From Maribacter aestuarii (lineage in GTDB: Bacteria; Bacteroidota; Bacteroidia; Flavobacteriales; Flavobacteriaceae), in NCBI RefSeq assembly GCF_027474845.2, contig NZ_CP107031.2, positions 1 through 64,000 on the forward strand: a stretch of 64,000 bases of DNA, written 5' to 3'. A program made the translations under genes and the position numbers. Positions 1 through 64,000 of this stretch are shown here, piece by piece. The notes below the pieces were generated by a model, which saw nothing but the letters and a program-made list of their open reading frames with translations, was not told where the DNA came from and made no database searches. How positions within the stretch are numbered: the stretch's first letter is position 1; each line of letters begins with the position of its first letter.

Positions 1-1425
1 ATGAGTGTTACTGCAAATTCCGTTTGGAAAAACTGTTTGATATTTATCAAGGATAATATCCAACCGCAGGCATTCAAAACATGGTTTGAACCTATTAAGC
101 CCATCAAGTTAACGGACAATGCTTTAAGCATTCAGGTGCCCAGCAAATTTTTCTACGAGTGGCTCGAAGAACATTACGTAAAACTTTTAAAAGTTGCCTT
201 GACCAAAGAACTTGGAGAATCCGCGAAATTGGTTTATATCATCCGCATGGAGAACACTTACGGTAACAAAGAACCTTTTACCGAAAAAATACCAAGTTCA
301 AATAGAGGCACGATGAGCCCCCAAGAAATGGACGTTCCCATTAAATCCAAAAATCCTGAACTGAGGAATCCTTTCGTTATTCCGGGAATACGTAACATTA
401 AAATAGAATCGCAGTTAAACCCCAATTATAACTTTGACAATTTCTTGGAAGGTGATTCCAACAGGTTGGCCCGATCTGCCGGTATGGCCGTAGCCAACAA
501 ACCTGGAGGCACATCCTTTAACCCGTTATTGGTTTTTGGAGGAGTAGGATTGGGGAAAACCCATTTGGCACATGCCATTGGGGTAGAAATAAAGGATAAG
601 TACCCGGAACGTACTGTTCTGTATATATCCGCTGAAAAATTTACGCAGCAGTATATTGAATCAGTTAAGAAGAACACCAGAAATGATTTCATTCATTTTT
701 ATCAACTCATAGATGTTCTTATTATTGATGACGTTCAATTTCTTTCCGGTAAATCCGGAACACAGGATGTGTTTTTCCATATTTTCAACCACCTGCATCA
801 AAACGGTAAGCAAGTCGTCCTTACATCGGACAAAGCACCGGTAGACATGCAGGATATTGAACAGCGTTTATTGTCCCGTTTTAAGTGGGGATTGTCCGCA
901 GAACTGCAAAGTCCGGATTATGAGACAAGGATATCCATCCTTAATAACAAATTGTATAGGGACGGCGTTGAGATACCGGATGACATTGTAGAATATGTAG
1001 CAAAACATATCAAAACGAATATAAGAGAGCTGGAAGGGGCCATTATTTCCCTAATAGCACAATCCACCTTAAACAAACGCGAAGTTACTTTGGAACTCGC
1101 TCAACAAGTGGTAGAGAAGTTTGTGAAAAACACGAAACGTGAAGTTTCCATCGACTATATTCAAAAAGTAGTATCCGATTACTTTGAAATGGATGTGGCC
1201 ACCCTACAATCAAAGACTAGGAAAAGACATATCGTACAAGCGCGCCAATTAGCAATGTTCTTTGCCAAAAAATTTACAAAGGCCTCTTTGGCCAGTATTG
1301 GGTCGCAAATTGGTAAAAGAGACCATGCAACTGTCCTACATGCATGCAAGACAGTTGACAACCTTGCCGAAACGGATAAACAATTCCGAAAGTATATAGA
1401 CGACCTTACCAAAAAATTCTCCTAA
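1..1425 (+). CDS. dnaA: Chromosomal replication initiator DnaA
   Basis: DnaA binds DnaA boxes at oriC and melts the origin to start chromosome replication. The 474-residue protein has the full architecture: an N-terminal helicase-loading domain (about 1-85), a variable linker (about 90-130), an AAA+ ATPase with Walker A GGVGLGKTH near residue 180 and Walker B VLIIDDVQF near 240, and a C-terminal helix-turn-helix with the signature KRDHATVLHA near 440. The length is normal for the family. The window opens exactly at its ATG, so the upstream origin and promoter cannot be seen. A phosphatase gene follows after 7 bp and is probably co-transcribed. Confidence 0.99.
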   Translation: MSVTANSVWKNCLIFIKDNIQPQAFKTWFEPIKPIKLTDNALSIQVPSKFFYEWLEEHYVKLLKVALTKELGESAKLVYIIRMENTYGNKEPFTEKIPSSNRGTMSPQEMDVPIKSKNPELRNPFVIPGIRNIKIESQLNPNYNFDNFLEGDSNRLARSAGMAVANKPGGTSFNPLLVFGGVGLGKTHLAHAIGVEIKDKYPERTVLYISAEKFTQQYIESVKKNTRNDFIHFYQLIDVLIIDDVQFLSGKSGTQDVFFHIFNHLHQNGKQVVLTSDKAPVDMQDIEQRLLSRFKWGLSAELQSPDYETRISILNNKLYRDGVEIPDDIVEYVAKHIKTNIRELEGAIISLIAQSTLNKREVTLELAQQVVEKFVKNTKREVSIDYIQKVVSDYFEMDVATLQSKTRKRHIVQARQLAMFFAKKFTKASLASIGSQIGKRDHATVLHACKTVDNLAETDKQFRKYIDDLTKKFS

Positions 1426-1432
1426 ATCCTAC

Positions 1433-1882
1433 ATGAAGACGAAAGTGCTAATGGTATGCCTTGGAAACATCTGTAGGTCACCGTTAGCCGAAGGCGTGCT
1501 TAAAAGCAAAATTGATTTGAGTCATGTATTTGTAGATTCTGCCGGTACTGCTGGGTATCATGTGGGAAAGGCACCGGACAAGAGGTCTATTGCAGTAGCT
1601 AAAAAACATGGTCTGGACATAAGCAATCAAGTTTGTAGAAAGCTTAAGGCTCAAGACCTAGAGGATTTTGACATGATTTTCTCTATGGACAAGAGCAACT
1701 ATGAGAATATCATAGGAGTGAGTCGCTCTAAGGAACAAGCAAAAAAAGTCCGTTTATTGCTAAGCAATGGGGATGCCATTATAAATGAAGTGCCAGACCC
1801 CTATTATGGGGGTGAAGATGGTTTTGAACATGTATATCAGCTCATAAACGATGCTTGTAATCGTATTGCAAAGGAACTTTAG
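1433..1882 (+). CDS. Low-molecular-weight protein-tyrosine phosphatase
   Basis: This is a 149-residue cytoplasmic phosphatase of the LMW-PTP family, which hydrolyses phosphotyrosine through a cysteinyl-phosphate intermediate. The P-loop CX5R is visible near the N-terminus (VCLGNICRSP, about residues 8-17), and the general-acid aspartate lies in DPYYGG near residue 122. Both are in the expected places, so the enzyme should be active. It sits 7 bp after dnaA and 8 bp before an RsmI-like methylase gene, a three-gene same-strand run. The physiological substrate cannot be told from sequence; no tyrosine kinase or capsule genes are nearby. Confidence 0.95.
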   Translation: MKTKVLMVCLGNICRSPLAEGVLKSKIDLSHVFVDSAGTAGYHVGKAPDKRSIAVAKKHGLDISNQVCRKLKAQDLEDFDMIFSMDKSNYENIIGVSRSKEQAKKVRLLLSNGDAIINEVPDPYYGGEDGFEHVYQLINDACNRIAKEL

Positions 1883-1890
1883 AAAACACT

Positions 1891-2610
1891 ATGGCGAGTA
1901 AAACATCAAAAGGAAAACTTTATTTAATACCCTCTACTTTGGGAGATAGTCCACCTTTGGAAGTATTGCCCATATCCATAAAGCGCGCCATAGAAAGTAT
2001 TGATTACTATGTTGTAGAAAACGAAAAAACAGCACGACATTTTATAAAAAAAATAAGTCCAAGAAAATCACAACCATCCTTACAGCTTTTTGCACTTAAC
2101 AAATTTACCGATGCATCTGAAATACCAAGTTTTCTGGACCCCTGTTTTAACGGATTTGATGTTGGAATCTTATCGGAAGCAGGTTGTCCCGGTGTTGCCG
2201 ACCCTGGAGCGGCAGTGGTAAAAATTGCCCATGAAAAACAAATACAGGTGGTACCTCTGGTTGGGCCGTCTTCTATCCTACTGGCCTTGATGGCCAGCGG
2301 TTTGAACGGGCAGAATTTTGCCTTTAACGGTTATTTACCTATTGATAGTTCTGAAAGGAAAAAAGAAATTAAGCGATTAGAGAAAAGATCACGAGAGGAG
2401 CGGCAATCCCAAATTTTTATAGAAACACCGTATCGCAATAATAAATTATTAGAGGAACTGCAGCGAACATTGGCAGGAAATACATTAGTCTGCGTAGCTT
2501 CAGACATTACTTTAACTTCCGAATTCATTCATACGGAGACCGCGGCATCATGGAAAAATGTTGTAGTAGATTTACATAAGAGACCCACAATCTTTATCAT
2601 CCAGGCATAA
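1891..2610 (+). CDS. SAM-dependent methyltransferase of the tetrapyrrole-methylase fold (RsmI-like)
   Basis: The 239-residue protein belongs to the tetrapyrrole methylase superfamily and resembles RsmI, which 2'-O-methylates C1402 of 16S rRNA. Supporting motifs are the N-terminal KLYLIPSTLGD strand-loop, SEAGCPGVADPGA near residue 95 and GPSSILLALMASG near residue 125; the last two form the SAM pocket in this fold. It is shorter than typical RsmI (about 280 residues) and has a divergent N-terminus, so it may be a Bacteroidota-specific paralogue with another substrate. It is the last gene of the dnaA run, and a strong hairpin terminator follows directly. Confidence 0.85.
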   Translation: MASKTSKGKLYLIPSTLGDSPPLEVLPISIKRAIESIDYYVVENEKTARHFIKKISPRKSQPSLQLFALNKFTDASEIPSFLDPCFNGFDVGILSEAGCPGVADPGAAVVKIAHEKQIQVVPLVGPSSILLALMASGLNGQNFAFNGYLPIDSSERKKEIKRLEKRSREERQSQIFIETPYRNNKLLEELQRTLAGNTLVCVASDITLTSEFIHTETAASWKNVVVDLHKRPTIFIIQA

Positions 2611-2612
2611 AA

Positions 2613-2638
2613 AAACCTTGGCAATCAAGCCAAGGTTT
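2613..2638. terminator. Bidirectional hairpin terminator
   Basis: A perfect 10-bp inverted repeat (AAACCTTGGC / GCCAAGGTTT) with a 6-nt loop lies between two convergent genes. It is flanked by an A-run on the left and T-rich sequence on the right, so it can end transcription from both sides. Confidence 0.85.
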
Positions 2639-2663
2639 CCCATTTTGATTTTTAATTCATATT

Positions 2664-3293
2664 TTAAATTCGAGGATTCTTTTCAGCCGGAATCATGGAT
2701 ATATCATATCCTGAAAACTTTTTAATGTAATTGGCAATTGAAGTACCGTAACCATCCATTACATCTGTCTTTCCAAAGGACCTCAAATACGCTTGCACAT
2801 TTCCGGGACCGGCCAGATGGGCCGCTGCTAAAATTCCAGATTCCGTTATTTCGGCACCCTTAATGTGCTTCCCAACAAATCGCTTTATATCCCTTCTTAA
2901 GATCCACTTGTTTCGAGATATGTTTACGTTGAACACCTTTTCTTGTAATATGGGATCATTTAAAAATTTAGGGCCATTGTAAACACCAACGAGTTCCAAA
3001 GTATTTATACCGAACTGATATTTGCCAAGATACCCATATGTATTGATGGCAAAATAATTTCCTTGAGATTCCTTAAAGGCTAGAGCCTCCTTAAAACCAA
3101 CGTACTCACTCCCTAAAAATGGTGGAGTAATTTCTAAATTGTTCAATAGCGTTTCATTTTGGGGAAATAAAACCGCAGTAGGTTCATTTGTTCTCAGGGA
3201 TTCAGGGACTTTCACATTCTTCTGGAAAGGACTAAAGCCGTATAGAACAAAAATCACGATAAGGGGAAAATAAATTAATATCCATTTTCTCAT
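2664..3293 (-). CDS. Membrane-anchored lysozyme-fold / lytic-transglycosylase-like protein
   Basis: The 209-residue protein has an N-terminal hydrophobic segment (about residues 4-22) that anchors or exports it. The rest looks like a lysozyme-like fold: ALAFKESQGNY (about 71-81) resembles the glutamate-containing first motif of SLT-type transglycosylases, followed by GYLGKYQFG and later LAAAHLAGPGNV, a typical substrate-groove motif. I infer a peptidoglycan-cleaving or -binding role in the periplasm. A TAACTTTG -7-like element (3348-3355, minus strand) lies upstream. It is separated by 145 bp from mltG, another cell-wall gene. The exact bond cleaved is not evident. Confidence 0.7.
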   Translation of the reverse strand: MRKWILIYFPLIVIFVLYGFSPFQKNVKVPESLRTNEPTAVLFPQNETLLNNLEITPPFLGSEYVGFKEALAFKESQGNYFAINTYGYLGKYQFGINTLELVGVYNGPKFLNDPILQEKVFNVNISRNKWILRRDIKRFVGKHIKGAEITESGILAAAHLAGPGNVQAYLRSFGKTDVMDGYGTSIANYIKKFSGYDISMIPAEKNPRI

Positions 3294-3438
3294 ACCTTAT
3301 TTTTCTTAAGACTTACAGCAAAAAAGCGCTCGCTTAAATTACAAGGGCAAAGTTAGAGGGGAAATTATAGGAGTTTGGCAAGGATTTGTTAAAAATATCC
3401 GATTTTAGTTAACATGTCTTAAAATTCCGACTATTGAG

Positions 3439-4482
3439 TTATCTATTTATTTTCTGAGCATTAATCCATCGGATGTACTGCACTTTATTTCGGTTGTGTT
3501 GCGCCATATCTTCAGCAAACATGTGATATCCAAAATTTTCTACATTGGCAACCATGTAATAATAATTGTGTTTTTCCGGGTTCAAGACGGCATCCACAGC
3601 GCTAATATCGGGCATGGTAATAGGGCCAGGGGGTACACCAGGATATTTGTATGTGTTGTAAGGTGATTCTGATTCCAAGTCTTTATACAGCACCCGTTTA
3701 ATTATAGTATCAAAATTTCCGGTTTCTTTCTTGATGGAATAAATCACCGTTGGGTCTGCCTGTAACAGCATTCCACTTTTTATTCTGTTCAAGTACAGGC
3801 CTGCTACTTTTGGTCGCTCCTCTACCTTGGCCGTTTCCTTGTGTACTATGGATGCCAAGGCAACAACTTCATTAGGCTCCATTCCGAGGGCTTTACTTTT
3901 GGCAATCCTATCCTCGTTCCAAAAACGCTTATACTCCTTCAACATCCGATTTCTAAAGTCTTCGGCGTTCGTATTCCAGAAGAACTCATAACTGTTGGGG
4001 ATATACAACGATAATTGATTTTCCATATTGAACCCATTGGATTTTAAAAACTCGGTATCTTTAAAAGCCTTTAAAAGACTCGCACTATCCGCTTCTATTT
4101 GTTCTGCAATCCTACCCGCCAAGTCCTCTACCCGCTCTTGATTATTAAATGAAACTTTTACGGGTATATTGGAACTTCTCAAGGAATTGATAATTTCATT
4201 ATTGTTCATTCCCCTGGTAATGCGGTATTTGCCGCCTTTTACATTCTGTGCATAACCCTTTCTTTCCGCTGCGGAAGCGAAGGCATCCAAATCTAATAGT
4301 AATGGTTCTAGTAGCTGGGTAACTTCTTCAAATGATGCTGAGGAAGGAATGTAGACAAAAGCTTCTTTATTATTAAAATTGGTGTTCGGATTAAAAAAAG
4401 TGCCATAGACCATATAAGCGAAAATACCCCCTGCGATAAGTCCAATTAAGGCAATTGCCAATAAAATGCGTTTGATGTACAT
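3439..4482 (-). CDS. mltG: Endolytic murein transglycosylase MltG
   Basis: MltG cleaves nascent glycan strands at the inner membrane and limits their length. The 347-residue protein has one N-terminal membrane helix (about 5-26), then the LysM-like and YceG catalytic domains. Family motifs seen are ASIVHKETAK (catalytic Glu, about 210-219), GLYLNRI, LLQADPTVIY, SPYNTYKYPGVPPGPI (about 269-284) and a C-terminal NYYYMVAN strand. Length and order are normal. The start overlaps the stop of the upstream acetyltransferase by one base, and that gene overlaps dapF, giving a tight operon dapF-GNAT-mltG that joins a cell-wall precursor enzyme to a cell-wall remodelling enzyme. Confidence 0.96.
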   Translation of the reverse strand: MYIKRILLAIALIGLIAGGIFAYMVYGTFFNPNTNFNNKEAFVYIPSSASFEEVTQLLEPLLLDLDAFASAAERKGYAQNVKGGKYRITRGMNNNEIINSLRSSNIPVKVSFNNQERVEDLAGRIAEQIEADSASLLKAFKDTEFLKSNGFNMENQLSLYIPNSYEFFWNTNAEDFRNRMLKEYKRFWNEDRIAKSKALGMEPNEVVALASIVHKETAKVEERPKVAGLYLNRIKSGMLLQADPTVIYSIKKETGNFDTIIKRVLYKDLESESPYNTYKYPGVPPGPITMPDISAVDAVLNPEKHNYYYMVANVENFGYHMFAEDMAQHNRNKVQYIRWINAQKINR

Positions 4483-5006
4483 TAGTTGTTCAGTTTTTGA
4501 AATAAGATTTCGTTTTTATATTGTCCGTTCGAGAATATCCAGTCTTTCTTGACCCCAACCGATTTAAAACCCATCTTTTCGAACAAATGAATACTTCCCC
4601 GGTTTTCCTCTAATATATTGGCATACAGCTGTTTTAGGTCTAATACCTCAAATGCATAATTGCATAAAAGTGCAATTGATTCTGCTCCAATGCCTTTATT
4701 CCTGTTCTTTTCATCAACGATCACTATGCCTAAACCTGCCCGTTTGTTCTTCGGGTCAAAATCGAACAAATCAATCAATCCCAAAGGTTCCTTATCCTGA
4801 CTACATATAACCAGACGAAGTTGTTTTACATCATAGATGTCCCTATGGGCATTTTCTAAATAAAACTGAAGCACATTTTTAGAATAGGGAGTTACGGTAC
4901 CACTAATCTCCCATACGTCCATATTATTTTCCAACTGGTACAGAAATTCCAAGTCCTCTGGCTCCAAGGCCCTTAGATAGATTTTATCGCTTTTTAAAGT
5001 CACCAT
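4482..5006 (-). CDS. GNAT-family N-acetyltransferase (RimJ/RimL-like)
   Basis: A 174-residue acetyltransferase with the GNAT fold. It starts with the RimL-type opening KIYLRALEPEDLEFLYQLEN, has the acetyl-CoA loop region RNKGIGAESIALL near residue 100, and ends with the NRGSIHLFEKMGFKSVG motif near 135-150. Members of this branch acetylate protein N-termini or polyamines; the substrate here is unknown. It overlaps dapF by 7 bp and mltG by 1 bp, so translation of the three is probably coupled. Confidence 0.88.
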   Translation of the reverse strand: MVTLKSDKIYLRALEPEDLEFLYQLENNMDVWEISGTVTPYSKNVLQFYLENAHRDIYDVKQLRLVICSQDKEPLGLIDLFDFDPKNKRAGLGIVIVDEKNRNKGIGAESIALLCNYAFEVLDLKQLYANILEENRGSIHLFEKMGFKSVGVKKDWIFSNGQYKNEILFQKLNN

Positions 5007-5776
5007 GAGATATCACCTTTAAATACCTGTTTGGCCTCCCCAATAAGATAAATTTCGGAATACTTTTCATTGGCATATTCGAATTGGACACTCAATTCCC
5101 CACCGAGTGTGTTAACACTTACTTCGTTTGATTTGGTTTTTCCCAAACTATGCATGGCAAGTGCAACCGCCGTCACCCCCGTTCCACAGGAAAGTGTTTC
5201 ATTCTCGACTCCGCGCTCATAGGTTCGAATAGAAAACGCATTGGGACCTTGTTCATAAACAAAGTTAATATTGCTTCCCGCTTCGCCGTATATCCCATAT
5301 CGCAATCTAGCACCTTCTTTAACCACATTGTAGTCGGACAGATTATCAACCAGCTGAATATGATGGGGAGAACCTGTATCCAAGAACAGGGCGTTTGGCT
5401 TACTTTTAATCTCATCCACGTCCCTCATTTTCAAGCTGACCGTTGCACCCTTGATTGATGCTTCATGCAGGCCATCCACGGCAATGAAAGTAGTTTTTAC
5501 GGCAATAATGCCTAAAAAATTGGCAAAAGCCACTATACACCGTCCACCATTGCCACACATACTCCCTTCTTTTCCGTCGGCATTGTAATACACCATTCGA
5601 AAATCTGTCAATTTGTCATTTTCCAACAGCAATAATCCGTCTGCACCGATACCAAATTTCCGATTACACAACGATGCCACCAAATTGGTATCATTTTTGG
5701 GAAATGTGTTTGAACGGTTATCAATAATTACGAAATCATTGCCCGTTCCTTGATATTTATAAAATGTAGTATTCAT
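5000..5776 (-). CDS. dapF: Diaminopimelate epimerase
   Basis: DapF converts LL- to meso-diaminopimelate for lysine and peptidoglycan synthesis. The 258-residue protein contains both catalytic cysteine motifs: GKEGSMCGNGGRC (about residues 69-81) and ETLSCGTGVTAVA (about 193-205), plus the N-terminal KYQGTGNDFV substrate-binding strand. The length matches the family. It is the first gene of the minus-strand operon dapF-GNAT-mltG. The gene is divergent from the HtrA protease, with about 130 bp for both promoters. Confidence 0.98.
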   Translation of the reverse strand: MNTTFYKYQGTGNDFVIIDNRSNTFPKNDTNLVASLCNRKFGIGADGLLLLENDKLTDFRMVYYNADGKEGSMCGNGGRCIVAFANFLGIIAVKTTFIAVDGLHEASIKGATVSLKMRDVDEIKSKPNALFLDTGSPHHIQLVDNLSDYNVVKEGARLRYGIYGEAGSNINFVYEQGPNAFSIRTYERGVENETLSCGTGVTAVALAMHSLGKTKSNEVSVNTLGGELSVQFEYANEKYSEIYLIGEAKQVFKGDISW

Positions 5777-5905
5777 GGTGCAATCTAATGAACAAAGATA
5801 GTATTTTATTAAGGGTTTCTTGGCAGTTAAAAAGTCGTTAAACTCAAAAAAAGAGCAGCGAAATCTGTTAATTTTACATCAAATAAGTTAAAAACATAAA
5901 GAATT

Positions 5906-7306
5906 ATGAAGAGAATTGGAAGCCTATTATTGGTTTCGGTATTTGCGGGAGCAATTACCTTGGGAGCTTATAAACTTTTTTTTGAAAATGATAAATATGC
6001 GGTAATATCCACAGAACCTGACAGCAGTATTATTAATACAAGTTTTACGCCGACATCGGCAAAAGGAGCTGGAATAAATGAAGTGGACTTTACATTAGCT
6101 GCAGAAAACACGGTTAATGCCGTGGTCCATGTTAAAAACGTTACTACTGGCAGAAGCTCTAATTCAATATTCGATTTCATCTATGGTTCCGGTGGCGGTG
6201 CTACCGCCCCTCAAGTAGGTACAGGTTCTGGCGTCATTATTTCGCAGGACGGGTATATTGTTACCAACAATCATGTGATCGCCAATGCGAATCAGCTACA
6301 AGTAACCCTGAATAATAACAGAACCTATGAAGCGGAGTTGATTGGCAGTGATCCAAATTCTGATATTGCATTGATAAAAATAGATGCGGACGATAAATTA
6401 CCTTACTTGGCCTTTGGAGATTCTGATAATACCAAAATAGGCGAATGGGTTCTAGCGGTCGGAAATCCCTTTAACCTTACCTCTACGGTTACCGCTGGTA
6501 TCGTAAGTGCCAAGGCAAGAAGTTTGGACACCAGATCTAACCAATCCTTTATACAAACCGATGCGGCTGTAAATCCAGGAAATTCTGGTGGAGCATTGGT
6601 CAATACAAATGGCGATCTTATTGGCATAAATACGGCCATATCCTCCCGGACCGGTTCTTATGTGGGTTATTCCTTTGCAGTACCCAGCAACATCGCCAAA
6701 AAGGTCATAGATGACATTTTGGAGTATGGAAACGTACAGAAGGGAATATTGGGTATCAGCGTTGCTCCCGTAAATACTCCATATGCGATAGAGAAAGGTT
6801 TGAACGAAATCGAGGGGGTATATGTTTCTGGTGTGGAAGAAGGCACCGGAGCTGCGGAAGCAAAATTACGGGAAGGCGATATTATCAAAATGATCGACGA
6901 TATTAAAATAAGAAAATATCCAGATTTAACGGGTTATTTGTCCACGAAAAGACCTGGCGATATTGTTGAAGTGATGATTAATAGGGGCAGTGAGGATGTA
7001 ATTGTTTCCGTTACACTAATGGAAAGACAGACCATCGTTGTTCCTGAAATGGGCATGGAAGTGAAAAATCTTTCCGATGAAGACAAGAAAAAGTTCAAAA
7101 CTAAAGTCGGGGTAAAAATTACCGGTGTTCCTGAACGTTATAGAGGCTATGGGCTTGATGGAAAGGTGATCGTTCAAGTGGATGACGTGGTAATTAAGGA
7201 TATTACGGACGCCAAAAATGCCTTTGGAGCGATCACAAGGTATGGTAAAACCGTAATCACTATGCTTAATGAGGATGGAGAAAAGGAGCGACTTATTTTC
7301 CAATAA
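5906..7306 (+). CDS. Periplasmic HtrA/DegP-like serine protease with PDZ domains
   Basis: A 466-residue trypsin-like protease of the HtrA family for envelope protein quality control. An N-terminal hydrophobic segment (about 5-25) exports or anchors it. The catalytic triad is visible: His in VTNNHVIAN (about 122), Asp in SDIALIKID (about 152) and Ser in NPGNSGGALV (about 227). PDZ-1 (about 280-370) contains GILGISV and GAAEAKLREGDII; a divergent second PDZ (about 385-466) ends the protein. It stands alone, with a terminator after it. A Gly-rich loop GSGGGATAPQ lies before the protease core. Confidence 0.95.
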   Translation: MKRIGSLLLVSVFAGAITLGAYKLFFENDKYAVISTEPDSSIINTSFTPTSAKGAGINEVDFTLAAENTVNAVVHVKNVTTGRSSNSIFDFIYGSGGGATAPQVGTGSGVIISQDGYIVTNNHVIANANQLQVTLNNNRTYEAELIGSDPNSDIALIKIDADDKLPYLAFGDSDNTKIGEWVLAVGNPFNLTSTVTAGIVSAKARSLDTRSNQSFIQTDAAVNPGNSGGALVNTNGDLIGINTAISSRTGSYVGYSFAVPSNIAKKVIDDILEYGNVQKGILGISVAPVNTPYAIEKGLNEIEGVYVSGVEEGTGAAEAKLREGDIIKMIDDIKIRKYPDLTGYLSTKRPGDIVEVMINRGSEDVIVSVTLMERQTIVVPEMGMEVKNLSDEDKKKFKTKVGVKITGVPERYRGYGLDGKVIVQVDDVVIKDITDAKNAFGAITRYGKTVITMLNEDGEKERLIFQ

Positions 7307-7325
7307 ATGATATGAAGAAATTAAA

Positions 7326-7357
7326 AGAGGCGCTACATTTTGTAGCGCCTCTTTTTT
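7326..7357 (+). terminator. Rho-independent terminator of the HtrA gene
   Basis: A perfect 12-bp stem (AGAGGCGCTACA / TGTAGCGCCTCT) with a 3-nt loop is followed by a run of six T. It lies about 20 bp after the protease stop codon. Confidence 0.92.
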
Positions 7358-7422
7358 GTCAAAAAATCAACGAAAACGTTTGAAATTAGTAATTTTGCAA
7401 AAAATTCAACCTATTTCCAGTT

Positions 7423-8871
7423 ATGACTCAAAAAGTATCCTACGAAAAGGAATTGGCCTTCCAAGCCGATAGAAGAAAAGCAACAACCGAATTCATTAAA
7501 ATAACCAGTGACCTTTGGTATGACAAGTCAATTGAAATAGTCATATTTAAAAACCAAGTAATAGATAAAAATGTTAGTGATATAATTCAACTGCATGAAT
7601 ATGCTGGAGAATTTGTGCAAAAACCAATTTCTATTTTTGATTCTGTTGAAATTCTTCGTGCTATCAACGATATCAAATTACCTCCTTCCAAATTAGATAT
7701 TGGAAAATTGACCTATGAATATCACTCCGATGATAATCATTTTAACAACGTAAAGGCCTTTGTAATTGACAAATTGAAGGGGGCGGAAAAAACCGATAGT
7801 ATAGAACCTAAGGATGTAGTGCTTTACGGCTTTGGTAGAATTGGTCGCCTTTTAGCCAGAGAGCTTATGTCCAAGACCGGTAAGGGCAATCAATTGCGCT
7901 TAAGGGCAATTGTTCTTAGAGGTGAATCGAATCTGGAAATACTTGAAAAAAGGGCCAGCCTATTAAGAACAGATTCCGTTCATGGTAATTTTATGGGAAC
8001 TGTTGCGGTGGATGCTGAGAATAATGCACTTATCATTAATGGCACTACCGTTCATGTTATAAGTGCTGAAACTCCCGAGGAAATAGACTATTCAATATTC
8101 GGTATTTCTAATGCACTGATTATTGATAATACCGGAGCTTTTAGAGACAGGACACAACTTTCTAGACATCTTAAGGCAAAAGGAGCAAGCCATGTACTAT
8201 TGACAGCGCCTGGGAAGGAAATACCTAATATTGTTCATGGTGTAAATCATTTGGAATATGATCCGGATAAGACCAAAATTTTCTCAGCAGCATCTTGTAC
8301 CACCAACGCGATAACCCCTGTTTTAAAGGTTATTGATGATTCCCTAGGAATTAAGAAAGGTCATTTAGAAACGATACACGCCTATACCAATGATCAAAAC
8401 TTAGTGGACAATATGCACGGAAAGTATAGGAGAGGTAGGGCAGCCGGACTCAATATGGTTATCACCGAAACTGGTGCAGGTGAGGCAGTCGCTAAAGCGC
8501 TTCCTTCGTTGAAGGGAAAACTGAGTTCCAATGCTATTCGTGTTCCCGTACCAAATGGTTCGTTGGCAATTTTAAATCTAGAGGTTAAAAATAAAACCTC
8601 CCTCAGTGGCATTAATACAATATTGAAAAAATACGCTCTGGAAGGAGATTTGGTGGAGCAAATTAAATATTCAATGAGTAAAGAGTTGGTATCTACCGAC
8701 ATCATTGGGACTTCTGCTCCGGCCATCTATGACAGTAAGGCTACGATAGTTACGGCAAGCGGTAAAAACATTATTCTCTACATCTGGTATGATAACGAAT
8801 ACGGTTATTCGCATCAGGTAATTCGGTTGGCGAAGTATATCTCTAAGGTTCGTAGATATACCTACTATTAA
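7423..8871 (+). CDS. Glyceraldehyde-3-phosphate dehydrogenase, long (482-residue) form
   Basis: Interconverts glyceraldehyde-3-phosphate and 1,3-bisphosphoglycerate in the cytoplasm. The enzyme core starts near residue 130 with the Rossmann motif YGFGRIGRLLAREL. The catalytic cysteine lies in SAASCTTNAITP (Cys292), and downstream are HAYTNDQNLVD, RRGRAAGLNM and the C-terminal WYDNEYGYSHQV. The 130-residue N-terminal extension has no clear catalytic motif and marks the long form known in Bacteroidota, which is usually distinct from the ordinary 330-residue glycolytic enzyme. Whether it prefers NADP and serves gluconeogenesis cannot be decided from sequence. Single-gene unit. Confidence 0.93.
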   Translation: MTQKVSYEKELAFQADRRKATTEFIKITSDLWYDKSIEIVIFKNQVIDKNVSDIIQLHEYAGEFVQKPISIFDSVEILRAINDIKLPPSKLDIGKLTYEYHSDDNHFNNVKAFVIDKLKGAEKTDSIEPKDVVLYGFGRIGRLLARELMSKTGKGNQLRLRAIVLRGESNLEILEKRASLLRTDSVHGNFMGTVAVDAENNALIINGTTVHVISAETPEEIDYSIFGISNALIIDNTGAFRDRTQLSRHLKAKGASHVLLTAPGKEIPNIVHGVNHLEYDPDKTKIFSAASCTTNAITPVLKVIDDSLGIKKGHLETIHAYTNDQNLVDNMHGKYRRGRAAGLNMVITETGAGEAVAKALPSLKGKLSSNAIRVPVPNGSLAILNLEVKNKTSLSGINTILKKYALEGDLVEQIKYSMSKELVSTDIIGTSAPAIYDSKATIVTASGKNIILYIWYDNEYGYSHQVIRLAKYISKVRRYTYY

Positions 8872-9012
8872 GGTAATGAAATAAAATCCATATCCGTTGT
8901 TTTTACGTAGGTTTATAAAGCAGGATAACCTTTAGGCCTTTTTTTTTATAAATTGACAATATTAAATTACTTTAGTCTGCTCTAAATCATTTTTAACAGC
9001 AATTTTATTTAC

Positions 9013-9633
9013 ATGAAAATTTCCAAAATACTATTTGTACTGATGCTCCTACTAGCAGTAAACCTCCAGTATGCACAAGAATCGAACGATACAGAAAAGT
9101 TGTCCCTAGATGAGGGACCTATAAGTAGCCAATTTGATTACATTGCTAGGAGGTCTGGTAACTACAGGGCAGATGGGGTTCGTTATGAAGTAGTTAAAGA
9201 ATCCAATCTTTATAAATTAAGGAAAAATGTGTTGGATTCCATTGCGGAAATGAATAAGAAAACCGGCGAACTAAAGGCAACGATTGCCGGACATGAAACT
9301 ACAATAAGCTCCCTCAATAAAAAACTGGATGAGACTACCACCAATCTTGCGGCGGTAACCGAAGAAAAGGACAGCATGTCCTTTCTTGGGATTCAAGTAT
9401 CTAAAGGCACCTATAATTTTATCCTATGGACTATTATTGCAGGGTTGTTCGTACTTCTAGGGGCATTTATCTATAAGTTTAGAAACAGCAATATTTTAAC
9501 ACAGGAAGCCAAACAAAACCTTTCGGAATTGGAAGTGGAATACGAAGACCATAGAAGAAGGGCTTTGGAACGGGAACAAAAAATTAGCAGGCAACTTCAG
9601 GACGAATTGAACCGTCAAAAAAAATCAAAATAA
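9013..9633 (+). CDS. Signal-peptide membrane protein with coiled coils, function unknown
   Basis: A 206-residue protein with an N-terminal signal sequence (MKISKILFVLMLLLAVNLQYAQ, cleavage expected near residue 22), a short soluble region, a predicted coiled coil (about 70-115, rich in K, E, L and T), one transmembrane helix (about 137-156) and a charged, probably coiled-coil C-terminal tail (about 165-206, cytoplasmic if the signal is cleaved). I recognise the type as a conserved flavobacterial protein located near trmD but not its function. It is followed by a hairpin terminator that separates it from the acetyltransferase-trmD pair. Confidence 0.7.
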   Translation: MKISKILFVLMLLLAVNLQYAQESNDTEKLSLDEGPISSQFDYIARRSGNYRADGVRYEVVKESNLYKLRKNVLDSIAEMNKKTGELKATIAGHETTISSLNKKLDETTTNLAAVTEEKDSMSFLGIQVSKGTYNFILWTIIAGLFVLLGAFIYKFRNSNILTQEAKQNLSELEVEYEDHRRRALEREQKISRQLQDELNRQKKSK

Positions 9634-9636
9634 TTT

Positions 9637-9662
9637 AAAGCTCCTTTTAGGAGCTTTTTTTT
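9637..9662 (+). terminator. Rho-independent terminator
   Basis: A 9-bp stem (AAAGCTCCT / AGGAGCTTT) with a 3-nt loop is followed by a T-run, 3 bp after the stop codon of the coiled-coil protein. Confidence 0.9.
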
Positions 9663-9670
9663 AATATATA

Positions 9671-10114
9671 ATGATAATTATTAAAAAAGCAGATTTAGGT
9701 CATCTTCGGGACATTGCTCCCTTATTCGATTCTTATCGTATGTTCTACGGTCAAGAGTCAAATTTGGAGAAAGCGCTGAAATTTTTGGAAGACAGATTAT
9801 CAAAAGAAGAATCTATAATTTTTCTTGCCTATGAAAATGACTTGCCTGTGGGGTTTGTACAGCTTTATTTTACATTTTCTTCAGTTTCCTTACAAAAGAG
9901 CCTTATCCTTAACGACCTTTTTGTAAGTGAGGAATACCGAAAAAAGAAAGTTGGCCAAGCCCTGTTAGAAAAATCAAAATCCTACTGTATAGCAAACGGT
10001 TACAAAGGACTTGCATTGGAGACGGCGGTGGACAATCCCGCCCAGAAGTTGTATGAAAGGTTGGATTGGAAAAAAGATTCACATTGTTTTCATTATTTTT
10101 GGTCAGCAGAATAA
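9671..10114 (+). CDS. GNAT-family N-acetyltransferase
   Basis: A 147-residue GNAT enzyme: an N-terminal IKKADLGHLRDIAPLFDSY helix region, the central strand LNDLFVSEEYRKKKVGQALL with the acetyl-CoA phosphate-binding loop (about 93-112), and the C-terminal NPAQKLYERLDWKKD motif. The substrate is unknown. The start lies immediately after the preceding terminator, and the gene ends 18 bp before trmD, so the two may share a promoter. No regulator motif is seen. Confidence 0.88.
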   Translation: MIIIKKADLGHLRDIAPLFDSYRMFYGQESNLEKALKFLEDRLSKEESIIFLAYENDLPVGFVQLYFTFSSVSLQKSLILNDLFVSEEYRKKKVGQALLEKSKSYCIANGYKGLALETAVDNPAQKLYERLDWKKDSHCFHYFWSAE

Positions 10115-10132
10115 TCCTCTTGCCCTATAAAA

Positions 10133-10804
10133 ATGCGCATTGATATCATAACTGTTCTACCTGAGCTACTTAAAAGTCCGTTTGATGCCTCCATTCTCAA
10201 GAGAGCTATTGAAAAGGAACTCGTAGAAGTACATTTCCATAACATTAGGGATTATACGGACAAGAGTTACAATCAGGTCGACGATTACCAGTTTGGCGGA
10301 GGGGCCGGTATGGTCTTAATGATTGAACCAATTGATAAATGTATCTCAAAACTTACTTCGGAGAGAGATTATGACGAAATCATCTATATGACTCCGGATG
10401 GTGAGACCTTAAATCAACAAACGGCCAATAGTCTATCACTTTTAAAAAATATAATTATTCTCTGTGGTCACTATAAAGGAGTGGATCAAAGAGTAAGGGA
10501 TGCTTTTATTACTAGGGAAATTTCAATTGGGGACTATGTACTTTCGGGCGGGGAATTGGGCGCCGCGGTATTATGTGATACCATAATACGTTTATTGCCG
10601 GGGGTGCTGAACGATGAGACTTCCGCCCTTACGGACACCTTTCAGGATGGGCTTTTAGCGCCGCCTGTATATACTAGGCCGTCAGAATATAAGGGAATGA
10701 AAGTGCCCGATGTACTCCTCAGCGGTAATTTCGGAAAAATTGAGGCATGGAGAGAGGAAAAGGCCCAAGAGCGGACTGAAAGATTGCGTCCAGATTTACT
10801 ATAG
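10133..10804 (+). CDS. trmD: tRNA (guanosine(37)-N1)-methyltransferase TrmD
   Basis: TrmD methylates G37 next to the anticodon and so prevents +1 frameshifting. The 223-residue protein carries the trefoil-knot motifs of the SPOUT family: [11 protein letters not shown] (about 85), [14 protein letters not shown] (about 112-125) and [14 protein letters not shown] (about 135-148), and ends with the family motif [15 protein letters not shown]. Its length is near the usual 225-250. It is followed by rplS, an arrangement known widely in bacteria, but here rplS has its own putative promoter 45 bp after the trmD stop. Confidence 0.97.
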
Positions 10805-10847
10805 TATCAAAAAACAAGTCAACTCCTATAAAAATCCCCTATAAATA

Positions 10848-10878
10848 CTTGTAGGTTTTAATTTTAAAACTATTTTTG
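10848..10878 (+). promoter_or_regulatory. Putative Bacteroidota-type promoter of rplS
   Basis: TATTTTTG at 10871-10878 fits the -7 consensus TAnnTTTG. CTTG at 10848-10851 lies 19 bp upstream, the expected spacing to the -33 element (consensus TTTG). Transcription from here would give an untranslated leader of about 65 nt. Confidence 0.5.
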
Positions 10879-10948
10879 CACTCTGTTAAATTAACCTCTG
10901 ACGATAATCGTGAATGTTAGTTTGATTTAATTCCAATATAATAATGAC

Positions 10949-11299
10949 ATGGAATCATTAATTAAGTATGTACAGGACGAATTCGTAGCCAAAAAAGAAT
11001 TTCCTAAATTTTCAGCTGGGGATACGATTACCGTTTATTATGAAATTAAGGAAGGTGAAAAAACACGTACACAGTTTTTTAAAGGAGTTGTAATCCAGCG
11101 AAGAGGCACTGGATCCACTGAAACTTTCACTATCCGAAAAATGTCTGGAACAGTTGGCGTAGAAAGAATCTTTCCCGTTAATTTACCCGCGTTTCAAAAA
11201 ATAGAAGTCAATAAAAAAGGTAAAGTACGTAGATCACGTATCTATTACTTTAGAGGTTTAACTGGTAAGAAGGCAAGAATAAAAGAAGTAAGGTCTTAA
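10949..11299 (+). CDS. rplS: 50S ribosomal protein L19
   Basis: L19 sits at the 30S-50S interface. The 116-residue protein shows the family pattern: an N-terminal helix, FSAGDTITVYYEIKEGEKTR (about 24-43), FKGVVIQRRGTGSTETFTIRK, GVERIFPVNLP and RRSRIYYFRGLTGKKARIKE at the C-terminus. Length is standard. The ATG at 10949 was chosen because it gives the standard N-terminus; an out-of-frame ATG lies 5 bp upstream. A strong terminator follows. Confidence 0.98.
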   Translation: MESLIKYVQDEFVAKKEFPKFSAGDTITVYYEIKEGEKTRTQFFKGVVIQRRGTGSTETFTIRKMSGTVGVERIFPVNLPAFQKIEVNKKGKVRRSRIYYFRGLTGKKARIKEVRS

Positions 11300-11322
11300 C
11301 AAATACCATTCCAAAGAAAATC

Positions 11323-11352
11323 AAAAGGGCTGATGTACATCAGCCCTTTTTT
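11323..11352 (+). terminator. Rho-independent terminator of rplS
   Basis: A 28-bp perfect palindrome (AAAAGGGCTGATGT / ACATCAGCCCTTTT) lies 23 bp after the rplS stop. Because of the A- and T-flanks it could act in both directions. Confidence 0.92.
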
Positions 11353-11811
11353 GTGAACAAATGTGAATAACTATGGTTTATAAGTTGTTGACTATAAATT
11401 TGTTGCAAAAATTTGAAGGTGTCAGTTTTTATTCCTACATTTAAATGTGTTTAAGATGAAGCATCGTTAAGGATGTCAATCGAAATCACCATAGAGTTTA
11501 CGTTCTTTATGTTGTTGTTTAGCTAAAATAGGTCTATAACTTAAATGGTTAGAAATTTATTGGAGCGATTAATAAACTCGAAGGCTGTCGCTTTTGAATT
11601 TTATTAAGGATGGTTTGTTTTTTGAGAGGACTCCCACGAGAAATTTCAAGTTATGAACTCGTTAAGACAACAAAAAGAAATATGAAGTAGTTGCTTGGTT
11701 CAATACCGAAGAACGAAACATATCTCAAACGTTGAAATAGTGACGCAGAGGCAATCAATGGTTGCAGTTTTAACCCCAAAGTTAAAACAACATGTCTGTA
11801 AACTAATTCTA
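11353..11811 (+). pseudogene. Gene-free region with a possible degraded transposase C-terminus (11675-11801)
   Basis: This stretch of about 460 bp has no open frame of 60 codons. Within it, 11675-11740 reads KKYEVVAWFNTEERNIS and then hits a stop; in the same frame 11739-11801 continues as SDAEAINGCSFNPKVKTTC and stops again. The pattern W[FY]N..E followed by SFN.K[IV]K resembles the C-terminal end of ISL3/ISAon1-type transposases of Bacteroidota (typical motif A.AESFNAKIK). I infer, weakly, a decayed insertion sequence; no terminal repeats are visible. A long hairpin follows at 11812-11851, so a small RNA gene is another possibility. Confidence 0.3.
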
Positions 11812-11851
11812 AAAAGCCATATCAATGTACTCGTACAATGATATGGCTTTT
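11812..11851. terminator. Long hairpin, probable terminator
   Basis: AAAAGCCATATCA (11812-11824) pairs with TGATATGGCTTTT (11839-11851), with partial extra pairing of GTAC/GTAC inside. It stands 460 bp after rplS, which already has its own terminator, so it either ends a transcript from the intervening region or acts as a barrier before the IDH gene. Confidence 0.65.
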
Positions 11852-11907
11852 GTTATATAGAAAGTACCTAAATATTCGACCCTATACGCCTCCGCAAGCC
11901 TAGATAA

Positions 11908-14163
<2,256 letters not shown>

Positions 14164-14181
14164 AATAATTCAATGATAAAA

Positions 14182-14212
14182 AAAGACCTTCTTTAAAGAA
14201 GGTCTTTTTTTT
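14182..14212 (+). terminator. Rho-independent terminator of the IDH gene
   Basis: A perfect 26-bp palindrome (AAAGACCTTCTTT / AAAGAAGGTCTTT) is followed by a T-run, 18 bp after the stop codon. Confidence 0.92.
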
Positions 14213-14278
14213 GTTATTAAAGGCATGGAGCATTAGATATATGTTCTATTTCTCATTATTTTTATAAAAAAAGTTACT

Positions 14279-16681
14279 ATGAATGGGTTTAGGAATGCAT
14301 TACCCCTACTCTTTTTATTATGTTTCAGTGTTTTTAGTCAAGCCCAGCAAAAATATACGATAAGCGGTACCGTTACCGAAACGGCGAGTAATGAAACTTT
14401 AATTGGTGTAACACTTGTATTCCCTGAGCTAAATACAGGGGTTACTACAAATGAATACGGCTTCTACTCCATTACACTTCCAGAAGGGGAATATCAAATT
14501 GTGGTGACTTATTTAGGTTTTAAGGACGTGAGTAAGACTGTCGTGCTAAACCAAAACATCAAAATCGACTTTCAGTTAGACGAGGAAGCTGAGGAACTGG
14601 AAGAAGTTGTGGTTACGGAAAATGTAGAGCGAATGGATATACGTAAGCCGCAAATGAGCGTAAATACTTTATCCGTAGAAACCATAAAGAAAATACCTGT
14701 TATTCTTGGGGAAGCCGACGTTATAAAATCCATTCTTTTATTACCCGGCGTAACGAACGCAGGGGAAGGAGCATCAGGGTTTAATGTTCGTGGTGGAGCA
14801 GTTGATCAAAACCTGATTCTTCTGGACGAGGCGACCATTTTTAACTCCTCACACCTATTCGGTTTTTTCTCGGTTTTCAACCCGGATGCCATAAAGGACA
14901 TTAAATTATACAAAGGTGGAATCCCGGCCCGCTACGGGGGACGAGTTTCTTCCGTCTTGGATATCTTTCAAAAAGAAGGGAATAGTAAGGAATTAAAAAT
15001 CAATGGTGGAATTGGGGCTGTTGCGAGTCGATTGTTGGTAGAAGGCCCCATTAAAAAAGATAAAGCTGCATTCCTAATTGGTGGGAGGGCATCTTATGCC
15101 CATCTATTTCTCCCGCTATTTGATGTTGATAATACCGCATACTTCTACGATTTAAATACAAAATTGAACTATAAGATAAATCCCAACAATAATATTTTCC
15201 TTTCCGGATACTTTGGACGCGACGTCTTTGGCATTAGTGAAAGCTTCGTGAATACCTATGGCAATGCCGTAGGTAATTTTAGATGGAATCATTTGTTCTC
15301 GGATAAACTATTCTCGAACCTGTCGCTGATATATTCCGATTACTATTACGGTTTAAAATTAGATTTTGTTGGATTCAATTGGAATTCTGGTATTCGAAAT
15401 TTCAACGTCAAGTATGATTTAAAGCATTATCTCAATGATAAGCTACAAATCAATTACGGTATTAATAACATCTATTATCAATTTAACCCAGGAAAAATAG
15501 AACCCTCAAATGCGGATTCGGGCATATTGGAAGAACAGCTGATTCAAAAATATGCCAATGAATTTGCGGCCTACATTGATATAGAACAGAAAGTAACGGA
15601 TAATTTAAGCCTCGGTTATGGCCTTAGGTTTAGTTATTTCAACCGATTAGGGCAAGATGAACTGAACGTATATCTAAATGATAATCCAGTATTATTTGAC
15701 CCTTTTCTATTAGTTTATCAGGAGGCGGACCCCATTAGTGTATCAACGCCAGGAAGAGGCGGTAGTCTGGCCTCTTTTAATAACTTTGAACCACGCGTTT
15801 CGGCAGCCTATACCATTAACGATAATAGTTCTGTTAAAGCGAGTTACACACGTTTGGCCCAATACCTGCATCTACTTTCCAACACGAGCTCCCCTACCCC
15901 TTTAGATGTCTGGACCCCAAGCGGGCCTTTTGTAAAACCCCAAATCTTGGACCAGTACGCTTTTGGCTATTTCAGGAATATTAAAGGAGGTGATTATACG
16001 GTTGAAAGTGAAGTTTTTTACAAGGATATACAGAATCGGATAGATTACATAGACGGTGCCAATCTAATAGCCAACAATGCTATTGAACAGGTTATACTCA
16101 ACGGAGAAGCACGGGCTTACGGATTGGAATTTCTACTTAGAAAAAACGAGGGTAAATTTCAGGGGTGGTTAGCTTATACCCTTTCTAAATCTGAACAAAG
16201 GACCCCAGGCAGGGCACCTTTTGTAGATAATGGCCGAAGTAATTTGGAAAGCGGCATCAACTTTGGAGAGTGGTACAATACGCCCTATGATAAAACACAT
16301 GATGTTTCTGTTTTTGCAAGTTATGACCTGAACAACAAATGGAGCTTCAACACCAATTTCGTTTACCAGACGGGACAACCCACGAACTATCCAATAGGAC
16401 AATTTGAATTCCAAGGATTAACCGTTCCTTATTATGGCCTTAGAAACCAACAACGTTTGCCAGATTACCATCGTATAGATATTTCTGCGACACTGACCCC
16501 GAAAAAGAATGAAACCAGAAAGGTAAAGGGAGAATGGGTTTTTAGCGTATATAATCTCTATAATAGAAGAAATGCCGCCTCGATTAACTTTAGGAGAAAC
16601 CAAGATACAGGGGTAAATGAAGCCATTAGGACTTCTATTTTCGGAATAGTTCCTGCTGTTACCTACAACTTTAAATTTTAG
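14279..16681 (+). CDS. TonB-dependent outer-membrane receptor with carboxypeptidase-like N-domain
   Basis: An 800-residue outer-membrane receptor. A signal peptide ends near AQAQQ (about residue 23). A CarboxypepD_reg-like beta-sandwich follows (about 25-105: YTISGTVTETASNETLIGVT, YGFYSITLPEGEYQIVVTYLGF). The plug domain (about 120-225) contains FNVRGGAVDQNLILLDEA and KLYKGGIPARYGGRVSSVLDI, then a 22-strand-type barrel runs to the C-terminal aromatic residue (NFKF). The substrate is not evident. It heads a compact operon with two DUF4249 lipoproteins and DUF6095, so I infer that the lipoproteins are its surface or periplasmic partners. No SusD homologue is present. Confidence 0.93.
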   Translation: MNGFRNALPLLFLLCFSVFSQAQQKYTISGTVTETASNETLIGVTLVFPELNTGVTTNEYGFYSITLPEGEYQIVVTYLGFKDVSKTVVLNQNIKIDFQLDEEAEELEEVVVTENVERMDIRKPQMSVNTLSVETIKKIPVILGEADVIKSILLLPGVTNAGEGASGFNVRGGAVDQNLILLDEATIFNSSHLFGFFSVFNPDAIKDIKLYKGGIPARYGGRVSSVLDIFQKEGNSKELKINGGIGAVASRLLVEGPIKKDKAAFLIGGRASYAHLFLPLFDVDNTAYFYDLNTKLNYKINPNNNIFLSGYFGRDVFGISESFVNTYGNAVGNFRWNHLFSDKLFSNLSLIYSDYYYGLKLDFVGFNWNSGIRNFNVKYDLKHYLNDKLQINYGINNIYYQFNPGKIEPSNADSGILEEQLIQKYANEFAAYIDIEQKVTDNLSLGYGLRFSYFNRLGQDELNVYLNDNPVLFDPFLLVYQEADPISVSTPGRGGSLASFNNFEPRVSAAYTINDNSSVKASYTRLAQYLHLLSNTSSPTPLDVWTPSGPFVKPQILDQYAFGYFRNIKGGDYTVESEVFYKDIQNRIDYIDGANLIANNAIEQVILNGEARAYGLEFLLRKNEGKFQGWLAYTLSKSEQRTPGRAPFVDNGRSNLESGINFGEWYNTPYDKTHDVSVFASYDLNNKWSFNTNFVYQTGQPTNYPIGQFEFQGLTVPYYGLRNQQRLPDYHRIDISATLTPKKNETRKVKGEWVFSVYNLYNRRNAASINFRRNQDTGVNEAIRTSIFGIVPAVTYNFKF

Positions 16682-16684
16682 AAG

Positions 16685-17542
16685 ATGAAAAGGATATACT
16701 TTTTTCTGATAATCGTGTTATCACTTTTTTCTTGTGAGGACGTCATTGAAGTAGATGCACCTTCCGAACCTCCAAGATTAACTGTAGATGCTTTAATAAG
16801 ACTAGATACCTCTGTAGCCGTTACCACGGCAACTATAAAAGTCGGTTTGAGCAGTTCTTTTTTTGATAGTAATGACGTTGCAGATGTCGATCAAATGATT
16901 ATTCAGAATTTGGATTACGAACCTACGAGTCCATTGGACCAAAACTTTATTATTTTCAGGGAAACTGAACCAGGAGTTTTTCAAGGCTCGAAGAACACAT
17001 CTTTTTTTACTTCTGGCAATCTATTCTTAAATATTGAATACGGGGAAGAACGTTACCTTGCATCCACGAGATTTGTGCCTTCTGTACCTATTGATGATCT
17101 TGAACAAGGTGATGGTACACTATTTACTGGGGATGAGACCGAAATAAAGGTATCCTTTACGGATAATGCAGATCGCGACGATTTTTATTTATTCGATTTT
17201 GATTTTGATGAGTATTTGGTAACCGAGGACGAATTTTATCAAGGACAGACGTTTGAATTTTCCTATTTCTATGATGACGGAATCGAAGCAGGAAGAACAT
17301 TAGAAATCAGTATTCTGGGCGTGGATGAACCATTTTATAACTACATGAATCAACTGATAGTGCAATCCGGCGGCGATCAAGGACCATTTCAAACACCAGC
17401 CGCTACGGTAAGGGGGAATATTATCAATGTTACTGATATAGACAACATGGAGGTTTTTGACAACGTAGGAGAAAATGACAACTTCGCCCTTGGATATTTT
17501 GCGGTCGTGCAGGAATTTAAAGAGACCATAACCATTGAATAA
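16685..17542 (+). CDS. DUF4249-family lipoprotein, copy 1
   Basis: A 285-residue exported protein with a lipoprotein signal (IVLSLFSCED, lipid-modified Cys near residue 17). After the lipobox it begins CEDVIEVDAPSEPPRLTVDA, the conserved start of DUF4249 proteins, which in Bacteroidota are encoded next to TonB receptors. The rest is beta-rich and acidic. Function is unknown; by context it probably works with the receptor 3 bp upstream. Its stop codon directly abuts the ATG of the second copy. It is about 40-50% similar by eye to that copy across the whole length, so the two arose by tandem duplication. Confidence 0.85.
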   Translation: MKRIYFFLIIVLSLFSCEDVIEVDAPSEPPRLTVDALIRLDTSVAVTTATIKVGLSSSFFDSNDVADVDQMIIQNLDYEPTSPLDQNFIIFRETEPGVFQGSKNTSFFTSGNLFLNIEYGEERYLASTRFVPSVPIDDLEQGDGTLFTGDETEIKVSFTDNADRDDFYLFDFDFDEYLVTEDEFYQGQTFEFSYFYDDGIEAGRTLEISILGVDEPFYNYMNQLIVQSGGDQGPFQTPAATVRGNIINVTDIDNMEVFDNVGENDNFALGYFAVVQEFKETITIE

Positions 17543-18427
17543 ATGTACTTACGACATAGAAATAGGTTTTTCTTACTTATCCTCCTTTTAGCGCTAATTG
17601 GTTGCGAAGATGTCATTGAGGTAGAAATTCCTTCTGAAGAACCGAGATTAATTATCGATGCGCTTATCCGTGTAGACATGAATGAAACTTCAACGCCAGT
17701 GGCCATAGAAGTTAGCCTAACAGATGGGTTTTTTGGTACCGTACCGTTGACCAAATTAGATAACATCATTATCATTTACGAAGAGATAGAAGACGATTTA
17801 ATTCGTGAAACGGGTGCTATTGAGTTTGAGGATATCGCTAATAATTTTGGGGTTTACAATACGGTTGACCCTATACCAAATTCCCTTTTTCAAGAGAACA
17901 TCCGCTTTTCGCTGTATATAGAACATGAAGACGCCGTGTATTTGGCACAAACTTTCTTTTCCACAGCACCTCCAATAGACTCTCTTACTCAAGGTTCCAA
18001 TACTTTATTTGATGAAGAGGAGACAGAAATAATAATCGCTTTCAAGGATATTGAAGATCAAGATAATTTTTACGTCTTTGATTTTGGTTTTGGAGAATAC
18101 CTTACCACGGATGACCAGTTTTATAAGAATCAGGTATATAGCTTTTCCTACTTTTATGAAAAAGAATTAGAACAAGGAACGGCCATAGAAGTTAGTATCT
18201 TGGGAGCTGACAGGAGATTTTATAATTATATGGATCTATTAATCGAACAGTCGGAAGGGACCTTTGGAATTTTTGAAACTCCTGTTGCTACGGTCCGGGG
18301 GAACTTCATAGATGTAACCGACTTGGACAACATAGACACCTTTGACAATGTAGCACAACCCGATATTTTTGCGCTAGGTTATTTTGCCATAGTTCAGGAG
18401 CATAAAAATAGATTGACTATAGAATGA
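17543..18427 (+). CDS. DUF4249-family lipoprotein, copy 2
   Basis: A 294-residue paralogue of the preceding lipoprotein. It has a lipobox ALIGCED (Cys near residue 21) followed by CEDVIEVEIPSEEPRLIIDA. Shared landmarks with copy 1 include the VYVFDFGFGEYL/FYLFDFDFDEYL region (about 178), TFEFSYFY/VYSFSYFYE and the closing FALGYFA.VQE. The protein is very acidic. It starts at the base after the stop of copy 1 and overlaps the next gene by 4 bp (ATGA), so the operon is translationally coupled. Function is unknown; an accessory to the TonB receptor is inferred from context. Confidence 0.85.
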   Translation: MYLRHRNRFFLLILLLALIGCEDVIEVEIPSEEPRLIIDALIRVDMNETSTPVAIEVSLTDGFFGTVPLTKLDNIIIIYEEIEDDLIRETGAIEFEDIANNFGVYNTVDPIPNSLFQENIRFSLYIEHEDAVYLAQTFFSTAPPIDSLTQGSNTLFDEEETEIIIAFKDIEDQDNFYVFDFGFGEYLTTDDQFYKNQVYSFSYFYEKELEQGTAIEVSILGADRRFYNYMDLLIEQSEGTFGIFETPVATVRGNFIDVTDLDNIDTFDNVAQPDIFALGYFAIVQEHKNRLTIE

Positions 18428-18651
18428 ATACGGACAAGGATTTACTCGTAAGGGGTTTGAAGCAATTAGCCTACACGGTAGCACTTATGTTTATGGCTCC
18501 CATTATCATTTGGCAGGCCTTTAAAAATGAAGAACATCCGCTATACTGGCCTGTGCTAATAATTGGGCTTATTTTGGGCATAGCGGCCATAGGCATGGGG
18601 TTTAAAGGAATCCACACCATTATGAATTCACTTTTCAGTAAAAAGAAATAA
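18424..18651 (+). CDS. Small two-helix membrane protein, DUF6095-like
   Basis: A 75-residue protein with two predicted transmembrane helices (about 12-33 and 41-63) and a basic C-terminus ending SKKK. Composition and length match the DUF6095 family of small flavobacterial membrane proteins; the function is unknown. Its ATG overlaps the stop of the DUF4249 copy 2 gene. It ends one base before the stop of the convergent DUF4294 gene, with no terminator in between. Confidence 0.75.
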   Translation: MNTDKDLLVRGLKQLAYTVALMFMAPIIIWQAFKNEEHPLYWPVLIIGLILGIAAIGMGFKGIHTIMNSLFSKKK

Positions 18652-19334
18652 TCATTCCTTTTTATCAGTTCGTTTCCATTTGTTGTACAAGTCGTCGTAG
18701 TTGTAGTCGAGTACCGTTTCTTGGCGCTCTAATTTGCCGCTAGCAAAAGCACGTTGAAGAATATCCTCGATTAAATAATCCTCCTCGATTTGGTCGGGAT
18801 GAAACTCCTCCTTAATACTTATTTTAAAGAGTCTTGCGGTCGTATTGTACCAAAAGGCACGCCATCCGCTTCTAAGTTCTTTAACCAAATCAAACGCGGT
18901 GGTCCCCGTTTGCCTGTAGATTAGTTTTACAAGAATTTGTCCTTCTGTCCGCGTTAATTTTTTTAATTCCTCGGAAAACTCCTCTTCTATATACTTCTGC
19001 ACCTTTTTTGTATATCTTTTACGATGTCTTTTTTCTTGATATATTTTAAACTATCGTTCAAGGATACCAAACGCTCTGCTGCCAATTTTGCATACGGATA
19101 CACTTTATGGGTTTTACGCCTCAGGATATAATAGCGTAATTTGTCGTCGTAAGAGTTAAATTTTAATCTCCCAAAAATATAGGCCTCCTCCAAAGCAATA
19201 GAGCCTCGCATTATGGAATCCCCCGCAATGATGATGAGCTTTTCCGACACCGAATCTAAAGGTTGTTCCTCTACTTGGGCTCTCGTCGAAACAAGGACCA
19301 ATAGCATCGCCAAAATTGAAAATATACCTCGCAT
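18652..19334 (-). pseudogene. DUF4294-family exported protein, split by a one-base deletion
   Basis: Two overlapping frames (18987-19334 and 18652-19002) together encode one DUF4294 protein of about 226 residues. The N-part has a signal peptide (LAMLLVLVSTRAQ) and YAKLAAERLVSLND. The C-part carries LKKLTRTEGQILVKLIYRQTG and GWRAFWYNTTARLF, which belong to the same family in sequence order. Adding one A to the A6 run on the coding strand (T6 at 19004-19009) joins DIQK to KVQKYIEEEF without any other change. The gene is therefore either miscalled, freshly inactivated, or expressed by slippage. DUF4294 proteins are conserved in Flavobacteriia; their function is unknown. Confidence 0.85.
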
Positions 19335-19412
19335 GTACTGATAATTTGCAAAAGTCCTGCCAAAATTAAGGATAATTAAAAGGTATAGTATTTAAATACA
19401 CATGATTATTGC

Positions 19413-19420
19413 TAAGTTTG
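19413..19420 (+). promoter_or_regulatory. Putative -7 promoter element of the M42 peptidase gene
   Basis: TAAGTTTG fits TAnnTTTG, 12 bp before the ATG. The -33 region is a weak TTTA at 19391-19394. The leader would be very short. Confidence 0.4.
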
Positions 19421-19432
19421 TAGCATAAATTT

Positions 19433-20533
19433 ATGTTAATGGCTGAGAAGAAAATTATTACCAAAAAGTCCTTGGATTTTTTTGAAAAATACCTGAACAA
19501 TGCAGCCCCTACCGGTTATGAATGGGAAGGGCAAAAGTTATGGATGAACTATCTAAAACCGTACGTGGATACTTTTATTACGGATACTTATGGTACCGCC
19601 GTAGGTGTTATAAATCCTGATGCGAAATATAAGGTAGTCATAGAAGGACATTCCGATGAAATTTCATGGTATGTCAATTACATTACGGATAATGGATTGA
19701 TTTACGTAATTCGTAACGGCGGTAGCGACCATCAAATAGCTACCTCGAAATGGGTGAATATCCACACCAAGAAAGGAATCGTAAAAGGTGTGTTCGGGTG
19801 GCCGGCAATACATACCCGAAAAGGTGACAATAAGGAAGAGCGAGCCCCAAAGTTGGATAACATATGTATCGATGTAGGGGCCAAGGATAAGAAGGCCGTA
19901 GAAAAGCTAGGGGTTCATGTAGGTTGTGTCATTACTTATCCTGATACCTTTCATGTACTCAATAAAGATAAATTTGTTTGTAGGGCGATAGATAACCGAG
20001 CTGGTGGATTTATGATTGCCGAGGTAGCCCGGCTATTACATGAGAACAAAAAGAAATTACCTTTTGGACTTTATATAACGAATTCCGTTCAAGAAGAGAT
20101 TGGACTACGTGGTGCCGAAATGATCACACAAACGATTAAGCCTAACGTCGCGATTATCACCGATGTTTGCCACGATACCACCACGCCAATGATTGAGAAG
20201 AAAACCCAGGGTCATACGGAAATAGGTGCTGGACCAGTGATTTCATACGCTCCTGCAGTTCAAAATAAACTACGGGAACGTATTATTGAGACCGCAGAAA
20301 ATAATAAAATACCTTTTCAGCGCATGGCGGCGTCCAGGGCAACTGGTACGGATACAGATGCCTTTGCTTATAGCAACGGCGGTGTGGCTTCTGCACTCAT
20401 TTCTCTTCCATTACGCTATATGCATACAACCGTGGAGATGGTACACCAGGATGATGTAGAAAATGTGATTCGATTGATTTATGAAACGCTTTTGAACATT
20501 AAAGAGGGAGAAACTTTTAGTTATTTCGACTAG
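19433..20533 (+). CDS. M42-family metallopeptidase (glutamyl-aminopeptidase type)
   Basis: A 366-residue cytoplasmic aminopeptidase of family M42, a dinuclear metal enzyme. The metal- and acid-base motifs are visible: IEGHSDEISW (His ligand, about 69-78), CRAIDNRAGG (bridging Asp, about 183-192), NSVQEEIGLRGAE (catalytic Glu pair, about 218-230), ITDVCHDTTTP and the final histidine in LRYMHTTVE near residue 330. Length is typical. It probably forms a dodecameric shell as known for the family. It is a stand-alone gene with a NUDIX gene 33 bp downstream. Confidence 0.95.
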   Translation: MLMAEKKIITKKSLDFFEKYLNNAAPTGYEWEGQKLWMNYLKPYVDTFITDTYGTAVGVINPDAKYKVVIEGHSDEISWYVNYITDNGLIYVIRNGGSDHQIATSKWVNIHTKKGIVKGVFGWPAIHTRKGDNKEERAPKLDNICIDVGAKDKKAVEKLGVHVGCVITYPDTFHVLNKDKFVCRAIDNRAGGFMIAEVARLLHENKKKLPFGLYITNSVQEEIGLRGAEMITQTIKPNVAIITDVCHDTTTPMIEKKTQGHTEIGAGPVISYAPAVQNKLRERIIETAENNKIPFQRMAASRATGTDTDAFAYSNGGVASALISLPLRYMHTTVEMVHQDDVENVIRLIYETLLNIKEGETFSYFD

Positions 20534-20566
20534 ACTTCTTCTGGGAGACAATAATCAGCAAACCCG

Positions 20567-21117
20567 ATGGATGAAATTATAGATATTCTAAACGCCGAAG
20601 GGAAATTTACTGGAGAAAAAAACTCAAGTCCTATGCACATCGCATGGGACTTTTTCATCCTACGGTCCATATTTGGTTCTACACCGCGAACGGTGAGATA
20701 CTCATCCAGCAACGGGGAAAAAATAAAGACACACACCCCTTATTATGGGATGTTTCAGTTGCCGGACACGTAGGAGCGGGAGAAGCTATTGAACTTGCCG
20801 CCATTCGTGAGGTGAAGGAAGAAATCGGACTTGACATAAAAATCGGACGACTGGAGAAAATAGGCATATTTAAATCCATTCAACAACATAGCCAGCATCT
20901 GATTGATCGTGAATTCCATCATACCTATATTTCTGAGCTGAAAATTCCACTATTAAAACTTCGGAAGCAGGACAGCGAGGTTGAGAACTTAGTTTTAATC
21001 GATATCGATAAATTCGAGAAGGAGGTCTTGGCCGATATCAAAACGGATAAATACGTACCGCACGATACTCACTACTATAATACTATAATAAGAACTATTA
21101 GGACGGCTATAGGTTAG
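20567..21117 (+). pseudogene. NUDIX hydrolase, frameshifted near its N-terminus
   Basis: The full protein of about 184 residues is split between two frames: 20567-20622 gives the family start MDEIIDILNAEGKFTGE, and the rest, in another frame to 21117, gives KLKSYAHRMGLFHPT and onwards. The Nudix box GHVGAGEAIELAAIREVKEEIGLDI-like signature (GX5EX7REVXEEXGX) is intact. Related IPP-isomerase-like NUDIX enzymes of Bacteroidota share HPTVHIWFYT and LLWDVSVAGH. One extra A in the A7 run at 20616-20622 restores the frame. The zero-frame sequence is GAA AAA AAC, a canonical -1 slippery heptamer. The 3' end overlaps hisS by 11 bp. Confidence 0.87.
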
Positions 21118-22483
21118 CTATAAAATCTTGAACAGCATTCAAGGAATAGGTCTTTTGCGTACCACTGGCCATATCTTTCACTACAAAGGACTGTTCTTTC
21201 AACTCCTCTTCTCCCAGAAGGATTACATAAGGGACGTTCCTATTATTGGCATACTTGAATTGTTTTTGAATTTTGGCATCCGATGGGTACAAATCGGCCT
21301 TAATACCAGCCTTTCTTAATACCGTGGTTAGTTTGAGTGCTGCAAGGCCTTCTTTAGTTCCAAAGTTCAGACAGAGGACGTCCAACGATTTATCCACGGA
21401 CTCCGGGAAGAGACCAAGTTCCTCTAACACCAAATAGATGCGGTCCAATCCAAAGGAAATTCCAACCCCGCTTACATCCTTTAAGCCAAAAATTCCGGTA
21501 AGATCATCATAACGACCGCCTCCCCCAATGGAACCCATGGCGACACCATCTGGCGCCGAAACCTCAAAGATAGCCCCCGTGTAATAGTTTAGACCTCTGG
21601 CCAAGGTAACATCAATAGTCAACTTTGCGGACTGTAAGCCTAATGACGTGATGGTTTCCAGTATAAATCGGAGCTCCTCAACACCCTTATTCCCTTCTTC
21701 GGACTGCTCGAGCATATTTTCCAAGGTCAGTAATTGGTCCGTATTGCTACCGCCTAAAGAAAACAAGGGCGAAGCTTTTTGAATGGCAGCCTCAGAAATA
21801 CCTTTGGACAACATTTCCTTTTTAACCCCCTCTTCCCCTATTTTATCCAATTTATCCAAAGCAACGGTAAAATCAACCAGCAAATGTTTGGCTCCAATGA
21901 CTTCGGAAATACCAGCTAGGACTTTTCGGTTATTCAGTTTAATCGTAACACTTTCCAGTTGTAAATCGGTGAAAACCGCATCGTAGAGCTGTATCAGTTC
22001 CACTTCCTGTAAAAGCGAATCCGAACCTACGACATCCGCATCACATTGAAAAAACTCTCGAAAACGGCCCTTTTGTGGCCTATCTGCTCGCCAAACCGGT
22101 TGAATCTGATAACGCTTAAATGGAAAATCCAGTTCGTTTTGATGCATAACCACATAACGGGCAAAGGGTACGGTAAGGTCGTAGCGCAGGGCTTTTTCGG
22201 TTATCTTCGGGCCAAGTGATTTGGAATCTTTGGAACTATAGGTATAATCATCCACCTTACTAATAAAATCGCCCGAATTCAAAATCTTGAAAATCAAACG
22301 GTCACCTTCATCCCCGTATTTTCCCATAAGAGTCTCGGAGTTTTCAAAGGAAGGAGTTTCTATAGGCTGGAAACCAAAAGTTTCGAAATGACTTTTTATG
22401 ACATCCGATATATAATTTCTTTTTGCGATTTCAGAAGGGGAAAAATCCCGGGTTCCTTTTGGAATAGATGGTTTTTGTGCCAT
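21107..22483 (-). CDS. hisS: Histidyl-tRNA synthetase
   Basis: Charges tRNA-His. The 458-residue class II synthetase shows motif 1 (FQPIETPSFENSETL), motif 2 with RYDLTVPFARYVV and the QPVWRADRPQKGRFREFFQCDADVVG stretch (parts near residues 100-150), the histidine A motif ARGLNYYTGAIFEV (about 298) and motif 3 GSIGGGGRYDDL with GVGISFGLDRI. A C-terminal anticodon-binding domain follows (about 365-458). The gene is convergent with the NUDIX gene and overlaps its end by 11 bp. Confidence 0.98.
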   Translation of the reverse strand: MAQKPSIPKGTRDFSPSEIAKRNYISDVIKSHFETFGFQPIETPSFENSETLMGKYGDEGDRLIFKILNSGDFISKVDDYTYSSKDSKSLGPKITEKALRYDLTVPFARYVVMHQNELDFPFKRYQIQPVWRADRPQKGRFREFFQCDADVVGSDSLLQEVELIQLYDAVFTDLQLESVTIKLNNRKVLAGISEVIGAKHLLVDFTVALDKLDKIGEEGVKKEMLSKGISEAAIQKASPLFSLGGSNTDQLLTLENMLEQSEEGNKGVEELRFILETITSLGLQSAKLTIDVTLARGLNYYTGAIFEVSAPDGVAMGSIGGGGRYDDLTGIFGLKDVSGVGISFGLDRIYLVLEELGLFPESVDKSLDVLCLNFGTKEGLAALKLTTVLRKAGIKADLYPSDAKIQKQFKYANNRNVPYVILLGEEELKEQSFVVKDMASGTQKTYSLNAVQDFIANL

Positions 22484-22626
22484 TTGGTTACTTAGTTCTT
22501 AAACAAAGATAATTCTTTAGCGGTTGGGGACAAGTCGGGCTTTTTAAAAACTCTTTTTAGGTCTACTCAAAAGAGGTTATTACTCATTAGATAAACCTGG
22601 AGGATTAAAGCGTATTATTTGAGTAT

Positions 22627-23103
22627 TTAGGAGACTTCTATCATTTTTTCGAACCATCGGTACAGTTCTCCCTTGGTAATTATGCCTCCTTGTTGAATCA
22701 GCTTAAATTTATCCAAGTTTTTATCCTCCGTGTAAGCTTTGGATGCGGTTAGATATTCAACGAAATCGGATTGCCAGTTCTTCTTGAACCAATTAAACCC
22801 GACTTTAGTGGTTAGGTCAATTTTTGGGTTCATTACCTTAACAGCAATCAACTTCATTTCCTTATCCGTTAAGAAAAACAGGTTCATCTGTTGCGCAGAA
22901 ATATTTTCCAGATAGGCCACTTTACTCAAGACCCCTTCCCAAATCAAGTCACTGAACACATCAAGTTCATCTTCAGCTACCCTTGGAGTTTCGGTCTTGA
23001 TCTTAGACCATTCGTCACTGGTAATAGATTGTGTAGCTAAGAAATTTATGAATTCTGGGTGAAGTTCTTCCAATTGCTCTTTTGTGAGTCTCGTGTATTT
23101 CAT
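22627..23103 (-). CDS. DUF6495-family protein, function unknown
   Basis: A 158-residue soluble, acidic protein starting MKYTRLTKEQLEELHPEFIN, the recognisable opening of the flavobacterial DUF6495 family. No catalytic motif, signal peptide or membrane helix is seen. It lies downstream of the rpsF-rpsR-rplI operon on the same strand but is separated from it by a hairpin terminator. No function can be inferred. Confidence 0.75.
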   Translation of the reverse strand: MKYTRLTKEQLEELHPEFINFLATQSITSDEWSKIKTETPRVAEDELDVFSDLIWEGVLSKVAYLENISAQQMNLFFLTDKEMKLIAVKVMNPKIDLTTKVGFNWFKKNWQSDFVEYLTASKAYTEDKNLDKFKLIQQGGIITKGELYRWFEKMIEVS

Positions 23104-23111
23104 AGGACATC

Positions 23112-23147
23112 AAAAAAATAGACCCTTCAGAAAACTGAAAGGTCTAT
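23112..23147 (-). terminator. Terminator of the rpsF-rpsR-rplI operon
   Basis: On the minus strand, ATAGACC and GGTCTAT (7 bp) plus an inner TTCAG/CTGAA (5 bp, opposing mismatch) form a stem with a 4-nt loop. It is followed by a run of seven T (A-run 23112-23118 on the plus strand). It lies 20 bp after the rplI stop. Confidence 0.85.
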
Positions 23148-23167
23148 AAACTTATTTTCTGTAATAA

Positions 23168-23620
23168 TTATTTTTGCTCTGCGATTACCTCAAAAGGGAA
23201 ATCTACAACAACATCCCTATGCAAGCGAATCTGTGCATTGTATGGTCCAGTCCTTTTCACAGAACCACCTTGTATGTTGATGAATTTCTTATCGATTGAG
23301 TGTCCTTCTTTTTCTAAGGCTGCAGCTAAATCAATTGTAGTAACAGAACCAAACAACTTATCGCCAGCTCCTGTTTTTGCGGTAATTTTCATCTCCAATG
23401 CTTTCAAAGCATCAGCAGTCTTATTCGCAGCATCTACAATTTTCTTTTCTTTATGTGCTCTTTGTTTTAGGTTCTCGGCCAACACCTTTTTAGCCGATGC
23501 TGTGGCCATAGCGGCCAAACCGTTAGGAATAAGGTAATTTCTACCGTATCCGTTTTTAACGTTTACCACATCGTCTTTAAAACCTAAGTTCTCTACGTCT
23601 TTCTTTAATATAAGCTCCAT
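23168..23620 (-). CDS. rplI: 50S ribosomal protein L9
   Basis: L9 binds 23S rRNA domain V and limits translocation errors. The 150-residue protein has the standard N-terminal domain (MELILKKDVENLGFKDDVV, then VKNGYGRNYLIPNGLA, about 22-37), the long connecting helix rich in Lys and Ala, and the C-terminal RNA-binding domain with KLFGSVTTIDLAAAL. It is the third gene of the operon rpsF-rpsR-rplI, 12 bp after rpsR. Confidence 0.98.
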   Translation of the reverse strand: MELILKKDVENLGFKDDVVNVKNGYGRNYLIPNGLAAMATASAKKVLAENLKQRAHKEKKIVDAANKTADALKALEMKITAKTGAGDKLFGSVTTIDLAAALEKEGHSIDKKFINIQGGSVKRTGPYNAQIRLHRDVVVDFPFEVIAEQK

Positions 23621-23632
23621 GATTCTTTTCTT

Positions 23633-23929
23633 TTATTTTAATAAATCACCAACGTATGGCATTAAAGCCAAATGACGAGCTCTCTTTACGGCCTGAGCCA
23701 CTTTCCTCTGATACTTTAATGAAGTACCTGTAAGTCTTCTAGGCAATAGTTTACCCTGTTCGTTCACCAACTTCATTAAGAAATCGGGGTCTTTATAGTC
23801 TACATATTTAATACCAGACTTTTTAAACCTGCAATACTTCTTCTTTGTGTTGGTTTCAATGTTCAACGGGGTTAGATATCTTATCTCCCCATCCTTTTTA
23901 CCTTTTGCTTGTTGTTGTAATGTTGCCAT
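23633..23929 (-). CDS. rpsR: 30S ribosomal protein S18
   Basis: S18 binds with S6 to the central domain of 16S rRNA. The 98-residue protein shows the core motifs [39 protein letters not shown] and [14 protein letters not shown]. It has the N-terminal extension typical of Bacteroidota. It lies 5 bp after rpsF and 12 bp before rplI in the classical gene order. Confidence 0.98.
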
Positions 23930-23934
23930 AATTC

Positions 23935-24276
23935 TTAAGCTTTAGCGGTTTTGTTTCTTGTTCTTCTCTTTTCTGCCCATGCGATGGCATGTTTGTCCAA
24001 TTTAACGGTCAAAAAGCGCATCACACGCTCGTCTCTTCTAAACTCCTGTTCGTAAGGCAAAACTACCTCACCGGAATTAGTGAATTCGAACAAGTGGTAA
24101 AACCCACTTTTTTTGTTTTGGATGGGATAAGCCAATTTTTTTAGGCCCCAATTCTCTTTGGCTACCATTTTGGCTCCATTCTTAATTAAGAAATCTTCAA
24201 ATTTCTTAACTGTTTCCTCTATCTGAACATCAGATAGAACGGGATTCAAGATGAAAACAGTTTCGTAATGGTTCAT
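23935..24276 (-). CDS. rpsF: 30S ribosomal protein S6
   Basis: S6 forms a heterodimer with S18 on the small subunit. The 113-residue protein begins [20 protein letters not shown] and contains [20 protein letters not shown] and [16 protein letters not shown], as expected. It is the first gene of rpsF-rpsR-rplI. A TATTTTTG promoter element lies about 25 bp upstream. No ssb gene is in the operon. Confidence 0.98.
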
Positions 24277-24298
24277 ATTATATTTGTTTTAAGGAGTG

Positions 24299-24306
24299 CA
24301 AAAATA
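24299..24306 (-). promoter_or_regulatory. Putative -7 promoter element of rpsF-rpsR-rplI
   Basis: On the minus strand the sequence is TATTTTTG, matching TAnnTTTG. The surrounding CTATTTTTGCACTC is identical to the sequence at the rplS promoter (10870-10883). The upstream -33 region is only T/A-rich. Confidence 0.45.
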
Positions 24307-24506
24307 GCTATTATTTTAAAATAATTATAAGAAATGAAGAAATTCTTCGTTATAGGAAGAAGCAAGATTAAAAATATTGAACCAAATCTTAAAACCCATG
24401 TTCATTGCCAATTATACGATCAACACTACATTGTTTACATCTTTTGTTGCAGTTAAGCGTGTTTTTTCGGTAATTTGTCGATGATTTAACCCCACAAATC
24501 AGCCCT

Positions 24507-25199
24507 ATGAAATTACGAAGTATTATCGTTGACGATTCATCCATGCAAAGGATGGCCGTCGCAAAGTTGGTAAACAACCATCCCAACTTGGCCATGGTAG
24601 CGGAATACAGCAATGCTATTGAAGCTAAGAACGGAATTAAAAACAACGAGATAGATTTAATTTTTCTCGATGTTGAGATGCCTATTATTACAGGATTTGA
24701 CCTACTCGAGTCCCTGGATAACAGCCCTCAGGTAATTTTAATTACCGGTAAACCCGATTATGCCCTTAAAGCTTTTGATTATGATGTAACGGATTATTTA
24801 CATAAGCCGATTACCATGGCACGCTTTGATGCATCTGTTAAAAGAGCCGTTGCAAAATATGAGCAAATGAACAGGGTTACCGAAGACGAAGAGCACATCT
24901 TTGTGAAGAGTAATCTTAAGAAAAGAAAAGTTATCCTAAACGATATCAAGTGGATAGAAGCGCTTGGTGACTATATAAAATTGGTTACCGACGAAGCTAA
25001 TATTGTAATTTTATCAACAATGAAATCTTTCGAAAAGCAATTGCCGGAAGACAAGTTTTTAAGAATCCACAAATCCTATATCGTTAACTTGGAAAAAGTT
25101 GAAAAATTCAACAGTAAGAATGTTGAAGTTAGTGGACGTTCCATTCCTTTAAGTAGAAACAAAAAAACGGAATTGGCCGAAGCACTAAGCAACGTATAG
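24507..25199 (+). CDS. LytTR-family DNA-binding response regulator
   Basis: A 230-residue two-component regulator. The receiver domain (about 1-120) has the phospho-acceptor aspartate in DLIFLDVEMP (Asp55), acidic residues VDDSSMQR at the N-terminus, Thr in LITGKP and Lys in YLHKPI. The LytTR DNA-binding domain (about 130-230) has IFVKSNLKKRKVILNDIKWI, the conserved DYIKLVT and FLRIHKSYIVNLEKVE. No histidine kinase is adjacent, so it is an orphan here. The upstream gap of 230 bp to rpsF contains both promoters. Targets are unknown. Confidence 0.95.
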   Translation: MKLRSIIVDDSSMQRMAVAKLVNNHPNLAMVAEYSNAIEAKNGIKNNEIDLIFLDVEMPIITGFDLLESLDNSPQVILITGKPDYALKAFDYDVTDYLHKPITMARFDASVKRAVAKYEQMNRVTEDEEHIFVKSNLKKRKVILNDIKWIEALGDYIKLVTDEANIVILSTMKSFEKQLPEDKFLRIHKSYIVNLEKVEKFNSKNVEVSGRSIPLSRNKKTELAEALSNV

Positions 25200-25225
25200 C
25201 ATATGATATAATCTTACTCAATATG

Positions 25226-25253
25226 AAAACCGCCTTTATGGCGGTTTTTCTTT
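25226..25253. terminator. Bidirectional terminator between the LytTR regulator and priA
   Basis: A 9-bp stem (AAAACCGCC / GGCGGTTTT) with a 5-nt loop lies between two convergent genes, with T-rich sequence on the right and A-rich on the left. Confidence 0.9.
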
Positions 25254-27710
25254 TTAAATATGGTCTACATTATAAATGACACGGACACTTCTGTACATAG
25301 AAATTGCATTGAATGATTTTTCTATTCTCCTAATATTATTCTTCGTGGTGGCTAATGATTCCTTTTTGCCAATTTTGACCAAAAGATGTTTCAGATATTG
25401 ATTTCGGATTCTGGCAACAGGTGGATACTCGGGCCCCAGTACGGTGCCTCCAAAATTATTTTTCAATGCCCCGCAGAACCAATCCGCAGCTTCGTTGAGA
25501 ATATTGAAATTTTTATGTTTGAACGTAATCTTTATAATACGGTTGGTGGGAGGATACCTGTACTGCTCACGTTCATACAATTGCTCATTAAACATGGCTT
25601 CATAGTCACTTGTAGTAACTTGTTTTAAAATTTGATGGTACGGATTATAACTTTGTATGATGACCTTGCCCCTTTTCTTGGTCCTGCCCGCCCTTCCAGA
25701 AACTTGCGTCAATAATTGGAAACTACGTTCATGCGCCCTATAATCTGGGAAATTTAAGAGGGCATCCGCGTTCATAACGCCGACAAGGCTTACATGTCTA
25801 AAATCCAATCCCTTGGTCAGCATTTGTGTTCCGATGAGTATGTCCATTTCCTGCCGTTCAAAGGCTGTGATAATTTTTTCATACGCATGCTTACCACGGG
25901 TCGTATCCAAATCCATACGGCCTACTTTTGCCTCTGGAAAGAGTTTCCTTACCTCCTCCTCTATCTGCTCCGTCCCGAAACCTTTAGTATCCAAATCTGG
26001 ACTTCCACAAGCCTGACATGATTCCGGTAATGCGGCGTGATGTCCACAATAATGACACCTAATTTGTTTTCTATATTGATGATAGGTGAGGCTTACATCA
26101 CAATTTGGGCATTGAGGGGTATGTCCACAGGTTAAACACTCCAATATCGGAGCGTAGCCCCGTCTATTTTGAAATAGAATAATTTGCTCCCCAGTATCTA
26201 GGCATTGTGTAACCTCCTCAAGTAAACGTTCGGAAAAATGACCTTTCATCTTCCGTTTTCGTTGTGCCTCCTTAATGTCCACAAGTTCCATATCTGGCAT
26301 TAACACATTTCCGAAGCGTCTATTTATCTCCGTATATCCGTATTTTCCCAACTGCACATTATAGTAACTCTCGATGCTTGGCGTTGCCGAACCCAATAGG
26401 ACATCTGCATCATGAAATTTGCCTAACACTATAGCCGCATCTCTTGCATGATACCGGGGAGCGGGATCAAACTGTTTAAAGGAACTTTCGTGCTCTTCGT
26501 CAACTATTACCAAGCCCAAATTTTGAAACGGTAGGAACAAGGCCGACCGAGCACCTATTACAATTTGAGCCTTTTGCTTGTCATGCAAAACATTGTTCCA
26601 GGCCTCTACTCTTTCCTGAACGGTATATTTAGAGTGATAGACAGCAATGTTTTCACCAAAGTATTCCTGTAACCGGGAGATGAGTTGCGTGGTGAGCGCT
26701 ATTTCAGGCAATAAATAGAGTACTTGTTTATTTTTAGCGATACATGCATCGATGAGTTTTACGTAGACTTCGGTCTTTCCCGAGGAGGTCACACCTTTTA
26801 GGAGTGTAACTTTTTTATCTTCAAAAGCTTGTGAAATATCCTCTAAGGCTTTTTCCTGATATTCGTTCAGGTCCTTTGTTTCTAAATTTTCTTCGGTGTT
26901 ATCATAATTCACTCGGTCCTTTCTAATAAAATATTCCTCCAGAATACCTTTATCTACCAAAGCTTTAATAATAGCACTGGAACTTCCACTGAATTTCTCC
27001 AAATCCGCAATAGAAATTGGTTTCATAGTATTGCCCTGCAGTTGAAAAAGAGATAATACTACCTGACTCTGTTTCGGGGCTCTTTTTAGGGTCTCCAATA
27101 GCTTTTCCAGAGCAAGGTCCGACGTGAATTCGTTTCCTAACCGAACATAACGCACCAACTTAGGTTTGTACTGCTCATAAACTTCTTCTTTGAGTTTGAT
27201 AATATTCTTCTCTAAAAGCCGATGCAATATGGGCATTACATTTTTTCTATCGACTATGGCGGCCACCTCATGCACTTTTAATACAGATTGATGCTGTAAT
27301 GCTTCAAATACTAGAAACTCGTTGTCCCCAAGTTCTAGCTCGTCTACGGTCACTTCCATATTACGCAATACCAATGTTTCACTCTCCAACAAAAAAGCGC
27401 CGGGCAGTGCGCTTCGGACCACCTCGCCTAGCGTACACATGTAGTAATCCGCAATCCATTGCCAATGTCGCAATTGGATTTGTGTTACTATAGGAGTATC
27501 GTCCAGAACTTGATGAATCTCTTTGGCCTCATAGACTTCGGGAGGGGTTTGGTGTACCTTTGATATGAGTCCGGTATATATTTTTGATTTGCCAAATGGT
27601 ACTGCGACACGCATGCCCTGCCTTAGAATCAGGGCTTCTTCACCACTTATGCTGTAAGTGAAGTGCCTTTCCAAAGGAATAGGCAAAATAACGTTGATAA
27701 AGTTCGCCAT
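25254..27710 (-). CDS. priA: Primosomal protein N' (replication restart helicase PriA)
   Basis: PriA recognises stalled forks and reloads the replisome. The protein of about 818 residues contains the N-terminal 3'-DNA-binding domain, Walker A in LLKGVTSSGKTEVY (about 305), DEEHESSF (motif II), GSATPS (motif III), eight zinc-binding cysteines in CLTCGHTPQCPNC, CHYCG and CQACG (about 533-570), and the helicase motifs GTQMLTKGLDF and QVSGRAGR. The frame is open further upstream to 27737, but the ATG at 27710 gives the family start MANFINVILP and avoids overlap with the DUF2147 gene, whose stop ends 5 bp before it. Confidence 0.97.
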   Translation of the reverse strand: MANFINVILPIPLERHFTYSISGEEALILRQGMRVAVPFGKSKIYTGLISKVHQTPPEVYEAKEIHQVLDDTPIVTQIQLRHWQWIADYYMCTLGEVVRSALPGAFLLESETLVLRNMEVTVDELELGDNEFLVFEALQHQSVLKVHEVAAIVDRKNVMPILHRLLEKNIIKLKEEVYEQYKPKLVRYVRLGNEFTSDLALEKLLETLKRAPKQSQVVLSLFQLQGNTMKPISIADLEKFSGSSSAIIKALVDKGILEEYFIRKDRVNYDNTEENLETKDLNEYQEKALEDISQAFEDKKVTLLKGVTSSGKTEVYVKLIDACIAKNKQVLYLLPEIALTTQLISRLQEYFGENIAVYHSKYTVQERVEAWNNVLHDKQKAQIVIGARSALFLPFQNLGLVIVDEEHESSFKQFDPAPRYHARDAAIVLGKFHDADVLLGSATPSIESYYNVQLGKYGYTEINRRFGNVLMPDMELVDIKEAQRKRKMKGHFSERLLEEVTQCLDTGEQIILFQNRRGYAPILECLTCGHTPQCPNCDVSLTYHQYRKQIRCHYCGHHAALPESCQACGSPDLDTKGFGTEQIEEEVRKLFPEAKVGRMDLDTTRGKHAYEKIITAFERQEMDILIGTQMLTKGLDFRHVSLVGVMNADALLNFPDYRAHERSFQLLTQVSGRAGRTKKRGKVIIQSYNPYHQILKQVTTSDYEAMFNEQLYEREQYRYPPTNRIIKITFKHKNFNILNEAADWFCGALKNNFGGTVLGPEYPPVARIRNQYLKHLLVKIGKKESLATTKNNIRRIEKSFNAISMYRSVRVIYNVDHI

Positions 27711-27715
27711 ACATA

Positions 27716-28156
27716 TTAACCTTCCACACGTAACCACGTTTGCGTTCGATAAATGAAAGCGAGATAACCGCGTACTTTAAGTTCGTTGGGGTCATCTGGA
27801 TTTAGCCATATTCTAAAGCGAAAAGACATAGCTTGCTCCGGGTCGAATAGTCTTTTTCCTTTCCATTCCCCGTCCTCGTTTTTTTCGCCAGCAGTAATGA
27901 TTTCCATACCCACGACTGGTTCATCCTTCAATTCTCCATCGCACTTGATACAAACCGCATCTTTCTTTCCTTCTTCCAATATTTCTTCAACGTAGCCATA
28001 CATCTTTCCCTCCTTTTTATAAATGTGAATGATGCCTTTTGGTTTACCCGTTCGGTCATCTATAGTTTTCCATTTCCCAAATACGCTCTGGGCGTTAACA
28101 AAAGTAGATGTACATAAAAATAAGAGAATCAAGAGACTTAGACGGGGGTATATCAT
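27716..28156 (-). CDS. DUF2147-family exported protein
   Basis: A 146-residue protein with a signal peptide (LLILLFLCTSTFVNAQ, cleavage near residue 22). The mature part starts SVFGKWKTIDDRTGKPKGII and contains CIKCDGE and a C-terminal LRVRGYLAFIYRTQTWLR strand, as in the DUF2147 family (a small lipocalin-like beta-barrel in known structures). The function is unknown; the location is periplasm. It overlaps the YihY-family gene by 4 bp and is followed closely by priA. Confidence 0.85.
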   Translation of the reverse strand: MIYPRLSLLILLFLCTSTFVNAQSVFGKWKTIDDRTGKPKGIIHIYKKEGKMYGYVEEILEEGKKDAVCIKCDGELKDEPVVGMEIITAGEKNEDGEWKGKRLFDPEQAMSFRFRIWLNPDDPNELKVRGYLAFIYRTQTWLRVEG

Positions 28157-29124
28157 TCTTCTTTTTTAGTAATCTTCCTCAAGGAGTTCAAGGAAGCATT
28201 AAGTTCAAAACCAAGCAACAAGATATTGGAATTTAGCCAAATGTAGACCATCAGAATTAATAATCCTCCCAATGCACCATATAACTCATTGTATCTAGCA
28301 AATTTTTCCACATAAATACCAAAGAGATACGAAGTGATTAAAAATAGAATGGTCGTCATCAACGCACCCACCGAGAAAAACCTTGCTTGTTTCCCTTCTC
28401 GTGTACCAAAGTAATAAAGTGTGGCGGTCGTAAAATACGAAAGGATTACAAAGAACAATACTTTGGCAATTTGCACGCCTATTATCTCATCCTTGCCCAA
28501 CACATAACCTCCCTGTCTTGCGGCAAATTCCGATAAGTAGCCCAACACATAGAATTCAAAATAAATAAAAGCTACAAAACCTACTATAATAAGAATAGCC
28601 AAAATCAAGCCTACCATTAACGCGAATAGATATTGTCTAAAAAAATTCCGTGTAAGTTCAATATGATAGGAAGTTTCAAATCCGCCAAATATCGAGTTTA
28701 CACCGTTGGCAACCAGAAAAATGGACAAGAGAAAGGCAGAAGACAGGAGTCCTCCCCTTTTTTGATCTTTTATCTGTTGAAAAACTTCTCCAAAATATTC
28801 ACCTGTTGCAGTAGGTAGAAAAGATTCCAGGAACATTTGAAATTGAATTTCAAAATCGGCATTTTCTAAACTTATATAGGACACCAAAAACGGTACTAGG
28901 GTTACCATAAATATCAACAACGGAAACAATGCAAGGAAAAGACTAAAAGCTATAGCACTTGCACGCGTGGAAATGGCACCTTTTAAGATGCCGCTCACAT
29001 ACATTTCCGTTAAATCATATGCTGAGAGCCCTTCAAAACCGGGTAATTTTATCTTCTTAAGAATACGGACAAACCAGTCTACAACAGGTATTTTTTCTAG
29101 TTTTTCCTCAATTTCGGTCGACAT
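28153..29124 (-). CDS. YihY/BrkB-family inner-membrane protein
   Basis: A 323-residue integral membrane protein with about six transmembrane helices and the family motif region ASAIAFSLFLALFPLLIF (about 57-74) and LYGALGGLLILMVYIWLNS (about 280-298). The YihY/BrkB family was once annotated as ribonuclease BN, but it has no nuclease motif; its role is unresolved. The gene overlaps DUF2147 by 4 bp and begins one base after the nadC stop, so nadC-yihY-DUF2147-priA may be one transcript. Confidence 0.92.
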   Translation of the reverse strand: MSTEIEEKLEKIPVVDWFVRILKKIKLPGFEGLSAYDLTEMYVSGILKGAISTRASAIAFSLFLALFPLLIFMVTLVPFLVSYISLENADFEIQFQMFLESFLPTATGEYFGEVFQQIKDQKRGGLLSSAFLLSIFLVANGVNSIFGGFETSYHIELTRNFFRQYLFALMVGLILAILIIVGFVAFIYFEFYVLGYLSEFAARQGGYVLGKDEIIGVQIAKVLFFVILSYFTTATLYYFGTREGKQARFFSVGALMTTILFLITSYLFGIYVEKFARYNELYGALGGLLILMVYIWLNSNILLLGFELNASLNSLRKITKKEE

Positions 29125-29982
29125 CTACACTGCTTTTAGACTTAAATCCATATTATAGACGGAATGTGTTAAAGCCCCAGATGAAATATAATCCACCCCA
29201 CATTCCGCATATTTGCGAATGGTATCCTCATTTATTCCTCCTGATGATTCGGTAAGGCAAGCATCTCCTATGAGGCTTACTGCTTTGCGTGTATCTTCAT
29301 AATTAAAATTATCGATTAAAATACGGTACACTCCGCCCGACTTTAAAATTTCCCGTATTTCATCCAAATTTCGAGCTTCCACGATTATTTTCAAATCTCT
29401 GTCGGTATCCTTCAAATATTTCTTGGTCTTGGCAATTGCATTGGTAATTCCGCCTGCAAAATCAATATGATTGTCCTTTAACATTATCATGTCGTACAGG
29501 GCAAACCTATGGTTCTCCCCTCCCCCAATTTTTACCGCCCACTTTTCCAAAGCGCGAATGCCTGGGGTTGTTTTTCTGGTATCCAATATTTTAGTCCCAG
29601 TACCCTTCAATAATTCCACAAAAAAATTAGTCTTCGTGGCGATTGCGCTCATGCGCTGCATGGCATTAAGGACCAGCCGTTCTGCTTTAAGAATACTCTG
29701 CGAACGCCCGTTCACATAAAAAACAATATCGCCGTATTTAACAAGACTTCCATCTTCAATTAGGGTCTCAATTTCCAATTGGTCATCCACATAAGAGAAT
29801 ACTTTTTTAGCAAACTCCACCCCCGCAATTACCCCTTCATCTTTTACTAATAACTTAGCCTTACCTTTTGCTTCATGAGGAATACAGGCCAACGAGCTAT
29901 GATCGCCATCACCCACATCCTCACGGATGGCATTTTCGATTATTCCCTGTATTTCCTTGTTAAATTGCGCGTCTGATATCAT
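29125..29982 (-). CDS. nadC: Nicotinate-nucleotide diphosphorylase (carboxylating)
   Basis: Also called quinolinate phosphoribosyltransferase; it makes nicotinate mononucleotide from quinolinate and PRPP in de novo NAD synthesis. The 285-residue protein has the family landmarks EDVGDGDHSSLACIP (about 20-34), RLVLNAMQRMSAIAT, ILDTRKTTPGIRALEKWAV (about 133-151), GGGENHRFALYDMIMLKDNH and SSGGINEDTIRKYAECGVDY near the C-terminus. nadA and nadB are not in the window. Confidence 0.97.
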   Translation of the reverse strand: MISDAQFNKEIQGIIENAIREDVGDGDHSSLACIPHEAKGKAKLLVKDEGVIAGVEFAKKVFSYVDDQLEIETLIEDGSLVKYGDIVFYVNGRSQSILKAERLVLNAMQRMSAIATKTNFFVELLKGTGTKILDTRKTTPGIRALEKWAVKIGGGENHRFALYDMIMLKDNHIDFAGGITNAIAKTKKYLKDTDRDLKIIVEARNLDEIREILKSGGVYRILIDNFNYEDTRKAVSLIGDACLTESSGGINEDTIRKYAECGVDYISSGALTHSVYNMDLSLKAV

Positions 29983-30044
29983 TGTGATCTATTGGCAGTT
30001 GCTAAAATACGAATCCATTTGCGAAATTGATTTACTTTTGGAAC

Positions 30045-30518
30045 ATGACAATTAAACTATTGACCATTGGCAAAACGGACAGTAAGGCGCTTCAGAGCTT
30101 AATAAATGTCTATGAGATGCGACTGCAATATTATATTAAGTTTGAAATAGAGGTGATTCCTGATTTAAAAAATTCCAAAAATCTCTCCGAGGACCAACAA
30201 AAGACCAAGGAAGGGGAACTCATCCTAAAAAAATTAAATCCTACTGACGTTCTGGTTTTATTGGACGAAAAAGGAAAACTCTTAAGCTCAATTGAATTTT
30301 CATCCTATCTGCAAAAGAAAATGAATTCCGGAATTAAACAATTGGTTTTTTTAATCGGTGGCCCCTATGGTTTTAGTCAAGAAATTTATGCCGCTGCCGC
30401 TGGAAAAATAAGTCTTTCCAAAATGACATTTTCACATCAAATGATTCGCTTATTTGTAACAGAACAAGTGTACAGGGCCTTTACCATCTTAAAGAACGAG
30501 CCCTATCACCATCAATAA
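30045..30518 (+). CDS. rlmH: 23S rRNA (pseudouridine(1915)-N3)-methyltransferase RlmH
   Basis: RlmH methylates pseudouridine 1915 in helix 69 of 23S rRNA. The start MTIKLLTIGKT at 30045 gives a 157-residue protein, close to the 155 of E. coli; an in-frame ATG at 30027 would add six non-conserved residues. SPOUT motifs are FLIGGPYGFS (about 105) and the C-terminal HQMIRLFVTEQVYRAFTI and PYHH. A TACTTTTG -7-like element (30033-30040) lies only 5 bp before this ATG, which would make the mRNA nearly leaderless if it is used. The gene is convergent with serB-serA. Confidence 0.96.
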   Translation: MTIKLLTIGKTDSKALQSLINVYEMRLQYYIKFEIEVIPDLKNSKNLSEDQQKTKEGELILKKLNPTDVLVLLDEKGKLLSSIEFSSYLQKKMNSGIKQLVFLIGGPYGFSQEIYAAAAGKISLSKMTFSHQMIRLFVTEQVYRAFTILKNEPYHHQ

Positions 30519-30533
30519 AGTCTAATCTTAAAT

Positions 30534-32426
30534 CTAATAGAGCACTCGGAACTTAATCGTATTCTCTACTTTTTTCAATGCTTTGATCACATCCTTGTTG
30601 TATTCCTTATCCAAATCGGTAATTACATAGCCTACCTCATTGTCGGTGGATAAATACTGACTAGAAATATTTAGTTCGTACTCGGCCAACACCTTGTTTA
30701 TTTTGGCCATGATTCCCGGCACATTTTTGTGGATATGAAGGAAACGGTGCGCTTTGTTTTGCTTTGGCAAACGAATATTAGGGAAGTTTACCGCATCTAC
30801 GGTATTTCCGGAATTAATATAGTCCATTATTTTATTGGGTACAAAATCGGCAATATCCCTTTGCGCTTCCTCTGTACTTCCTCCTACATGCGGTGTTAAA
30901 ATAACGTTTGGCAAACCTTGTAGTGGCGTTTTAAATTCACCATTGCTCCTAGGTTCCTCTGGATAAACATCTATTGCGGCTCCAGCTATTTTTCCGCTCT
31001 TTAAAGCAGCTGACAAGGCATCAATATCCACTACGAAACCACGGGAGAGGTTTATGAGCATCGCTCCATTTTTCATTTGATTGATTTCCCGTTCCCCAAT
31101 AAAATTTTTGTTAGCAGGGTTATCATCAATGTGAAGGGTTACAACATCGGAAATATTCAGCAAATCTTCCAAGGTATCACACTTTTTTGCGTTACCAAGT
31201 GCCAAACTGTCCTCTATATCGTAGTAATAAACACGCATACCAATGGCTTCCGCCAAAACGGATAATTGCTTCCCGATATTACCGTAACCAACAATTCCAA
31301 GATTCTTACCGCGTACCTCCCTTGAACCGGCAGCGGTCTTTTGCCATTGGCCATTATGGATTTCAGTGCTTCTAGCAAAAACACTGCGCATGAGCATGAT
31401 TATCTGCCCGATGGCAAGCTCCACGACCGAACGAGTGTTACTATAGGGAGCATTAAAGACCACAACGCCTCTTTTCTTTGCGTATTCCAATTCAATTTGA
31501 GTAGTTCCGATACAAAAGGCACCTACAACCAAAAGTTTATCCGCCGCGTCCAAAACTTTTTTGGTCACTTGAGTTTTAGAGCGTATGCCCAGCACATGTA
31601 CTCCTTTGATTTTTTCTATCAATTCATCCTCGGGCAGACTGTGCTTTATCAATTCAACTGAAAACCCATCTTCTGATAGATTGTCAAATGCTGCGGTATG
31701 CACATTTTCCAGTAAAAGCACTTTGATTCTGTTCTTGGGGTAAGATATATTTCTTGGCAAATCGTTCACAAATAAAAATTCATCTAAATTAGGTGCAATA
31801 TGGTCCGCATTATTGGCGGCCTTTTCTCGGTGTACATTTTCGGTATAGGCGAAGAACTTATCCGCAATACCGGCCTCGCGCATTACATAATCACTATAGC
31901 CATCACCAATGACCTGGACTTCACCGTCCAGATCCATCTGTTTAAGGCATTCTATTTTTCCATTATGTTGAGATAGTACATTGCTTTCATCAAATCCGAT
32001 AATATTTCCATCGTCATCAAAACGGAAAGTATTGGCGTATACCCTGTCTGATGGTATATTATATTCCGCTACGATAGGGTCTATAAACTCTTTGAAACCA
32101 CATGAAATTACATAAATATCATCCGCATAGGTTTCAAAGAAATCTTTGTTCGATGCGATAGATTTTGAAATTTTCTGACGCAATTCCTCTACGAGCCCTT
32201 TTAAATCCGACTTATTGGCGTTTAACAGTTTTATACGTCTTTCTAAAGATTCCGTAAACGATATATCACCGTCTATACCAAGATTAGTAATCTTTTGTAT
32301 TTCATCAATGATTTGCTCCTTGTTGGCATTGTCCTTCAAGGTCATTTCGGCGAGTACATCTAAGGCCTCGACCCTTGTTAAGGTACTATCAAAGTCAAAT
32401 ACATATTTTCTACCCTCTTCTACCAT
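30534..32426 (-). CDS. serA: Bifunctional phosphoserine phosphatase / D-3-phosphoglycerate dehydrogenase (SerB-SerA fusion)
   Basis: The 630-residue protein joins the first and last enzymes of serine synthesis. Residues 1-220 are a HAD phosphatase like SerB: FDFDSTLTRVEALD (catalytic Asp pair), ISCGFKEF (motif II) and GDGYSDYVMREAG (motif IV). Residues about 235-545 are phosphoglycerate dehydrogenase with the NAD motif LGIVGYGNIGKQL (about 375), NLSRGFVVD, and the Asp/His catalytic dyad regions VDIDAL and LTPHVGGSTEEA. Residues about 555-630 form an ACT domain for likely serine feedback. serC, which acts between them, is not nearby. Length and fusion are known in Bacteroidota. Confidence 0.93.
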   Translation of the reverse strand: MVEEGRKYVFDFDSTLTRVEALDVLAEMTLKDNANKEQIIDEIQKITNLGIDGDISFTESLERRIKLLNANKSDLKGLVEELRQKISKSIASNKDFFETYADDIYVISCGFKEFIDPIVAEYNIPSDRVYANTFRFDDDGNIIGFDESNVLSQHNGKIECLKQMDLDGEVQVIGDGYSDYVMREAGIADKFFAYTENVHREKAANNADHIAPNLDEFLFVNDLPRNISYPKNRIKVLLLENVHTAAFDNLSEDGFSVELIKHSLPEDELIEKIKGVHVLGIRSKTQVTKKVLDAADKLLVVGAFCIGTTQIELEYAKKRGVVVFNAPYSNTRSVVELAIGQIIMLMRSVFARSTEIHNGQWQKTAAGSREVRGKNLGIVGYGNIGKQLSVLAEAIGMRVYYYDIEDSLALGNAKKCDTLEDLLNISDVVTLHIDDNPANKNFIGEREINQMKNGAMLINLSRGFVVDIDALSAALKSGKIAGAAIDVYPEEPRSNGEFKTPLQGLPNVILTPHVGGSTEEAQRDIADFVPNKIMDYINSGNTVDAVNFPNIRLPKQNKAHRFLHIHKNVPGIMAKINKVLAEYELNISSQYLSTDNEVGYVITDLDKEYNKDVIKALKKVENTIKFRVLY

Positions 32427-32585
32427 TGTTGTACTATCAACTTAAACAAGCAGTAAAAGTAAAAATTAATTTGTCCCGTAGTAAAGTAATCTTATCAAAA
32501 GTTATACTACTGTATAAATGCCTACGCATTTTCATTAATTTTTCTTCCTATTTTAATGGACAAAATTGTATTACAAACATTTGAA

Positions 32586-33356
32586 TCATTTTGTGTTTTT
32601 TCGGAGCTTTCGTATCTCTTTAAGCAACTCATCTCTTTCAACTAAAGAATTTTCAATTAAATAATTTTGTTCAGCGATTAATCTTTGATTTTTCAAACTC
32701 TTTAAATAAGCATATACTAAGCCAACAAAACCCAATAATGTAAAAATTAAAGAAATAAAAACCAATGAAATCCGTTCATCCTTTTGAAGCGCCAGCTCTT
32801 CGTCTGTTACAGACCTATCCAATATCGGGATAATTCCTTGTCCAGATATTCTTCCAACTGAATTAATAATTGGAACTTCATCTTGACCATGTAGAACAAA
32901 AAATTTTATTTTAAAATAATTGTCTGAATCGATAATCTTTTTCTTGAAAACTAGTTCGTTGGTAGAAAATTTTTCGAGTACGTTTTTATAGTAGTCATAA
33001 TCGGAAGATTCAATAATCTTTGGAGTTTTAAGAACTTCTCCTCCGCTTATCAAAAGACCAAAATTTAAACTAGAATCGAAATCATGAATTCTAACATTCT
33101 CACCTCCCTGGTTCCTTACTAAAACTTCATAAATTGAAATTTCTTTATTAAGTTTTGAAATATCTATTGAATCATTTAACAAAACCTTTAATATAACACC
33201 ATCATCCTTTTTATCAATGAGGTTTGCCCGTTTTTCTATTATAAATTCAAGTCCTCTCTTTGGGTTGTTAAATATGGTGTAAATTGTGCCAAAAATACCA
33301 ATTACCCCTAGGATGATAGACTACGTTCCCTTTTTTTTCAAAAAATCAAATTTCAT
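32586..33356 (-). pseudogene. Membrane protein of unknown function interrupted by an early amber codon
   Basis: A single frame of 256 codons runs from an ATG at 33356 to a stop at 32586, broken only by TAG at codon 12 (33321-33323). Read through, it begins MKFDFLKKKGT-stop-SIILGVIGIFGTIYTIF, a natural N-terminal membrane helix, then a soluble region of about 150 residues, a second helix (LVFISLIFTLLGFVGLVYAYL) and a basic coiled-coil tail ending KEIRKLRKNTK. A shorter product could start at TTG 33182 but would lose the first helix. I do not recognise the family. TAG could come from TGG or CAG by one substitution, or be a base-call error. Confidence 0.6.
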
Positions 33357-33392
33357 AGAAAAAAATTAACATTTTTAGACAATTTATTTTCA

Positions 33393-34169
33393 TTAAAAAA
33401 AGCTTAGAATCGCTTTTGAAAACTCCAAGGTTTTGTAAGCATCATTATGAGTTCCAGGTATGATGACTAATTTGCTTTTTTTGGATACTCCATGTAGTTC
33501 TTTAGGGTTCCCGTTATCCATGTCCTGGTCCCTTGCAATCACTAAAATTTTGGCCTTTAGTTTTTGTAATTCTTCAATTGATGTGACCGGTTGGTATTTT
33601 TGCTGTAAATGAAGGGAACGTAAATCAGCACCTATAGATTTGGCATATTCTACAGCATCATTCGTTTCATTCGTGACATTTCCCGCAAAGGCCTCCATGA
33701 ACATTATCCTTCTATCCCAATCAGGATTGGTGAAATCGATGCCCATACCGCCTAGGACAGCCTTTTTTATCCGAGGTTCTTTGGTCAATAAATTAGCTAA
33801 TACTATACTTCCGCGAGAATAACCAACGGCATAGTACTCCTTAGTATTCAAGTGACTCATTAATTCCTTTAAGTCCTTTACCTCCGCTTCATCTTGATAT
33901 GCTTTATCATCTTGAGGCTTACCTGAATTTCCATTGCCCCTCAGGTCTGGAACTACAACACGATACCCCTTTTCCAGTAAGTCACTCTTCAGGGGCGTTT
34001 TTTCCCAAGATGCTCCTGAGCCTATAAAACCATGAACTAGAAGTACGGCCTTACCAAAACCTTCATCGGTATACGTAATCTCGGTTCCATCAAAAGATTT
34101 GAAATAGTTGGTTTGGGAATACGACCTAAAAACCAATAAAAGAATCAATATTCCAAGGGTCCTTTTCAT
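33393..34169 (-). CDS. Exported alpha/beta-hydrolase
   Basis: A 258-residue hydrolase with an N-terminal signal sequence (ILILLLVFRSYSQ, about 5-19), so it acts in the periplasm or outside. The oxyanion-hole region is VLLVHGFIGSG (about 42-52), the nucleophile serine lies in AVGYSRGSIV (about residue 119), the acid near VIARDQDMD (about 212) and the histidine in PGTHNDAY (about 241). The substrate is unknown. It overlaps the upstream glycoside hydrolase gene by 4 bp, which suggests a shared substrate, for example an esterified polysaccharide. Confidence 0.9.
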   Translation of the reverse strand: MKRTLGILILLLVFRSYSQTNYFKSFDGTEITYTDEGFGKAVLLVHGFIGSGASWEKTPLKSDLLEKGYRVVVPDLRGNGNSGKPQDDKAYQDEAEVKDLKELMSHLNTKEYYAVGYSRGSIVLANLLTKEPRIKKAVLGGMGIDFTNPDWDRRIMFMEAFAGNVTNETNDAVEYAKSIGADLRSLHLQQKYQPVTSIEELQKLKAKILVIARDQDMDNGNPKELHGVSKKSKLVIIPGTHNDAYKTLEFSKAILSFF

Positions 34170-35329
34170 TGAGCATTGCTATTTGTCATTTCCTGAATGA
34201 AATTAACCTCATTTTCTGAAAAGGGAGTTCCGTCCGCCCTTAGGATGTCGTGATGCCAAATTTTCGGTTCTGCGGTAAACGTAGAATCCCAACTTTTCCA
34301 AGGATAAATGGTATTCGTTTTACCGGCCACAAATCCCCAATTGATGGCCGCAATTTTATGCTCCTTTAAAAGAGGCAAGACAGCTTCGAACGTATTTCCA
34401 ACCCCTCTAGCCAGATATTCAGTACAAAATAGCGGTCGGTCATATTTTTGCAATTCTTCTATTTTCATACGCACATCTTCAACATCCCCATCGTACGCAT
34501 GAAAGGATATGACATCCGAATTCTCTAGCATAAACCTGTCCAGAGGTGGCAGACTATCGGGTGTTCCCCAATGCTTTACATCTCCCTTCCAAACACCCGC
34601 TGTAATCGGTTGTTCCGGATTTACTTCTCTGGACCACCGGATTACCTTTTTAAGTAAAAGTAGTGAGTACTTAGCCTTATTTTTCAACTCTAGTTCCTTC
34701 CGAGAAGGTTGGCTGGCAACATTATCCGGCTCGTTATACACATCCCAAACCAACATTCTATCGTCCGTTGCAAAATGTCTAAGAACACCCTTAATATAGG
34801 GCTCTAATTCCCTATGCCTTATGGTATCTCCCAATATTTCTGCCCCTGGTGCCTGAACCCAACCCGAATTGTGTACGTGAGGTATTGGCTCGGGTTGTTT
34901 CCCTAATTTGGGTATAGGGTGCCAAACATCATCCAGTAGGACGAACATCGTTTTTATTTGGTAAGAATCCGCCATTTTTAGGTATTCTTCCAAACGATTT
35001 AAAAATCCTACAGAATCTTGTTCCCATAATAAATTATGTAGGTATACCCGATGCAGATTCATTCCCAAATCTGCCGACCATTTAAGTTCCCTTTCAATGG
35101 TTTCTGGATCAAAGGTATCTTCCTGCCAAAATTCGAGCTGATTTATAGCCGTGCTTGGATTAAAATTTGCGCCCACTAGCCATGGTTGTTCGGCGTACCA
35201 TTTATTAGCTTTTTCCTTGGACCAACGCTCGGAGATTTCATATGCATTATATTCCGACTTTTGGTTTTTCTTATCCTCCCCACATGAAGAAAAAACGACG
35301 ATGAAAACTACGAGCATTATTCTAGTCAT
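34166..35329 (-). CDS. Lipoprotein glycoside hydrolase of the GH-A clan (cellulase/GH5-like)
   Basis: A 387-residue secreted lipoprotein: VVFIVVFSSCGED gives a lipobox with Cys near residue 16. The TIM-barrel catalytic domain shows the clan GH-A acid/base glutamate in VWDVYNEPDN (about residue 200) and a likely nucleophile glutamate in LFCTEYLARG (about 308), with RVYLHNLLWEQ and FHAYDGD between. It resembles proteins annotated as beta-xylanase or cellulase-like in marine Bacteroidota, but the linkage specificity cannot be read from sequence. It is translationally coupled to the alpha/beta-hydrolase downstream. No TonB/SusD pair is adjacent. Confidence 0.85.
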   Translation of the reverse strand: MTRIMLVVFIVVFSSCGEDKKNQKSEYNAYEISERWSKEKANKWYAEQPWLVGANFNPSTAINQLEFWQEDTFDPETIERELKWSADLGMNLHRVYLHNLLWEQDSVGFLNRLEEYLKMADSYQIKTMFVLLDDVWHPIPKLGKQPEPIPHVHNSGWVQAPGAEILGDTIRHRELEPYIKGVLRHFATDDRMLVWDVYNEPDNVASQPSRKELELKNKAKYSLLLLKKVIRWSREVNPEQPITAGVWKGDVKHWGTPDSLPPLDRFMLENSDVISFHAYDGDVEDVRMKIEELQKYDRPLFCTEYLARGVGNTFEAVLPLLKEHKIAAINWGFVAGKTNTIYPWKSWDSTFTAEPKIWHHDILRADGTPFSENEVNFIQEMTNSNAQ

Positions 35330-35348
35330 GATAATTACCTTTACAAAT

Positions 35349-36047
35349 TTAAAGCTGGGTATATAAGATTCCTGTTAGTATGGCCAATCCGAAACTCACC
35401 AAGGTACCTATTAGGATGTATTCGGTTAGTTTTCTGTTATTACTTTCTTTTAAGTCGTTGAACCTAAAGACCGATTTTGCGGTTATCAATAGGCCAATTG
35501 CCTCCCATCTTCCTACTAGAATAAAAACCAGAACAAAAAGTCGTTCTATGATTCCTATGTACTTACCTGCATTTGGCAAAGATTTGTGATTCGTTTCAAT
35601 TTGATAGGACATGCGCTCTAACATTTTACTCATTATAATAGCGGAAGGAAAAGTCACAAAAACTATCGCCAGTAGCAAGGACCAATTCATATTTTGAATC
35701 AGGTCGATTGTATGTGCCGGCAATTCCCCAAAAAACGAGCAAGCATAGATTACTCCTATATGCAATAGCTGATCCAAGAAAAAAGGAACACTTTTATTCG
35801 TAAAAAGCCGTTCGGAATACAACTTTAGCAAATCGATTATAAAATGGCTAAGCGTCAATAAAAGTACAAGTTTCCATGAGCTGATGTCCCACAAAACGAG
35901 AAAATAAAGGCCCAGATGAATGAGTATATGAAAATACAGGAACTTGGAGGCTATTTTATTCGCCTCTTTGTGAATAACCCACCTTTGGGGCTGAAGTATA
36001 AAATCCCCTATGAGATGGGCTAACAAAAGTTTAATGAATATTTCCAT
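35349..36047 (-). CDS. DUF3307-family membrane protein
   Basis: A 232-residue integral membrane protein with about six hydrophobic helices. It opens IKLLLAHLIGDFILQPQRWV, the characteristic DUF3307 signature, and contains HFIIDLLKLY (about 90). The function is unknown. Its gene starts 3 bp after the stop of the SatD-like gene, so the two are co-transcribed. This pairing of DUF3307 with a SatD-type protein recurs in other bacteria to my knowledge, which suggests that they work together. Confidence 0.85.
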   Translation of the reverse strand: MEIFIKLLLAHLIGDFILQPQRWVIHKEANKIASKFLYFHILIHLGLYFLVLWDISSWKLVLLLTLSHFIIDLLKLYSERLFTNKSVPFFLDQLLHIGVIYACSFFGELPAHTIDLIQNMNWSLLLAIVFVTFPSAIIMSKMLERMSYQIETNHKSLPNAGKYIGIIERLFVLVFILVGRWEAIGLLITAKSVFRFNDLKESNNRKLTEYILIGTLVSFGLAILTGILYTQL

Positions 36048-36050
36048 TTT

Positions 36051-36656
36051 TTAGAATTCAGGACAAACGTGCTGGTAATAAGCCAATAACTCCTCAACAA
36101 GATCTAAACGGGCCCGTTTTAATCGTTGACTTACTGCAGATTGTTTTATACCAAGCTGCTTCGCTATTTCTTTCTGGGATGCTTCCGGATTTTCCAAAAC
36201 CAATGTCATAATTTCCGCGGAGACCACACTCCAATCATCCATAAAATCTAGCGATAACCGTAACATTAGATTTAGGGTACGGTCATAGAATTCATTATCC
36301 GTAGCAATACTTAAGCTTATCTTACTATCTTTCAAAGATTCAAGTGTACGACCGGAAAGTTGATAGGCTGGACCATTGGACTCCGTTACCCCGGCACCCA
36401 AAAAAGTTTCGAGGCCAATTCCTATTGCCATTCTTACATCCAAGCCCTTAACCGACTTAATGAGGGCCTTTATCCTGATGGCCGTGAGAAGCGCGTTTTC
36501 TTTGTTTACTTTTAACTGAAACTCATCTCCCCTATATATTTCCCAGTTCATGGGAGACGGACCAAACTGAGCGAAGAAGTTTTTAAGCAGCTCCATCCAT
36601 TCCGAAGAGGCGTGCTTTTCAGAATCAATTATATCACCTGTAATTATTGCAATCAT
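36051..36656 (-). CDS. SatD-family protein with C-terminal helix-turn-helix
   Basis: A 201-residue protein. The N-terminal part (about 1-130) matches the SatD family (IAIITGDIIDSEK at the start, WEIYRGDEFQLKV near 38, VRMAIGIG near 73), a domain resembling nucleotide-cyclase or GGDEF-like sensor folds. The C-terminal part (about 150-195) is a helix-turn-helix of sigma-factor region 4 type: ASQKEIAKQLGIKQSAVSQR. I infer a DNA-binding regulator that may control its own operon with DUF3307. The upstream 90-bp region is very AT-rich with repeated TTAATATT-like blocks, a possible operator. Confidence 0.82.
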   Translation of the reverse strand: MIAIITGDIIDSEKHASSEWMELLKNFFAQFGPSPMNWEIYRGDEFQLKVNKENALLTAIRIKALIKSVKGLDVRMAIGIGLETFLGAGVTESNGPAYQLSGRTLESLKDSKISLSIATDNEFYDRTLNLMLRLSLDFMDDWSVVSAEIMTLVLENPEASQKEIAKQLGIKQSAVSQRLKRARLDLVEELLAYYQHVCPEF

Positions 36657-36744
36657 TTTTATTAACTAGAATATTAATATTATGAATAATAAGCTATTTC
36701 GCTAATATATTAATTTATTACCTATAGAGCTAATATTTTGACTT

Positions 36745-37197
36745 TTAAAACCATCTTCTTGTTATCGTGCAATAATCCTTAAACTCTCTTCCAAATTTCT
36801 CCAACAGCATTCTTTCTTCCGGTATGATTTGAAAACGGTTCATGAACGATACAAATCCAGCAGCTAATAATACATTAAAGGCATTACCAAATTTTAGACC
36901 TAGTGCCAGTAGAAGCAACAGCATGGCCAGATACATAGGATTTCTAGAAAACTTGTAAAAACCGTTCGTTACCAATTTTTTAGACTTAGCAGGAGCAGTA
37001 GGATCAATTGTGGTCTTGGATTTAAAAAACTGAATCAAGGAAACACAGAGAATTACAATTGCCGTTCCAGTTAGGATTTTGGCCAGTAACAAACGACCAA
37101 AAAAATCAAAATAACCAAAAGGTAAAAATCTACTTAGCAAGTACATTGCAAAAGCAAAAATAAAAACAACAAGTGCAGGTGGCAGCTTTAATTCCAT
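36745..37197 (-). CDS. Membrane methyltransferase of the isoprenylcysteine/phospholipid-methyltransferase family
   Basis: A 150-residue protein with about four membrane helices. The C-terminal catalytic signature is clear: NGFYKFSRNPMYLAMLL (about 85-101) and EERMLLEKFGREFKDYC (about 126-142), with the paired Glu and RNPMY residues that bind S-adenosylmethionine in the ICMT/PEMT superfamily. The substrate (lipid or small molecule) is unknown. It is divergent from rdgB with 60 bp between. Confidence 0.88.
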   Translation of the reverse strand: MELKLPPALVVFIFAFAMYLLSRFLPFGYFDFFGRLLLAKILTGTAIVILCVSLIQFFKSKTTIDPTAPAKSKKLVTNGFYKFSRNPMYLAMLLLLLALGLKFGNAFNVLLAAGFVSFMNRFQIIPEERMLLEKFGREFKDYCTITRRWF

Positions 37198-37256
37198 GGC
37201 ATAAAATTAGTACTTTTGATTTGTAACGCACAGGAGTTTCCCAATTATCGGCTTAA

Positions 37257-37843
37257 ATGAAGTTAGTATTTGCAACACATAATCATAACAAGTTAAGAGA
37301 AATACAATTACTGGTTCCAAAACACATAAAAGTAGTTTCACTGCATGAAATAGGTTGCACAGTACCAATCCCGGAGACGGCCGATACACTGGAGGGAAAT
37401 GCAAAATTAAAAGCCGACTTTGTTTTTAAAAATTACAATTTTCCCTGTTTTGCTGATGATACAGGTTTAATAGTAAATGCACTAAACGGTTCACCTGGCG
37501 TATATTCGGCCAGATATGCGGGCGAAGCAAACGATGCCAACGCCAATATGGACAAGCTACTTAAAAATTTAAACGGTCTAAAAGACAGGTCCGCAAGTTT
37601 CAAAACGGTAATAGCCCTACGTCTATCGGAAAAAGTCCAATTCTTTGAAGGCTCGGTCGATGGAGAGATATGCACTGAAAAAAGGGAACCGATGGCTTCG
37701 GTTATGATCCTATTTTTCAACCATCGGGCTATACTGAAACATTCGCCCAACTTCCCATTTCTGTCAAGAATGAAATTGGACATAGGGGGAAAGCTTTTAC
37801 TAAACTGATAGAATTCTTAAATACGATGGATGTTACAATCTAA
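37257..37843 (+). pseudogene. rdgB: Non-canonical purine NTP pyrophosphatase (RdgB/HAM1), frameshifted in its last quarter
   Basis: RdgB hydrolyses dITP and XTP to keep them out of DNA. The first 143 residues are normal (LVFATHNHNKLREIQ, DTLEGNAKLKADFV, CFADDTGLIVNALNGSPGVYSARYA). After GEICTEK the frame shifts: in the +2 register the expected end [20 protein letters not shown] and [14 protein letters not shown] is encoded, with a stop at 37841-37843. Adding one A (run 37678-37683) or one G (37684-37686) repairs it. As it stands the product would lose the conserved FGYDP motif. A TACTTTTG -7 element lies at 37211-37218. Confidence 0.9.
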
Positions 37844-37848
37844 AAAAA

Positions 37849-38229
37849 ATGGACACTATCAAGGTATCCGTAGCCTCAGGGAGTGCAGAAGCAGTTGGAG
37901 GTGTGTACATTGTCTTTTTTGTAGGCCTCATGGAAATTTCCCAAATGGTCAACGGATAACCGGAAGGGGAAATGATGATCACCTATAATAAAGTAGTCAA
38001 ATATTCCGGGGGGTATCATTCCAAAAGCATAAAGGAAAAACTTTATTCTTTAAATGTGCGTAACTCGAGTAATCGGAATTGGCATGCCACTTACGGCTAT
38101 TTTCTTGCGCCTTAGCCAACAATTGTAATAAAATCAAACTATCCAATAATTAGCAGTACCTTTGCCGCTTTAATAAACGCCGCTGGTATAGCAGGTGTTG
38201 CGCGGAGTCTAATGGGTTATATACGGTAA
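37849..38229 (+). pseudogene. Interrupted reading frame of about 126 codons, unknown
   Basis: Between rdgB and the helicase gene one frame runs from ATG 37849 to TAA 38227-38229, with only two internal stops: TAA at 37957-37959 and TAG at 38113-38115. The conceptual product has a hydrophobic stretch (VGGVYIVFFVGLMEIS), a basic middle (KVVKYSGGYHSKSIKEKLYS) and a small-residue-rich end (FAALINAAGIAGVARSLMGY). I do not recognise a family. In AT-rich noncoding DNA more stops would be expected, so a decayed gene is possible, but chance is not excluded. Otherwise this 430-bp gap holds nothing that I can identify. Confidence 0.25.
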
Positions 38230-38273
38230 TCGCTCTATGCAACATTCATATTTGCGATTAAGTATAACATATT

Positions 38274-40075
38274 ATGACAAAGTTTGAAGCACTGGGACTG
38301 CAAAAGTCCTTATTAGATGCTATTACGGATTTAGGTTTTGAGACCCCATCCGAAGTACAAGAAAAAGCAATCCCAATTTTATTGGAAAGTGAAACCGATT
38401 TGGTTGCGCTCGCACAGACCGGAACAGGTAAGACGGCCGCATTCGGTTTTCCTCTGATTCAAAAATTGAAAGGGACAGTAGGACCACACAAGGTTTGATA
38501 TTATCCCCTACCCGGGAACTCTGCCTGCAGATCACTAACGAACTGCAATTGTATTCCAAATACGAAAGAAACATCAATGTAGTAGCCGTTTATGGTGGTG
38601 CCAGCATAACGGAACAGGCCAGACAAATTAAACGGGGGGCACAAATCATCGTAGCCACACCGGGACGTATGAAAGATATGATCAGCCGTAGATTGGTAGA
38701 TATTTCCAAGATCGATTATTGTATCCTTGATGAGGCCGATGAGATGCTAAACATGGGATTCTTTGAGGATATAAAGGATATCCTGTCCAACACTCCAAAC
38801 GAGAAATCTACTTGGCTGTTTTCTGCGACCATGCCCAAAGAGGTGTCGGTAATCGCCAAGAAATTCATGCATAATCCCAAGGAAATCACCGTGGGCACTA
38901 AAAATGCCGGTACTTCTACGGTACAACACGAATACTATGTGGTAGGTGGAAGAGATCGCTATCCTGCCCTGAAGCGGTTGGCGGATACCAATCCTGATAT
39001 TTTCTCGGTCATTTTTTGTAGAACAAAACGCGATACCCAAAAGGTAGCCGAAAAATTAATAGAAGATGGCTACAATGCCGGTGCTTTACACGGTGATTTA
39101 AGTCAGAACCAACGCGATCTGGTCATGAATTCCTTCCGTAAGAAACAAATTCAAATGTTGGTGGCGACCGATGTTGCAGCACGTGGAATAGATGTAGACG
39201 ACATAACACATGTTATCAACTATCAGCTTCCAGACGAAATAGAAACTTATACCCACAGGAGTGGACGAACGGGAAGAGCGGGTAAATCCGGTATTTCCAT
39301 GGTTATCATTACCAGAAGTGAGCTTAGGAAAATTAAGGCTATAGAAAATAAAATTCAGCAGAAATTTATTTCCAAGACCATTCCTACTGGAATGGAGATA
39401 TGCGAGATTCAATTATATCATTTGGCCAATAAGATTAAGGACACAAAGATTAATAAAGACGTAGACAGTTATCTCCCCGCAATCAATGATGTGTTACAAG
39501 GTATTGATCGCGAAGAACTTATCAAAAAAATAGTATCGGTAGAATTTACCCGTTTTTATAACTATTACAATAAATCCAAGGATTTAAATACCGTTGACAC
39601 TAGCGACAGAGGAAGAAATTCGGACAGACAGAATAGAGGAGAAATTCCAACATCCGGTTCGGTCCGCTATTTTGTAAACGTTGGTGAAAAAGATGGTTAT
39701 GATTGGATGTCTTTGAAGGACTTCATTCGAGACACTGTAGGTTTAGGTCAAGATGATGTATTTAAAGTAGATGTTAAGGATAGTTTTTCATTCTTTAATA
39801 CCGATGCCGAGGCTACGGAAAAAATTCTTTCCACCTTTACGGAATTTAAGGTAGACGGACGTTTCGTGAATGTTGAGGTATCTAAAAATCCCGGAGGCGG
39901 TGGCGGTAAACGCAGAAGCGGCGGTGGTTTTAGGGATAAAGGCAAACGCAGGGGAGATCGCGATGGAAATAGAAACGATGATAGAAGCCGTAGTAAGGGA
40001 AGGGAGCGAAGAAACTCTTCTAGTCCTAATTCAGGCAAAAGAAGAAGTCAGAAAAGAAAAGGAGATTTCTTTTAG
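38274..40075 (+). pseudogene. DEAD-box RNA helicase with DbpA-type RNA-binding domain and basic tail, one apparent frameshift
   Basis: An ATP-dependent RNA helicase of the DeaD/CsdA type for ribosome assembly and cold adaptation, about 601 residues. The N-part (38274-38486) has the Q motif (FETPSEVQEKAIP) and Walker A AQTGTGKTAA. It then needs one added base near 38481-38486 (GGACCAC) to join GTVG to TTQGLILSPTRE. Downstream all motifs are intact: TPGR, DEADEML, SATM, FCRTK, ATDVAARGID, HRSGRTGRAG. A DbpA RNA-binding domain (about residues 465-540) and a Gly/Arg/Lys-rich tail follow. A UUCG-loop terminator ends the gene. Without repair the ATPase site is separated from the rest. Confidence 0.92.
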
Positions 40076-40090
40076 TTAATTGTATATTAA

Positions 40091-40116
40091 AAAATACGCT
40101 TCGGCGTATTTTTTTG
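40091..40116 (+). terminator. Rho-independent terminator with UUCG tetraloop
   Basis: AAAATACGC and GCGTATTTT (9 bp) enclose TTCG, an extra-stable C(UUCG)G tetraloop, followed by a T-run, 15 bp after the helicase stop. Confidence 0.93.
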
Positions 40117-40152
40117 TTTTGTTTGTACCTTCAATTTTGAGAATATTGATTC

Positions 40153-40927
40153 ATGGGTAAGTTATTTATAGGTATTTGTTGTCTTTTAGGGTATTTAGGG
40201 TTTGCCCAGGAAACTTCAGAAGATAGCACTATAAATGCCATAGTGGTGAACGCACAGACCGATGTACCTATGGAAAGCGTACATGTCGTAAATCTTAATC
40301 AAGTAGTAGGAACGATTACCAATGAAAAAGGGGAATTCTCCATTAGGGCAGCCGTAAACGACACCTTATATTTTTCTTTCTTTTTTAGGTTTTAAGTCCC
40401 AAAAAATTAGAATCACCAATGACATGTTCAAATTTGAGGACACAAAAATTGCCCTTACAGAATTGGCCTATGCACTAGAGGAAGTAATTGTTAGACCCTA
40501 CCAGCTGACAGGATACTTGGAAATTGACGTAAAGAACCTGCCTATAAATAATTCATATCAATATAGTATCTCAGGCCTTTCTGTAGGTTATGAAGGTGGA
40601 AACAAAAATCCAAGTGCAGTTACCAAGGTTTTAGGGGCAATATTGAATCCGGCCGACTTACTCCGTAATCTTTTTGGAAGGCAGCCTAATAATATGCGGA
40701 AGTTACGCCAGATGAAGGAAGATGACCAAATACGTGATCTTTTGGCATCAAAATTCGATAGGGAGACCCTTGTTGAACTACTACAATTGGAAAAAGTAGA
40801 TATACAGGACATCTTGAACAACTGTAATTACTCCAAATCTTTTATCACCACGGCGAATGACCTCCAAATATTGGATGCCATTAGCAGTTGTTATGAAGAG
40901 TTCAAGGTTCTAAACCGAAAAAAATAA
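40153..40927 (+). pseudogene. Carboxypeptidase-like regulatory domain protein, frameshifted
   Basis: An exported protein of about 257 residues with a signal peptide (LFIGICCLLGYLGFAQ) and a CarboxypepD_reg-like beta-sandwich (INAIVVNAQTDVPMESVHVV, GTITNEKGEFSI). The first frame ends after DTLYFSFFFRF. In the neighbouring frame, from 40387 on, LGFKSQKIRITNDMFKFED continues exactly as the family expects. The pyrimidine tract TTTTTCTTTCTTTTTT (40371-40386) has either one T too many or a 4-nt TTTC duplication. The C-terminal half, about 170 residues, has no recognised domain; a single weak region ILNPADLLRNLF stands out. Function unknown. Confidence 0.75.
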
Positions 40928-40978
40928 AATTTTTCTGTTCGGTGCGCATTTTATAGCTTTAGCCCAAATAGAATGCAC

Positions 40979-42670
40979 ATGAAAAACCTACTTACCATCG
41001 CTTTACTATTTTTTCTTTTTGCAGCTTGCGAGTCGCAAAAAAAAGAAGTTGTTAAGGATATCCCCATTGCAGAAAATATTGCCGTAGCACCTGAAAAGAA
41101 AGTTCCTTTTGTTTGGGACGGGGCAAATATTTATTTTCTGCTAACAGATAGGTTCAACAACGGCAATCCAGAGAATGACATCAACTTTGAACGTACGGAT
41201 TCGACGGGAGTCCTTCGAGGTTTTATGGGTGGTGATTTACAAGGTATTACCCAAAAAATTGAAGAAGGTTATTTTAGTGATTTAGGTATCAATGCAATTT
41301 GGTTTACTCCTGTCGTTGAACAAATCCACGGAGCTACTAATGAAGGTACTGGAAATACTTATGGGTACCATGGCTATTGGACAAAGGATTGGACCACATT
41401 GGATCCAAATTTTGGGACTAAAGAAAATCTTAGGGAACTCGTTGAAACCGCCCATGGCAAAGGTATAAGGATTTTAATGGATGTAGTTTTAAACCATACC
41501 GGACCGGTTACACCAAAAGACCCGGTTTGGCCAAAAGAATGGGTGATTACAGATCCTACTTGCCAATTCACCACCTATGAAAACACTACGAATTGCACGT
41601 TGGTAGATAATCTCCCTGATATCTTAACTGCTTCCAACAGTGCTGTAGAGTTGCCTGATGCCCTCTTGGCAAAATGGAAAAAAGAAGGTAGGCTTAGCGC
41701 TGAGTTGGACGAATTACAACTATTTTTTGATCGTACCGGTTATCCAAGGGCCCCAAGGTTCTATATCATTAAATGGCTAACGGATTATATACACGAACTA
41801 GGAATAGATGGATTTAGGGTAGATACTGTAAAACATGTGAATGAGAATGCTTGGGCTGAGCTCTATAAGGAAGCCTCTTACGCCTTTGAAACATGGAAGA
41901 AAAAACATCCAAATACTATTTTAGATGACAATCCCTTCTACATGGTCGGTGAGGTCTATAACTATGGAATCTCCGGTGGGAGGGAATTTGATTTTGGAGA
42001 CAAGAAGGTAAATTACTTTGATAACGGTTTCCACAGTTTGATAAATTTTGAGCTCAAAAACGATGCTGACAATGATTATGAGACCATATTCACTAAATAC
42101 AGTAAACTGCTGCACACCTCATTGAAGGACAAAAGTGTAGTCAATTATCTGACTTCGCACGACGACGGTCAACCTTTTGACCAAGAGCGAAAGCAACCCA
42201 TGCGCACTGCAAATGTCCTTTTATTAACTCCAGGGGCCTCCCAGGTCTACTATGGTGATGAGACGGCACGCAGTTTAGTAATAGACAGTACACAAGGTGA
42301 TGCTACCCTGCGTTCCTACATGAACTGGGAAGAATTGGATAGCTTACCAGGAAAAAAAGATATATTGGCACATTGGCAAAAAGTAGGTCAATTTAGGAAC
42401 AACCATCCTGCAATTGGTGCCGGTAAGCATAAAAGGCTGGGTAAAACCCCCTATGTTTTCAGTAGAGCCTATACCGACGGGGACTATAAAGATAAAGTAG
42501 TGGTGGGACTAGATTTACCTAAAGGTAAAAAATCACTCTGGGTTAAGGGTTTCTTTGGTGACGGAACCAAGCTTTTTGACACATATTCGCAAACAGAGGT
42601 CGTGGTCGCAAATGGTAAGGTCTTACTGGACAATGATTTTGATATTGCACTCTTAGAATTGATGCCCTAA
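40979..42670 (+). CDS. Secreted alpha-amylase-family lipoprotein (GH13)
   Basis: A glycoside hydrolase family 13 enzyme of about 563 residues. The signal ends in a lipobox LFAACES (Cys near residue 18), so it is probably anchored in the outer membrane. The four GH13 regions are visible: DVVLNHTG (region I), GFRVDTVKH with the nucleophile Asp (II), MVGEVYN with the acid/base Glu (III) and NYLTSHDDG (IV). A calcium-site-like ADRFNNGNPEND-type loop is near residue 55. ATG 40979 is preferred over ATG 40973 because it gives MKNLL. It degrades alpha-glucans; the exact specificity is open. No transporter is adjacent. Confidence 0.93.
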   Translation: MKNLLTIALLFFLFAACESQKKEVVKDIPIAENIAVAPEKKVPFVWDGANIYFLLTDRFNNGNPENDINFERTDSTGVLRGFMGGDLQGITQKIEEGYFSDLGINAIWFTPVVEQIHGATNEGTGNTYGYHGYWTKDWTTLDPNFGTKENLRELVETAHGKGIRILMDVVLNHTGPVTPKDPVWPKEWVITDPTCQFTTYENTTNCTLVDNLPDILTASNSAVELPDALLAKWKKEGRLSAELDELQLFFDRTGYPRAPRFYIIKWLTDYIHELGIDGFRVDTVKHVNENAWAELYKEASYAFETWKKKHPNTILDDNPFYMVGEVYNYGISGGREFDFGDKKVNYFDNGFHSLINFELKNDADNDYETIFTKYSKLLHTSLKDKSVVNYLTSHDDGQPFDQERKQPMRTANVLLLTPGASQVYYGDETARSLVIDSTQGDATLRSYMNWEELDSLPGKKDILAHWQKVGQFRNNHPAIGAGKHKRLGKTPYVFSRAYTDGDYKDKVVVGLDLPKGKKSLWVKGFFGDGTKLFDTYSQTEVVVANGKVLLDNDFDIALLELMP

Positions 42671-42914
42671 ATTTTTAAGGGTTTAAGGCGAACCTTTTCC
42701 CACAATAACATCCAAACAACAAATTAGGGGTATAATCTTGAAATTTTATTGTGCCCTGCTAATTTCTATAATTGATTCGATGTAACAAGGATGTTCCATT
42801 TGACAAGGAATCTGATCAAAACGAGGTTTGGGATTGTATTGGCTTCGCAGTAACTTCGCTACCTAATTTTGTAAAGAAAAAATCTTACAGCTGTCCCAAT
42901 TTTTATTCTGATAA

Positions 42915-43739
42915 ATGCGTATAGGTAGAAGAAAATTTATCCTAAAATTATTCTTGGGTCTGACTGGAATGGCCGGTCTTCTTTTTTTAAACGGTTTCTG
43001 GTTTGAAAGATATATTATTGATTGGACTTCTTTTGATGTTGATGAAGAGCAAAATAATAAAATTAAGCTCATTCAATTATCCGATTTACACCTGAACGAA
43101 ATTAAAAGCTACCATAAATCAATCGCAAACAAAATCAATAAAGAAAAGCCGGATGCCATTGTGTTTACTGGGGATACGGTAAGCAGGAAAAATAAATTAC
43201 CTATTCTGAAAGAGCTCCTCAATCTTTTAGATCGTAACATCCTTAAAATCGTAATTCTGGGTAATAAAGAATATTCCAGTAGAATGTCAATTACAGATTT
43301 CACCCAACTATTTCAAGAGTACAATGGCCATATTTTGGTCAACGAAAATTATCGGCTTGAAAAGAACAATAGAACGGTGAACCTGCTGGGTATCGATGAT
43401 TTTATGGGAGGTAATTCTGATTATAAGAAAGCTTGCGAAAATATAGATAAAACTCTGGAAACTATTGTTCTTAACCATTGTCCTGAGTACCGTGATAGTA
43501 TAGACAGCATAAATAAAACGGAAAAAGTAAATATTAAATTGATTTTATCCGGACATACCCATGGTGGGCAAATTACTTTTTTTGGTAAAGAACTTTTCAA
43601 ACCAGGAGGAAGTGGAAGATATTTAAAGGGCTGGTATGAAAATGACCAAACTACAATGTATGTTTCTAAAGGAGTGGGAACTACAATTTTACCCATTCGA
43701 TTTGGCGCTAGAGCTGAAGCGTCCATTTTCTATATTTAA
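42915..43739 (+). CDS. Membrane-anchored metallophosphoesterase (YkuE-like)
   Basis: A 274-residue calcineurin-like phosphoesterase with an N-terminal basic stretch and membrane helix (about 10-30). Metal motifs: IQLSDLHLNE (D-x-H, about 56-65), VFTGDTV (GD, about 80-86), then ILGNKEYSS where GNH[DE] is expected, VLNHCPE and ILSGHTHGGQI (GHxH). The His of the GNHE motif is replaced by Lys. A few relatives have other residues there (for example Trp), so the enzyme may still be active with altered catalysis. The substrate may be a lipid or nucleotide phosphate. A TAATTTTG -7 element lies at 42864-42871. Confidence 0.88.
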   Translation: MRIGRRKFILKLFLGLTGMAGLLFLNGFWFERYIIDWTSFDVDEEQNNKIKLIQLSDLHLNEIKSYHKSIANKINKEKPDAIVFTGDTVSRKNKLPILKELLNLLDRNILKIVILGNKEYSSRMSITDFTQLFQEYNGHILVNENYRLEKNNRTVNLLGIDDFMGGNSDYKKACENIDKTLETIVLNHCPEYRDSIDSINKTEKVNIKLILSGHTHGGQITFFGKELFKPGGSGRYLKGWYENDQTTMYVSKGVGTTILPIRFGARAEASIFYI

Positions 43740-43740
43740 A

Positions 43741-44118
43741 CTACTGATTGGAATGGACAGCAATTCTGTTACCTTCGGTATCCCTTATCAATCCCATAAA
43801 ACCGTGACCGCCCCCAATTTCAGTTTTTTGCTGTAATACTTGCCCTCCGGCACCTACTACCCTACTCAATTCATCTGCAACATCCTTACAGGAAAAATAA
43901 ATCAGGGTTCCATGAGTGTCGCTTGAAACGTACATGTTGTGCTGCACCAATGAACCCGTAGCACCGGGTTTATCTGGACTCATGGGAAACCATCCCATGA
44001 TAAAATCACCCAATTCATGTATCGCAATGGATATATCAAATACCGTTTCATAAAATTTTTTGGCACGTTCCATGTTCGTTACGGGAACTTCAAACCAGCC
44101 AACCATATTTCGTTCCAT
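43741..44118 (-). CDS. VOC-family (glyoxalase/bleomycin-resistance fold) protein
   Basis: A 125-residue protein with the vicinal-oxygen-chelate fold: MVGWFEVPVTNMERAKKFYE (first beta-alpha unit, about 5-24) and the C-terminal GFMGLIRDTEGNRIAVHSNQ. Metal ligands are not all evident. Its partner or substrate is unknown. It lies 1 bp after the SRPBCC gene on the same strand and ends 1 bp beyond the stop of the convergent phosphoesterase. Confidence 0.85.
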   Translation of the reverse strand: MERNMVGWFEVPVTNMERAKKFYETVFDISIAIHELGDFIMGWFPMSPDKPGATGSLVQHNMYVSSDTHGTLIYFSCKDVADELSRVVGAGGQVLQQKTEIGGGHGFMGLIRDTEGNRIAVHSNQ

Positions 44119-44119
44119 C

Positions 44120-44647
44120 TCAACTTTCCATTTTAGTTTTTAATGTTTGTAAACCTTCTTCAAAATCCTTTCCTACCATTTTATCCATACTCATAACTAG
44201 CATCATTATACTCATTGGAAATTTATTTTTACCGGAGAAACCCCAAGTCACCTTGCTTTTTCCGTTGGAAGTTTCCTCTAATTGCATATAACAGTCGGAC
44301 TCTGATTTCCATGGTTTGAAAAACCGTAGCTGTCCCTCCACTCTTTCTCCATCAACTATTTTGGTTATTTCCTGTTCGCCTTCCCCAACTTCCTTATTAC
44401 CTTTCCAATAGCTAACGGCGCCGACCTCACCATCAGTGCCAGTAAATTTTCGTTCCATATTGGGGTCCTTTTTTGCCCAGGGAGACCATTCCTGCTGTTT
44501 GTTCAAATAGCGAAGGTGAGGAAACACTTTAGTCTTAGGACTGTCGATTTCAATAGTACGAAATACATTATACGTTTTGGGAGCAATTAAGGCGAGGAAA
44601 ATGATTAGAGCAAAGATGCCTAACAAAATATAAATTAACGTAGTCAT
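44120..44647 (-). CDS. SRPBCC/START-like protein with N-terminal membrane helix
   Basis: A 175-residue protein with a membrane helix (about 5-22, YILLGIFALIIFLALIAP) and a polyketide-cyclase/START-type domain (about 30-170): TIEIDSPKTKVFPHLRYL, EWSPWAKKDPNMERKFTG, VTWGFSGKNKFP. Such proteins bind hydrophobic ligands; the ligand is unknown. It is followed after 1 bp by the VOC gene, and the two are probably co-expressed. Confidence 0.85.
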   Translation of the reverse strand: MTTLIYILLGIFALIIFLALIAPKTYNVFRTIEIDSPKTKVFPHLRYLNKQQEWSPWAKKDPNMERKFTGTDGEVGAVSYWKGNKEVGEGEQEITKIVDGERVEGQLRFFKPWKSESDCYMQLEETSNGKSKVTWGFSGKNKFPMSIMMLVMSMDKMVGKDFEEGLQTLKTKMES

Positions 44648-44691
44648 TTGTTTATCAATTAGTTGGTTGCCCTCTCAAGGTAGTAAAAAAA

Positions 44692-45345
44692 TTATTTAGT
44701 CTGGTAATACCTTATCAGAATTTCCTCTATGCTTTTAATGGATTTTTTGGTCCAATCCAACCGTTTTTCAAAAATTTCCCCAGGTTTTAATTTCCATGGT
44801 AAATTGCTTTGCTTCAGTTTTGTGGTCAGTTGTTGAAGTATAATGGCGGCCGAAACGGAAATATTAAGGCTTTCGGTAAAACCTACCATCGGGATTGTTA
44901 GGAAAGAATCTGCCGTGGACAATACCTCCTCACTTAAGCCCTCTTTTTCTGTTCCAAAGAACAAGGCTATTTTAGAATCCACGCTGAACTCTGCAAGTGG
45001 CACACCTTTGGTGTGTGGTGTAGTTGCAACGATTTGATACCCCAGTCCCCTTAAGTTCCCTATGGCTTCAGTACACAAATCGTATCTATGTAAATCTACC
45101 CATTGTTGGGCGCCCATGGCAATATTCTTGTCCAGCCTTTTGCCGAACCTACCTTCTATTAGGTGGGCTTCTTGGATGCCGAAGGCTTCGCAACTTCTTA
45201 TTACGGCACTGGTATTGTGCATTTGGTAAACATCCTCTATAGCAACGGTAATGAATTTGGTTCTTTGTTCAAGTACCGAAATAAATCGGTCTCTCCTTTC
45301 TTCAGATATAAAATCCTCTAAGTAGGACAAAAGCTCCTCGTTCAT
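44692..45345 (-). CDS. TrmH/SpoU-family RNA 2'-O-methyltransferase
   Basis: A 217-residue SPOUT methyltransferase. The knot motifs are FITVAIEDVYQMHNTSAVIR (motif 1, about 30-49), LFFGTEKEGLSEEVL (motif 2, about 130) and IPMVGFTESLNISVSAAIIL (motif 3, about 150-170). The N-terminal helix and length resemble TrmH, which makes Gm18 in tRNA, rather than RlmB. The rRNA-versus-tRNA target is inferred. It is divergent from the sirtuin gene with 47 bp between. Confidence 0.92.
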   Translation of the reverse strand: MNEELLSYLEDFISEERRDRFISVLEQRTKFITVAIEDVYQMHNTSAVIRSCEAFGIQEAHLIEGRFGKRLDKNIAMGAQQWVDLHRYDLCTEAIGNLRGLGYQIVATTPHTKGVPLAEFSVDSKIALFFGTEKEGLSEEVLSTADSFLTIPMVGFTESLNISVSAAIILQQLTTKLKQSNLPWKLKPGEIFEKRLDWTKKSIKSIEEILIRYYQTK

Positions 45346-45392
45346 TAAACCAAGATAATAAAAAGTATATTTTTATATAAAATTGATATACC

Positions 45393-46082
45393 GTGAAAAA
45401 AATAGTAGTGCTCAGCGGCGCAGGAATCAGTGCGGAAAGTGGATTGAGGACCTTTAGGGATGCCAACGGACTGTGGGAAGGACACGATGTAATGGAAGTA
45501 GCCACTCCAGAAGGTTTTCAACGAAACCCAAGTTTGGTACTGGATTTTTACAACCAAAGGAGAAGACAACTTTCAAAGGTCACTCCTAACCCTGCCCATA
45601 TTGCCTTAACTAAATTGGAATCTGAGTTTGACGTAACAATCATTACCCAAAATGTAGATGATCTTCACGAACGCGCGGGAAGTTCAAAAGTTCTACACTT
45701 ACATGGGGAATTGCTAAAGGTAAGAAGTACAAAACCTGGTGGAAGTCCTATGCAGTGGAAAGAGGATATAGTTTTGGGGGATTTGTGTGCAGACGGTTAT
45801 CAATTACGCCCGCATATCGTTTGGTTTGGAGAGGCGGTACCATTATTGGACGATGCCATAGCCATTACTTCTAAGGCCGATATTCTTATCATAGTAGGAA
45901 CCTCTATGCAGGTATATCCTGCAGCAAGCCTTATTGATTTTGTGGGACAAGATATTCCCATTCATTTTATCGACCCAAAACCTTCCATTTCAGAAAGTCG
46001 CAAAAACCTATCGGTAATGGCAAAGACTGCAGTTGAAGGAATTCCTAAATTGGTTGCTTCCCTAATTGATAAAGAATCCTAG
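45393..46082 (+). CDS. NAD-dependent protein deacylase (class III sirtuin, CobB-like)
   Basis: A 229-residue sirtuin starting at a GTG codon. NAD motifs: VVLSGAGISAESGLRTFRD (about 4-22), TQNVDDLHERAGS (about 83-95), LHLHGEL with the catalytic His, IVGTSMQVYPA and the C-terminal HFIDPKP. FYNQRRRQ (about 52-59) provides the Tyr and Arg that mark desuccinylases and demalonylases. The zinc-ribbon region lacks the usual four cysteines: only one Cys is present between residues 100 and 150. The 3' end overlaps the haem-binding gene by 38 bp on the opposite strand. Confidence 0.92.
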   Translation: MKKIVVLSGAGISAESGLRTFRDANGLWEGHDVMEVATPEGFQRNPSLVLDFYNQRRRQLSKVTPNPAHIALTKLESEFDVTIITQNVDDLHERAGSSKVLHLHGELLKVRSTKPGGSPMQWKEDIVLGDLCADGYQLRPHIVWFGEAVPLLDDAIAITSKADILIIVGTSMQVYPAASLIDFVGQDIPIHFIDPKPSISESRKNLSVMAKTAVEGIPKLVASLIDKES

Positions 46083-46517
46083 TCTGTTCTGCCCAAGAAA
46101 CAATACTATCAATCTGTTGCTGGGAAAGTCTAGCACTTTTATGCATCCATTTATAGGAATTCAAGGGCATTTCGCCTTTGGATACTTCCTCTATCAATTC
46201 TTCTAATTTATGGTCTATCTGCTTTATTGAATAGTTATCCCAATCCGAAAAATTAAGGTGTTCCTTTCCTTCATTTACATGGTCAGATAACCAATAGGAA
46301 AATGGAGCAACATTATTGTACCACGGGTATGCAGTATTGTTGCTATGACAATCATAGCATGTTTCTGTAAGTATTGTTTTTACAGATTTTGGTGGATTAG
46401 TTTCCGCTATAAAGACTGATGCATGATTGCCTTGTGATGTGTTCTTTTCTGGTCTGTAAAACTGTAGGGCAACGAATACGAGAAGCAACAAAAAAGAATT
46501 TTTTTGAGTATTTTCAT
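46045..46517 (-). pseudogene. Haem-binding-domain protein (c-type CxxCH), signal peptide frameshifted
   Basis: A periplasmic or membrane protein of about 156 residues with the haem motif ETCYDCHSNNTAYPWYNNVAP (CYDCH, about residue 52) and a C-terminal helical part (LNSYKWMHKSARLSQQQID), matching the Haem_bd family. The open frame begins at TTG 46491, in the middle of the signal peptide. An ATG at 46517 reads MKILKKILF and then leaves the frame. One more T in the coding-strand T6 run (A6 at 46490-46495), or one more A in the adjacent A7 run, gives MKILKKILFLLLLVFVALQF, a perfect signal anchor. The 3' end overlaps the sirtuin gene. Confidence 0.85.
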
Positions 46518-46550
46518 TTGGGGGAAATGTATACTCAAAATTACAATTTT

Positions 46551-47132
46551 ATGAAAAGCGAAGAACTCTATAAAGCGTTAAATTATGTGGACCACTCTAG
46601 GGAGAAACGTAGCGAAATGGCTCAATTAATCGTAAATAACCCACAACTTGTTGCCCCCTTATTGAAAATTGCATTTACGATAAATGATCCTATTTCATCA
46701 AAGGCATGCTGGATTTTAGAATATATGGCGAAAGAAAAACTATCTTATTTATATAATCATTTAGATTTGTTTACTTCAAAAATCACGGAAGTTCATCTAG
46801 ATTCTTCCGTAAGACCTGTTGCGAAAGTTTGTGAATATTTAATCATCTCCTATTTTTCAGAAGTCAAGAACGAAATCAATAAAGTAATGACTGCAAATCA
46901 TCTAGAAAGAATCACCACTGCTTGTTTTGATTGGCTTATTGGAAATCATAAAGTAGCGGCGAAAGCATACAGTATGACTTGCCTTTTGCTTCTAGGAAAA
47001 AAATATAGCTGGATTCATCCAGAACTTCAGCTCATTCTTGAGCAAAACTATGCTGCCGGTAGTGCAGCCTATAAAGCACGTGCTAGAATGACCCTAGCCA
47101 AAATAAAGAAGGGAGCAAAAGCACTAAACTAA
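46551..47132 (+). CDS. Helical-repeat-like protein of unknown function upstream of purB
   Basis: A 193-residue soluble protein, all-alpha in appearance, with HEAT-like helix pairs (VNNPQLVAPLLKIAFTINDP, ISSKACWILEYMAKEKLSYL). The frame extends upstream to 46419, but MKSEELYKALNYVDHSREKR from ATG 46551 gives the natural start and leaves 33 bp to the divergent haem protein. I recognise it as conserved before purB in flavobacteria but know no function; database names of this position are sometimes copied from purB without support. It may bind protein or nucleic acid. Confidence 0.7.
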   Translation: MKSEELYKALNYVDHSREKRSEMAQLIVNNPQLVAPLLKIAFTINDPISSKACWILEYMAKEKLSYLYNHLDLFTSKITEVHLDSSVRPVAKVCEYLIISYFSEVKNEINKVMTANHLERITTACFDWLIGNHKVAAKAYSMTCLLLLGKKYSWIHPELQLILEQNYAAGSAAYKARARMTLAKIKKGAKALN

Positions 47133-47202
47133 GCGAGATTTCCTTTTAAACTCTTTTGCTTATGGATATCTTTGCGCTCGTAATCAATCCAATCCTGACC
47201 CT

Positions 47203-48546
47203 ATGTCATTATCTGAATTAAGTGCCGTATCCCCTATTGATGGCCGCTATAGAAACAAAACGGAAAAATTAGCCGACTATTTCTCGGAGGAAGCCTTGAT
47301 GAAATATCGTGTTAGGGTCGAGGTGGAGTATTTTATTGCCCTTTGCGAAATACCATTACCACAACTTGCTGATTTTGAGGCTTCAAAAATCAAAGCCCTC
47401 AGGGAAATCTATCTGAATTTCGATGCTAGTGATGCACAGGAAATCAAGGAAATTGAAAAAACCACAAACCACGATGTGAAAGCTGTGGAATATTTCATTA
47501 AAAAGGCCTTTGACAAGTTGGGACTGTCCTCTTATAAGGAGTTTATCCATTTTGGGCTAACTTCTCAAGACATCAATAACACAGCCATTCCCCTATCGAT
47601 TAAGGAAGCAATGAACGAGGTTTATGTGCCTCACTATTTTGATGTTGTTAAGAAATTAGAGGAACTATCCAAGGAATGGTCGGAGATTCCTATGTTGGCC
47701 CGTACTCACGGACAACCGGCCTCACCTACAAGATTAGGCAAAGAAATTGAGGTTTTTATGGTACGGTTAAAAGAACAGTTCAATCTACTGAACGATATTC
47801 CCAGCGCGGCAAAATTTGGCGGAGCAACGGGAAATTTTAATGCCCACAAAGTGGCTTACCCAAAAATAGATTGGAAGAACTTCGCTCAAAACTTCGTACA
47901 GGAAAGGCTCGGGTTACAACATTCGTTTCCTACTACACAGATAGAGCATTATGACCATATGGCTGCCCTTTTTGATGCCTTAAAACGAATTAATACCATA
48001 ATTCTAGATTTGGATAAGGATTTTTGGACCTACGTCTCCATGGATTATTTTAAGCAAAAGATCAAAGCGGGAGAAGTAGGTTCCTCCGCCATGCCGCATA
48101 AAGTAAATCCAATAGATTTTGAGAATTCCGAAGGTAACTTAGGCATTGCCAATGCATTGTTCGAGCACCTTTCCGCTAAGCTTCCCGTGTCCAGATTACA
48201 ACGGGACCTAACGGACAGTACGGTGCTAAGAAACGTTGGCGTACCCTTTGCACATACCATCATTGCTTTTCTATCTACTCTAAAAGGTTTGAACAAGTTA
48301 CTATTGAACAAGGAAAAGTTTGAACAAGACCTGGAGAACAATTGGGCGGTAGTTGCAGAGGCCATACAAACGGTTTTAAGACGGGAGGGATACCCAAATC
48401 CATATGAGGCATTAAAAGGTTTGACCCGTACGAACGAGAAAATCAATCAAAATTCCATTGCCAACTTTATAGATACCTTGGAAGTAAACGAGAGTATAAA
48501 AACAGAACTCAAACAAATTACACCAAGTAATTATACGGGGATTTAA
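47203..48546 (+). CDS. purB: Adenylosuccinate lyase
   Basis: PurB cleaves SAICAR and adenylosuccinate in purine synthesis. The 447-residue protein has the lyase superfamily signature SSAMPHKVNPIDFENSEGN (about 291-309), TTNHDVKAVEYFIK (about 87), FGLTSQDINNTA (about 116), ARTHGQPASPTRLGKE (about 166) and the tail KGLTRTNEKI. Length is typical for the E. coli-like branch. A TATCTTTG -7 element lies at 47167-47174, giving a short leader. Confidence 0.98.
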   Translation: MSLSELSAVSPIDGRYRNKTEKLADYFSEEALMKYRVRVEVEYFIALCEIPLPQLADFEASKIKALREIYLNFDASDAQEIKEIEKTTNHDVKAVEYFIKKAFDKLGLSSYKEFIHFGLTSQDINNTAIPLSIKEAMNEVYVPHYFDVVKKLEELSKEWSEIPMLARTHGQPASPTRLGKEIEVFMVRLKEQFNLLNDIPSAAKFGGATGNFNAHKVAYPKIDWKNFAQNFVQERLGLQHSFPTTQIEHYDHMAALFDALKRINTIILDLDKDFWTYVSMDYFKQKIKAGEVGSSAMPHKVNPIDFENSEGNLGIANALFEHLSAKLPVSRLQRDLTDSTVLRNVGVPFAHTIIAFLSTLKGLNKLLLNKEKFEQDLENNWAVVAEAIQTVLRREGYPNPYEALKGLTRTNEKINQNSIANFIDTLEVNESIKTELKQITPSNYTGI

Positions 48547-48634
48547 AAGGTGTTTGTTTCATTTACACTTTTCTTTTGCCCGTTCACTTAATTATGGGTG
48601 ATAAGGCCGCGTATATTTCAACATATAATTCTTT

Positions 48635-49558
48635 ATGGCTATATTATCGCCGGAACAAAAATTAAAATACATGCAAGCAAATTTCTCCGTTGAAGATTCC
48701 GTTAGCAACCTTTGGGATAAGCTAGATGGTTGGTTGGATGCAATCATCTTAAAGTTACCGAATTTTATTATGGCTATTCTGGTCATGTTCCTATTCTATT
48801 TTATAGCTAGGGGAATTCGAAAATTATTGAAACGGACCATATTAAAGAAAATTGGACAGGTTTCTATACAGGAGATCATAGCCAAAGTGGTTTTCGTCGT
48901 AATACTTTTAATAGGCTTTTTTATAGCGCTCGGAGTATTAGACCTGGATAAAGTACTTACCAGCATATTAGCAGGTGCAGGGGTAGTTGGTTTGGCCATT
49001 GGTTTGGCCTTACAAGGTACGTTAAGCAATACCTTTGGCGGACTCATACTGTCTTTTATGCCGCAGCTTAAGATAAACGATTTTATTACAGCTGACGGTA
49101 TTTCTGGTTTTGTAACCGAAATTAGCCTAAGGAACATCATATTAAGAAAACCGGATAATAATATGGTGGTCATTCCCAATTCAAAATTTATAGATGGTTC
49201 ATTTACCAATTATTCACTAAACGACAGAAATCGGATATTCGTTAATTGTGGTGTGGGTTACGAATCTGACCTTCAGATGGTCGAGGATTTGACAGTGAAA
49301 ATTATCGGAGAAACCTTTAAACAGAATGATGGCGAACAAGTAGAATTCTTCTTTACCGAATTTGGTGATAGCTCCATTAACTTCATGGTTCGGTTTTGGG
49401 CAGATTGCATAAATTCCAAGCAAGAACATGCGGCAAGGCATAAGGCCATAAAGTTGATTAAATCTCACTTCGATCAAAAGGATATCAATATTCCATTCCC
49501 TATCAGAACTCTGGATTTTGGCAAAAACAACTTGACCGTTCACACGGAAAAACAATAA
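48635..49558 (+). CDS. Small-conductance mechanosensitive channel (MscS family), copy 1
   Basis: A 307-residue channel with three membrane helices (about 45-65, 88-108, 112-140). The pore helix TM3 is ILAGAGVVGLAIGLALQGTLSNTFGGLILS (about 112-140, partial quotes AGAGVVGLAIGLALQGTLSN), followed by the MscS beta-domain with VVIPNSKFIDGSFTNYS (about 178). It releases solutes on hypo-osmotic shock. ATG 48671 is an alternative start. The gene is convergent with a second MscS gene, with a hairpin terminator between them. Confidence 0.93.
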   Translation: MAILSPEQKLKYMQANFSVEDSVSNLWDKLDGWLDAIILKLPNFIMAILVMFLFYFIARGIRKLLKRTILKKIGQVSIQEIIAKVVFVVILLIGFFIALGVLDLDKVLTSILAGAGVVGLAIGLALQGTLSNTFGGLILSFMPQLKINDFITADGISGFVTEISLRNIILRKPDNNMVVIPNSKFIDGSFTNYSLNDRNRIFVNCGVGYESDLQMVEDLTVKIIGETFKQNDGEQVEFFFTEFGDSSINFMVRFWADCINSKQEHAARHKAIKLIKSHFDQKDINIPFPIRTLDFGKNNLTVHTEKQ

Positions 49559-49593
49559 TAATACAGGGTATTCAGTACCTTTTTACTTTTAGA

Positions 49594-49623
49594 AAAAAAG
49601 ACCGCTGTCATTGGTCTTTTTTT
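49594..49623. terminator. Hairpin terminator between convergent mscS genes
   Basis: A-rich GACC (AAAAGACC, 49596-49603) pairs with GGTCTTTT (49613-49620), with a 9-nt loop. It is flanked by a seven-base A-run and a run of seven T, so it can work both ways. Confidence 0.8.
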
Positions 49624-49640
49624 ATCTAATTGGGAAAATA

Positions 49641-50444
49641 TTACTTGTTTAGCTGTACTTCGTGCGGATAAGGAATTTCTATACCAGCTTTGTCCAATGC
49701 CAACTTGGTACCTTCCACGGTCGCAAAATAGACATCCCAATAGTCTTCCGGCTTACAATATGGTCTTACTGCGAAATTGACCGAGCTGTCACCCAATTCC
49801 AAAACATTTACAGAAGGTGCCGGTTCCTCCAAAACCTTAGGGTTTGATGTTAGAACTTCTAAAAGTACTTCCTTGGTTTTCTTTATATCCTCATCATAGC
49901 CTACGCCTACTACAGTATCTACCCTAATTTTCCCTCTTCTTGTGTAGTTAATGATATTGCCGTTAGCCAACGAACCATTAGGCACAATCGCGTGTTTATT
50001 ATCCGGTGTTATCAAGTGGGTTTTGAAAATTTCAATATCCTCTACAACGCCAACAACTCCCTGTGCTTCTATCAAATCGCCAATATTATAAGGTTTGAAA
50101 ATTATGATAAGTACCCCACCGGCGAAATTCGCCAAACTCCCTTGCAGCGCCAATCCAACAGCAAGACCTCCTGCCGCTATTACGGCTGCAAGACTTGTGG
50201 TCTCCACACCTAATGTAGATATTACCGTAATGACGAGGAAAATCTTGAGTATCCAGGATAAAAGGTTGGCCAAAAACTTTTGCAAGGCAAGATCGTAATC
50301 CTTTTTGACCATGACCCGTTTAAGCACTCGTACGATTTTCGAAATAACCCACGAACCGATTACAAAAATCAATATAGCTTTTAATAATGGTAGGCCATAT
50401 TCTAAAAAGTATCCTGTAATGATTTCTCCCGATAAATTTTCCAT
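49641..50444 (-). CDS. Small-conductance mechanosensitive channel (MscS family), copy 2
   Basis: A 267-residue MscS homologue of near-minimal E. coli size. Helices are at about 18-38, 60-80 and 88-120; TM3 reads AAVIAAGGLAVGLALQGSLA (about 85-104) and NFAGGVLIIIFKPYNIGDLI. The beta-domain has AIVPNGSLANGNIINYTRRG. ATG 50444 (MENLSGEI) is preferred over the upstream in-frame ATG at 50465. It is only distantly similar to copy 1, so the two probably gate at different tensions. Confidence 0.93.
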   Translation of the reverse strand: MENLSGEIITGYFLEYGLPLLKAILIFVIGSWVISKIVRVLKRVMVKKDYDLALQKFLANLLSWILKIFLVITVISTLGVETTSLAAVIAAGGLAVGLALQGSLANFAGGVLIIIFKPYNIGDLIEAQGVVGVVEDIEIFKTHLITPDNKHAIVPNGSLANGNIINYTRRGKIRVDTVVGVGYDEDIKKTKEVLLEVLTSNPKVLEEPAPSVNVLELGDSSVNFAVRPYCKPEDYWDVYFATVEGTKLALDKAGIEIPYPHEVQLNK

Positions 50445-50524
50445 AGTACTATTTTTAGTTATCAAGATTTGAATATACTAAAAACATCGAAAAGGAAATC
50501 TTTAGCAATAGAATCTTAAAATCA

Positions 50525-50559
50525 AAAGTCCCCCTGTACTTATTGTACAGAAGGACTTT
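50525..50559 (-). terminator. Terminator of the sigma/DUF4252 operon
   Basis: AAAGTCC/GGACTTT (7 bp) and an inner CTGTAC/GTACAG (6 bp) form a stem with a 5-nt loop and a small asymmetric internal bulge. It lies about 20 bp after the last DUF4252 stop. Confidence 0.75.
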
Positions 50560-50580
50560 CTACAATATTATTGAGTTCTT

Positions 50581-51120
50581 TTAACCCTTAAAAAGTTCAC
50601 CCAATTCACTTAAACCTTCGCCTTTATAGCTCGATTTTTGAACGGCCTGCATTAATTGCATAAAATTAGCAGGATTCATATTCTTCCCTAAGACCCTTAC
50701 CAAAGCAAATCCCTTTTCTTTATTGTCCCCAAAAATGATTACCTCGTCAATGGCATCCTCCGCACCCAAATATTTAATGGTTGCACGGCCGAACTCAGTG
50801 TTCATTTTCATCAACTCGGTATACTCCTCTCGGTCCAAAATAGCTTTTATATTTGTCTTTTCAATTTTGTATTCACCGCTATTTTCAATTGTTTTTTTGA
50901 ATGCCAAGATGTTTAATTTCTTTAAAGAGCTCAATGCTGCTCTTTGGGTCTCGGTTAAATTTGCCTCTTCCAAATTAAGTATACTTGCAGGCACATCTAA
51001 AAACAAGAAATTAGGATTCTCTGTATTATCCACGTAATACTCCTGTAAGCTCTGTGTAGAGGAGCATGCAGATAGTACAAGGGCAAAAAAGATTACGACT
51101 ACGGTACTTATTTTTTTCAT
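50581..51120 (-). CDS. DUF4252-family lipoprotein, copy 3 (divergent)
   Basis: A 179-residue exported protein with a lipobox ALVLSACSST (Cys near residue 19), unlike copies 1 and 2, which have cleavable signals. The DUF4252 core is recognisable: NILAFKKTIENSGEYKIEKT and AIDEVIIFGDNKEKGFALVR (about 120-139) and the C-terminal QAVQKSSYKGEGLSELGELF. It is the last gene of the ECF sigma operon. Its function is unknown. Three copies with different sorting signals suggest placement in different envelope layers. Confidence 0.82.
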   Translation of the reverse strand: MKKISTVVVIFFALVLSACSSTQSLQEYYVDNTENPNFLFLDVPASILNLEEANLTETQRAALSSLKKLNILAFKKTIENSGEYKIEKTNIKAILDREEYTELMKMNTEFGRATIKYLGAEDAIDEVIIFGDNKEKGFALVRVLGKNMNPANFMQLMQAVQKSSYKGEGLSELGELFKG

Positions 51121-51165
51121 TATTTCTATATTTTATAGCTACTGTAAATACTTCTTAAAAGGATT

Positions 51166-51708
51166 TTATTTACCCTTAGCCTTATTCAAATCCTTAGGTA
51201 AATCCATTTTATCGGTAATCGATCCAATTTTATTTAGGTCGATATCCCCTGTAAGACTTACAAGAACGGTCTCAAATTTCCTTCCATTGACATCTACATC
51301 CAGATTGTTCATCCCGGAGACGAACATTAATAGCTCCGATACATGATCCTTCTTCTTGCCATTCTTGATGTAAAATTTCACGTTGACATCTTTGTCCTTT
51401 ACCCGCATCAATTCCTCCAATTTTGAAGACTTCAAATACTTTTGCACCGTCCCGCTCATGTCCGCTGCAACTTGCTTATCCTCGGTTATAAAGACTTTTA
51501 CACCTTGCAAACCCTTGGCCACTTCCATGAATTCTTGTGCCTCTTTGTCATCGGATAGCGCTCCTACCTTTGAAAAGAGATCTATCATTCCCTTGTTTAC
51601 GATTACGGAACCCACGTTATCCATGTCCTCATATTTGTCGAAAATAGATTGAGAAAACCCGAATACCGGCACGATGGCCATTAATAATACTACTACTGCT
51701 TTTTTCAT
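51166..51708 (-). CDS. DUF4252-family exported protein, copy 2
   Basis: A 180-residue protein with a signal peptide (VVLLMAIVPVFGFSQ, cleavage near residue 20). The mature protein starts SIFDKYEDMDNVGSVIVNKG and includes VFITEDKQVAADM, MRVKDKDVNVKFYIKNGK and VSELLMFVSGMNNLDVDVNG. It is strongly similar to copy 1 (shared RVKDKD.NVKFYIK, VSELLMFV and FETVL.SLTGDIDLNKIGS), so a recent tandem duplication is likely. Function unknown. Confidence 0.85.
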   Translation of the reverse strand: MKKAVVVLLMAIVPVFGFSQSIFDKYEDMDNVGSVIVNKGMIDLFSKVGALSDDKEAQEFMEVAKGLQGVKVFITEDKQVAADMSGTVQKYLKSSKLEELMRVKDKDVNVKFYIKNGKKKDHVSELLMFVSGMNNLDVDVNGRKFETVLVSLTGDIDLNKIGSITDKMDLPKDLNKAKGK

Positions 51709-51798
51709 GACTGTTGTTTTTTGATTTGTTATTGATGAATTTAAATTATCGGACCAATCGTAATTAATTATGAACGACTAAGGCCGATGTGATTTTTG

Positions 51799-52350
51799 TT
51801 ATTGCTTCTTTCCTGCTTTATTAAGTTCTTCAGGAAGGTTCATTTTACGCGTGAGCGATCCAATCTTGTTTAAATCAATGTCACCCGTTAAGGACAAAAG
51901 GACCGTTTCAAATTTCCTTCCGTTTACATTAATGTCTACTCCAGAATCTTTTATTCCGGTAACGAACATTAAAAGTTCGCTCACATGATCGGCATCCTTA
52001 CCTTGTTTTATATAGAACTTTACATTCGCATCTTTATCCTTTACGCGCATAAGCTCCTCAAGGGAATTTGATTTCAAATACTTGTTCATGGTAACCATCA
52101 TATCCGCGGATATATCTTTATCCTCCGTAATGAATACTTTAAGATTTTTGAGACTTTTTGCTATATCCATAAAATCTTTTGCTTCGGGCTCGTCTACTTC
52201 GACATCTATGTTGGCCAAAAGCCTGAACATACTCTGGTTTACGACCACGGCGCTTACATTGTCCAAATCTTCGTACTTATCGAACATGGACTGTGAAAAC
52301 CCGGTGTAACACACCATTACGGTTACTATCGTTATTATTATCTTTTTCAT
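51799..52350 (-). CDS. DUF4252-family exported protein, copy 1
   Basis: A 183-residue protein with a signal peptide (ITIVTVMVCYTGFSQ, cleavage near 19). The mature N-terminus SMFDKYEDLDNVSAVVVNQS matches copy 2 closely. Its acidic segment DVEVDEPEAKDFMDIA is distinctive. It lies directly after the anti-sigma gene (17 bp). In Bacteroidota, DUF4252 genes commonly follow an ECF sigma factor; an extracytoplasmic sensing or stress role is inferred, not shown. Confidence 0.85.
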   Translation of the reverse strand: MKKIIITIVTVMVCYTGFSQSMFDKYEDLDNVSAVVVNQSMFRLLANIDVEVDEPEAKDFMDIAKSLKNLKVFITEDKDISADMMVTMNKYLKSNSLEELMRVKDKDANVKFYIKQGKDADHVSELLMFVTGIKDSGVDINVNGRKFETVLLSLTGDIDLNKIGSLTRKMNLPEELNKAGKKQ

Positions 52351-52367
52351 CTGTCTAATTTTTAATT

Positions 52368-52802
52368 TTAATTGTTGTTATAAATTTTATCCCTTGTCTC
52401 CTCGAACTCATTTAGATAGGCTACCTTTTCCGTACCCCGACTAAAATTTTCCGCTAAAAGGGCAAAAGCTTTTTTTGTTTGGTTGTAGGCCAACCGAGCC
52501 TTTTCTTGATCCGCGATCTGCTTTTGTTGGTATTCGTTACCAAAATAAATTCCAAACATCAGAACAGCTACAGCAGCTACGGAACCCCACTTGTAAATAT
52601 TTACGCTAGGTTTTAAGGGGACCTGCTTGGTAAAACGTTCTTCTTTGGCATTGGTAAAATATTGAAACATGTGGGTATAAGGTTCCAAATGAGCAGCTAC
52701 ATCATCTTTGGAAAAATAAGCCCGTAAAGTTTCTTCTTCTGCTACCGTCGTGCTAGCATCAAAATACTTTTCTAATAATTTTTCTATGTTATCCAATTCC
52801 AT
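52368..52802 (-). CDS. Putative anti-sigma factor, single-pass membrane protein
   Basis: A protein of about 144 residues: a soluble acidic N-domain (about 1-65, EKLLEKYFDASTTVAEEETL, the typical start of Bacteroidota anti-sigma-like proteins), one membrane helix (about 73-88, WGSVAAVAVLMFGIYFGN) and a coiled-coil periplasmic tail (KQIADQEKARLAYNQTKKAF). The start overlaps the sigma gene by 14 bp (ATG 52802; an ATG at 52817 is also in frame). The overlap and topology point to a membrane anti-sigma factor, although no zinc-binding ZAS motif is visible. Confidence 0.75.
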   Translation of the reverse strand: MELDNIEKLLEKYFDASTTVAEEETLRAYFSKDDVAAHLEPYTHMFQYFTNAKEERFTKQVPLKPSVNIYKWGSVAAVAVLMFGIYFGNEYQQKQIADQEKARLAYNQTKKAFALLAENFSRGTEKVAYLNEFEETRDKIYNNN

Positions 52803-53298
52803 AACTGTGTTTTTCAATTAATTTTTCTCTAATGGTTTTCCTAGCTCTGGAAAGGGCTACTCGTATTGCGGTAGGTTTCATGTCCATAAGCTCTTCAATT
52901 TCATCGTACTCATATTGCTCTACATCCCTTAACTGCAATACCATTTTCTGCTGTTCTGGCAACTCTTCCATGATCTTTTGTACCCAATTAACGCTATCCT
53001 TTGCCTCCAGTTGAGTTTGTAAGGATGAACCGTCATCACCATAATTACTATGTACTAATTTAAGGTTCCCTGCTTGCTTGGATTTTAATCTGTCCAAACA
53101 GAAATTCTTCGTCATCGTCATCGCAAATGCTTCAACACTATTGTAACCTTTTATAGCATTCTTTTTAGACCATAGTTTCAACAGAACTTCCTGTGTGGCA
53201 TCCTCAGCTTCCTCAGAAGATACCAATAAGCGTTTTGCTAATCGGTACAACTTATCCTTAAAAGGCAACACTGCATTTAAAAATTCCGCTTGTTTCAT
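52789..53298 (-). CDS. ECF-type RNA polymerase sigma factor
   Basis: A 169-residue sigma-70-family factor with region 2 (FKDKLYRLAKRLLVSSEEAEDATQEVLLKLW, in parts, about 13-43; AFAMTMTKNFCLDRLKSKQ, about 58-76) and region 4 (MVLQLRDVEQYEYDEIEELM, MKPTAIRVALSRARKTIREK, about 115-160). It is the first gene of a five-gene minus-strand operon with an anti-sigma-like protein and three DUF4252 proteins. Autoregulation from an ECF promoter upstream is likely but no motif could be confirmed. Confidence 0.93.
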   Translation of the reverse strand: MKQAEFLNAVLPFKDKLYRLAKRLLVSSEEAEDATQEVLLKLWSKKNAIKGYNSVEAFAMTMTKNFCLDRLKSKQAGNLKLVHSNYGDDGSSLQTQLEAKDSVNWVQKIMEELPEQQKMVLQLRDVEQYEYDEIEELMDMKPTAIRVALSRARKTIREKLIEKHSYGIG

Positions 53299-53529
53299 TA
53301 TGGTTCGGTTGTTCGCTACAACTATAAGAGATGTCTACACAAGGAAGACGAGATTCAACGAATATTGTTACAAATAATTTTTTTTATTTGATATGTAAGT
53401 AAATTTAACATCCTAATACTAATTAATAACGTAAGTATTCGGTAATTATAATTCCCCTGTTTTCTTTTCCTATTAAAATTGGAACGATTCTTGGGAAAAG
53501 TAATCTTGTATTTCAATATAAAAAAAGCT

Positions 53530-55052
53530 ATGAAAAATTATTTTTTATTATTACTATGTATAGGAATCTGTTTTAGTGCGTGCAATAGTGATGACGATAC
53601 CCCTATCGTAGAGGAGGAACAACAGGAGGAGCAGGAGGAACAAACCCCGGAAGAGGTTAATATTGTTGTTCAGAATTTCATGTGGCAAACCATGAATGCT
53701 TATTATTTCTGGCAGGGTGACGTACCTGATTTAGCGGATGACCGTTTTGCCACTCAAACGGCATACGAAGATTTTTTGGCTGCAACGCCTAATCCAAATA
53801 CCTTTATTCAGGACAAACTGGTTTTTTCAGGTGACCGATTTACTGCATGGAGTGATGATTATAAGGATTTTACTAACCGAATCGCAGGAATTTCCAAAAG
53901 TAATGGATTAGAATTTGGGCTTTCACTGATTGGTCAATCTGAAGATATCTTTGGTTTCGTAGAATACATTGTTAAAGATTCAGATGCTTCCTCAAAGGAT
54001 ATCAAGAGAGGCGATATATTTATTGGTGTAAATGGAACTAGATTGAATAGAAGTAATTACATCGATTTGTTGTTCGGAGATGCCGACACCTATACATTAG
54101 ACATGGCGACGATTGAAAATAATACAATTACACCTAACGGCAAGGAAGTAACTTTAACAAAACAAGAAGGACTTGTGGAAGACCCTATCTTGGTGGATGA
54201 TGTACTCACATTTGGAGATAAAAGAATAGGCTATTTGATGTATAATTTATTCTCTTTGGATTCTGGTGATGCATTAAACCAAGTATTTGCTGAATTTAAG
54301 AACCAAAACATTACAGATTTGGTTTTAGACCTGCGGTATAATCCAGGAGGTAGAGTTACTACGGCAACTATTTTGGCCAGTCTAATCCACGGGCCCAATA
54401 CAGATCAGCTTTTTTTAGGACTACTTATAATTCGAAAATTGAAGCACAATTTGAGCCAGGCGAACTGGATAACAATTTTGTTAGTACCACGGGTACCGCA
54501 AATGGTGGCATGAACGAGATGTTAAACTCGTTAAATCTTAATCAAGTGTATATTTTGGCCACAGGGGGATCCGCCTCAGCTAGTGAATTGGTCATGGTAG
54601 GATTAGAACCTTATTTAAATGTTGTGCATATCGGCACGACTACCGTTGGCAAAAATCAAGGTTCTTTGCTCTTTGTGGATGATTTTGAAAATGGCAATGT
54701 TTATAATACAGATAGAGAGAATGAAATAAATCCAAATAATCAATGGGGGATTCAACCGATTATTAGCCAACTTGAAAACAGTGTAGGTTTTTCTGATTAT
54801 ACGGACGGTTTAGTTCCGGACATAGAGTTAGAAGAGGACATTACCAATTTAGGCGTACTTGGTGACCCCAATGAACCTTTGCTTGCGAGGGCAATACAAG
54901 AGATTACCGGTGTTAGTGCCAAAAGGAGTTTTGAGGTTCAAATACCATCAAATATAGTTTCAAGTTCCAAACTATTTGATGAGAGGAACACCGCACTTAT
55001 TATGGATAATCTCAAAGAGGTTGATATTAAAGCCTTTACGCCACAAGAATAA
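53530..55052 (+). pseudogene. S41-family peptidase lipoprotein, copy 1, frameshifted
   Basis: A C-terminal-processing-type serine protease of about 508 residues. Signal and lipobox are CIGICFSACNSD (Cys near residue 18), then an acidic Glu/Gln-rich linker, a PDZ-like domain (about 105-200) and the S41 catalytic core. The frame breaks after NTDQLF: T7 at 54410-54416 should be T8, which gives DQLFFRTTYNSKIEAQFEPG and leads into the downstream frame with the nucleophile motif ATGGSASASEL (Ser) and TVGKNQG (Lys). The intact tandem copy confirms the expected sequence. In zero frame the site is CTT TTT TTA, a canonical slippery heptamer. ATG 53530 gives the lipoprotein signal. Confidence 0.9.
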
Positions 55053-55079
55053 TTGCCTATTAATTGCGTTGATTTACTC

Positions 55080-56549
55080 ATGAGAAAGATTTTAGTTTTT
55101 TTATTGATTGCTACTGCGTTTTCCTGTTCTAAGGACGATGACATAAATGTACCGAATACGGTAGACCCAAATTCCTCAGCGGATGTTGAAGTTCAGGATT
55201 TTATGTGGAAGGCGATGAACCTTTGGTACTTCTGGCAGGGAAATGTCCCCGATTTAGCCGATGACAGATTTGCCAATACCCCCGAAGGCAGTGAAGCCTA
55301 TACTGAGTTCCTTCTGTCGGGTGACGACCCAGGTGATTTTTTTGACAGTAAACTCCTATATATAGAAGATCGATTTAGCTTTTATAATTCAGATTATAGG
55401 GTGCTAACGAATTCCTTGGCTGGAATATCAAGAAGCAACGGTTTAGAATTTGGTTTGATCAGAAAACAGGATAGTGAAGAGATTTTTGGATATGTACGTT
55501 ATATTATCCCAAATTCCGATGCAGCCACGAAGCCAATTAATAGGGGGGATTTATTTACAGGAGTAGATGGCCAAACATTAACTTTGGACAACTACATTGG
55601 GCTGTTGTTCGGAGAGAATAACACGTACACCCTAAATATGGCCGATTTTTCCAACGGTGAGGTAATGCCTAACGACAATGAGATTGAACTTACCAAGCAA
55701 GAAGCGTTGGCAGAGAACCCCGTTTACATTTCAAAATCTTTTGAAATAAATGGTGAGAGTATTGGCTACATCATGTACAATCAATTTACAAATGAATATG
55801 ATGACGACCTATATGACGCTATAATCGCCCTTAAGTCTGCTGGCATCACAAGTTTGGTATTGGACCTTAGGTACAATCCTGGAGGTTCTGTCAATACGAC
55901 TCGTCTATTGGCAAGCATGATATACGGTACGAACACTTCCGATCTTTTCCTTAGAAAACGCTATAACGAGAAGATTCAAGATCAATTATCGCAAAGTCAG
56001 TTAGAAGTTTATTTTGCTGATAAGGTGGGCAGCAGATCTATTGATGCATTAGGGCTTTCCAAGTTGTACGTCTTGACCACTAACGGATCGGCATCAGCCA
56101 GTGAGCTGTTAATAAACAGCCTTGAACCTTATATCGATGTAGTTCAAATTGGAGATGTTACTAGGGGTAAGAATGAATTTTCTACTACCTTGGTAGATGA
56201 TCGGGACAACTCCTACTTATACACGCCTAGCAGGGTAAATATGATTAATCCGGATGTTCAATGGGCCATACAACCTTTATTGGGCCGAAACGAAAATGCC
56301 GAGGGATTTTCAGACTACACGGATGGATTAGTACCCGATATTCAGCAGAAAGAAGATTTGGGTAATCTAGGAATTCTGGGGGATGCCAACGAACCGCTAT
56401 TGGCAAGGGCAATTCAAGAAATTACTGGTGCCACCGGGAAAAGTGATTTCACGGTTAATAGCCCTGTAGAGACAATGACTAGCTCTAAAATGTTTACCTT
56501 ATTAAAAGATAGGATGATAGACGATACGCATTATCAACATAACCAATAA
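55080..56549 (+). CDS. S41-family peptidase lipoprotein, copy 2
   Basis: A protease of about 489 residues paralogous to the preceding one. The lipobox is IATAFSCSKD (Cys near residue 16). DVEVQDFMWKAMNLWYFWQG (about 35-54) is the conserved N-domain shared by both copies. A PDZ-like region follows (about 110-200), then LVLDLRYNPGGSVNTTRLLA, TTNGSASASELLINSLEPY with the catalytic Ser, and VTRGKNEFS with the Lys of the Ser-Lys dyad. The true start is ATG 55080; the frame opens at the preceding stop. The targets are unknown; a surface or periplasmic role is expected. A terminator follows. Confidence 0.92.
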   Translation: MRKILVFLLIATAFSCSKDDDINVPNTVDPNSSADVEVQDFMWKAMNLWYFWQGNVPDLADDRFANTPEGSEAYTEFLLSGDDPGDFFDSKLLYIEDRFSFYNSDYRVLTNSLAGISRSNGLEFGLIRKQDSEEIFGYVRYIIPNSDAATKPINRGDLFTGVDGQTLTLDNYIGLLFGENNTYTLNMADFSNGEVMPNDNEIELTKQEALAENPVYISKSFEINGESIGYIMYNQFTNEYDDDLYDAIIALKSAGITSLVLDLRYNPGGSVNTTRLLASMIYGTNTSDLFLRKRYNEKIQDQLSQSQLEVYFADKVGSRSIDALGLSKLYVLTTNGSASASELLINSLEPYIDVVQIGDVTRGKNEFSTTLVDDRDNSYLYTPSRVNMINPDVQWAIQPLLGRNENAEGFSDYTDGLVPDIQQKEDLGNLGILGDANEPLLARAIQEITGATGKSDFTVNSPVETMTSSKMFTLLKDRMIDDTHYQHNQ

Positions 56550-56563
56550 GTAGAAACAATTCT

Positions 56564-56592
56564 AAAAGAGCGGCTTAGTGCCGCTCTTTTTT
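56564..56592. terminator. Bidirectional hairpin terminator
   Basis: AAAAGAGCGGC and GCCGCTCTTTT (11 bp) with a 5-nt loop and flanking A and T runs separate the S41 gene from the convergent btuB-like gene. Confidence 0.93.
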
Positions 56593-56602
56593 TACTTTTA
56601 GT

Positions 56603-58480
56603 CTATAGCTTCAACCGCATTCCTAACCGCATGTTTCGACCCTTGCTTGTAAAATCGATTATCTCCACATATTCCTCGTTAAGTATGTTGTTTATGGATA
56701 AAAAGAATCGGACAGCTGGGCTAATGTCATGCTTAATATACAGGTCCATAAGACTAAATGGATTCAAATCGACGGATGTGAAAGTAGAAAAATCCGTATC
56801 GGTTCGTTCCGCGACATACTGATACGCCAAGGATATATATGTACGGTCATTTAAGTCATAGCCTATGCTGGCATTAATTTTGTTTTTTGGAATCCTGAGC
56901 GCTAAACCATTTTCAGAATTTGTGTAAGTATAATTAGCGCTCAAGCTTAAATTCTCCAACGGCTTAGCTTGTAACTCAAATTCAAAACCGTCAAAATTTA
57001 CCGTTTCCTCAGTATTACGGTATTGACTTTCAAAAGTTGTAGGATCAATGGTTACAAATTGGATTCGCCCCTCTTCCCTCCTATTAAAATAGAGTGCACT
57101 AATCCTTAGTTTATCCGAGGGCCTATATTCGATTCCTCCTTCTAAGGTGTTATTGATTTCTGGTTCTAAATCAGGATTTGGACCAAACGGACCATATAAT
57201 TGAGAGAGATTTGGCGCTATAAAGGAAGTGGCGTAGGATCCAAAAAACTTGACATAACCGCGCTTCAATTTCGTAGTATAGGACGGATTCAAATTATATA
57301 TAAAGTTGCTCCCATAGTCGCTATGGTTATTCAAACGAACTCCGGCGTTTATATTCAACCCAAAATCGCTCAAGAACACCACATTGGCATAAGGGTCGGT
57401 GCTAATTGTAGTTTCTTCTTCAGAAAAAACCGTGGTATTTTCAATGAAGTTGATTCCAATTATGGTGTAGAGCTTACGACCAAAAGAATATTTATTAAAT
57501 ACATCCAAAACAAAAGATTCCGAATCAAAATAAGATGGAAAATCAGAATCAATTGTTCTTGTTATTTGATTGAATGCACCGTTCATTTGAATACTTCCGT
57601 TTTGATATTCGTAGGTTGATGCTAAGGTGAATCTGGATTGCTCGCTTTTAAAACTAAAATTGGCATCTTCCACAGGAAAGCCATTATCAAAATCAGAATC
57701 CAGTTTATTATAAAAGGCCGATGTCGTCACCTTAAAACGTTCGGAAAATTGATAGCCTAGAGAAAAGTTTCCATCAATTCTAGAAAAGCTGTCAGACTCC
57801 TCTCCTAATGCCGCAGATAATCCATCTGTAAATTGATGTCCCCCGGATGCCAAAATCGAAAATCCATCATGTTCGGCAACCAGCGTAGCGGTATTGGAAA
57901 AATCCGATAGATTATAATTTTGCTCACTAGCGGACTGATTCGTTCCTAGACTGGACAAAACTTCTAAAGAAGTTCCTTTTTTTGAAACTTTTTTGGTCGT
58001 TATGTTGATTACAGCAGTAGCGGCCGAATTTCCGTACAAGGTGCTCGCGGCTCCTTTTAGGATCTCAATACTTTCAATTTGAGAAAGATTTAGTAATCTT
58101 AAATCATATTCCCCATTAACGTTGGATGGGTCCGATGCTTGAATACCATCAATAACTACTAAAACTTGGCGGTTATTTCCTCCCCTAGCAAAAATAGAAA
58201 TATTTTGTCCAGCATAACTCCTACTCCCGTTTACTTCAATACCACTTTTTGTATTGATTATTTCAACTAGTGACCTTCCCTGGTTTCTTTCCAGCTCTTC
58301 CGCTGAGATTTTAATCACCGTTTTACCTGAATTTTCTCGTTTCAGTTCAAAACGGGAATCCGTTACCACTACATCATCCAACTGCTGAAGCCCCATGGAG
58401 TCTTTTTGTACAACATCTTGAGCAATAACATTGGTACATAACAAGATGGATGCACCTAACCAATACATATTTTTTTTCAT
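56603..58480 (-). CDS. TonB-dependent vitamin B12 receptor (BtuB-like)
   Basis: A 625-residue outer-membrane receptor. A signal peptide ends near VIAQ (about residue 20). The TonB box region is LDDVVVTDSRFELK (about 34-47), followed by the plug domain with IINTKSGIEVNGSRSYAGQN, VLVVIDGIQASDPSNVNGEY and ILKGAASTLYGNSAATAVIN (about 138-157), as in BtuB, and a barrel ending RLGMRLKL. There is no carboxypeptidase-like extension. Substrate assignment rests on the cobalamin riboswitch in its leader and the adjacent B12-type ABC importer. Confidence 0.93.
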   Translation of the reverse strand: MKKNMYWLGASILLCTNVIAQDVVQKDSMGLQQLDDVVVTDSRFELKRENSGKTVIKISAEELERNQGRSLVEIINTKSGIEVNGSRSYAGQNISIFARGGNNRQVLVVIDGIQASDPSNVNGEYDLRLLNLSQIESIEILKGAASTLYGNSAATAVINITTKKVSKKGTSLEVLSSLGTNQSASEQNYNLSDFSNTATLVAEHDGFSILASGGHQFTDGLSAALGEESDSFSRIDGNFSLGYQFSERFKVTTSAFYNKLDSDFDNGFPVEDANFSFKSEQSRFTLASTYEYQNGSIQMNGAFNQITRTIDSDFPSYFDSESFVLDVFNKYSFGRKLYTIIGINFIENTTVFSEEETTISTDPYANVVFLSDFGLNINAGVRLNNHSDYGSNFIYNLNPSYTTKLKRGYVKFFGSYATSFIAPNLSQLYGPFGPNPDLEPEINNTLEGGIEYRPSDKLRISALYFNRREEGRIQFVTIDPTTFESQYRNTEETVNFDGFEFELQAKPLENLSLSANYTYTNSENGLALRIPKNKINASIGYDLNDRTYISLAYQYVAERTDTDFSTFTSVDLNPFSLMDLYIKHDISPAVRFFLSINNILNEEYVEIIDFTSKGRNMRLGMRLKL

Positions 58481-58566
58481 TTAAAATTTCTGCTCCGAGC
58501 GAAAAGTATGTCTGTACCCATACGTAAACCTTTATCCCGAAAGTTTAACAATGTTTGTTTGAATTT

Positions 58567-58770
58567 GGCAGGTCTCCTGACTCGTAATTTGTTCTTTACC
58601 TTCCCGTTTTCACTGAATTTTTTCAGTTGCTACAGTGGTTAGTAGTAAGAACAACTTGTTAATTGAACAAGATGCTGAAACAAGTTCAGCATATACTTAC
58701 AGTTGCGGGAACAGTTCCGGATTTTAACCGGATTCCCTTTTAATTCCATCTTTATGAAAGGATGAAAACC
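58567..58770 (-). promoter_or_regulatory. Cobalamin riboswitch in the leader of the btuB-like gene
   Basis: On the minus strand the leader contains the conserved cobalamin aptamer elements in order: GGGAATCCGGTTAAAATCCG, AACTGTTCCCGCAACTGTA, a stem-loop region with CTTGTT..AACAAG, CCACTG, and the 3' B12-box GAGTCAGGAGACCTGCC (58567-58583). These are the hallmarks of the AdoCbl/cobalamin riboswitch. The receptor ATG lies about 87 nt downstream. No intrinsic terminator is visible in between, so control is probably at translation initiation. Binding of cobalamin is expected to lower receptor expression. Confidence 0.95.
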
Positions 58771-58830
58771 AAAATTCCGGATAAAAGTAAACATTTTGTT
58801 TAATCAATCTAAGCAAAGATGAAATAATAC

Positions 58831-58838
58831 TACTTTTG
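58831..58838 (+). promoter_or_regulatory. Putative -7 promoter element of the B12 ABC operon
   Basis: TACTTTTG fits TAnnTTTG. It points toward the btuF-like gene and would place the transcript start near 58845, which favours TTG 58863 over TTG 58836 as start codon. No good -33 TTTG at the right spacing was seen. Confidence 0.35.
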
Positions 58839-58862
58839 AAAAAATACATAAAATCTCATCCC

Positions 58863-60007
58863 TTGAAACAAGGCTTATTCTTATTTCTTCTTTTACTAAA
58901 CTTTAGCTGCAAGCAAGAAAAAAAGAGTCCATCCCGCTAGAAGAGGTAGAAAAGGCAATCTCTATTGACTACGCAGATGGGTTCACGATAAAGCAATCAG
59001 CTTCCGGCATTACCATAATTGAGATTTCTTCTCCTTGGCCCAATTCCGAGTCAATCTTTACCTATGCCTTAATACCTAAGGACAAAATGGCCTCGATAAC
59101 CTTGAACAAGGACGAGTACGACGCCATCATTGCAGTTCCAGTAGAAAATGTGGTAGTGACCTCTACTACTCACATTTCGGCTCTAGAGGCTTTGGGTGTT
59201 CTAGATAAATTATCCGGGTTTCCTGATACCCAATATATATCCTCAGAGGCCGCACGCAGGCAAATTGATGCTGGTATAATCAAAGAACTTGGCAGCAATG
59301 AAACGATAAATACGGAAATAGTGATTGCGCTCAAACCAGAACTAGTGGTGGGTTTTGGAATCAATTCGCAGAATTCAGCCTACGAAACTATTTCCCGCTC
59401 AAAAATTCCGGTCGTATATAATGGCGATTGGACCGAAGCGACACCTTTAGGCAAGGCCGAATGGATAAAGTTTTTCGCTCCATTTTTTCAAAAAGAAAAA
59501 GAGGCACAGGCAATTTTCGAAGAGATAGAAAACGAATACCTATCGGCAAAAGAATTGGCAAAACAGGCTACCAATACCCCAAAAGTCTTAAGTGGTGCCA
59601 TGTACAAAGATGTTTGGTACCTTCCCGGTGGAAAAAGTTGGGCGGCCCAGTTTATAAAGGATGCCAATGGGAAATATCTGTGGCAAGACACTTTAGAATC
59701 CGGCAGTTTATCACTAGGATGGGAAGGGGTTTTGAAAAAGGCAGCGAACGCAGATTTTTGGGTAGCTCCAGCCCAGTTTACTTCGTATGAAGAAATGCAA
59801 GATGCCAGCCCACATTATCAGGAGTTTGGTGCTTTTAAAAATAAAAATATCTATACATTTTCCAGAACCCTTGGAGCAACAGGAGGGGTACTGTATTACG
59901 AGTTGGCACCACAAAGACCGGATTTAGTGTTAAAAGATCTCATACACATTTTTCATCCAGAATTATTACCAGAGCATCAACTCTACTTTTTCAAACCTTT
60001 AAAATAA
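58863..60007 (+). pseudogene. Cobalamin/iron ABC substrate-binding lipoprotein (BtuF-like), frameshifted near the N-terminus
   Basis: A periplasmic binding protein of about 381 residues. A lipoprotein signal starting at TTG 58863 reads LKQGLFLFLLLLNFSCKQEKK, in parts (LLLLNFSC lipobox). After the A7 run 58918-58924 the frame is lost; one added A gives KKESIPLEEVEKAISIDYA and joins the long downstream frame, in which VENVVVTSTTHISALEALGV, GDWTEATPLGKAEWIKFF, SGAMYKDVWYLPGG and ATGGVLYYELAPQRPDLVLK are intact. In zero frame the site is GAA AAA AAG, a canonical -1 slippery sequence. The downstream part alone (ATG 59087) lacks the export signal. It is the first gene of the importer operon. Confidence 0.88.
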
Positions 60008-61039
60008 TTGGAGAAACCTAAAACATATCGTTTTTCATTTCTATTCCTAGTTTGCTTGCTGATAGTATGCTTCATTCTAAATCTTAGCCTAGGTTCCGTT
60101 TCCATTTCCTTGTCAGATACCTTGCACGTGATTTTTGGTGGAAATCTAGAAAATTCTTCCCTGGAATATATCATATGGAATTACCGCATTCCAAAAGCAT
60201 GTACCGCTATTCTAGTTGGTGGTGGGTTAGGATTAAGTGGACTCTTAATGCAGACCCTTTTTAGGAACCCGTTGGCCGGACCTTTTGTTTTGGGAATAAG
60301 TTCAGGAGCCAGTTTGGGGGCGGCTATTTTAATTATGGGAGCTTCCCTATTTTCTGGATTGGCAACTTATAGTGTTGTCAACGATATAGCGCTGGTAGTC
60401 GCCTCTAGCGCGGGTAGTTTTCTTGTCCTGTTGGCCGTAATAATTGTAGCTATAAAAATAAAGGATACTATGGCCTTGCTCATCATCGGCCTTATGTTTG
60501 GAAGTATCACCGCGGCCATCGTAAGCGTACTTGCCTACTTTAGCAATGCAGAAAGGCTTCAGCAGTATCTTTATTGGTCCTTCGGTAGTGTCGGAAATCT
60601 TTCCTGGGGGCAATTGACGCTCTTGTTTTGTTTTGTGTGTATCGGAACCTTGCTCAGCATTATTTCAGTAAAACCCCTTAATGGTTATTTGCTCGGGGAA
60701 AATTATGCGAAAAGTCTGGGCATCAACCTAAAAAAATCACGTTACATTATCATTATCGCTACAGGATTGTTATCAGGAAGTATAACCGCTTTCGCGGGTC
60801 CGATTGCTTTTATAGGTTTAGCGGTGCCACATCTCACCCGACAAATTTTTGATACCACCAACCATAAGATACTTTTGCCCGCCGTACTAATCTACGGAGG
60901 TATTATTTTGTTACTTTGTGATGTAGTAGCCCAATTGCCAGGCTCGGTTAACGTGCTGCCAATAAATGCAATCACCAGTATTCTTGGTGCTCCAGTTGTA
61001 ATTTGGCTTTTGCTTCGAAAGAGAAAAATGGTATTTTAA
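60008..61039 (+). CDS. FecCD/BtuC-family ABC transporter permease
   Basis: A 343-residue inner-membrane permease with about ten helices. Family motifs: RIPKACTAILVGGGLGLSGL (about 53-72), QTLFRNPLAGPFVLGISSGA (about 76-95), SFGSVGNLSW, and the coupling region GPIAFIGLAVPHLTRQI (about 265) that contacts the ATPase. It starts at TTG 60008, directly after the stop of the binding-protein gene. It works with the neighbouring binding protein and ATPase to import cobalamin or a similar metal chelate. Confidence 0.93.
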   Translation: MEKPKTYRFSFLFLVCLLIVCFILNLSLGSVSISLSDTLHVIFGGNLENSSLEYIIWNYRIPKACTAILVGGGLGLSGLLMQTLFRNPLAGPFVLGISSGASLGAAILIMGASLFSGLATYSVVNDIALVVASSAGSFLVLLAVIIVAIKIKDTMALLIIGLMFGSITAAIVSVLAYFSNAERLQQYLYWSFGSVGNLSWGQLTLLFCFVCIGTLLSIISVKPLNGYLLGENYAKSLGINLKKSRYIIIIATGLLSGSITAFAGPIAFIGLAVPHLTRQIFDTTNHKILLPAVLIYGGIILLLCDVVAQLPGSVNVLPINAITSILGAPVVIWLLLRKRKMVF

Positions 61040-61049
61040 AAAATTACGA

Positions 61050-61832
61050 ATTAAAACAGAAGAACAAAAAATCGCCCTAGCCGTAAATAACTTATCCATT
61101 GGATATAACTTCATTTCCGTATGTGACAATATTAATTTTGAGCTTCGGAAAGGAGAATTATCGGCCATAGTGGGCGTAAACGGTATTGGCAAATCTACCC
61201 TATTGAGAACCTTGGGTAATTTCCAGCCTAAAATTTCGGGGTCTATCAAGATTAGCGATAAGAGCTTGGAAGTATTCCCTCCTCTTAAACTTGCATCTAA
61301 AATTAGCGTAGTTCTAACGGAGCCTATTGCCTCAAAAAATCTAAATGTTAGAGAGCTAATAGCCCTGGGAAGGCAACCGTATACCAATTGGCTAGACAAT
61401 CTTTCAGCCCAGGATTTACTAAAGATCAATGAAGCTATTCAACTGCTAGAGCTCTCTGCCCTAATTGATAAAAAGTGTTATGAATTAAGCGATGGACAAA
61501 TGCAACGAGTATTAATTGCGAGAGCATTGGCACAGGATACGGATATCATATTATTGGATGAACCCACTACACATCTTGACCTCTACCATAAAGTTCAAAT
61601 TTTTAAGCTTTTGAAATCCATAGCCCATGTGACCCGTAAGACCATTCTATTTACGAGTCATGAAATAGAAATGGCCATACAGTTATGTGATAAAATATTG
61701 ATTATGGATGGTTATACGAATCCTTTTGAAGACCCATGTGCTCTTATTGAAAACAAAGCTTTTGAGCGTCTTTTTCCCTCGGATACCGTAATGTTCGATG
61801 CAGTGAACGGAACCTTTAAGATTAACAAATAA
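61050..61832 (+). CDS. ABC transporter ATP-binding protein (BtuD/FecE-like), start codon uncertain
   Basis: The ATPase of the importer, about 260 residues. Coding similarity begins with KIALAVNNLSIGYNFISVCD upstream of Walker A GVNGIGKST, then NVRELIALGRQPYTNW, the signature LSDGQMQRVLIARAL and Walker B DIILLDEPTTHLDL with the H-loop TSHEIEM. The frame is open from 61002, but no ATG, GTG or TTG occurs in it before GTG 61170, which lies inside Walker A and cannot be the true start. ATT 61050 is a rare possibility; an undetected indel near 61031-61071 is more likely. I give 61050 only as a provisional start. Confidence 0.85.
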   Translation: MKTEEQKIALAVNNLSIGYNFISVCDNINFELRKGELSAIVGVNGIGKSTLLRTLGNFQPKISGSIKISDKSLEVFPPLKLASKISVVLTEPIASKNLNVRELIALGRQPYTNWLDNLSAQDLLKINEAIQLLELSALIDKKCYELSDGQMQRVLIARALAQDTDIILLDEPTTHLDLYHKVQIFKLLKSIAHVTRKTILFTSHEIEMAIQLCDKILIMDGYTNPFEDPCALIENKAFERLFPSDTVMFDAVNGTFKINK

Positions 61833-61944
61833 GTAGTTTTGTTTTCAAGACACCCACCTAATGGAGCATGTTTATAAATTGAAACGAACCTGATTATAAT
61901 TTCGAACCCAAACCTGTATCTTTACTATTGATTTAGCGTACCAC

Positions 61945-63294
61945 ATGAACGAGACCTTACTCTATATTATCGTTGCCCTAGTTTTTCTTGCAATCGGCTA
62001 TTTTCTAGGAAATTATATACAGAACCTTAAGACAAAGTCCAGCCAGAGTGCCTTGGAAGAACGTGAGCAACAAATGCATAACAATCTTACCGTTTTAGAA
62101 CAACGTTTAAGGGACACCGAGGAGCACAAAGTACAGTTGCAAAGTGAGAAAGAACAGCTTGGAAACCAAATTGTGCGTTACCAAGCCGATTTAGAAAACC
62201 TTCAACTCAAAAACCAGGAACAGAAAGATGAAGTAGAAAAGCTACAGGAGAAATTCACCAAGGAATTTGAAAACCTGGCCAATAAGATTTTAGAGGAAAA
62301 AAGTTTAAAATTCACAGAACGAAACGAAAAGAACATAAGAAACATTCTGACCCCATTAAACGAGAAGATCCAACTATTTGAGAAAAAGGTAGAAGAAAGT
62401 CAGAAAGAAAACATCAGTATTCACTCCGCGCTCAAAGAACAACTGCTGAACCTGCAGACCCAGAACTTGAAAATAACCCAAGAAGCGGAGAATTTGACAA
62501 AGGCACTTAAAGGCGATAGCAAAATGCAGGGGAATTGGGGAGAACTGGTGTTGGAACGGGTATTAGAAAAGTCAGGGCTTGAAAAAGACCGGGAGTATAC
62601 CGTACAACAAAGTTTTACCAGGGAAGACGGTTCACGCGTATTACCGGATGTTATCATTAACCTGCCGGACGGTAAAAAAATGATCGTAGATTCTAAGGTG
62701 TCCTTAACCGATTATGAGCGCTATGTTAATGCCGAGGAAGAACTGCAAGAGAAATACCTTAAAGACCACATTAACTCGCTTAGAAGGCATGTAGACCAAT
62801 TATCCGCAAAAAAATATGAAGATCTCTACGAAATGGAAAGTCCAGATTTCGTATTGATGTTCATTCCTATAGAACCGGCTTTTGCCATTGCGATAAACAA
62901 TGATAATTCACTTTATAATAAAGCCTTTGAGCAGAATATCGTCATCGTTACCCCATCTACCCTGTTGGCAACTCTAAGAACCATTGATAGTATGTGGAAC
63001 AACGAGAAACAGCAGCGCAACGCCATTGAGATTGCACGGCAGGCAGGCGCTTTGTATGACAAATTCGAAGGGTTTGTGGGCGATTTGACCAAAGTTGGCA
63101 AAAAAATGGACGATGCCAAGGAGGAGTATAAAGGTGCCATGAATAAATTGGTGGAAGGCCGTGGAAATATTATTACTAGCATACAGAAGCTTAAAAAAAT
63201 GGGGGCAAAAGCCAAAAAATCTATTCCAGAACCTATACTAAAACGCGCCAGGGAAGATGATTTTGAAGAGGAAGAACCCAAACTAAAATTATAA
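61945..63294 (+). CDS. rmuC: DNA recombination protein RmuC
   Basis: A 449-residue protein with an N-terminal membrane helix (about 3-23), a long coiled coil (about 30-190) and the RmuC nuclease-like domain (about 190-400): GNWGELVLERVLEKSGLEKD, LPDVIINLPDGKKMIVDSKV, PDFVLMFIPIEPAFAIAI and VTPSTLLATLRTIDSMW. RmuC limits recombination at inverted repeats in E. coli. Length and order are normal. Its stop codon is followed after 1 bp by a small membrane-protein gene. Confidence 0.96.
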   Translation: MNETLLYIIVALVFLAIGYFLGNYIQNLKTKSSQSALEEREQQMHNNLTVLEQRLRDTEEHKVQLQSEKEQLGNQIVRYQADLENLQLKNQEQKDEVEKLQEKFTKEFENLANKILEEKSLKFTERNEKNIRNILTPLNEKIQLFEKKVEESQKENISIHSALKEQLLNLQTQNLKITQEAENLTKALKGDSKMQGNWGELVLERVLEKSGLEKDREYTVQQSFTREDGSRVLPDVIINLPDGKKMIVDSKVSLTDYERYVNAEEELQEKYLKDHINSLRRHVDQLSAKKYEDLYEMESPDFVLMFIPIEPAFAIAINNDNSLYNKAFEQNIVIVTPSTLLATLRTIDSMWNNEKQQRNAIEIARQAGALYDKFEGFVGDLTKVGKKMDDAKEEYKGAMNKLVEGRGNIITSIQKLKKMGAKAKKSIPEPILKRAREDDFEEEEPKLKL

Positions 63295-63295
63295 A

Positions 63296-63661
63296 ATGAA
63301 AAAAATACTATTCCTTTTTATCGGCGGAGTCCTATTGCTCTTTGCTCTCTTTTACGCCTTTAATTACTTTGTGCCCTATAGTGAAGGTGTCCGCTCCGGA
63401 GAATTAATCAAAATCAGTAAAAAAGGAATCATCGTAAAAACTTGGGAAGGTGAAATTAGCCAAGGCATATCGGGTGCACAGATTTTCGCTTTTTCCGTTT
63501 TGGACAAAGACCAAGAGGTCATAGATAAATTACAGGAATACCAAGGGCGTTACGTGAAAGTAAGTTACACGGAACGTTTCTTTACCTTCTTTTGGCTGGG
63601 TGACACCAAATATTTCATTACTAAAGTAGAACAAGAGCAGTCACCACATTTTAGAAATTGA
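63296..63661 (+). CDS. Small membrane-anchored protein of unknown function
   Basis: A 121-residue protein with one N-terminal membrane helix (about 4-25) and a beta-rich domain: EGVRSGELIKISKKGIIVKT (about 32-51), GISGAQIFAFSVLD, YVKVSYTERFFTFFWLGDTK and VEQEQSPHF. I recognise this as a conserved flavobacterial protein following rmuC. Some databases call such proteins 6-phosphogluconate dehydrogenase, which nothing in the sequence supports. It overlaps the thioesterase gene by 1 bp (TGATGG). Confidence 0.7.
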   Translation: MKKILFLFIGGVLLLFALFYAFNYFVPYSEGVRSGELIKISKKGIIVKTWEGEISQGISGAQIFAFSVLDKDQEVIDKLQEYQGRYVKVSYTERFFTFFWLGDTKYFITKVEQEQSPHFRN

Positions 63662-64000
63662 TGGAGGAGTTTAAAAGTGTAAAAGAATCTCGTGTTTCCA
63701 TAACGGAGCTAATGCTGCCTTCCCATTCTAATTTTGGGGGTAAGGTCCATGGTGGACATATTTTGAATTTAATGGACCAGATTGCCTTTGCCTGCGCTTC
63801 CAAACATTCCAGAAGATACTGCGTAACGGCCTCCGTTAATCGAGTAGATTTTTTAAATCCAATAGATGTTGGAGAATTGATCACCTTGCGGGCATCCGTT
63901 AATTTCACGGGTAGGACCTCTATGGTAATAGGTGTTCGTGTGGATGCGGAAAATATAACGACAGGCCAGAAAAAACACTGTAATTCTTCCTACTTTACCA
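63661..64000 (+). CDS. Acyl-CoA thioesterase (hotdog fold), truncated by the window end
   Basis: The first 113 codons of a YciA/BFIT-type thioesterase: ELMLPSHSNFGGKVHGGHIL (about 17-36) with the conserved N/H-GG-HGG hotdog helix entry, LMDQIAFACASKHS with the catalytic Asp, and VNRVDFLNPIDVGELITL (about 65-82). It hydrolyses acyl-CoA esters. It starts within the stop codon of the preceding gene, so rmuC, the small membrane gene and this gene form one operon. The 3' end is outside the window. Confidence 0.92.
   Translation, partial: MEEFKSVKESRVSITELMLPSHSNFGGKVHGGHILNLMDQIAFACASKHSRRYCVTASVNRVDFLNPIDVGELITLRASVNFTGRTSMVIGVRVDAENITTGQKKHCNSSYFT

Follow-up and report, generated by a model that had tools for sequence, protein, structure and literature searches.

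Frameshifts in conserved genes of a one-contig Maribacter genome, most of them probable consensus errors of the assembly

Indel errors in homopolymers are a recognised feature of long-read assemblies. In the part of PMC9262707 that was available, homopolymer indels in nanopore consensus sequences are described as splitting genes, and near-finished genomes are reported for R10.4 chemistry once coverage reaches about 40-fold; the available part of PMC10877868 describes the choice of a frameshift-aware gene caller for PacBio data owing to their more numerous frameshifts. The Maribacter genome analysed here (G000) shares with such assemblies the run indels that split genes, essential ones included, and differs from them by a minority of lesions that are insertions or fall in C/G runs or outside long runs. 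A second Maribacter genome, G010, is likewise a single contig with conserved genes split by indels, and was used as a positive control (45 uncurated frameshifts in 75 kb; completeness 81). Its density of calls was roughly sixfold that of G000, 24 of the 45 belonging to one shift class, 19 to the other and two being mixed. Mutator or slippage-prone lineages also carry indels in runs, but G000 differs from these in that its mutS and mutL genes are open and indispensable genes are broken.

The window is the stretch G000:C1:1-64000 (64,000 bases), with dnaA at its start, and it opens a 3.86-Mb genome assembled as one contig of 3,864,851 bases (completeness 97.57, contamination 0.07). Among 18 other genomes of the genus, completeness was 99-100 in 15 and 81-85 in three. 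Ten relatives provided stretches matching 50-60 kb of the window at 71-72% DNA identity. Frameshifts were detected by searching the ORFs of nine clean relatives against the window and counting neighbouring matches in different frames; the sites were then aligned with ten relatives (nine for the haem-binding gene). A wider comparison set about 1.04 Mb of G000, window included, against 480 kb of G001 and 680 kb of G002.

Out-of-frame genes in the window

A preliminary description of the window had reported at least eight genes with single-base frameshifts and listed eight. All eight were out of frame with respect to their relatives (Table 1), and in seven of them alignment showed one base missing from an A/T run. 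The carboxypeptidase-like gene did not fit the description, its lesion being a net gain of four bases with respect to 10 of 10 aligned relatives; the top model for a relative's copy of this gene was BamP, under its cut-off. Two of the positions given earlier were 20-25 bases off. In the DUF4294 gene, where the frame change was called by two clean relatives and Pfam DUF4294 model positions 4-71 and 72-155 were split across two ORFs, the lesion had been placed at 19004-19009; since the downstream frame still reads correctly through these bases, it had to be moved to the run listed in Table 1. Similarly, the lesion of the DEAD-box helicase gene, placed near 38481-38486, was relocated by alignment. 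Relatives carry A6 (7 of 10) or AGAAAA (3 of 10) at that site, and not the run of 7-8 bases that the repair had been expected to restore. An A8 run reported as intact in the amylase gene was present at 41037-41044.

Table 1. Disrupted genes of the window, with the position of each lesion
Feature	Position	Strand	Lesion and support
DUF4294 gene, two frames (18987-19334, then 18652-19002)	18652..19334	-	T6 19029-19034
NUDIX hydrolase gene, start approximate	20534..21117	+	frame change at A7 20616-20622
rdgB (XTP/dITP diphosphatase)	37257..37843	+	frame change at A6 37678-37683; 9 of 9 clean relatives
DUF4337 remnant, probable pseudogene	37849..38115	+	internal TAA 37957-37959; about 375 bases shorter
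DEAD-box RNA helicase, two frames	38274..40075	+	frame change at A5 38461-38465; 9 of 9 clean relatives
CarboxypepD_reg/BamP-like protein	40153..40927	+	net +4 in T-rich tract 40371-40386; 9 of 9 clean relatives
Haem_bd protein	46045..46517	-	signal-peptide frame change near A6 46490-46495 / T7 46499-46505; alignment only
S41 peptidase, two ORFs	53479..55052	+	frame change at T7 54410-54416; 9 of 9 clean relatives
btuF-like lipoprotein, start approximate	58870..60007	+	frame change at A7 58918-58924; alignment only

The frame change in the NUDIX gene was found in a more sensitive run, with both G001 and G002. Those of the haem-binding and btuF genes were seen only in the DNA alignment, in a fast-changing signal-peptide region, and the one in btuF falls just past the presumed lipobox cysteine. 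Stops at 19053-19116 (DUF4294) and 58904 (btuF) were considered as extra lesions and rejected, the segments having been read in the wrong frame. The broken S41 gene is adjoined by a paralogue (55053-56549), and among the best 120 matches of an S41 search there was no copy from the 659432-base contig. In a near relative the DEAD-box gene is open (600 aa, 99% identity), and a contig matching that relative's in length carries an open rdgB (195 aa, with 91% identity across the part that is in frame). Relaxed selection on rdgB, which the difference between 99% and 91% might have suggested, was discarded after inspection by eye, as the differences were split over both branches. The shift of G000 was absent at the window sites from all aligned relatives (ten, or nine for the haem-binding gene).

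A further disrupted gene, missing from the preliminary description, is located between rdgB and the DEAD-box gene. In the relatives checked, this position is occupied by a gene for a DUF4337 protein of about 214 aa (214 aa in G001); in G000 only 66 residues match it, with a stop inside, and a short tail is left after the deletion. The remnant carries several independent lesions, including the stop and the large deletion, for which a run miscount cannot account, so that decay and sequencing error appear side by side in this region. It is probably a genuine pseudogene, separate from the eight lesions.

Frequency of lesions and length of A/T runs

Within the window, G000 showed six places in 57.6 kb with at least two supporting relatives. 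This count is uncurated and includes 10939, which was dropped as a lesion after alignment (it lies in a conserved leader ahead of the gene). When each of nine clean relatives was searched with the other eight, 13 uncurated calls were obtained in 650 kb, ranging from 0 to 6.9 per 100 kb. In the wider comparison, 14 calls with G002 and eight with G001 yielded 11 lesions accepted after alignment, in 336 kb of compared coding sequence. Besides 10939, three candidates were discarded at this stage: 45319 and 3841391, which are start-region differences, and 58469, where the ORF of the relative runs into a riboswitch region. The control comparison of G001 with G002 gave a single uncurated call in each direction (183 kb and 186 kb), and the excess in G000 was significant (p=0.007). 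The reverse search, with G000 ORFs as queries, gave three uncurated calls in G001 and seven in G002, of which one and four, respectively, were found by inspection to mirror lesions of G000.

Six of the 11 curated lesions were located outside the window, in fadE, ung, mutS2, miaA and the genes for a ThuA/GSDH protein and a 7TMR-HD protein (named after the relatives' copies). The loss of one base from an A/T run accounted for six of the 11 (NUDIX, rdgB, DEAD, S41, 7TMR-HD and ung). The other five comprised a base lost from a C run, a base lost outside a long run, a base gained in an A run, the gain of four bases, and an A7 site with either two bases lost or one gained; the fadE lesion had no long run at its site. 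Errors extend beyond A/T runs and beyond missing bases, and undercalling of A/T runs, proposed earlier as the best explanation, describes seven of the eight window lesions but only six of the 11 curated ones. Apart from fadE and the gain of four bases, lesions were concentrated in homopolymers and their rate increased with run length: about 1 in 578 runs of six, 1 in 173 of seven and 4 in 34 of eight, a tally of small numbers that assumes one lost base. The window itself contains 65 A/T runs of at least seven bases, four of which are lesion sites (NUDIX, haem, S41 and btuF). Lesions were denser in the window (five in 56 kb) than outside it (six in 280 kb; p=0.025). Errors arising at one rate throughout would not be expected to give this difference, which counts against sequencing error, but the window had been chosen for its lesions.

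A/T runs were also compared where the frame is under no selection. Outside genes, long runs were depleted in G000: runs of seven continued to eight in 52 of 220 cases, against 149 of 398 in the nine clean relatives pooled (p=0.0005), a ratio below that of each of the nine and above only that of G010 (3 of 20). The difference was small for the step from six to seven (p=0.04) and absent from five to six (p=0.78). Inside genes, the depletion from seven to eight was weak (98 of 599 against 239 of 1201; p=0.07). Over all DNA, the corresponding values were 152 of 826 and 392 of 1611 (p=0.0008). In these comparisons, the one outside genes included, G000 was sampled over more of its genome than the relatives were. 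Over all DNA, G000 stayed within 0.001 of G001 up to length six and then fell to 0.184 for the step from seven to eight, against 0.236 in G001; continuation in G002 was higher at every length. Two other clean relatives, with few runs each, were as low as or below G000 in the all-DNA ratio (G005, 0.183; G007, 0.139). Their low share of long runs and the weak depletion inside genes count against an explanation by error.

Essential genes and competing explanations

A cell should not survive without valyl-tRNA synthetase or initiation factor 2. Three gene families holding essential genes were searched in G000, G001, G002 and G007, and two of the 15 G000 genes found, valS and infB, were broken. The valS gene of G000 is split into 634540-635886 and 635886-636215, and its infB has a 544-aa frame where the relatives have 902-959 aa; both genes are single open frames in G001, G002 and G007. 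In a piecewise comparison with G002, the two halves of valS, which are in different frames, were 82.5 and 75.5% identical, and those of infB, also in different frames, 94.4 and 78.5%. NCBIfam models identified the G002 copies as valine--tRNA ligase and IF-2, both above cut-off. Each gene is interrupted by a single-base indel outside the window, a base lost from a G run in valS (near 635890) and one gained in an A-rich stretch in infB (near 2435419), and a search of the G000 genome found no second full-length copy of either. An apparent second frame change in valS near 636330 was dropped, being ahead of the gene. The remaining 13 genes, including two PF00521 genes (gyrA and parC by inference), had frames like those of the relatives, a result that counts against sequencing error.

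A third conserved gene, dnaX, changes frame twice, near an A6 run and at an A9 run, with stops in between (376881-376971). The detector missed it since both flanks share the same frame; it was found on recheck and stands outside the 11 lesions. Its first 316 residues correspond to DNA polymerase III gamma/tau (NCBIfam), and the N-terminal part of a relative's dnaX found no other close copy. In other bacteria, dnaX is known as a gene whose A run provokes slippage or frameshifting, and for this reason the case was rested on valS and infB. The disruption of these two genes by single-base indels, when a second full-length copy of neither was found, is the decisive point in favour of sequence error over biology.

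The conservation of the broken genes resembled a length-weighted random draw (P=0.41) in a test covering the genes of 10 of the 11 lesions; S41 dropped out because its paralogue displaced it. Divergence was expressed as the identity to G002 from which the mean for eight other relatives was subtracted, with 49 intact window genes as reference. Six of the seven genes measured (NUDIX, rdgB, DEAD, BamP-like, haem and btuF) were within one standard deviation of the intact genes; the S41 match was again taken by the paralogue. DUF4294 was lower than expected (-0.09), partly because it was aligned in the wrong frame. With these two exceptions, neither further lesions nor relaxed divergence were found in the eight genes. 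The mismatch-repair genes mutS and mutL have open frames of 875 and 616 aa, comparable to their counterparts in the relatives, and no mutator defect was found in them.

These results support the preference, already expressed in the preliminary description, for consensus error: valS and infB are broken, long runs are depleted outside genes, mutS and mutL are open, and divergence is normal in six of seven genes. We consider it very probable that most of the eight window frameshifts are errors in the assembly consensus. Homopolymer runs would have been miscounted when the contig was called, in most cases by dropping one base and with a frequency that climbs with run length; there would also be some overcalls and a small number of errors away from long runs. 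In the organism itself these genes are most likely undamaged, and accurate reads would be expected to show other run lengths; we infer an insufficiently polished long-read consensus as the cause. What the analysis showed comprises the frame changes, their surplus relative to the control genomes, the disruption of essential genes and the depletion of long runs.

There is a modest chance that consensus errors account for most lesions and that at least one of the eight is a true mutation, the BamP-like gene being the first candidate. The gain of four bases at 40371-40386 is unlike the other lesions and looks like a tandem duplication of TTTC that a cell could make, which counts against error at this site; in addition, a probable true pseudogene (DUF4337) lies 2 kb away, and lesions are denser in the window. 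Against this, the conservation of the BamP-like gene is close to expectation (-0.03), and low-complexity tracts are in general also misread by sequencers.

It is very improbable that real slippage in A/T runs has recently cost the lineage these genes. Such runs hold seven of the eight lesions in the window, and a contraction bias could also make long A/T runs rarer than in the pooled relatives. However, real slippage would inactivate valS and infB, neither of which was found in a second full-length copy; open frames are retained by mutS and mutL; C runs, G runs and sites away from long runs are hit as well; and the only in-frame stop of G000 outside frame-changed segments belongs to the DUF4337 remnant.

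Still less credible is that the lesions are real and are rescued by transcriptional slippage or ribosomal frameshifting, as in some endosymbionts: rescue at homopolymers has been described in print, in the part of that work available, and dnaX is among the genes broken here, but the runs mostly span just 5-7 bases, gains occur alongside losses, one lesion has no long run at its site, and none of the aligned relatives shares a shift of G000 at the window sites. It is likewise very improbable that a free-living marine flavobacterium truly has conserved genes, among them valS, infB and dnaX, interrupted by dozens of indels and obtains working proteins through slippage or recoding.

Consequences for the use of the genome

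The lesions described here, read as consensus errors, are a sequence-quality flag and biologically ordinary. By extrapolation, the genome would contain from about 70 (at the rate outside the window) to 110 (with all 11 lesions) detectable broken genes, and counts of gene loss or pseudogenes in G000 are unreliable without correction. Checking for frame breaks in indispensable genes offers a quick way of separating such errors from genuine decay.

Frame changes beyond the window

Two essential genes of the M. aestuarii genome (G000) lying outside the window, valS and infB, are each broken by a single-base indel, and another gene there, dnaX, contains two frame changes. The second of the dnaX sites is an A9 run in G000, and the corresponding run in the Maribacter relative G002 is one A longer; in other bacteria, dnaX slips at runs of this type. 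Further frame-changed genes of G000 are listed in the table. G010, the Maribacter assembly used as a positive control for consensus indel errors, yielded 45 frameshift calls over 75 kb and is an assembly with poor consensus quality.

Features of the window and of the G000 contig
Feature	Position	Remark
L19 leader of Flavobacteria	window 10892-10919	precedes 116-aa ORF 10949-11299
387-aa ORF	window 34166-35329	
DUF4337 remnant	window 37849-38115	
DUF4252 protein and neighbour	window 51799-52817	
Cobalamin riboswitch	window 58550-58788	minus strand; upstream of TonB-dependent receptor
fadE	near G000 102481	frame change
ThuA/GSDH	near G000 126150	frame change
7TMR-HD	near G000 343086	frame change
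dnaX	G000:C1:375912-377801	
valS	G000:C1:633796-636320	
infB	G000:C1:2434199-2436560	
ung	near G000 3755451	frame change
mutS2	near G000 3759677	frame change
miaA	near G000 3832245	frame change

Gene remnant and RNA elements

The DUF4337 gene remnant contains an internal stop codon and lacks approximately 375 bases that are present in relatives. The cobalamin riboswitch adjoins btuF-like and FecCD genes.

Comparison with G002

None of the G002 genes tabulated as matches to the window corresponded to the 387-aa ORF. The DUF4252 protein was much the closer to G002, at 89% identity against a mean of 66% for eight other relatives, as was its neighbour, at 73% against a mean of 60% for the same eight. 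Exchange is a possible explanation for the closeness of this region to G002.
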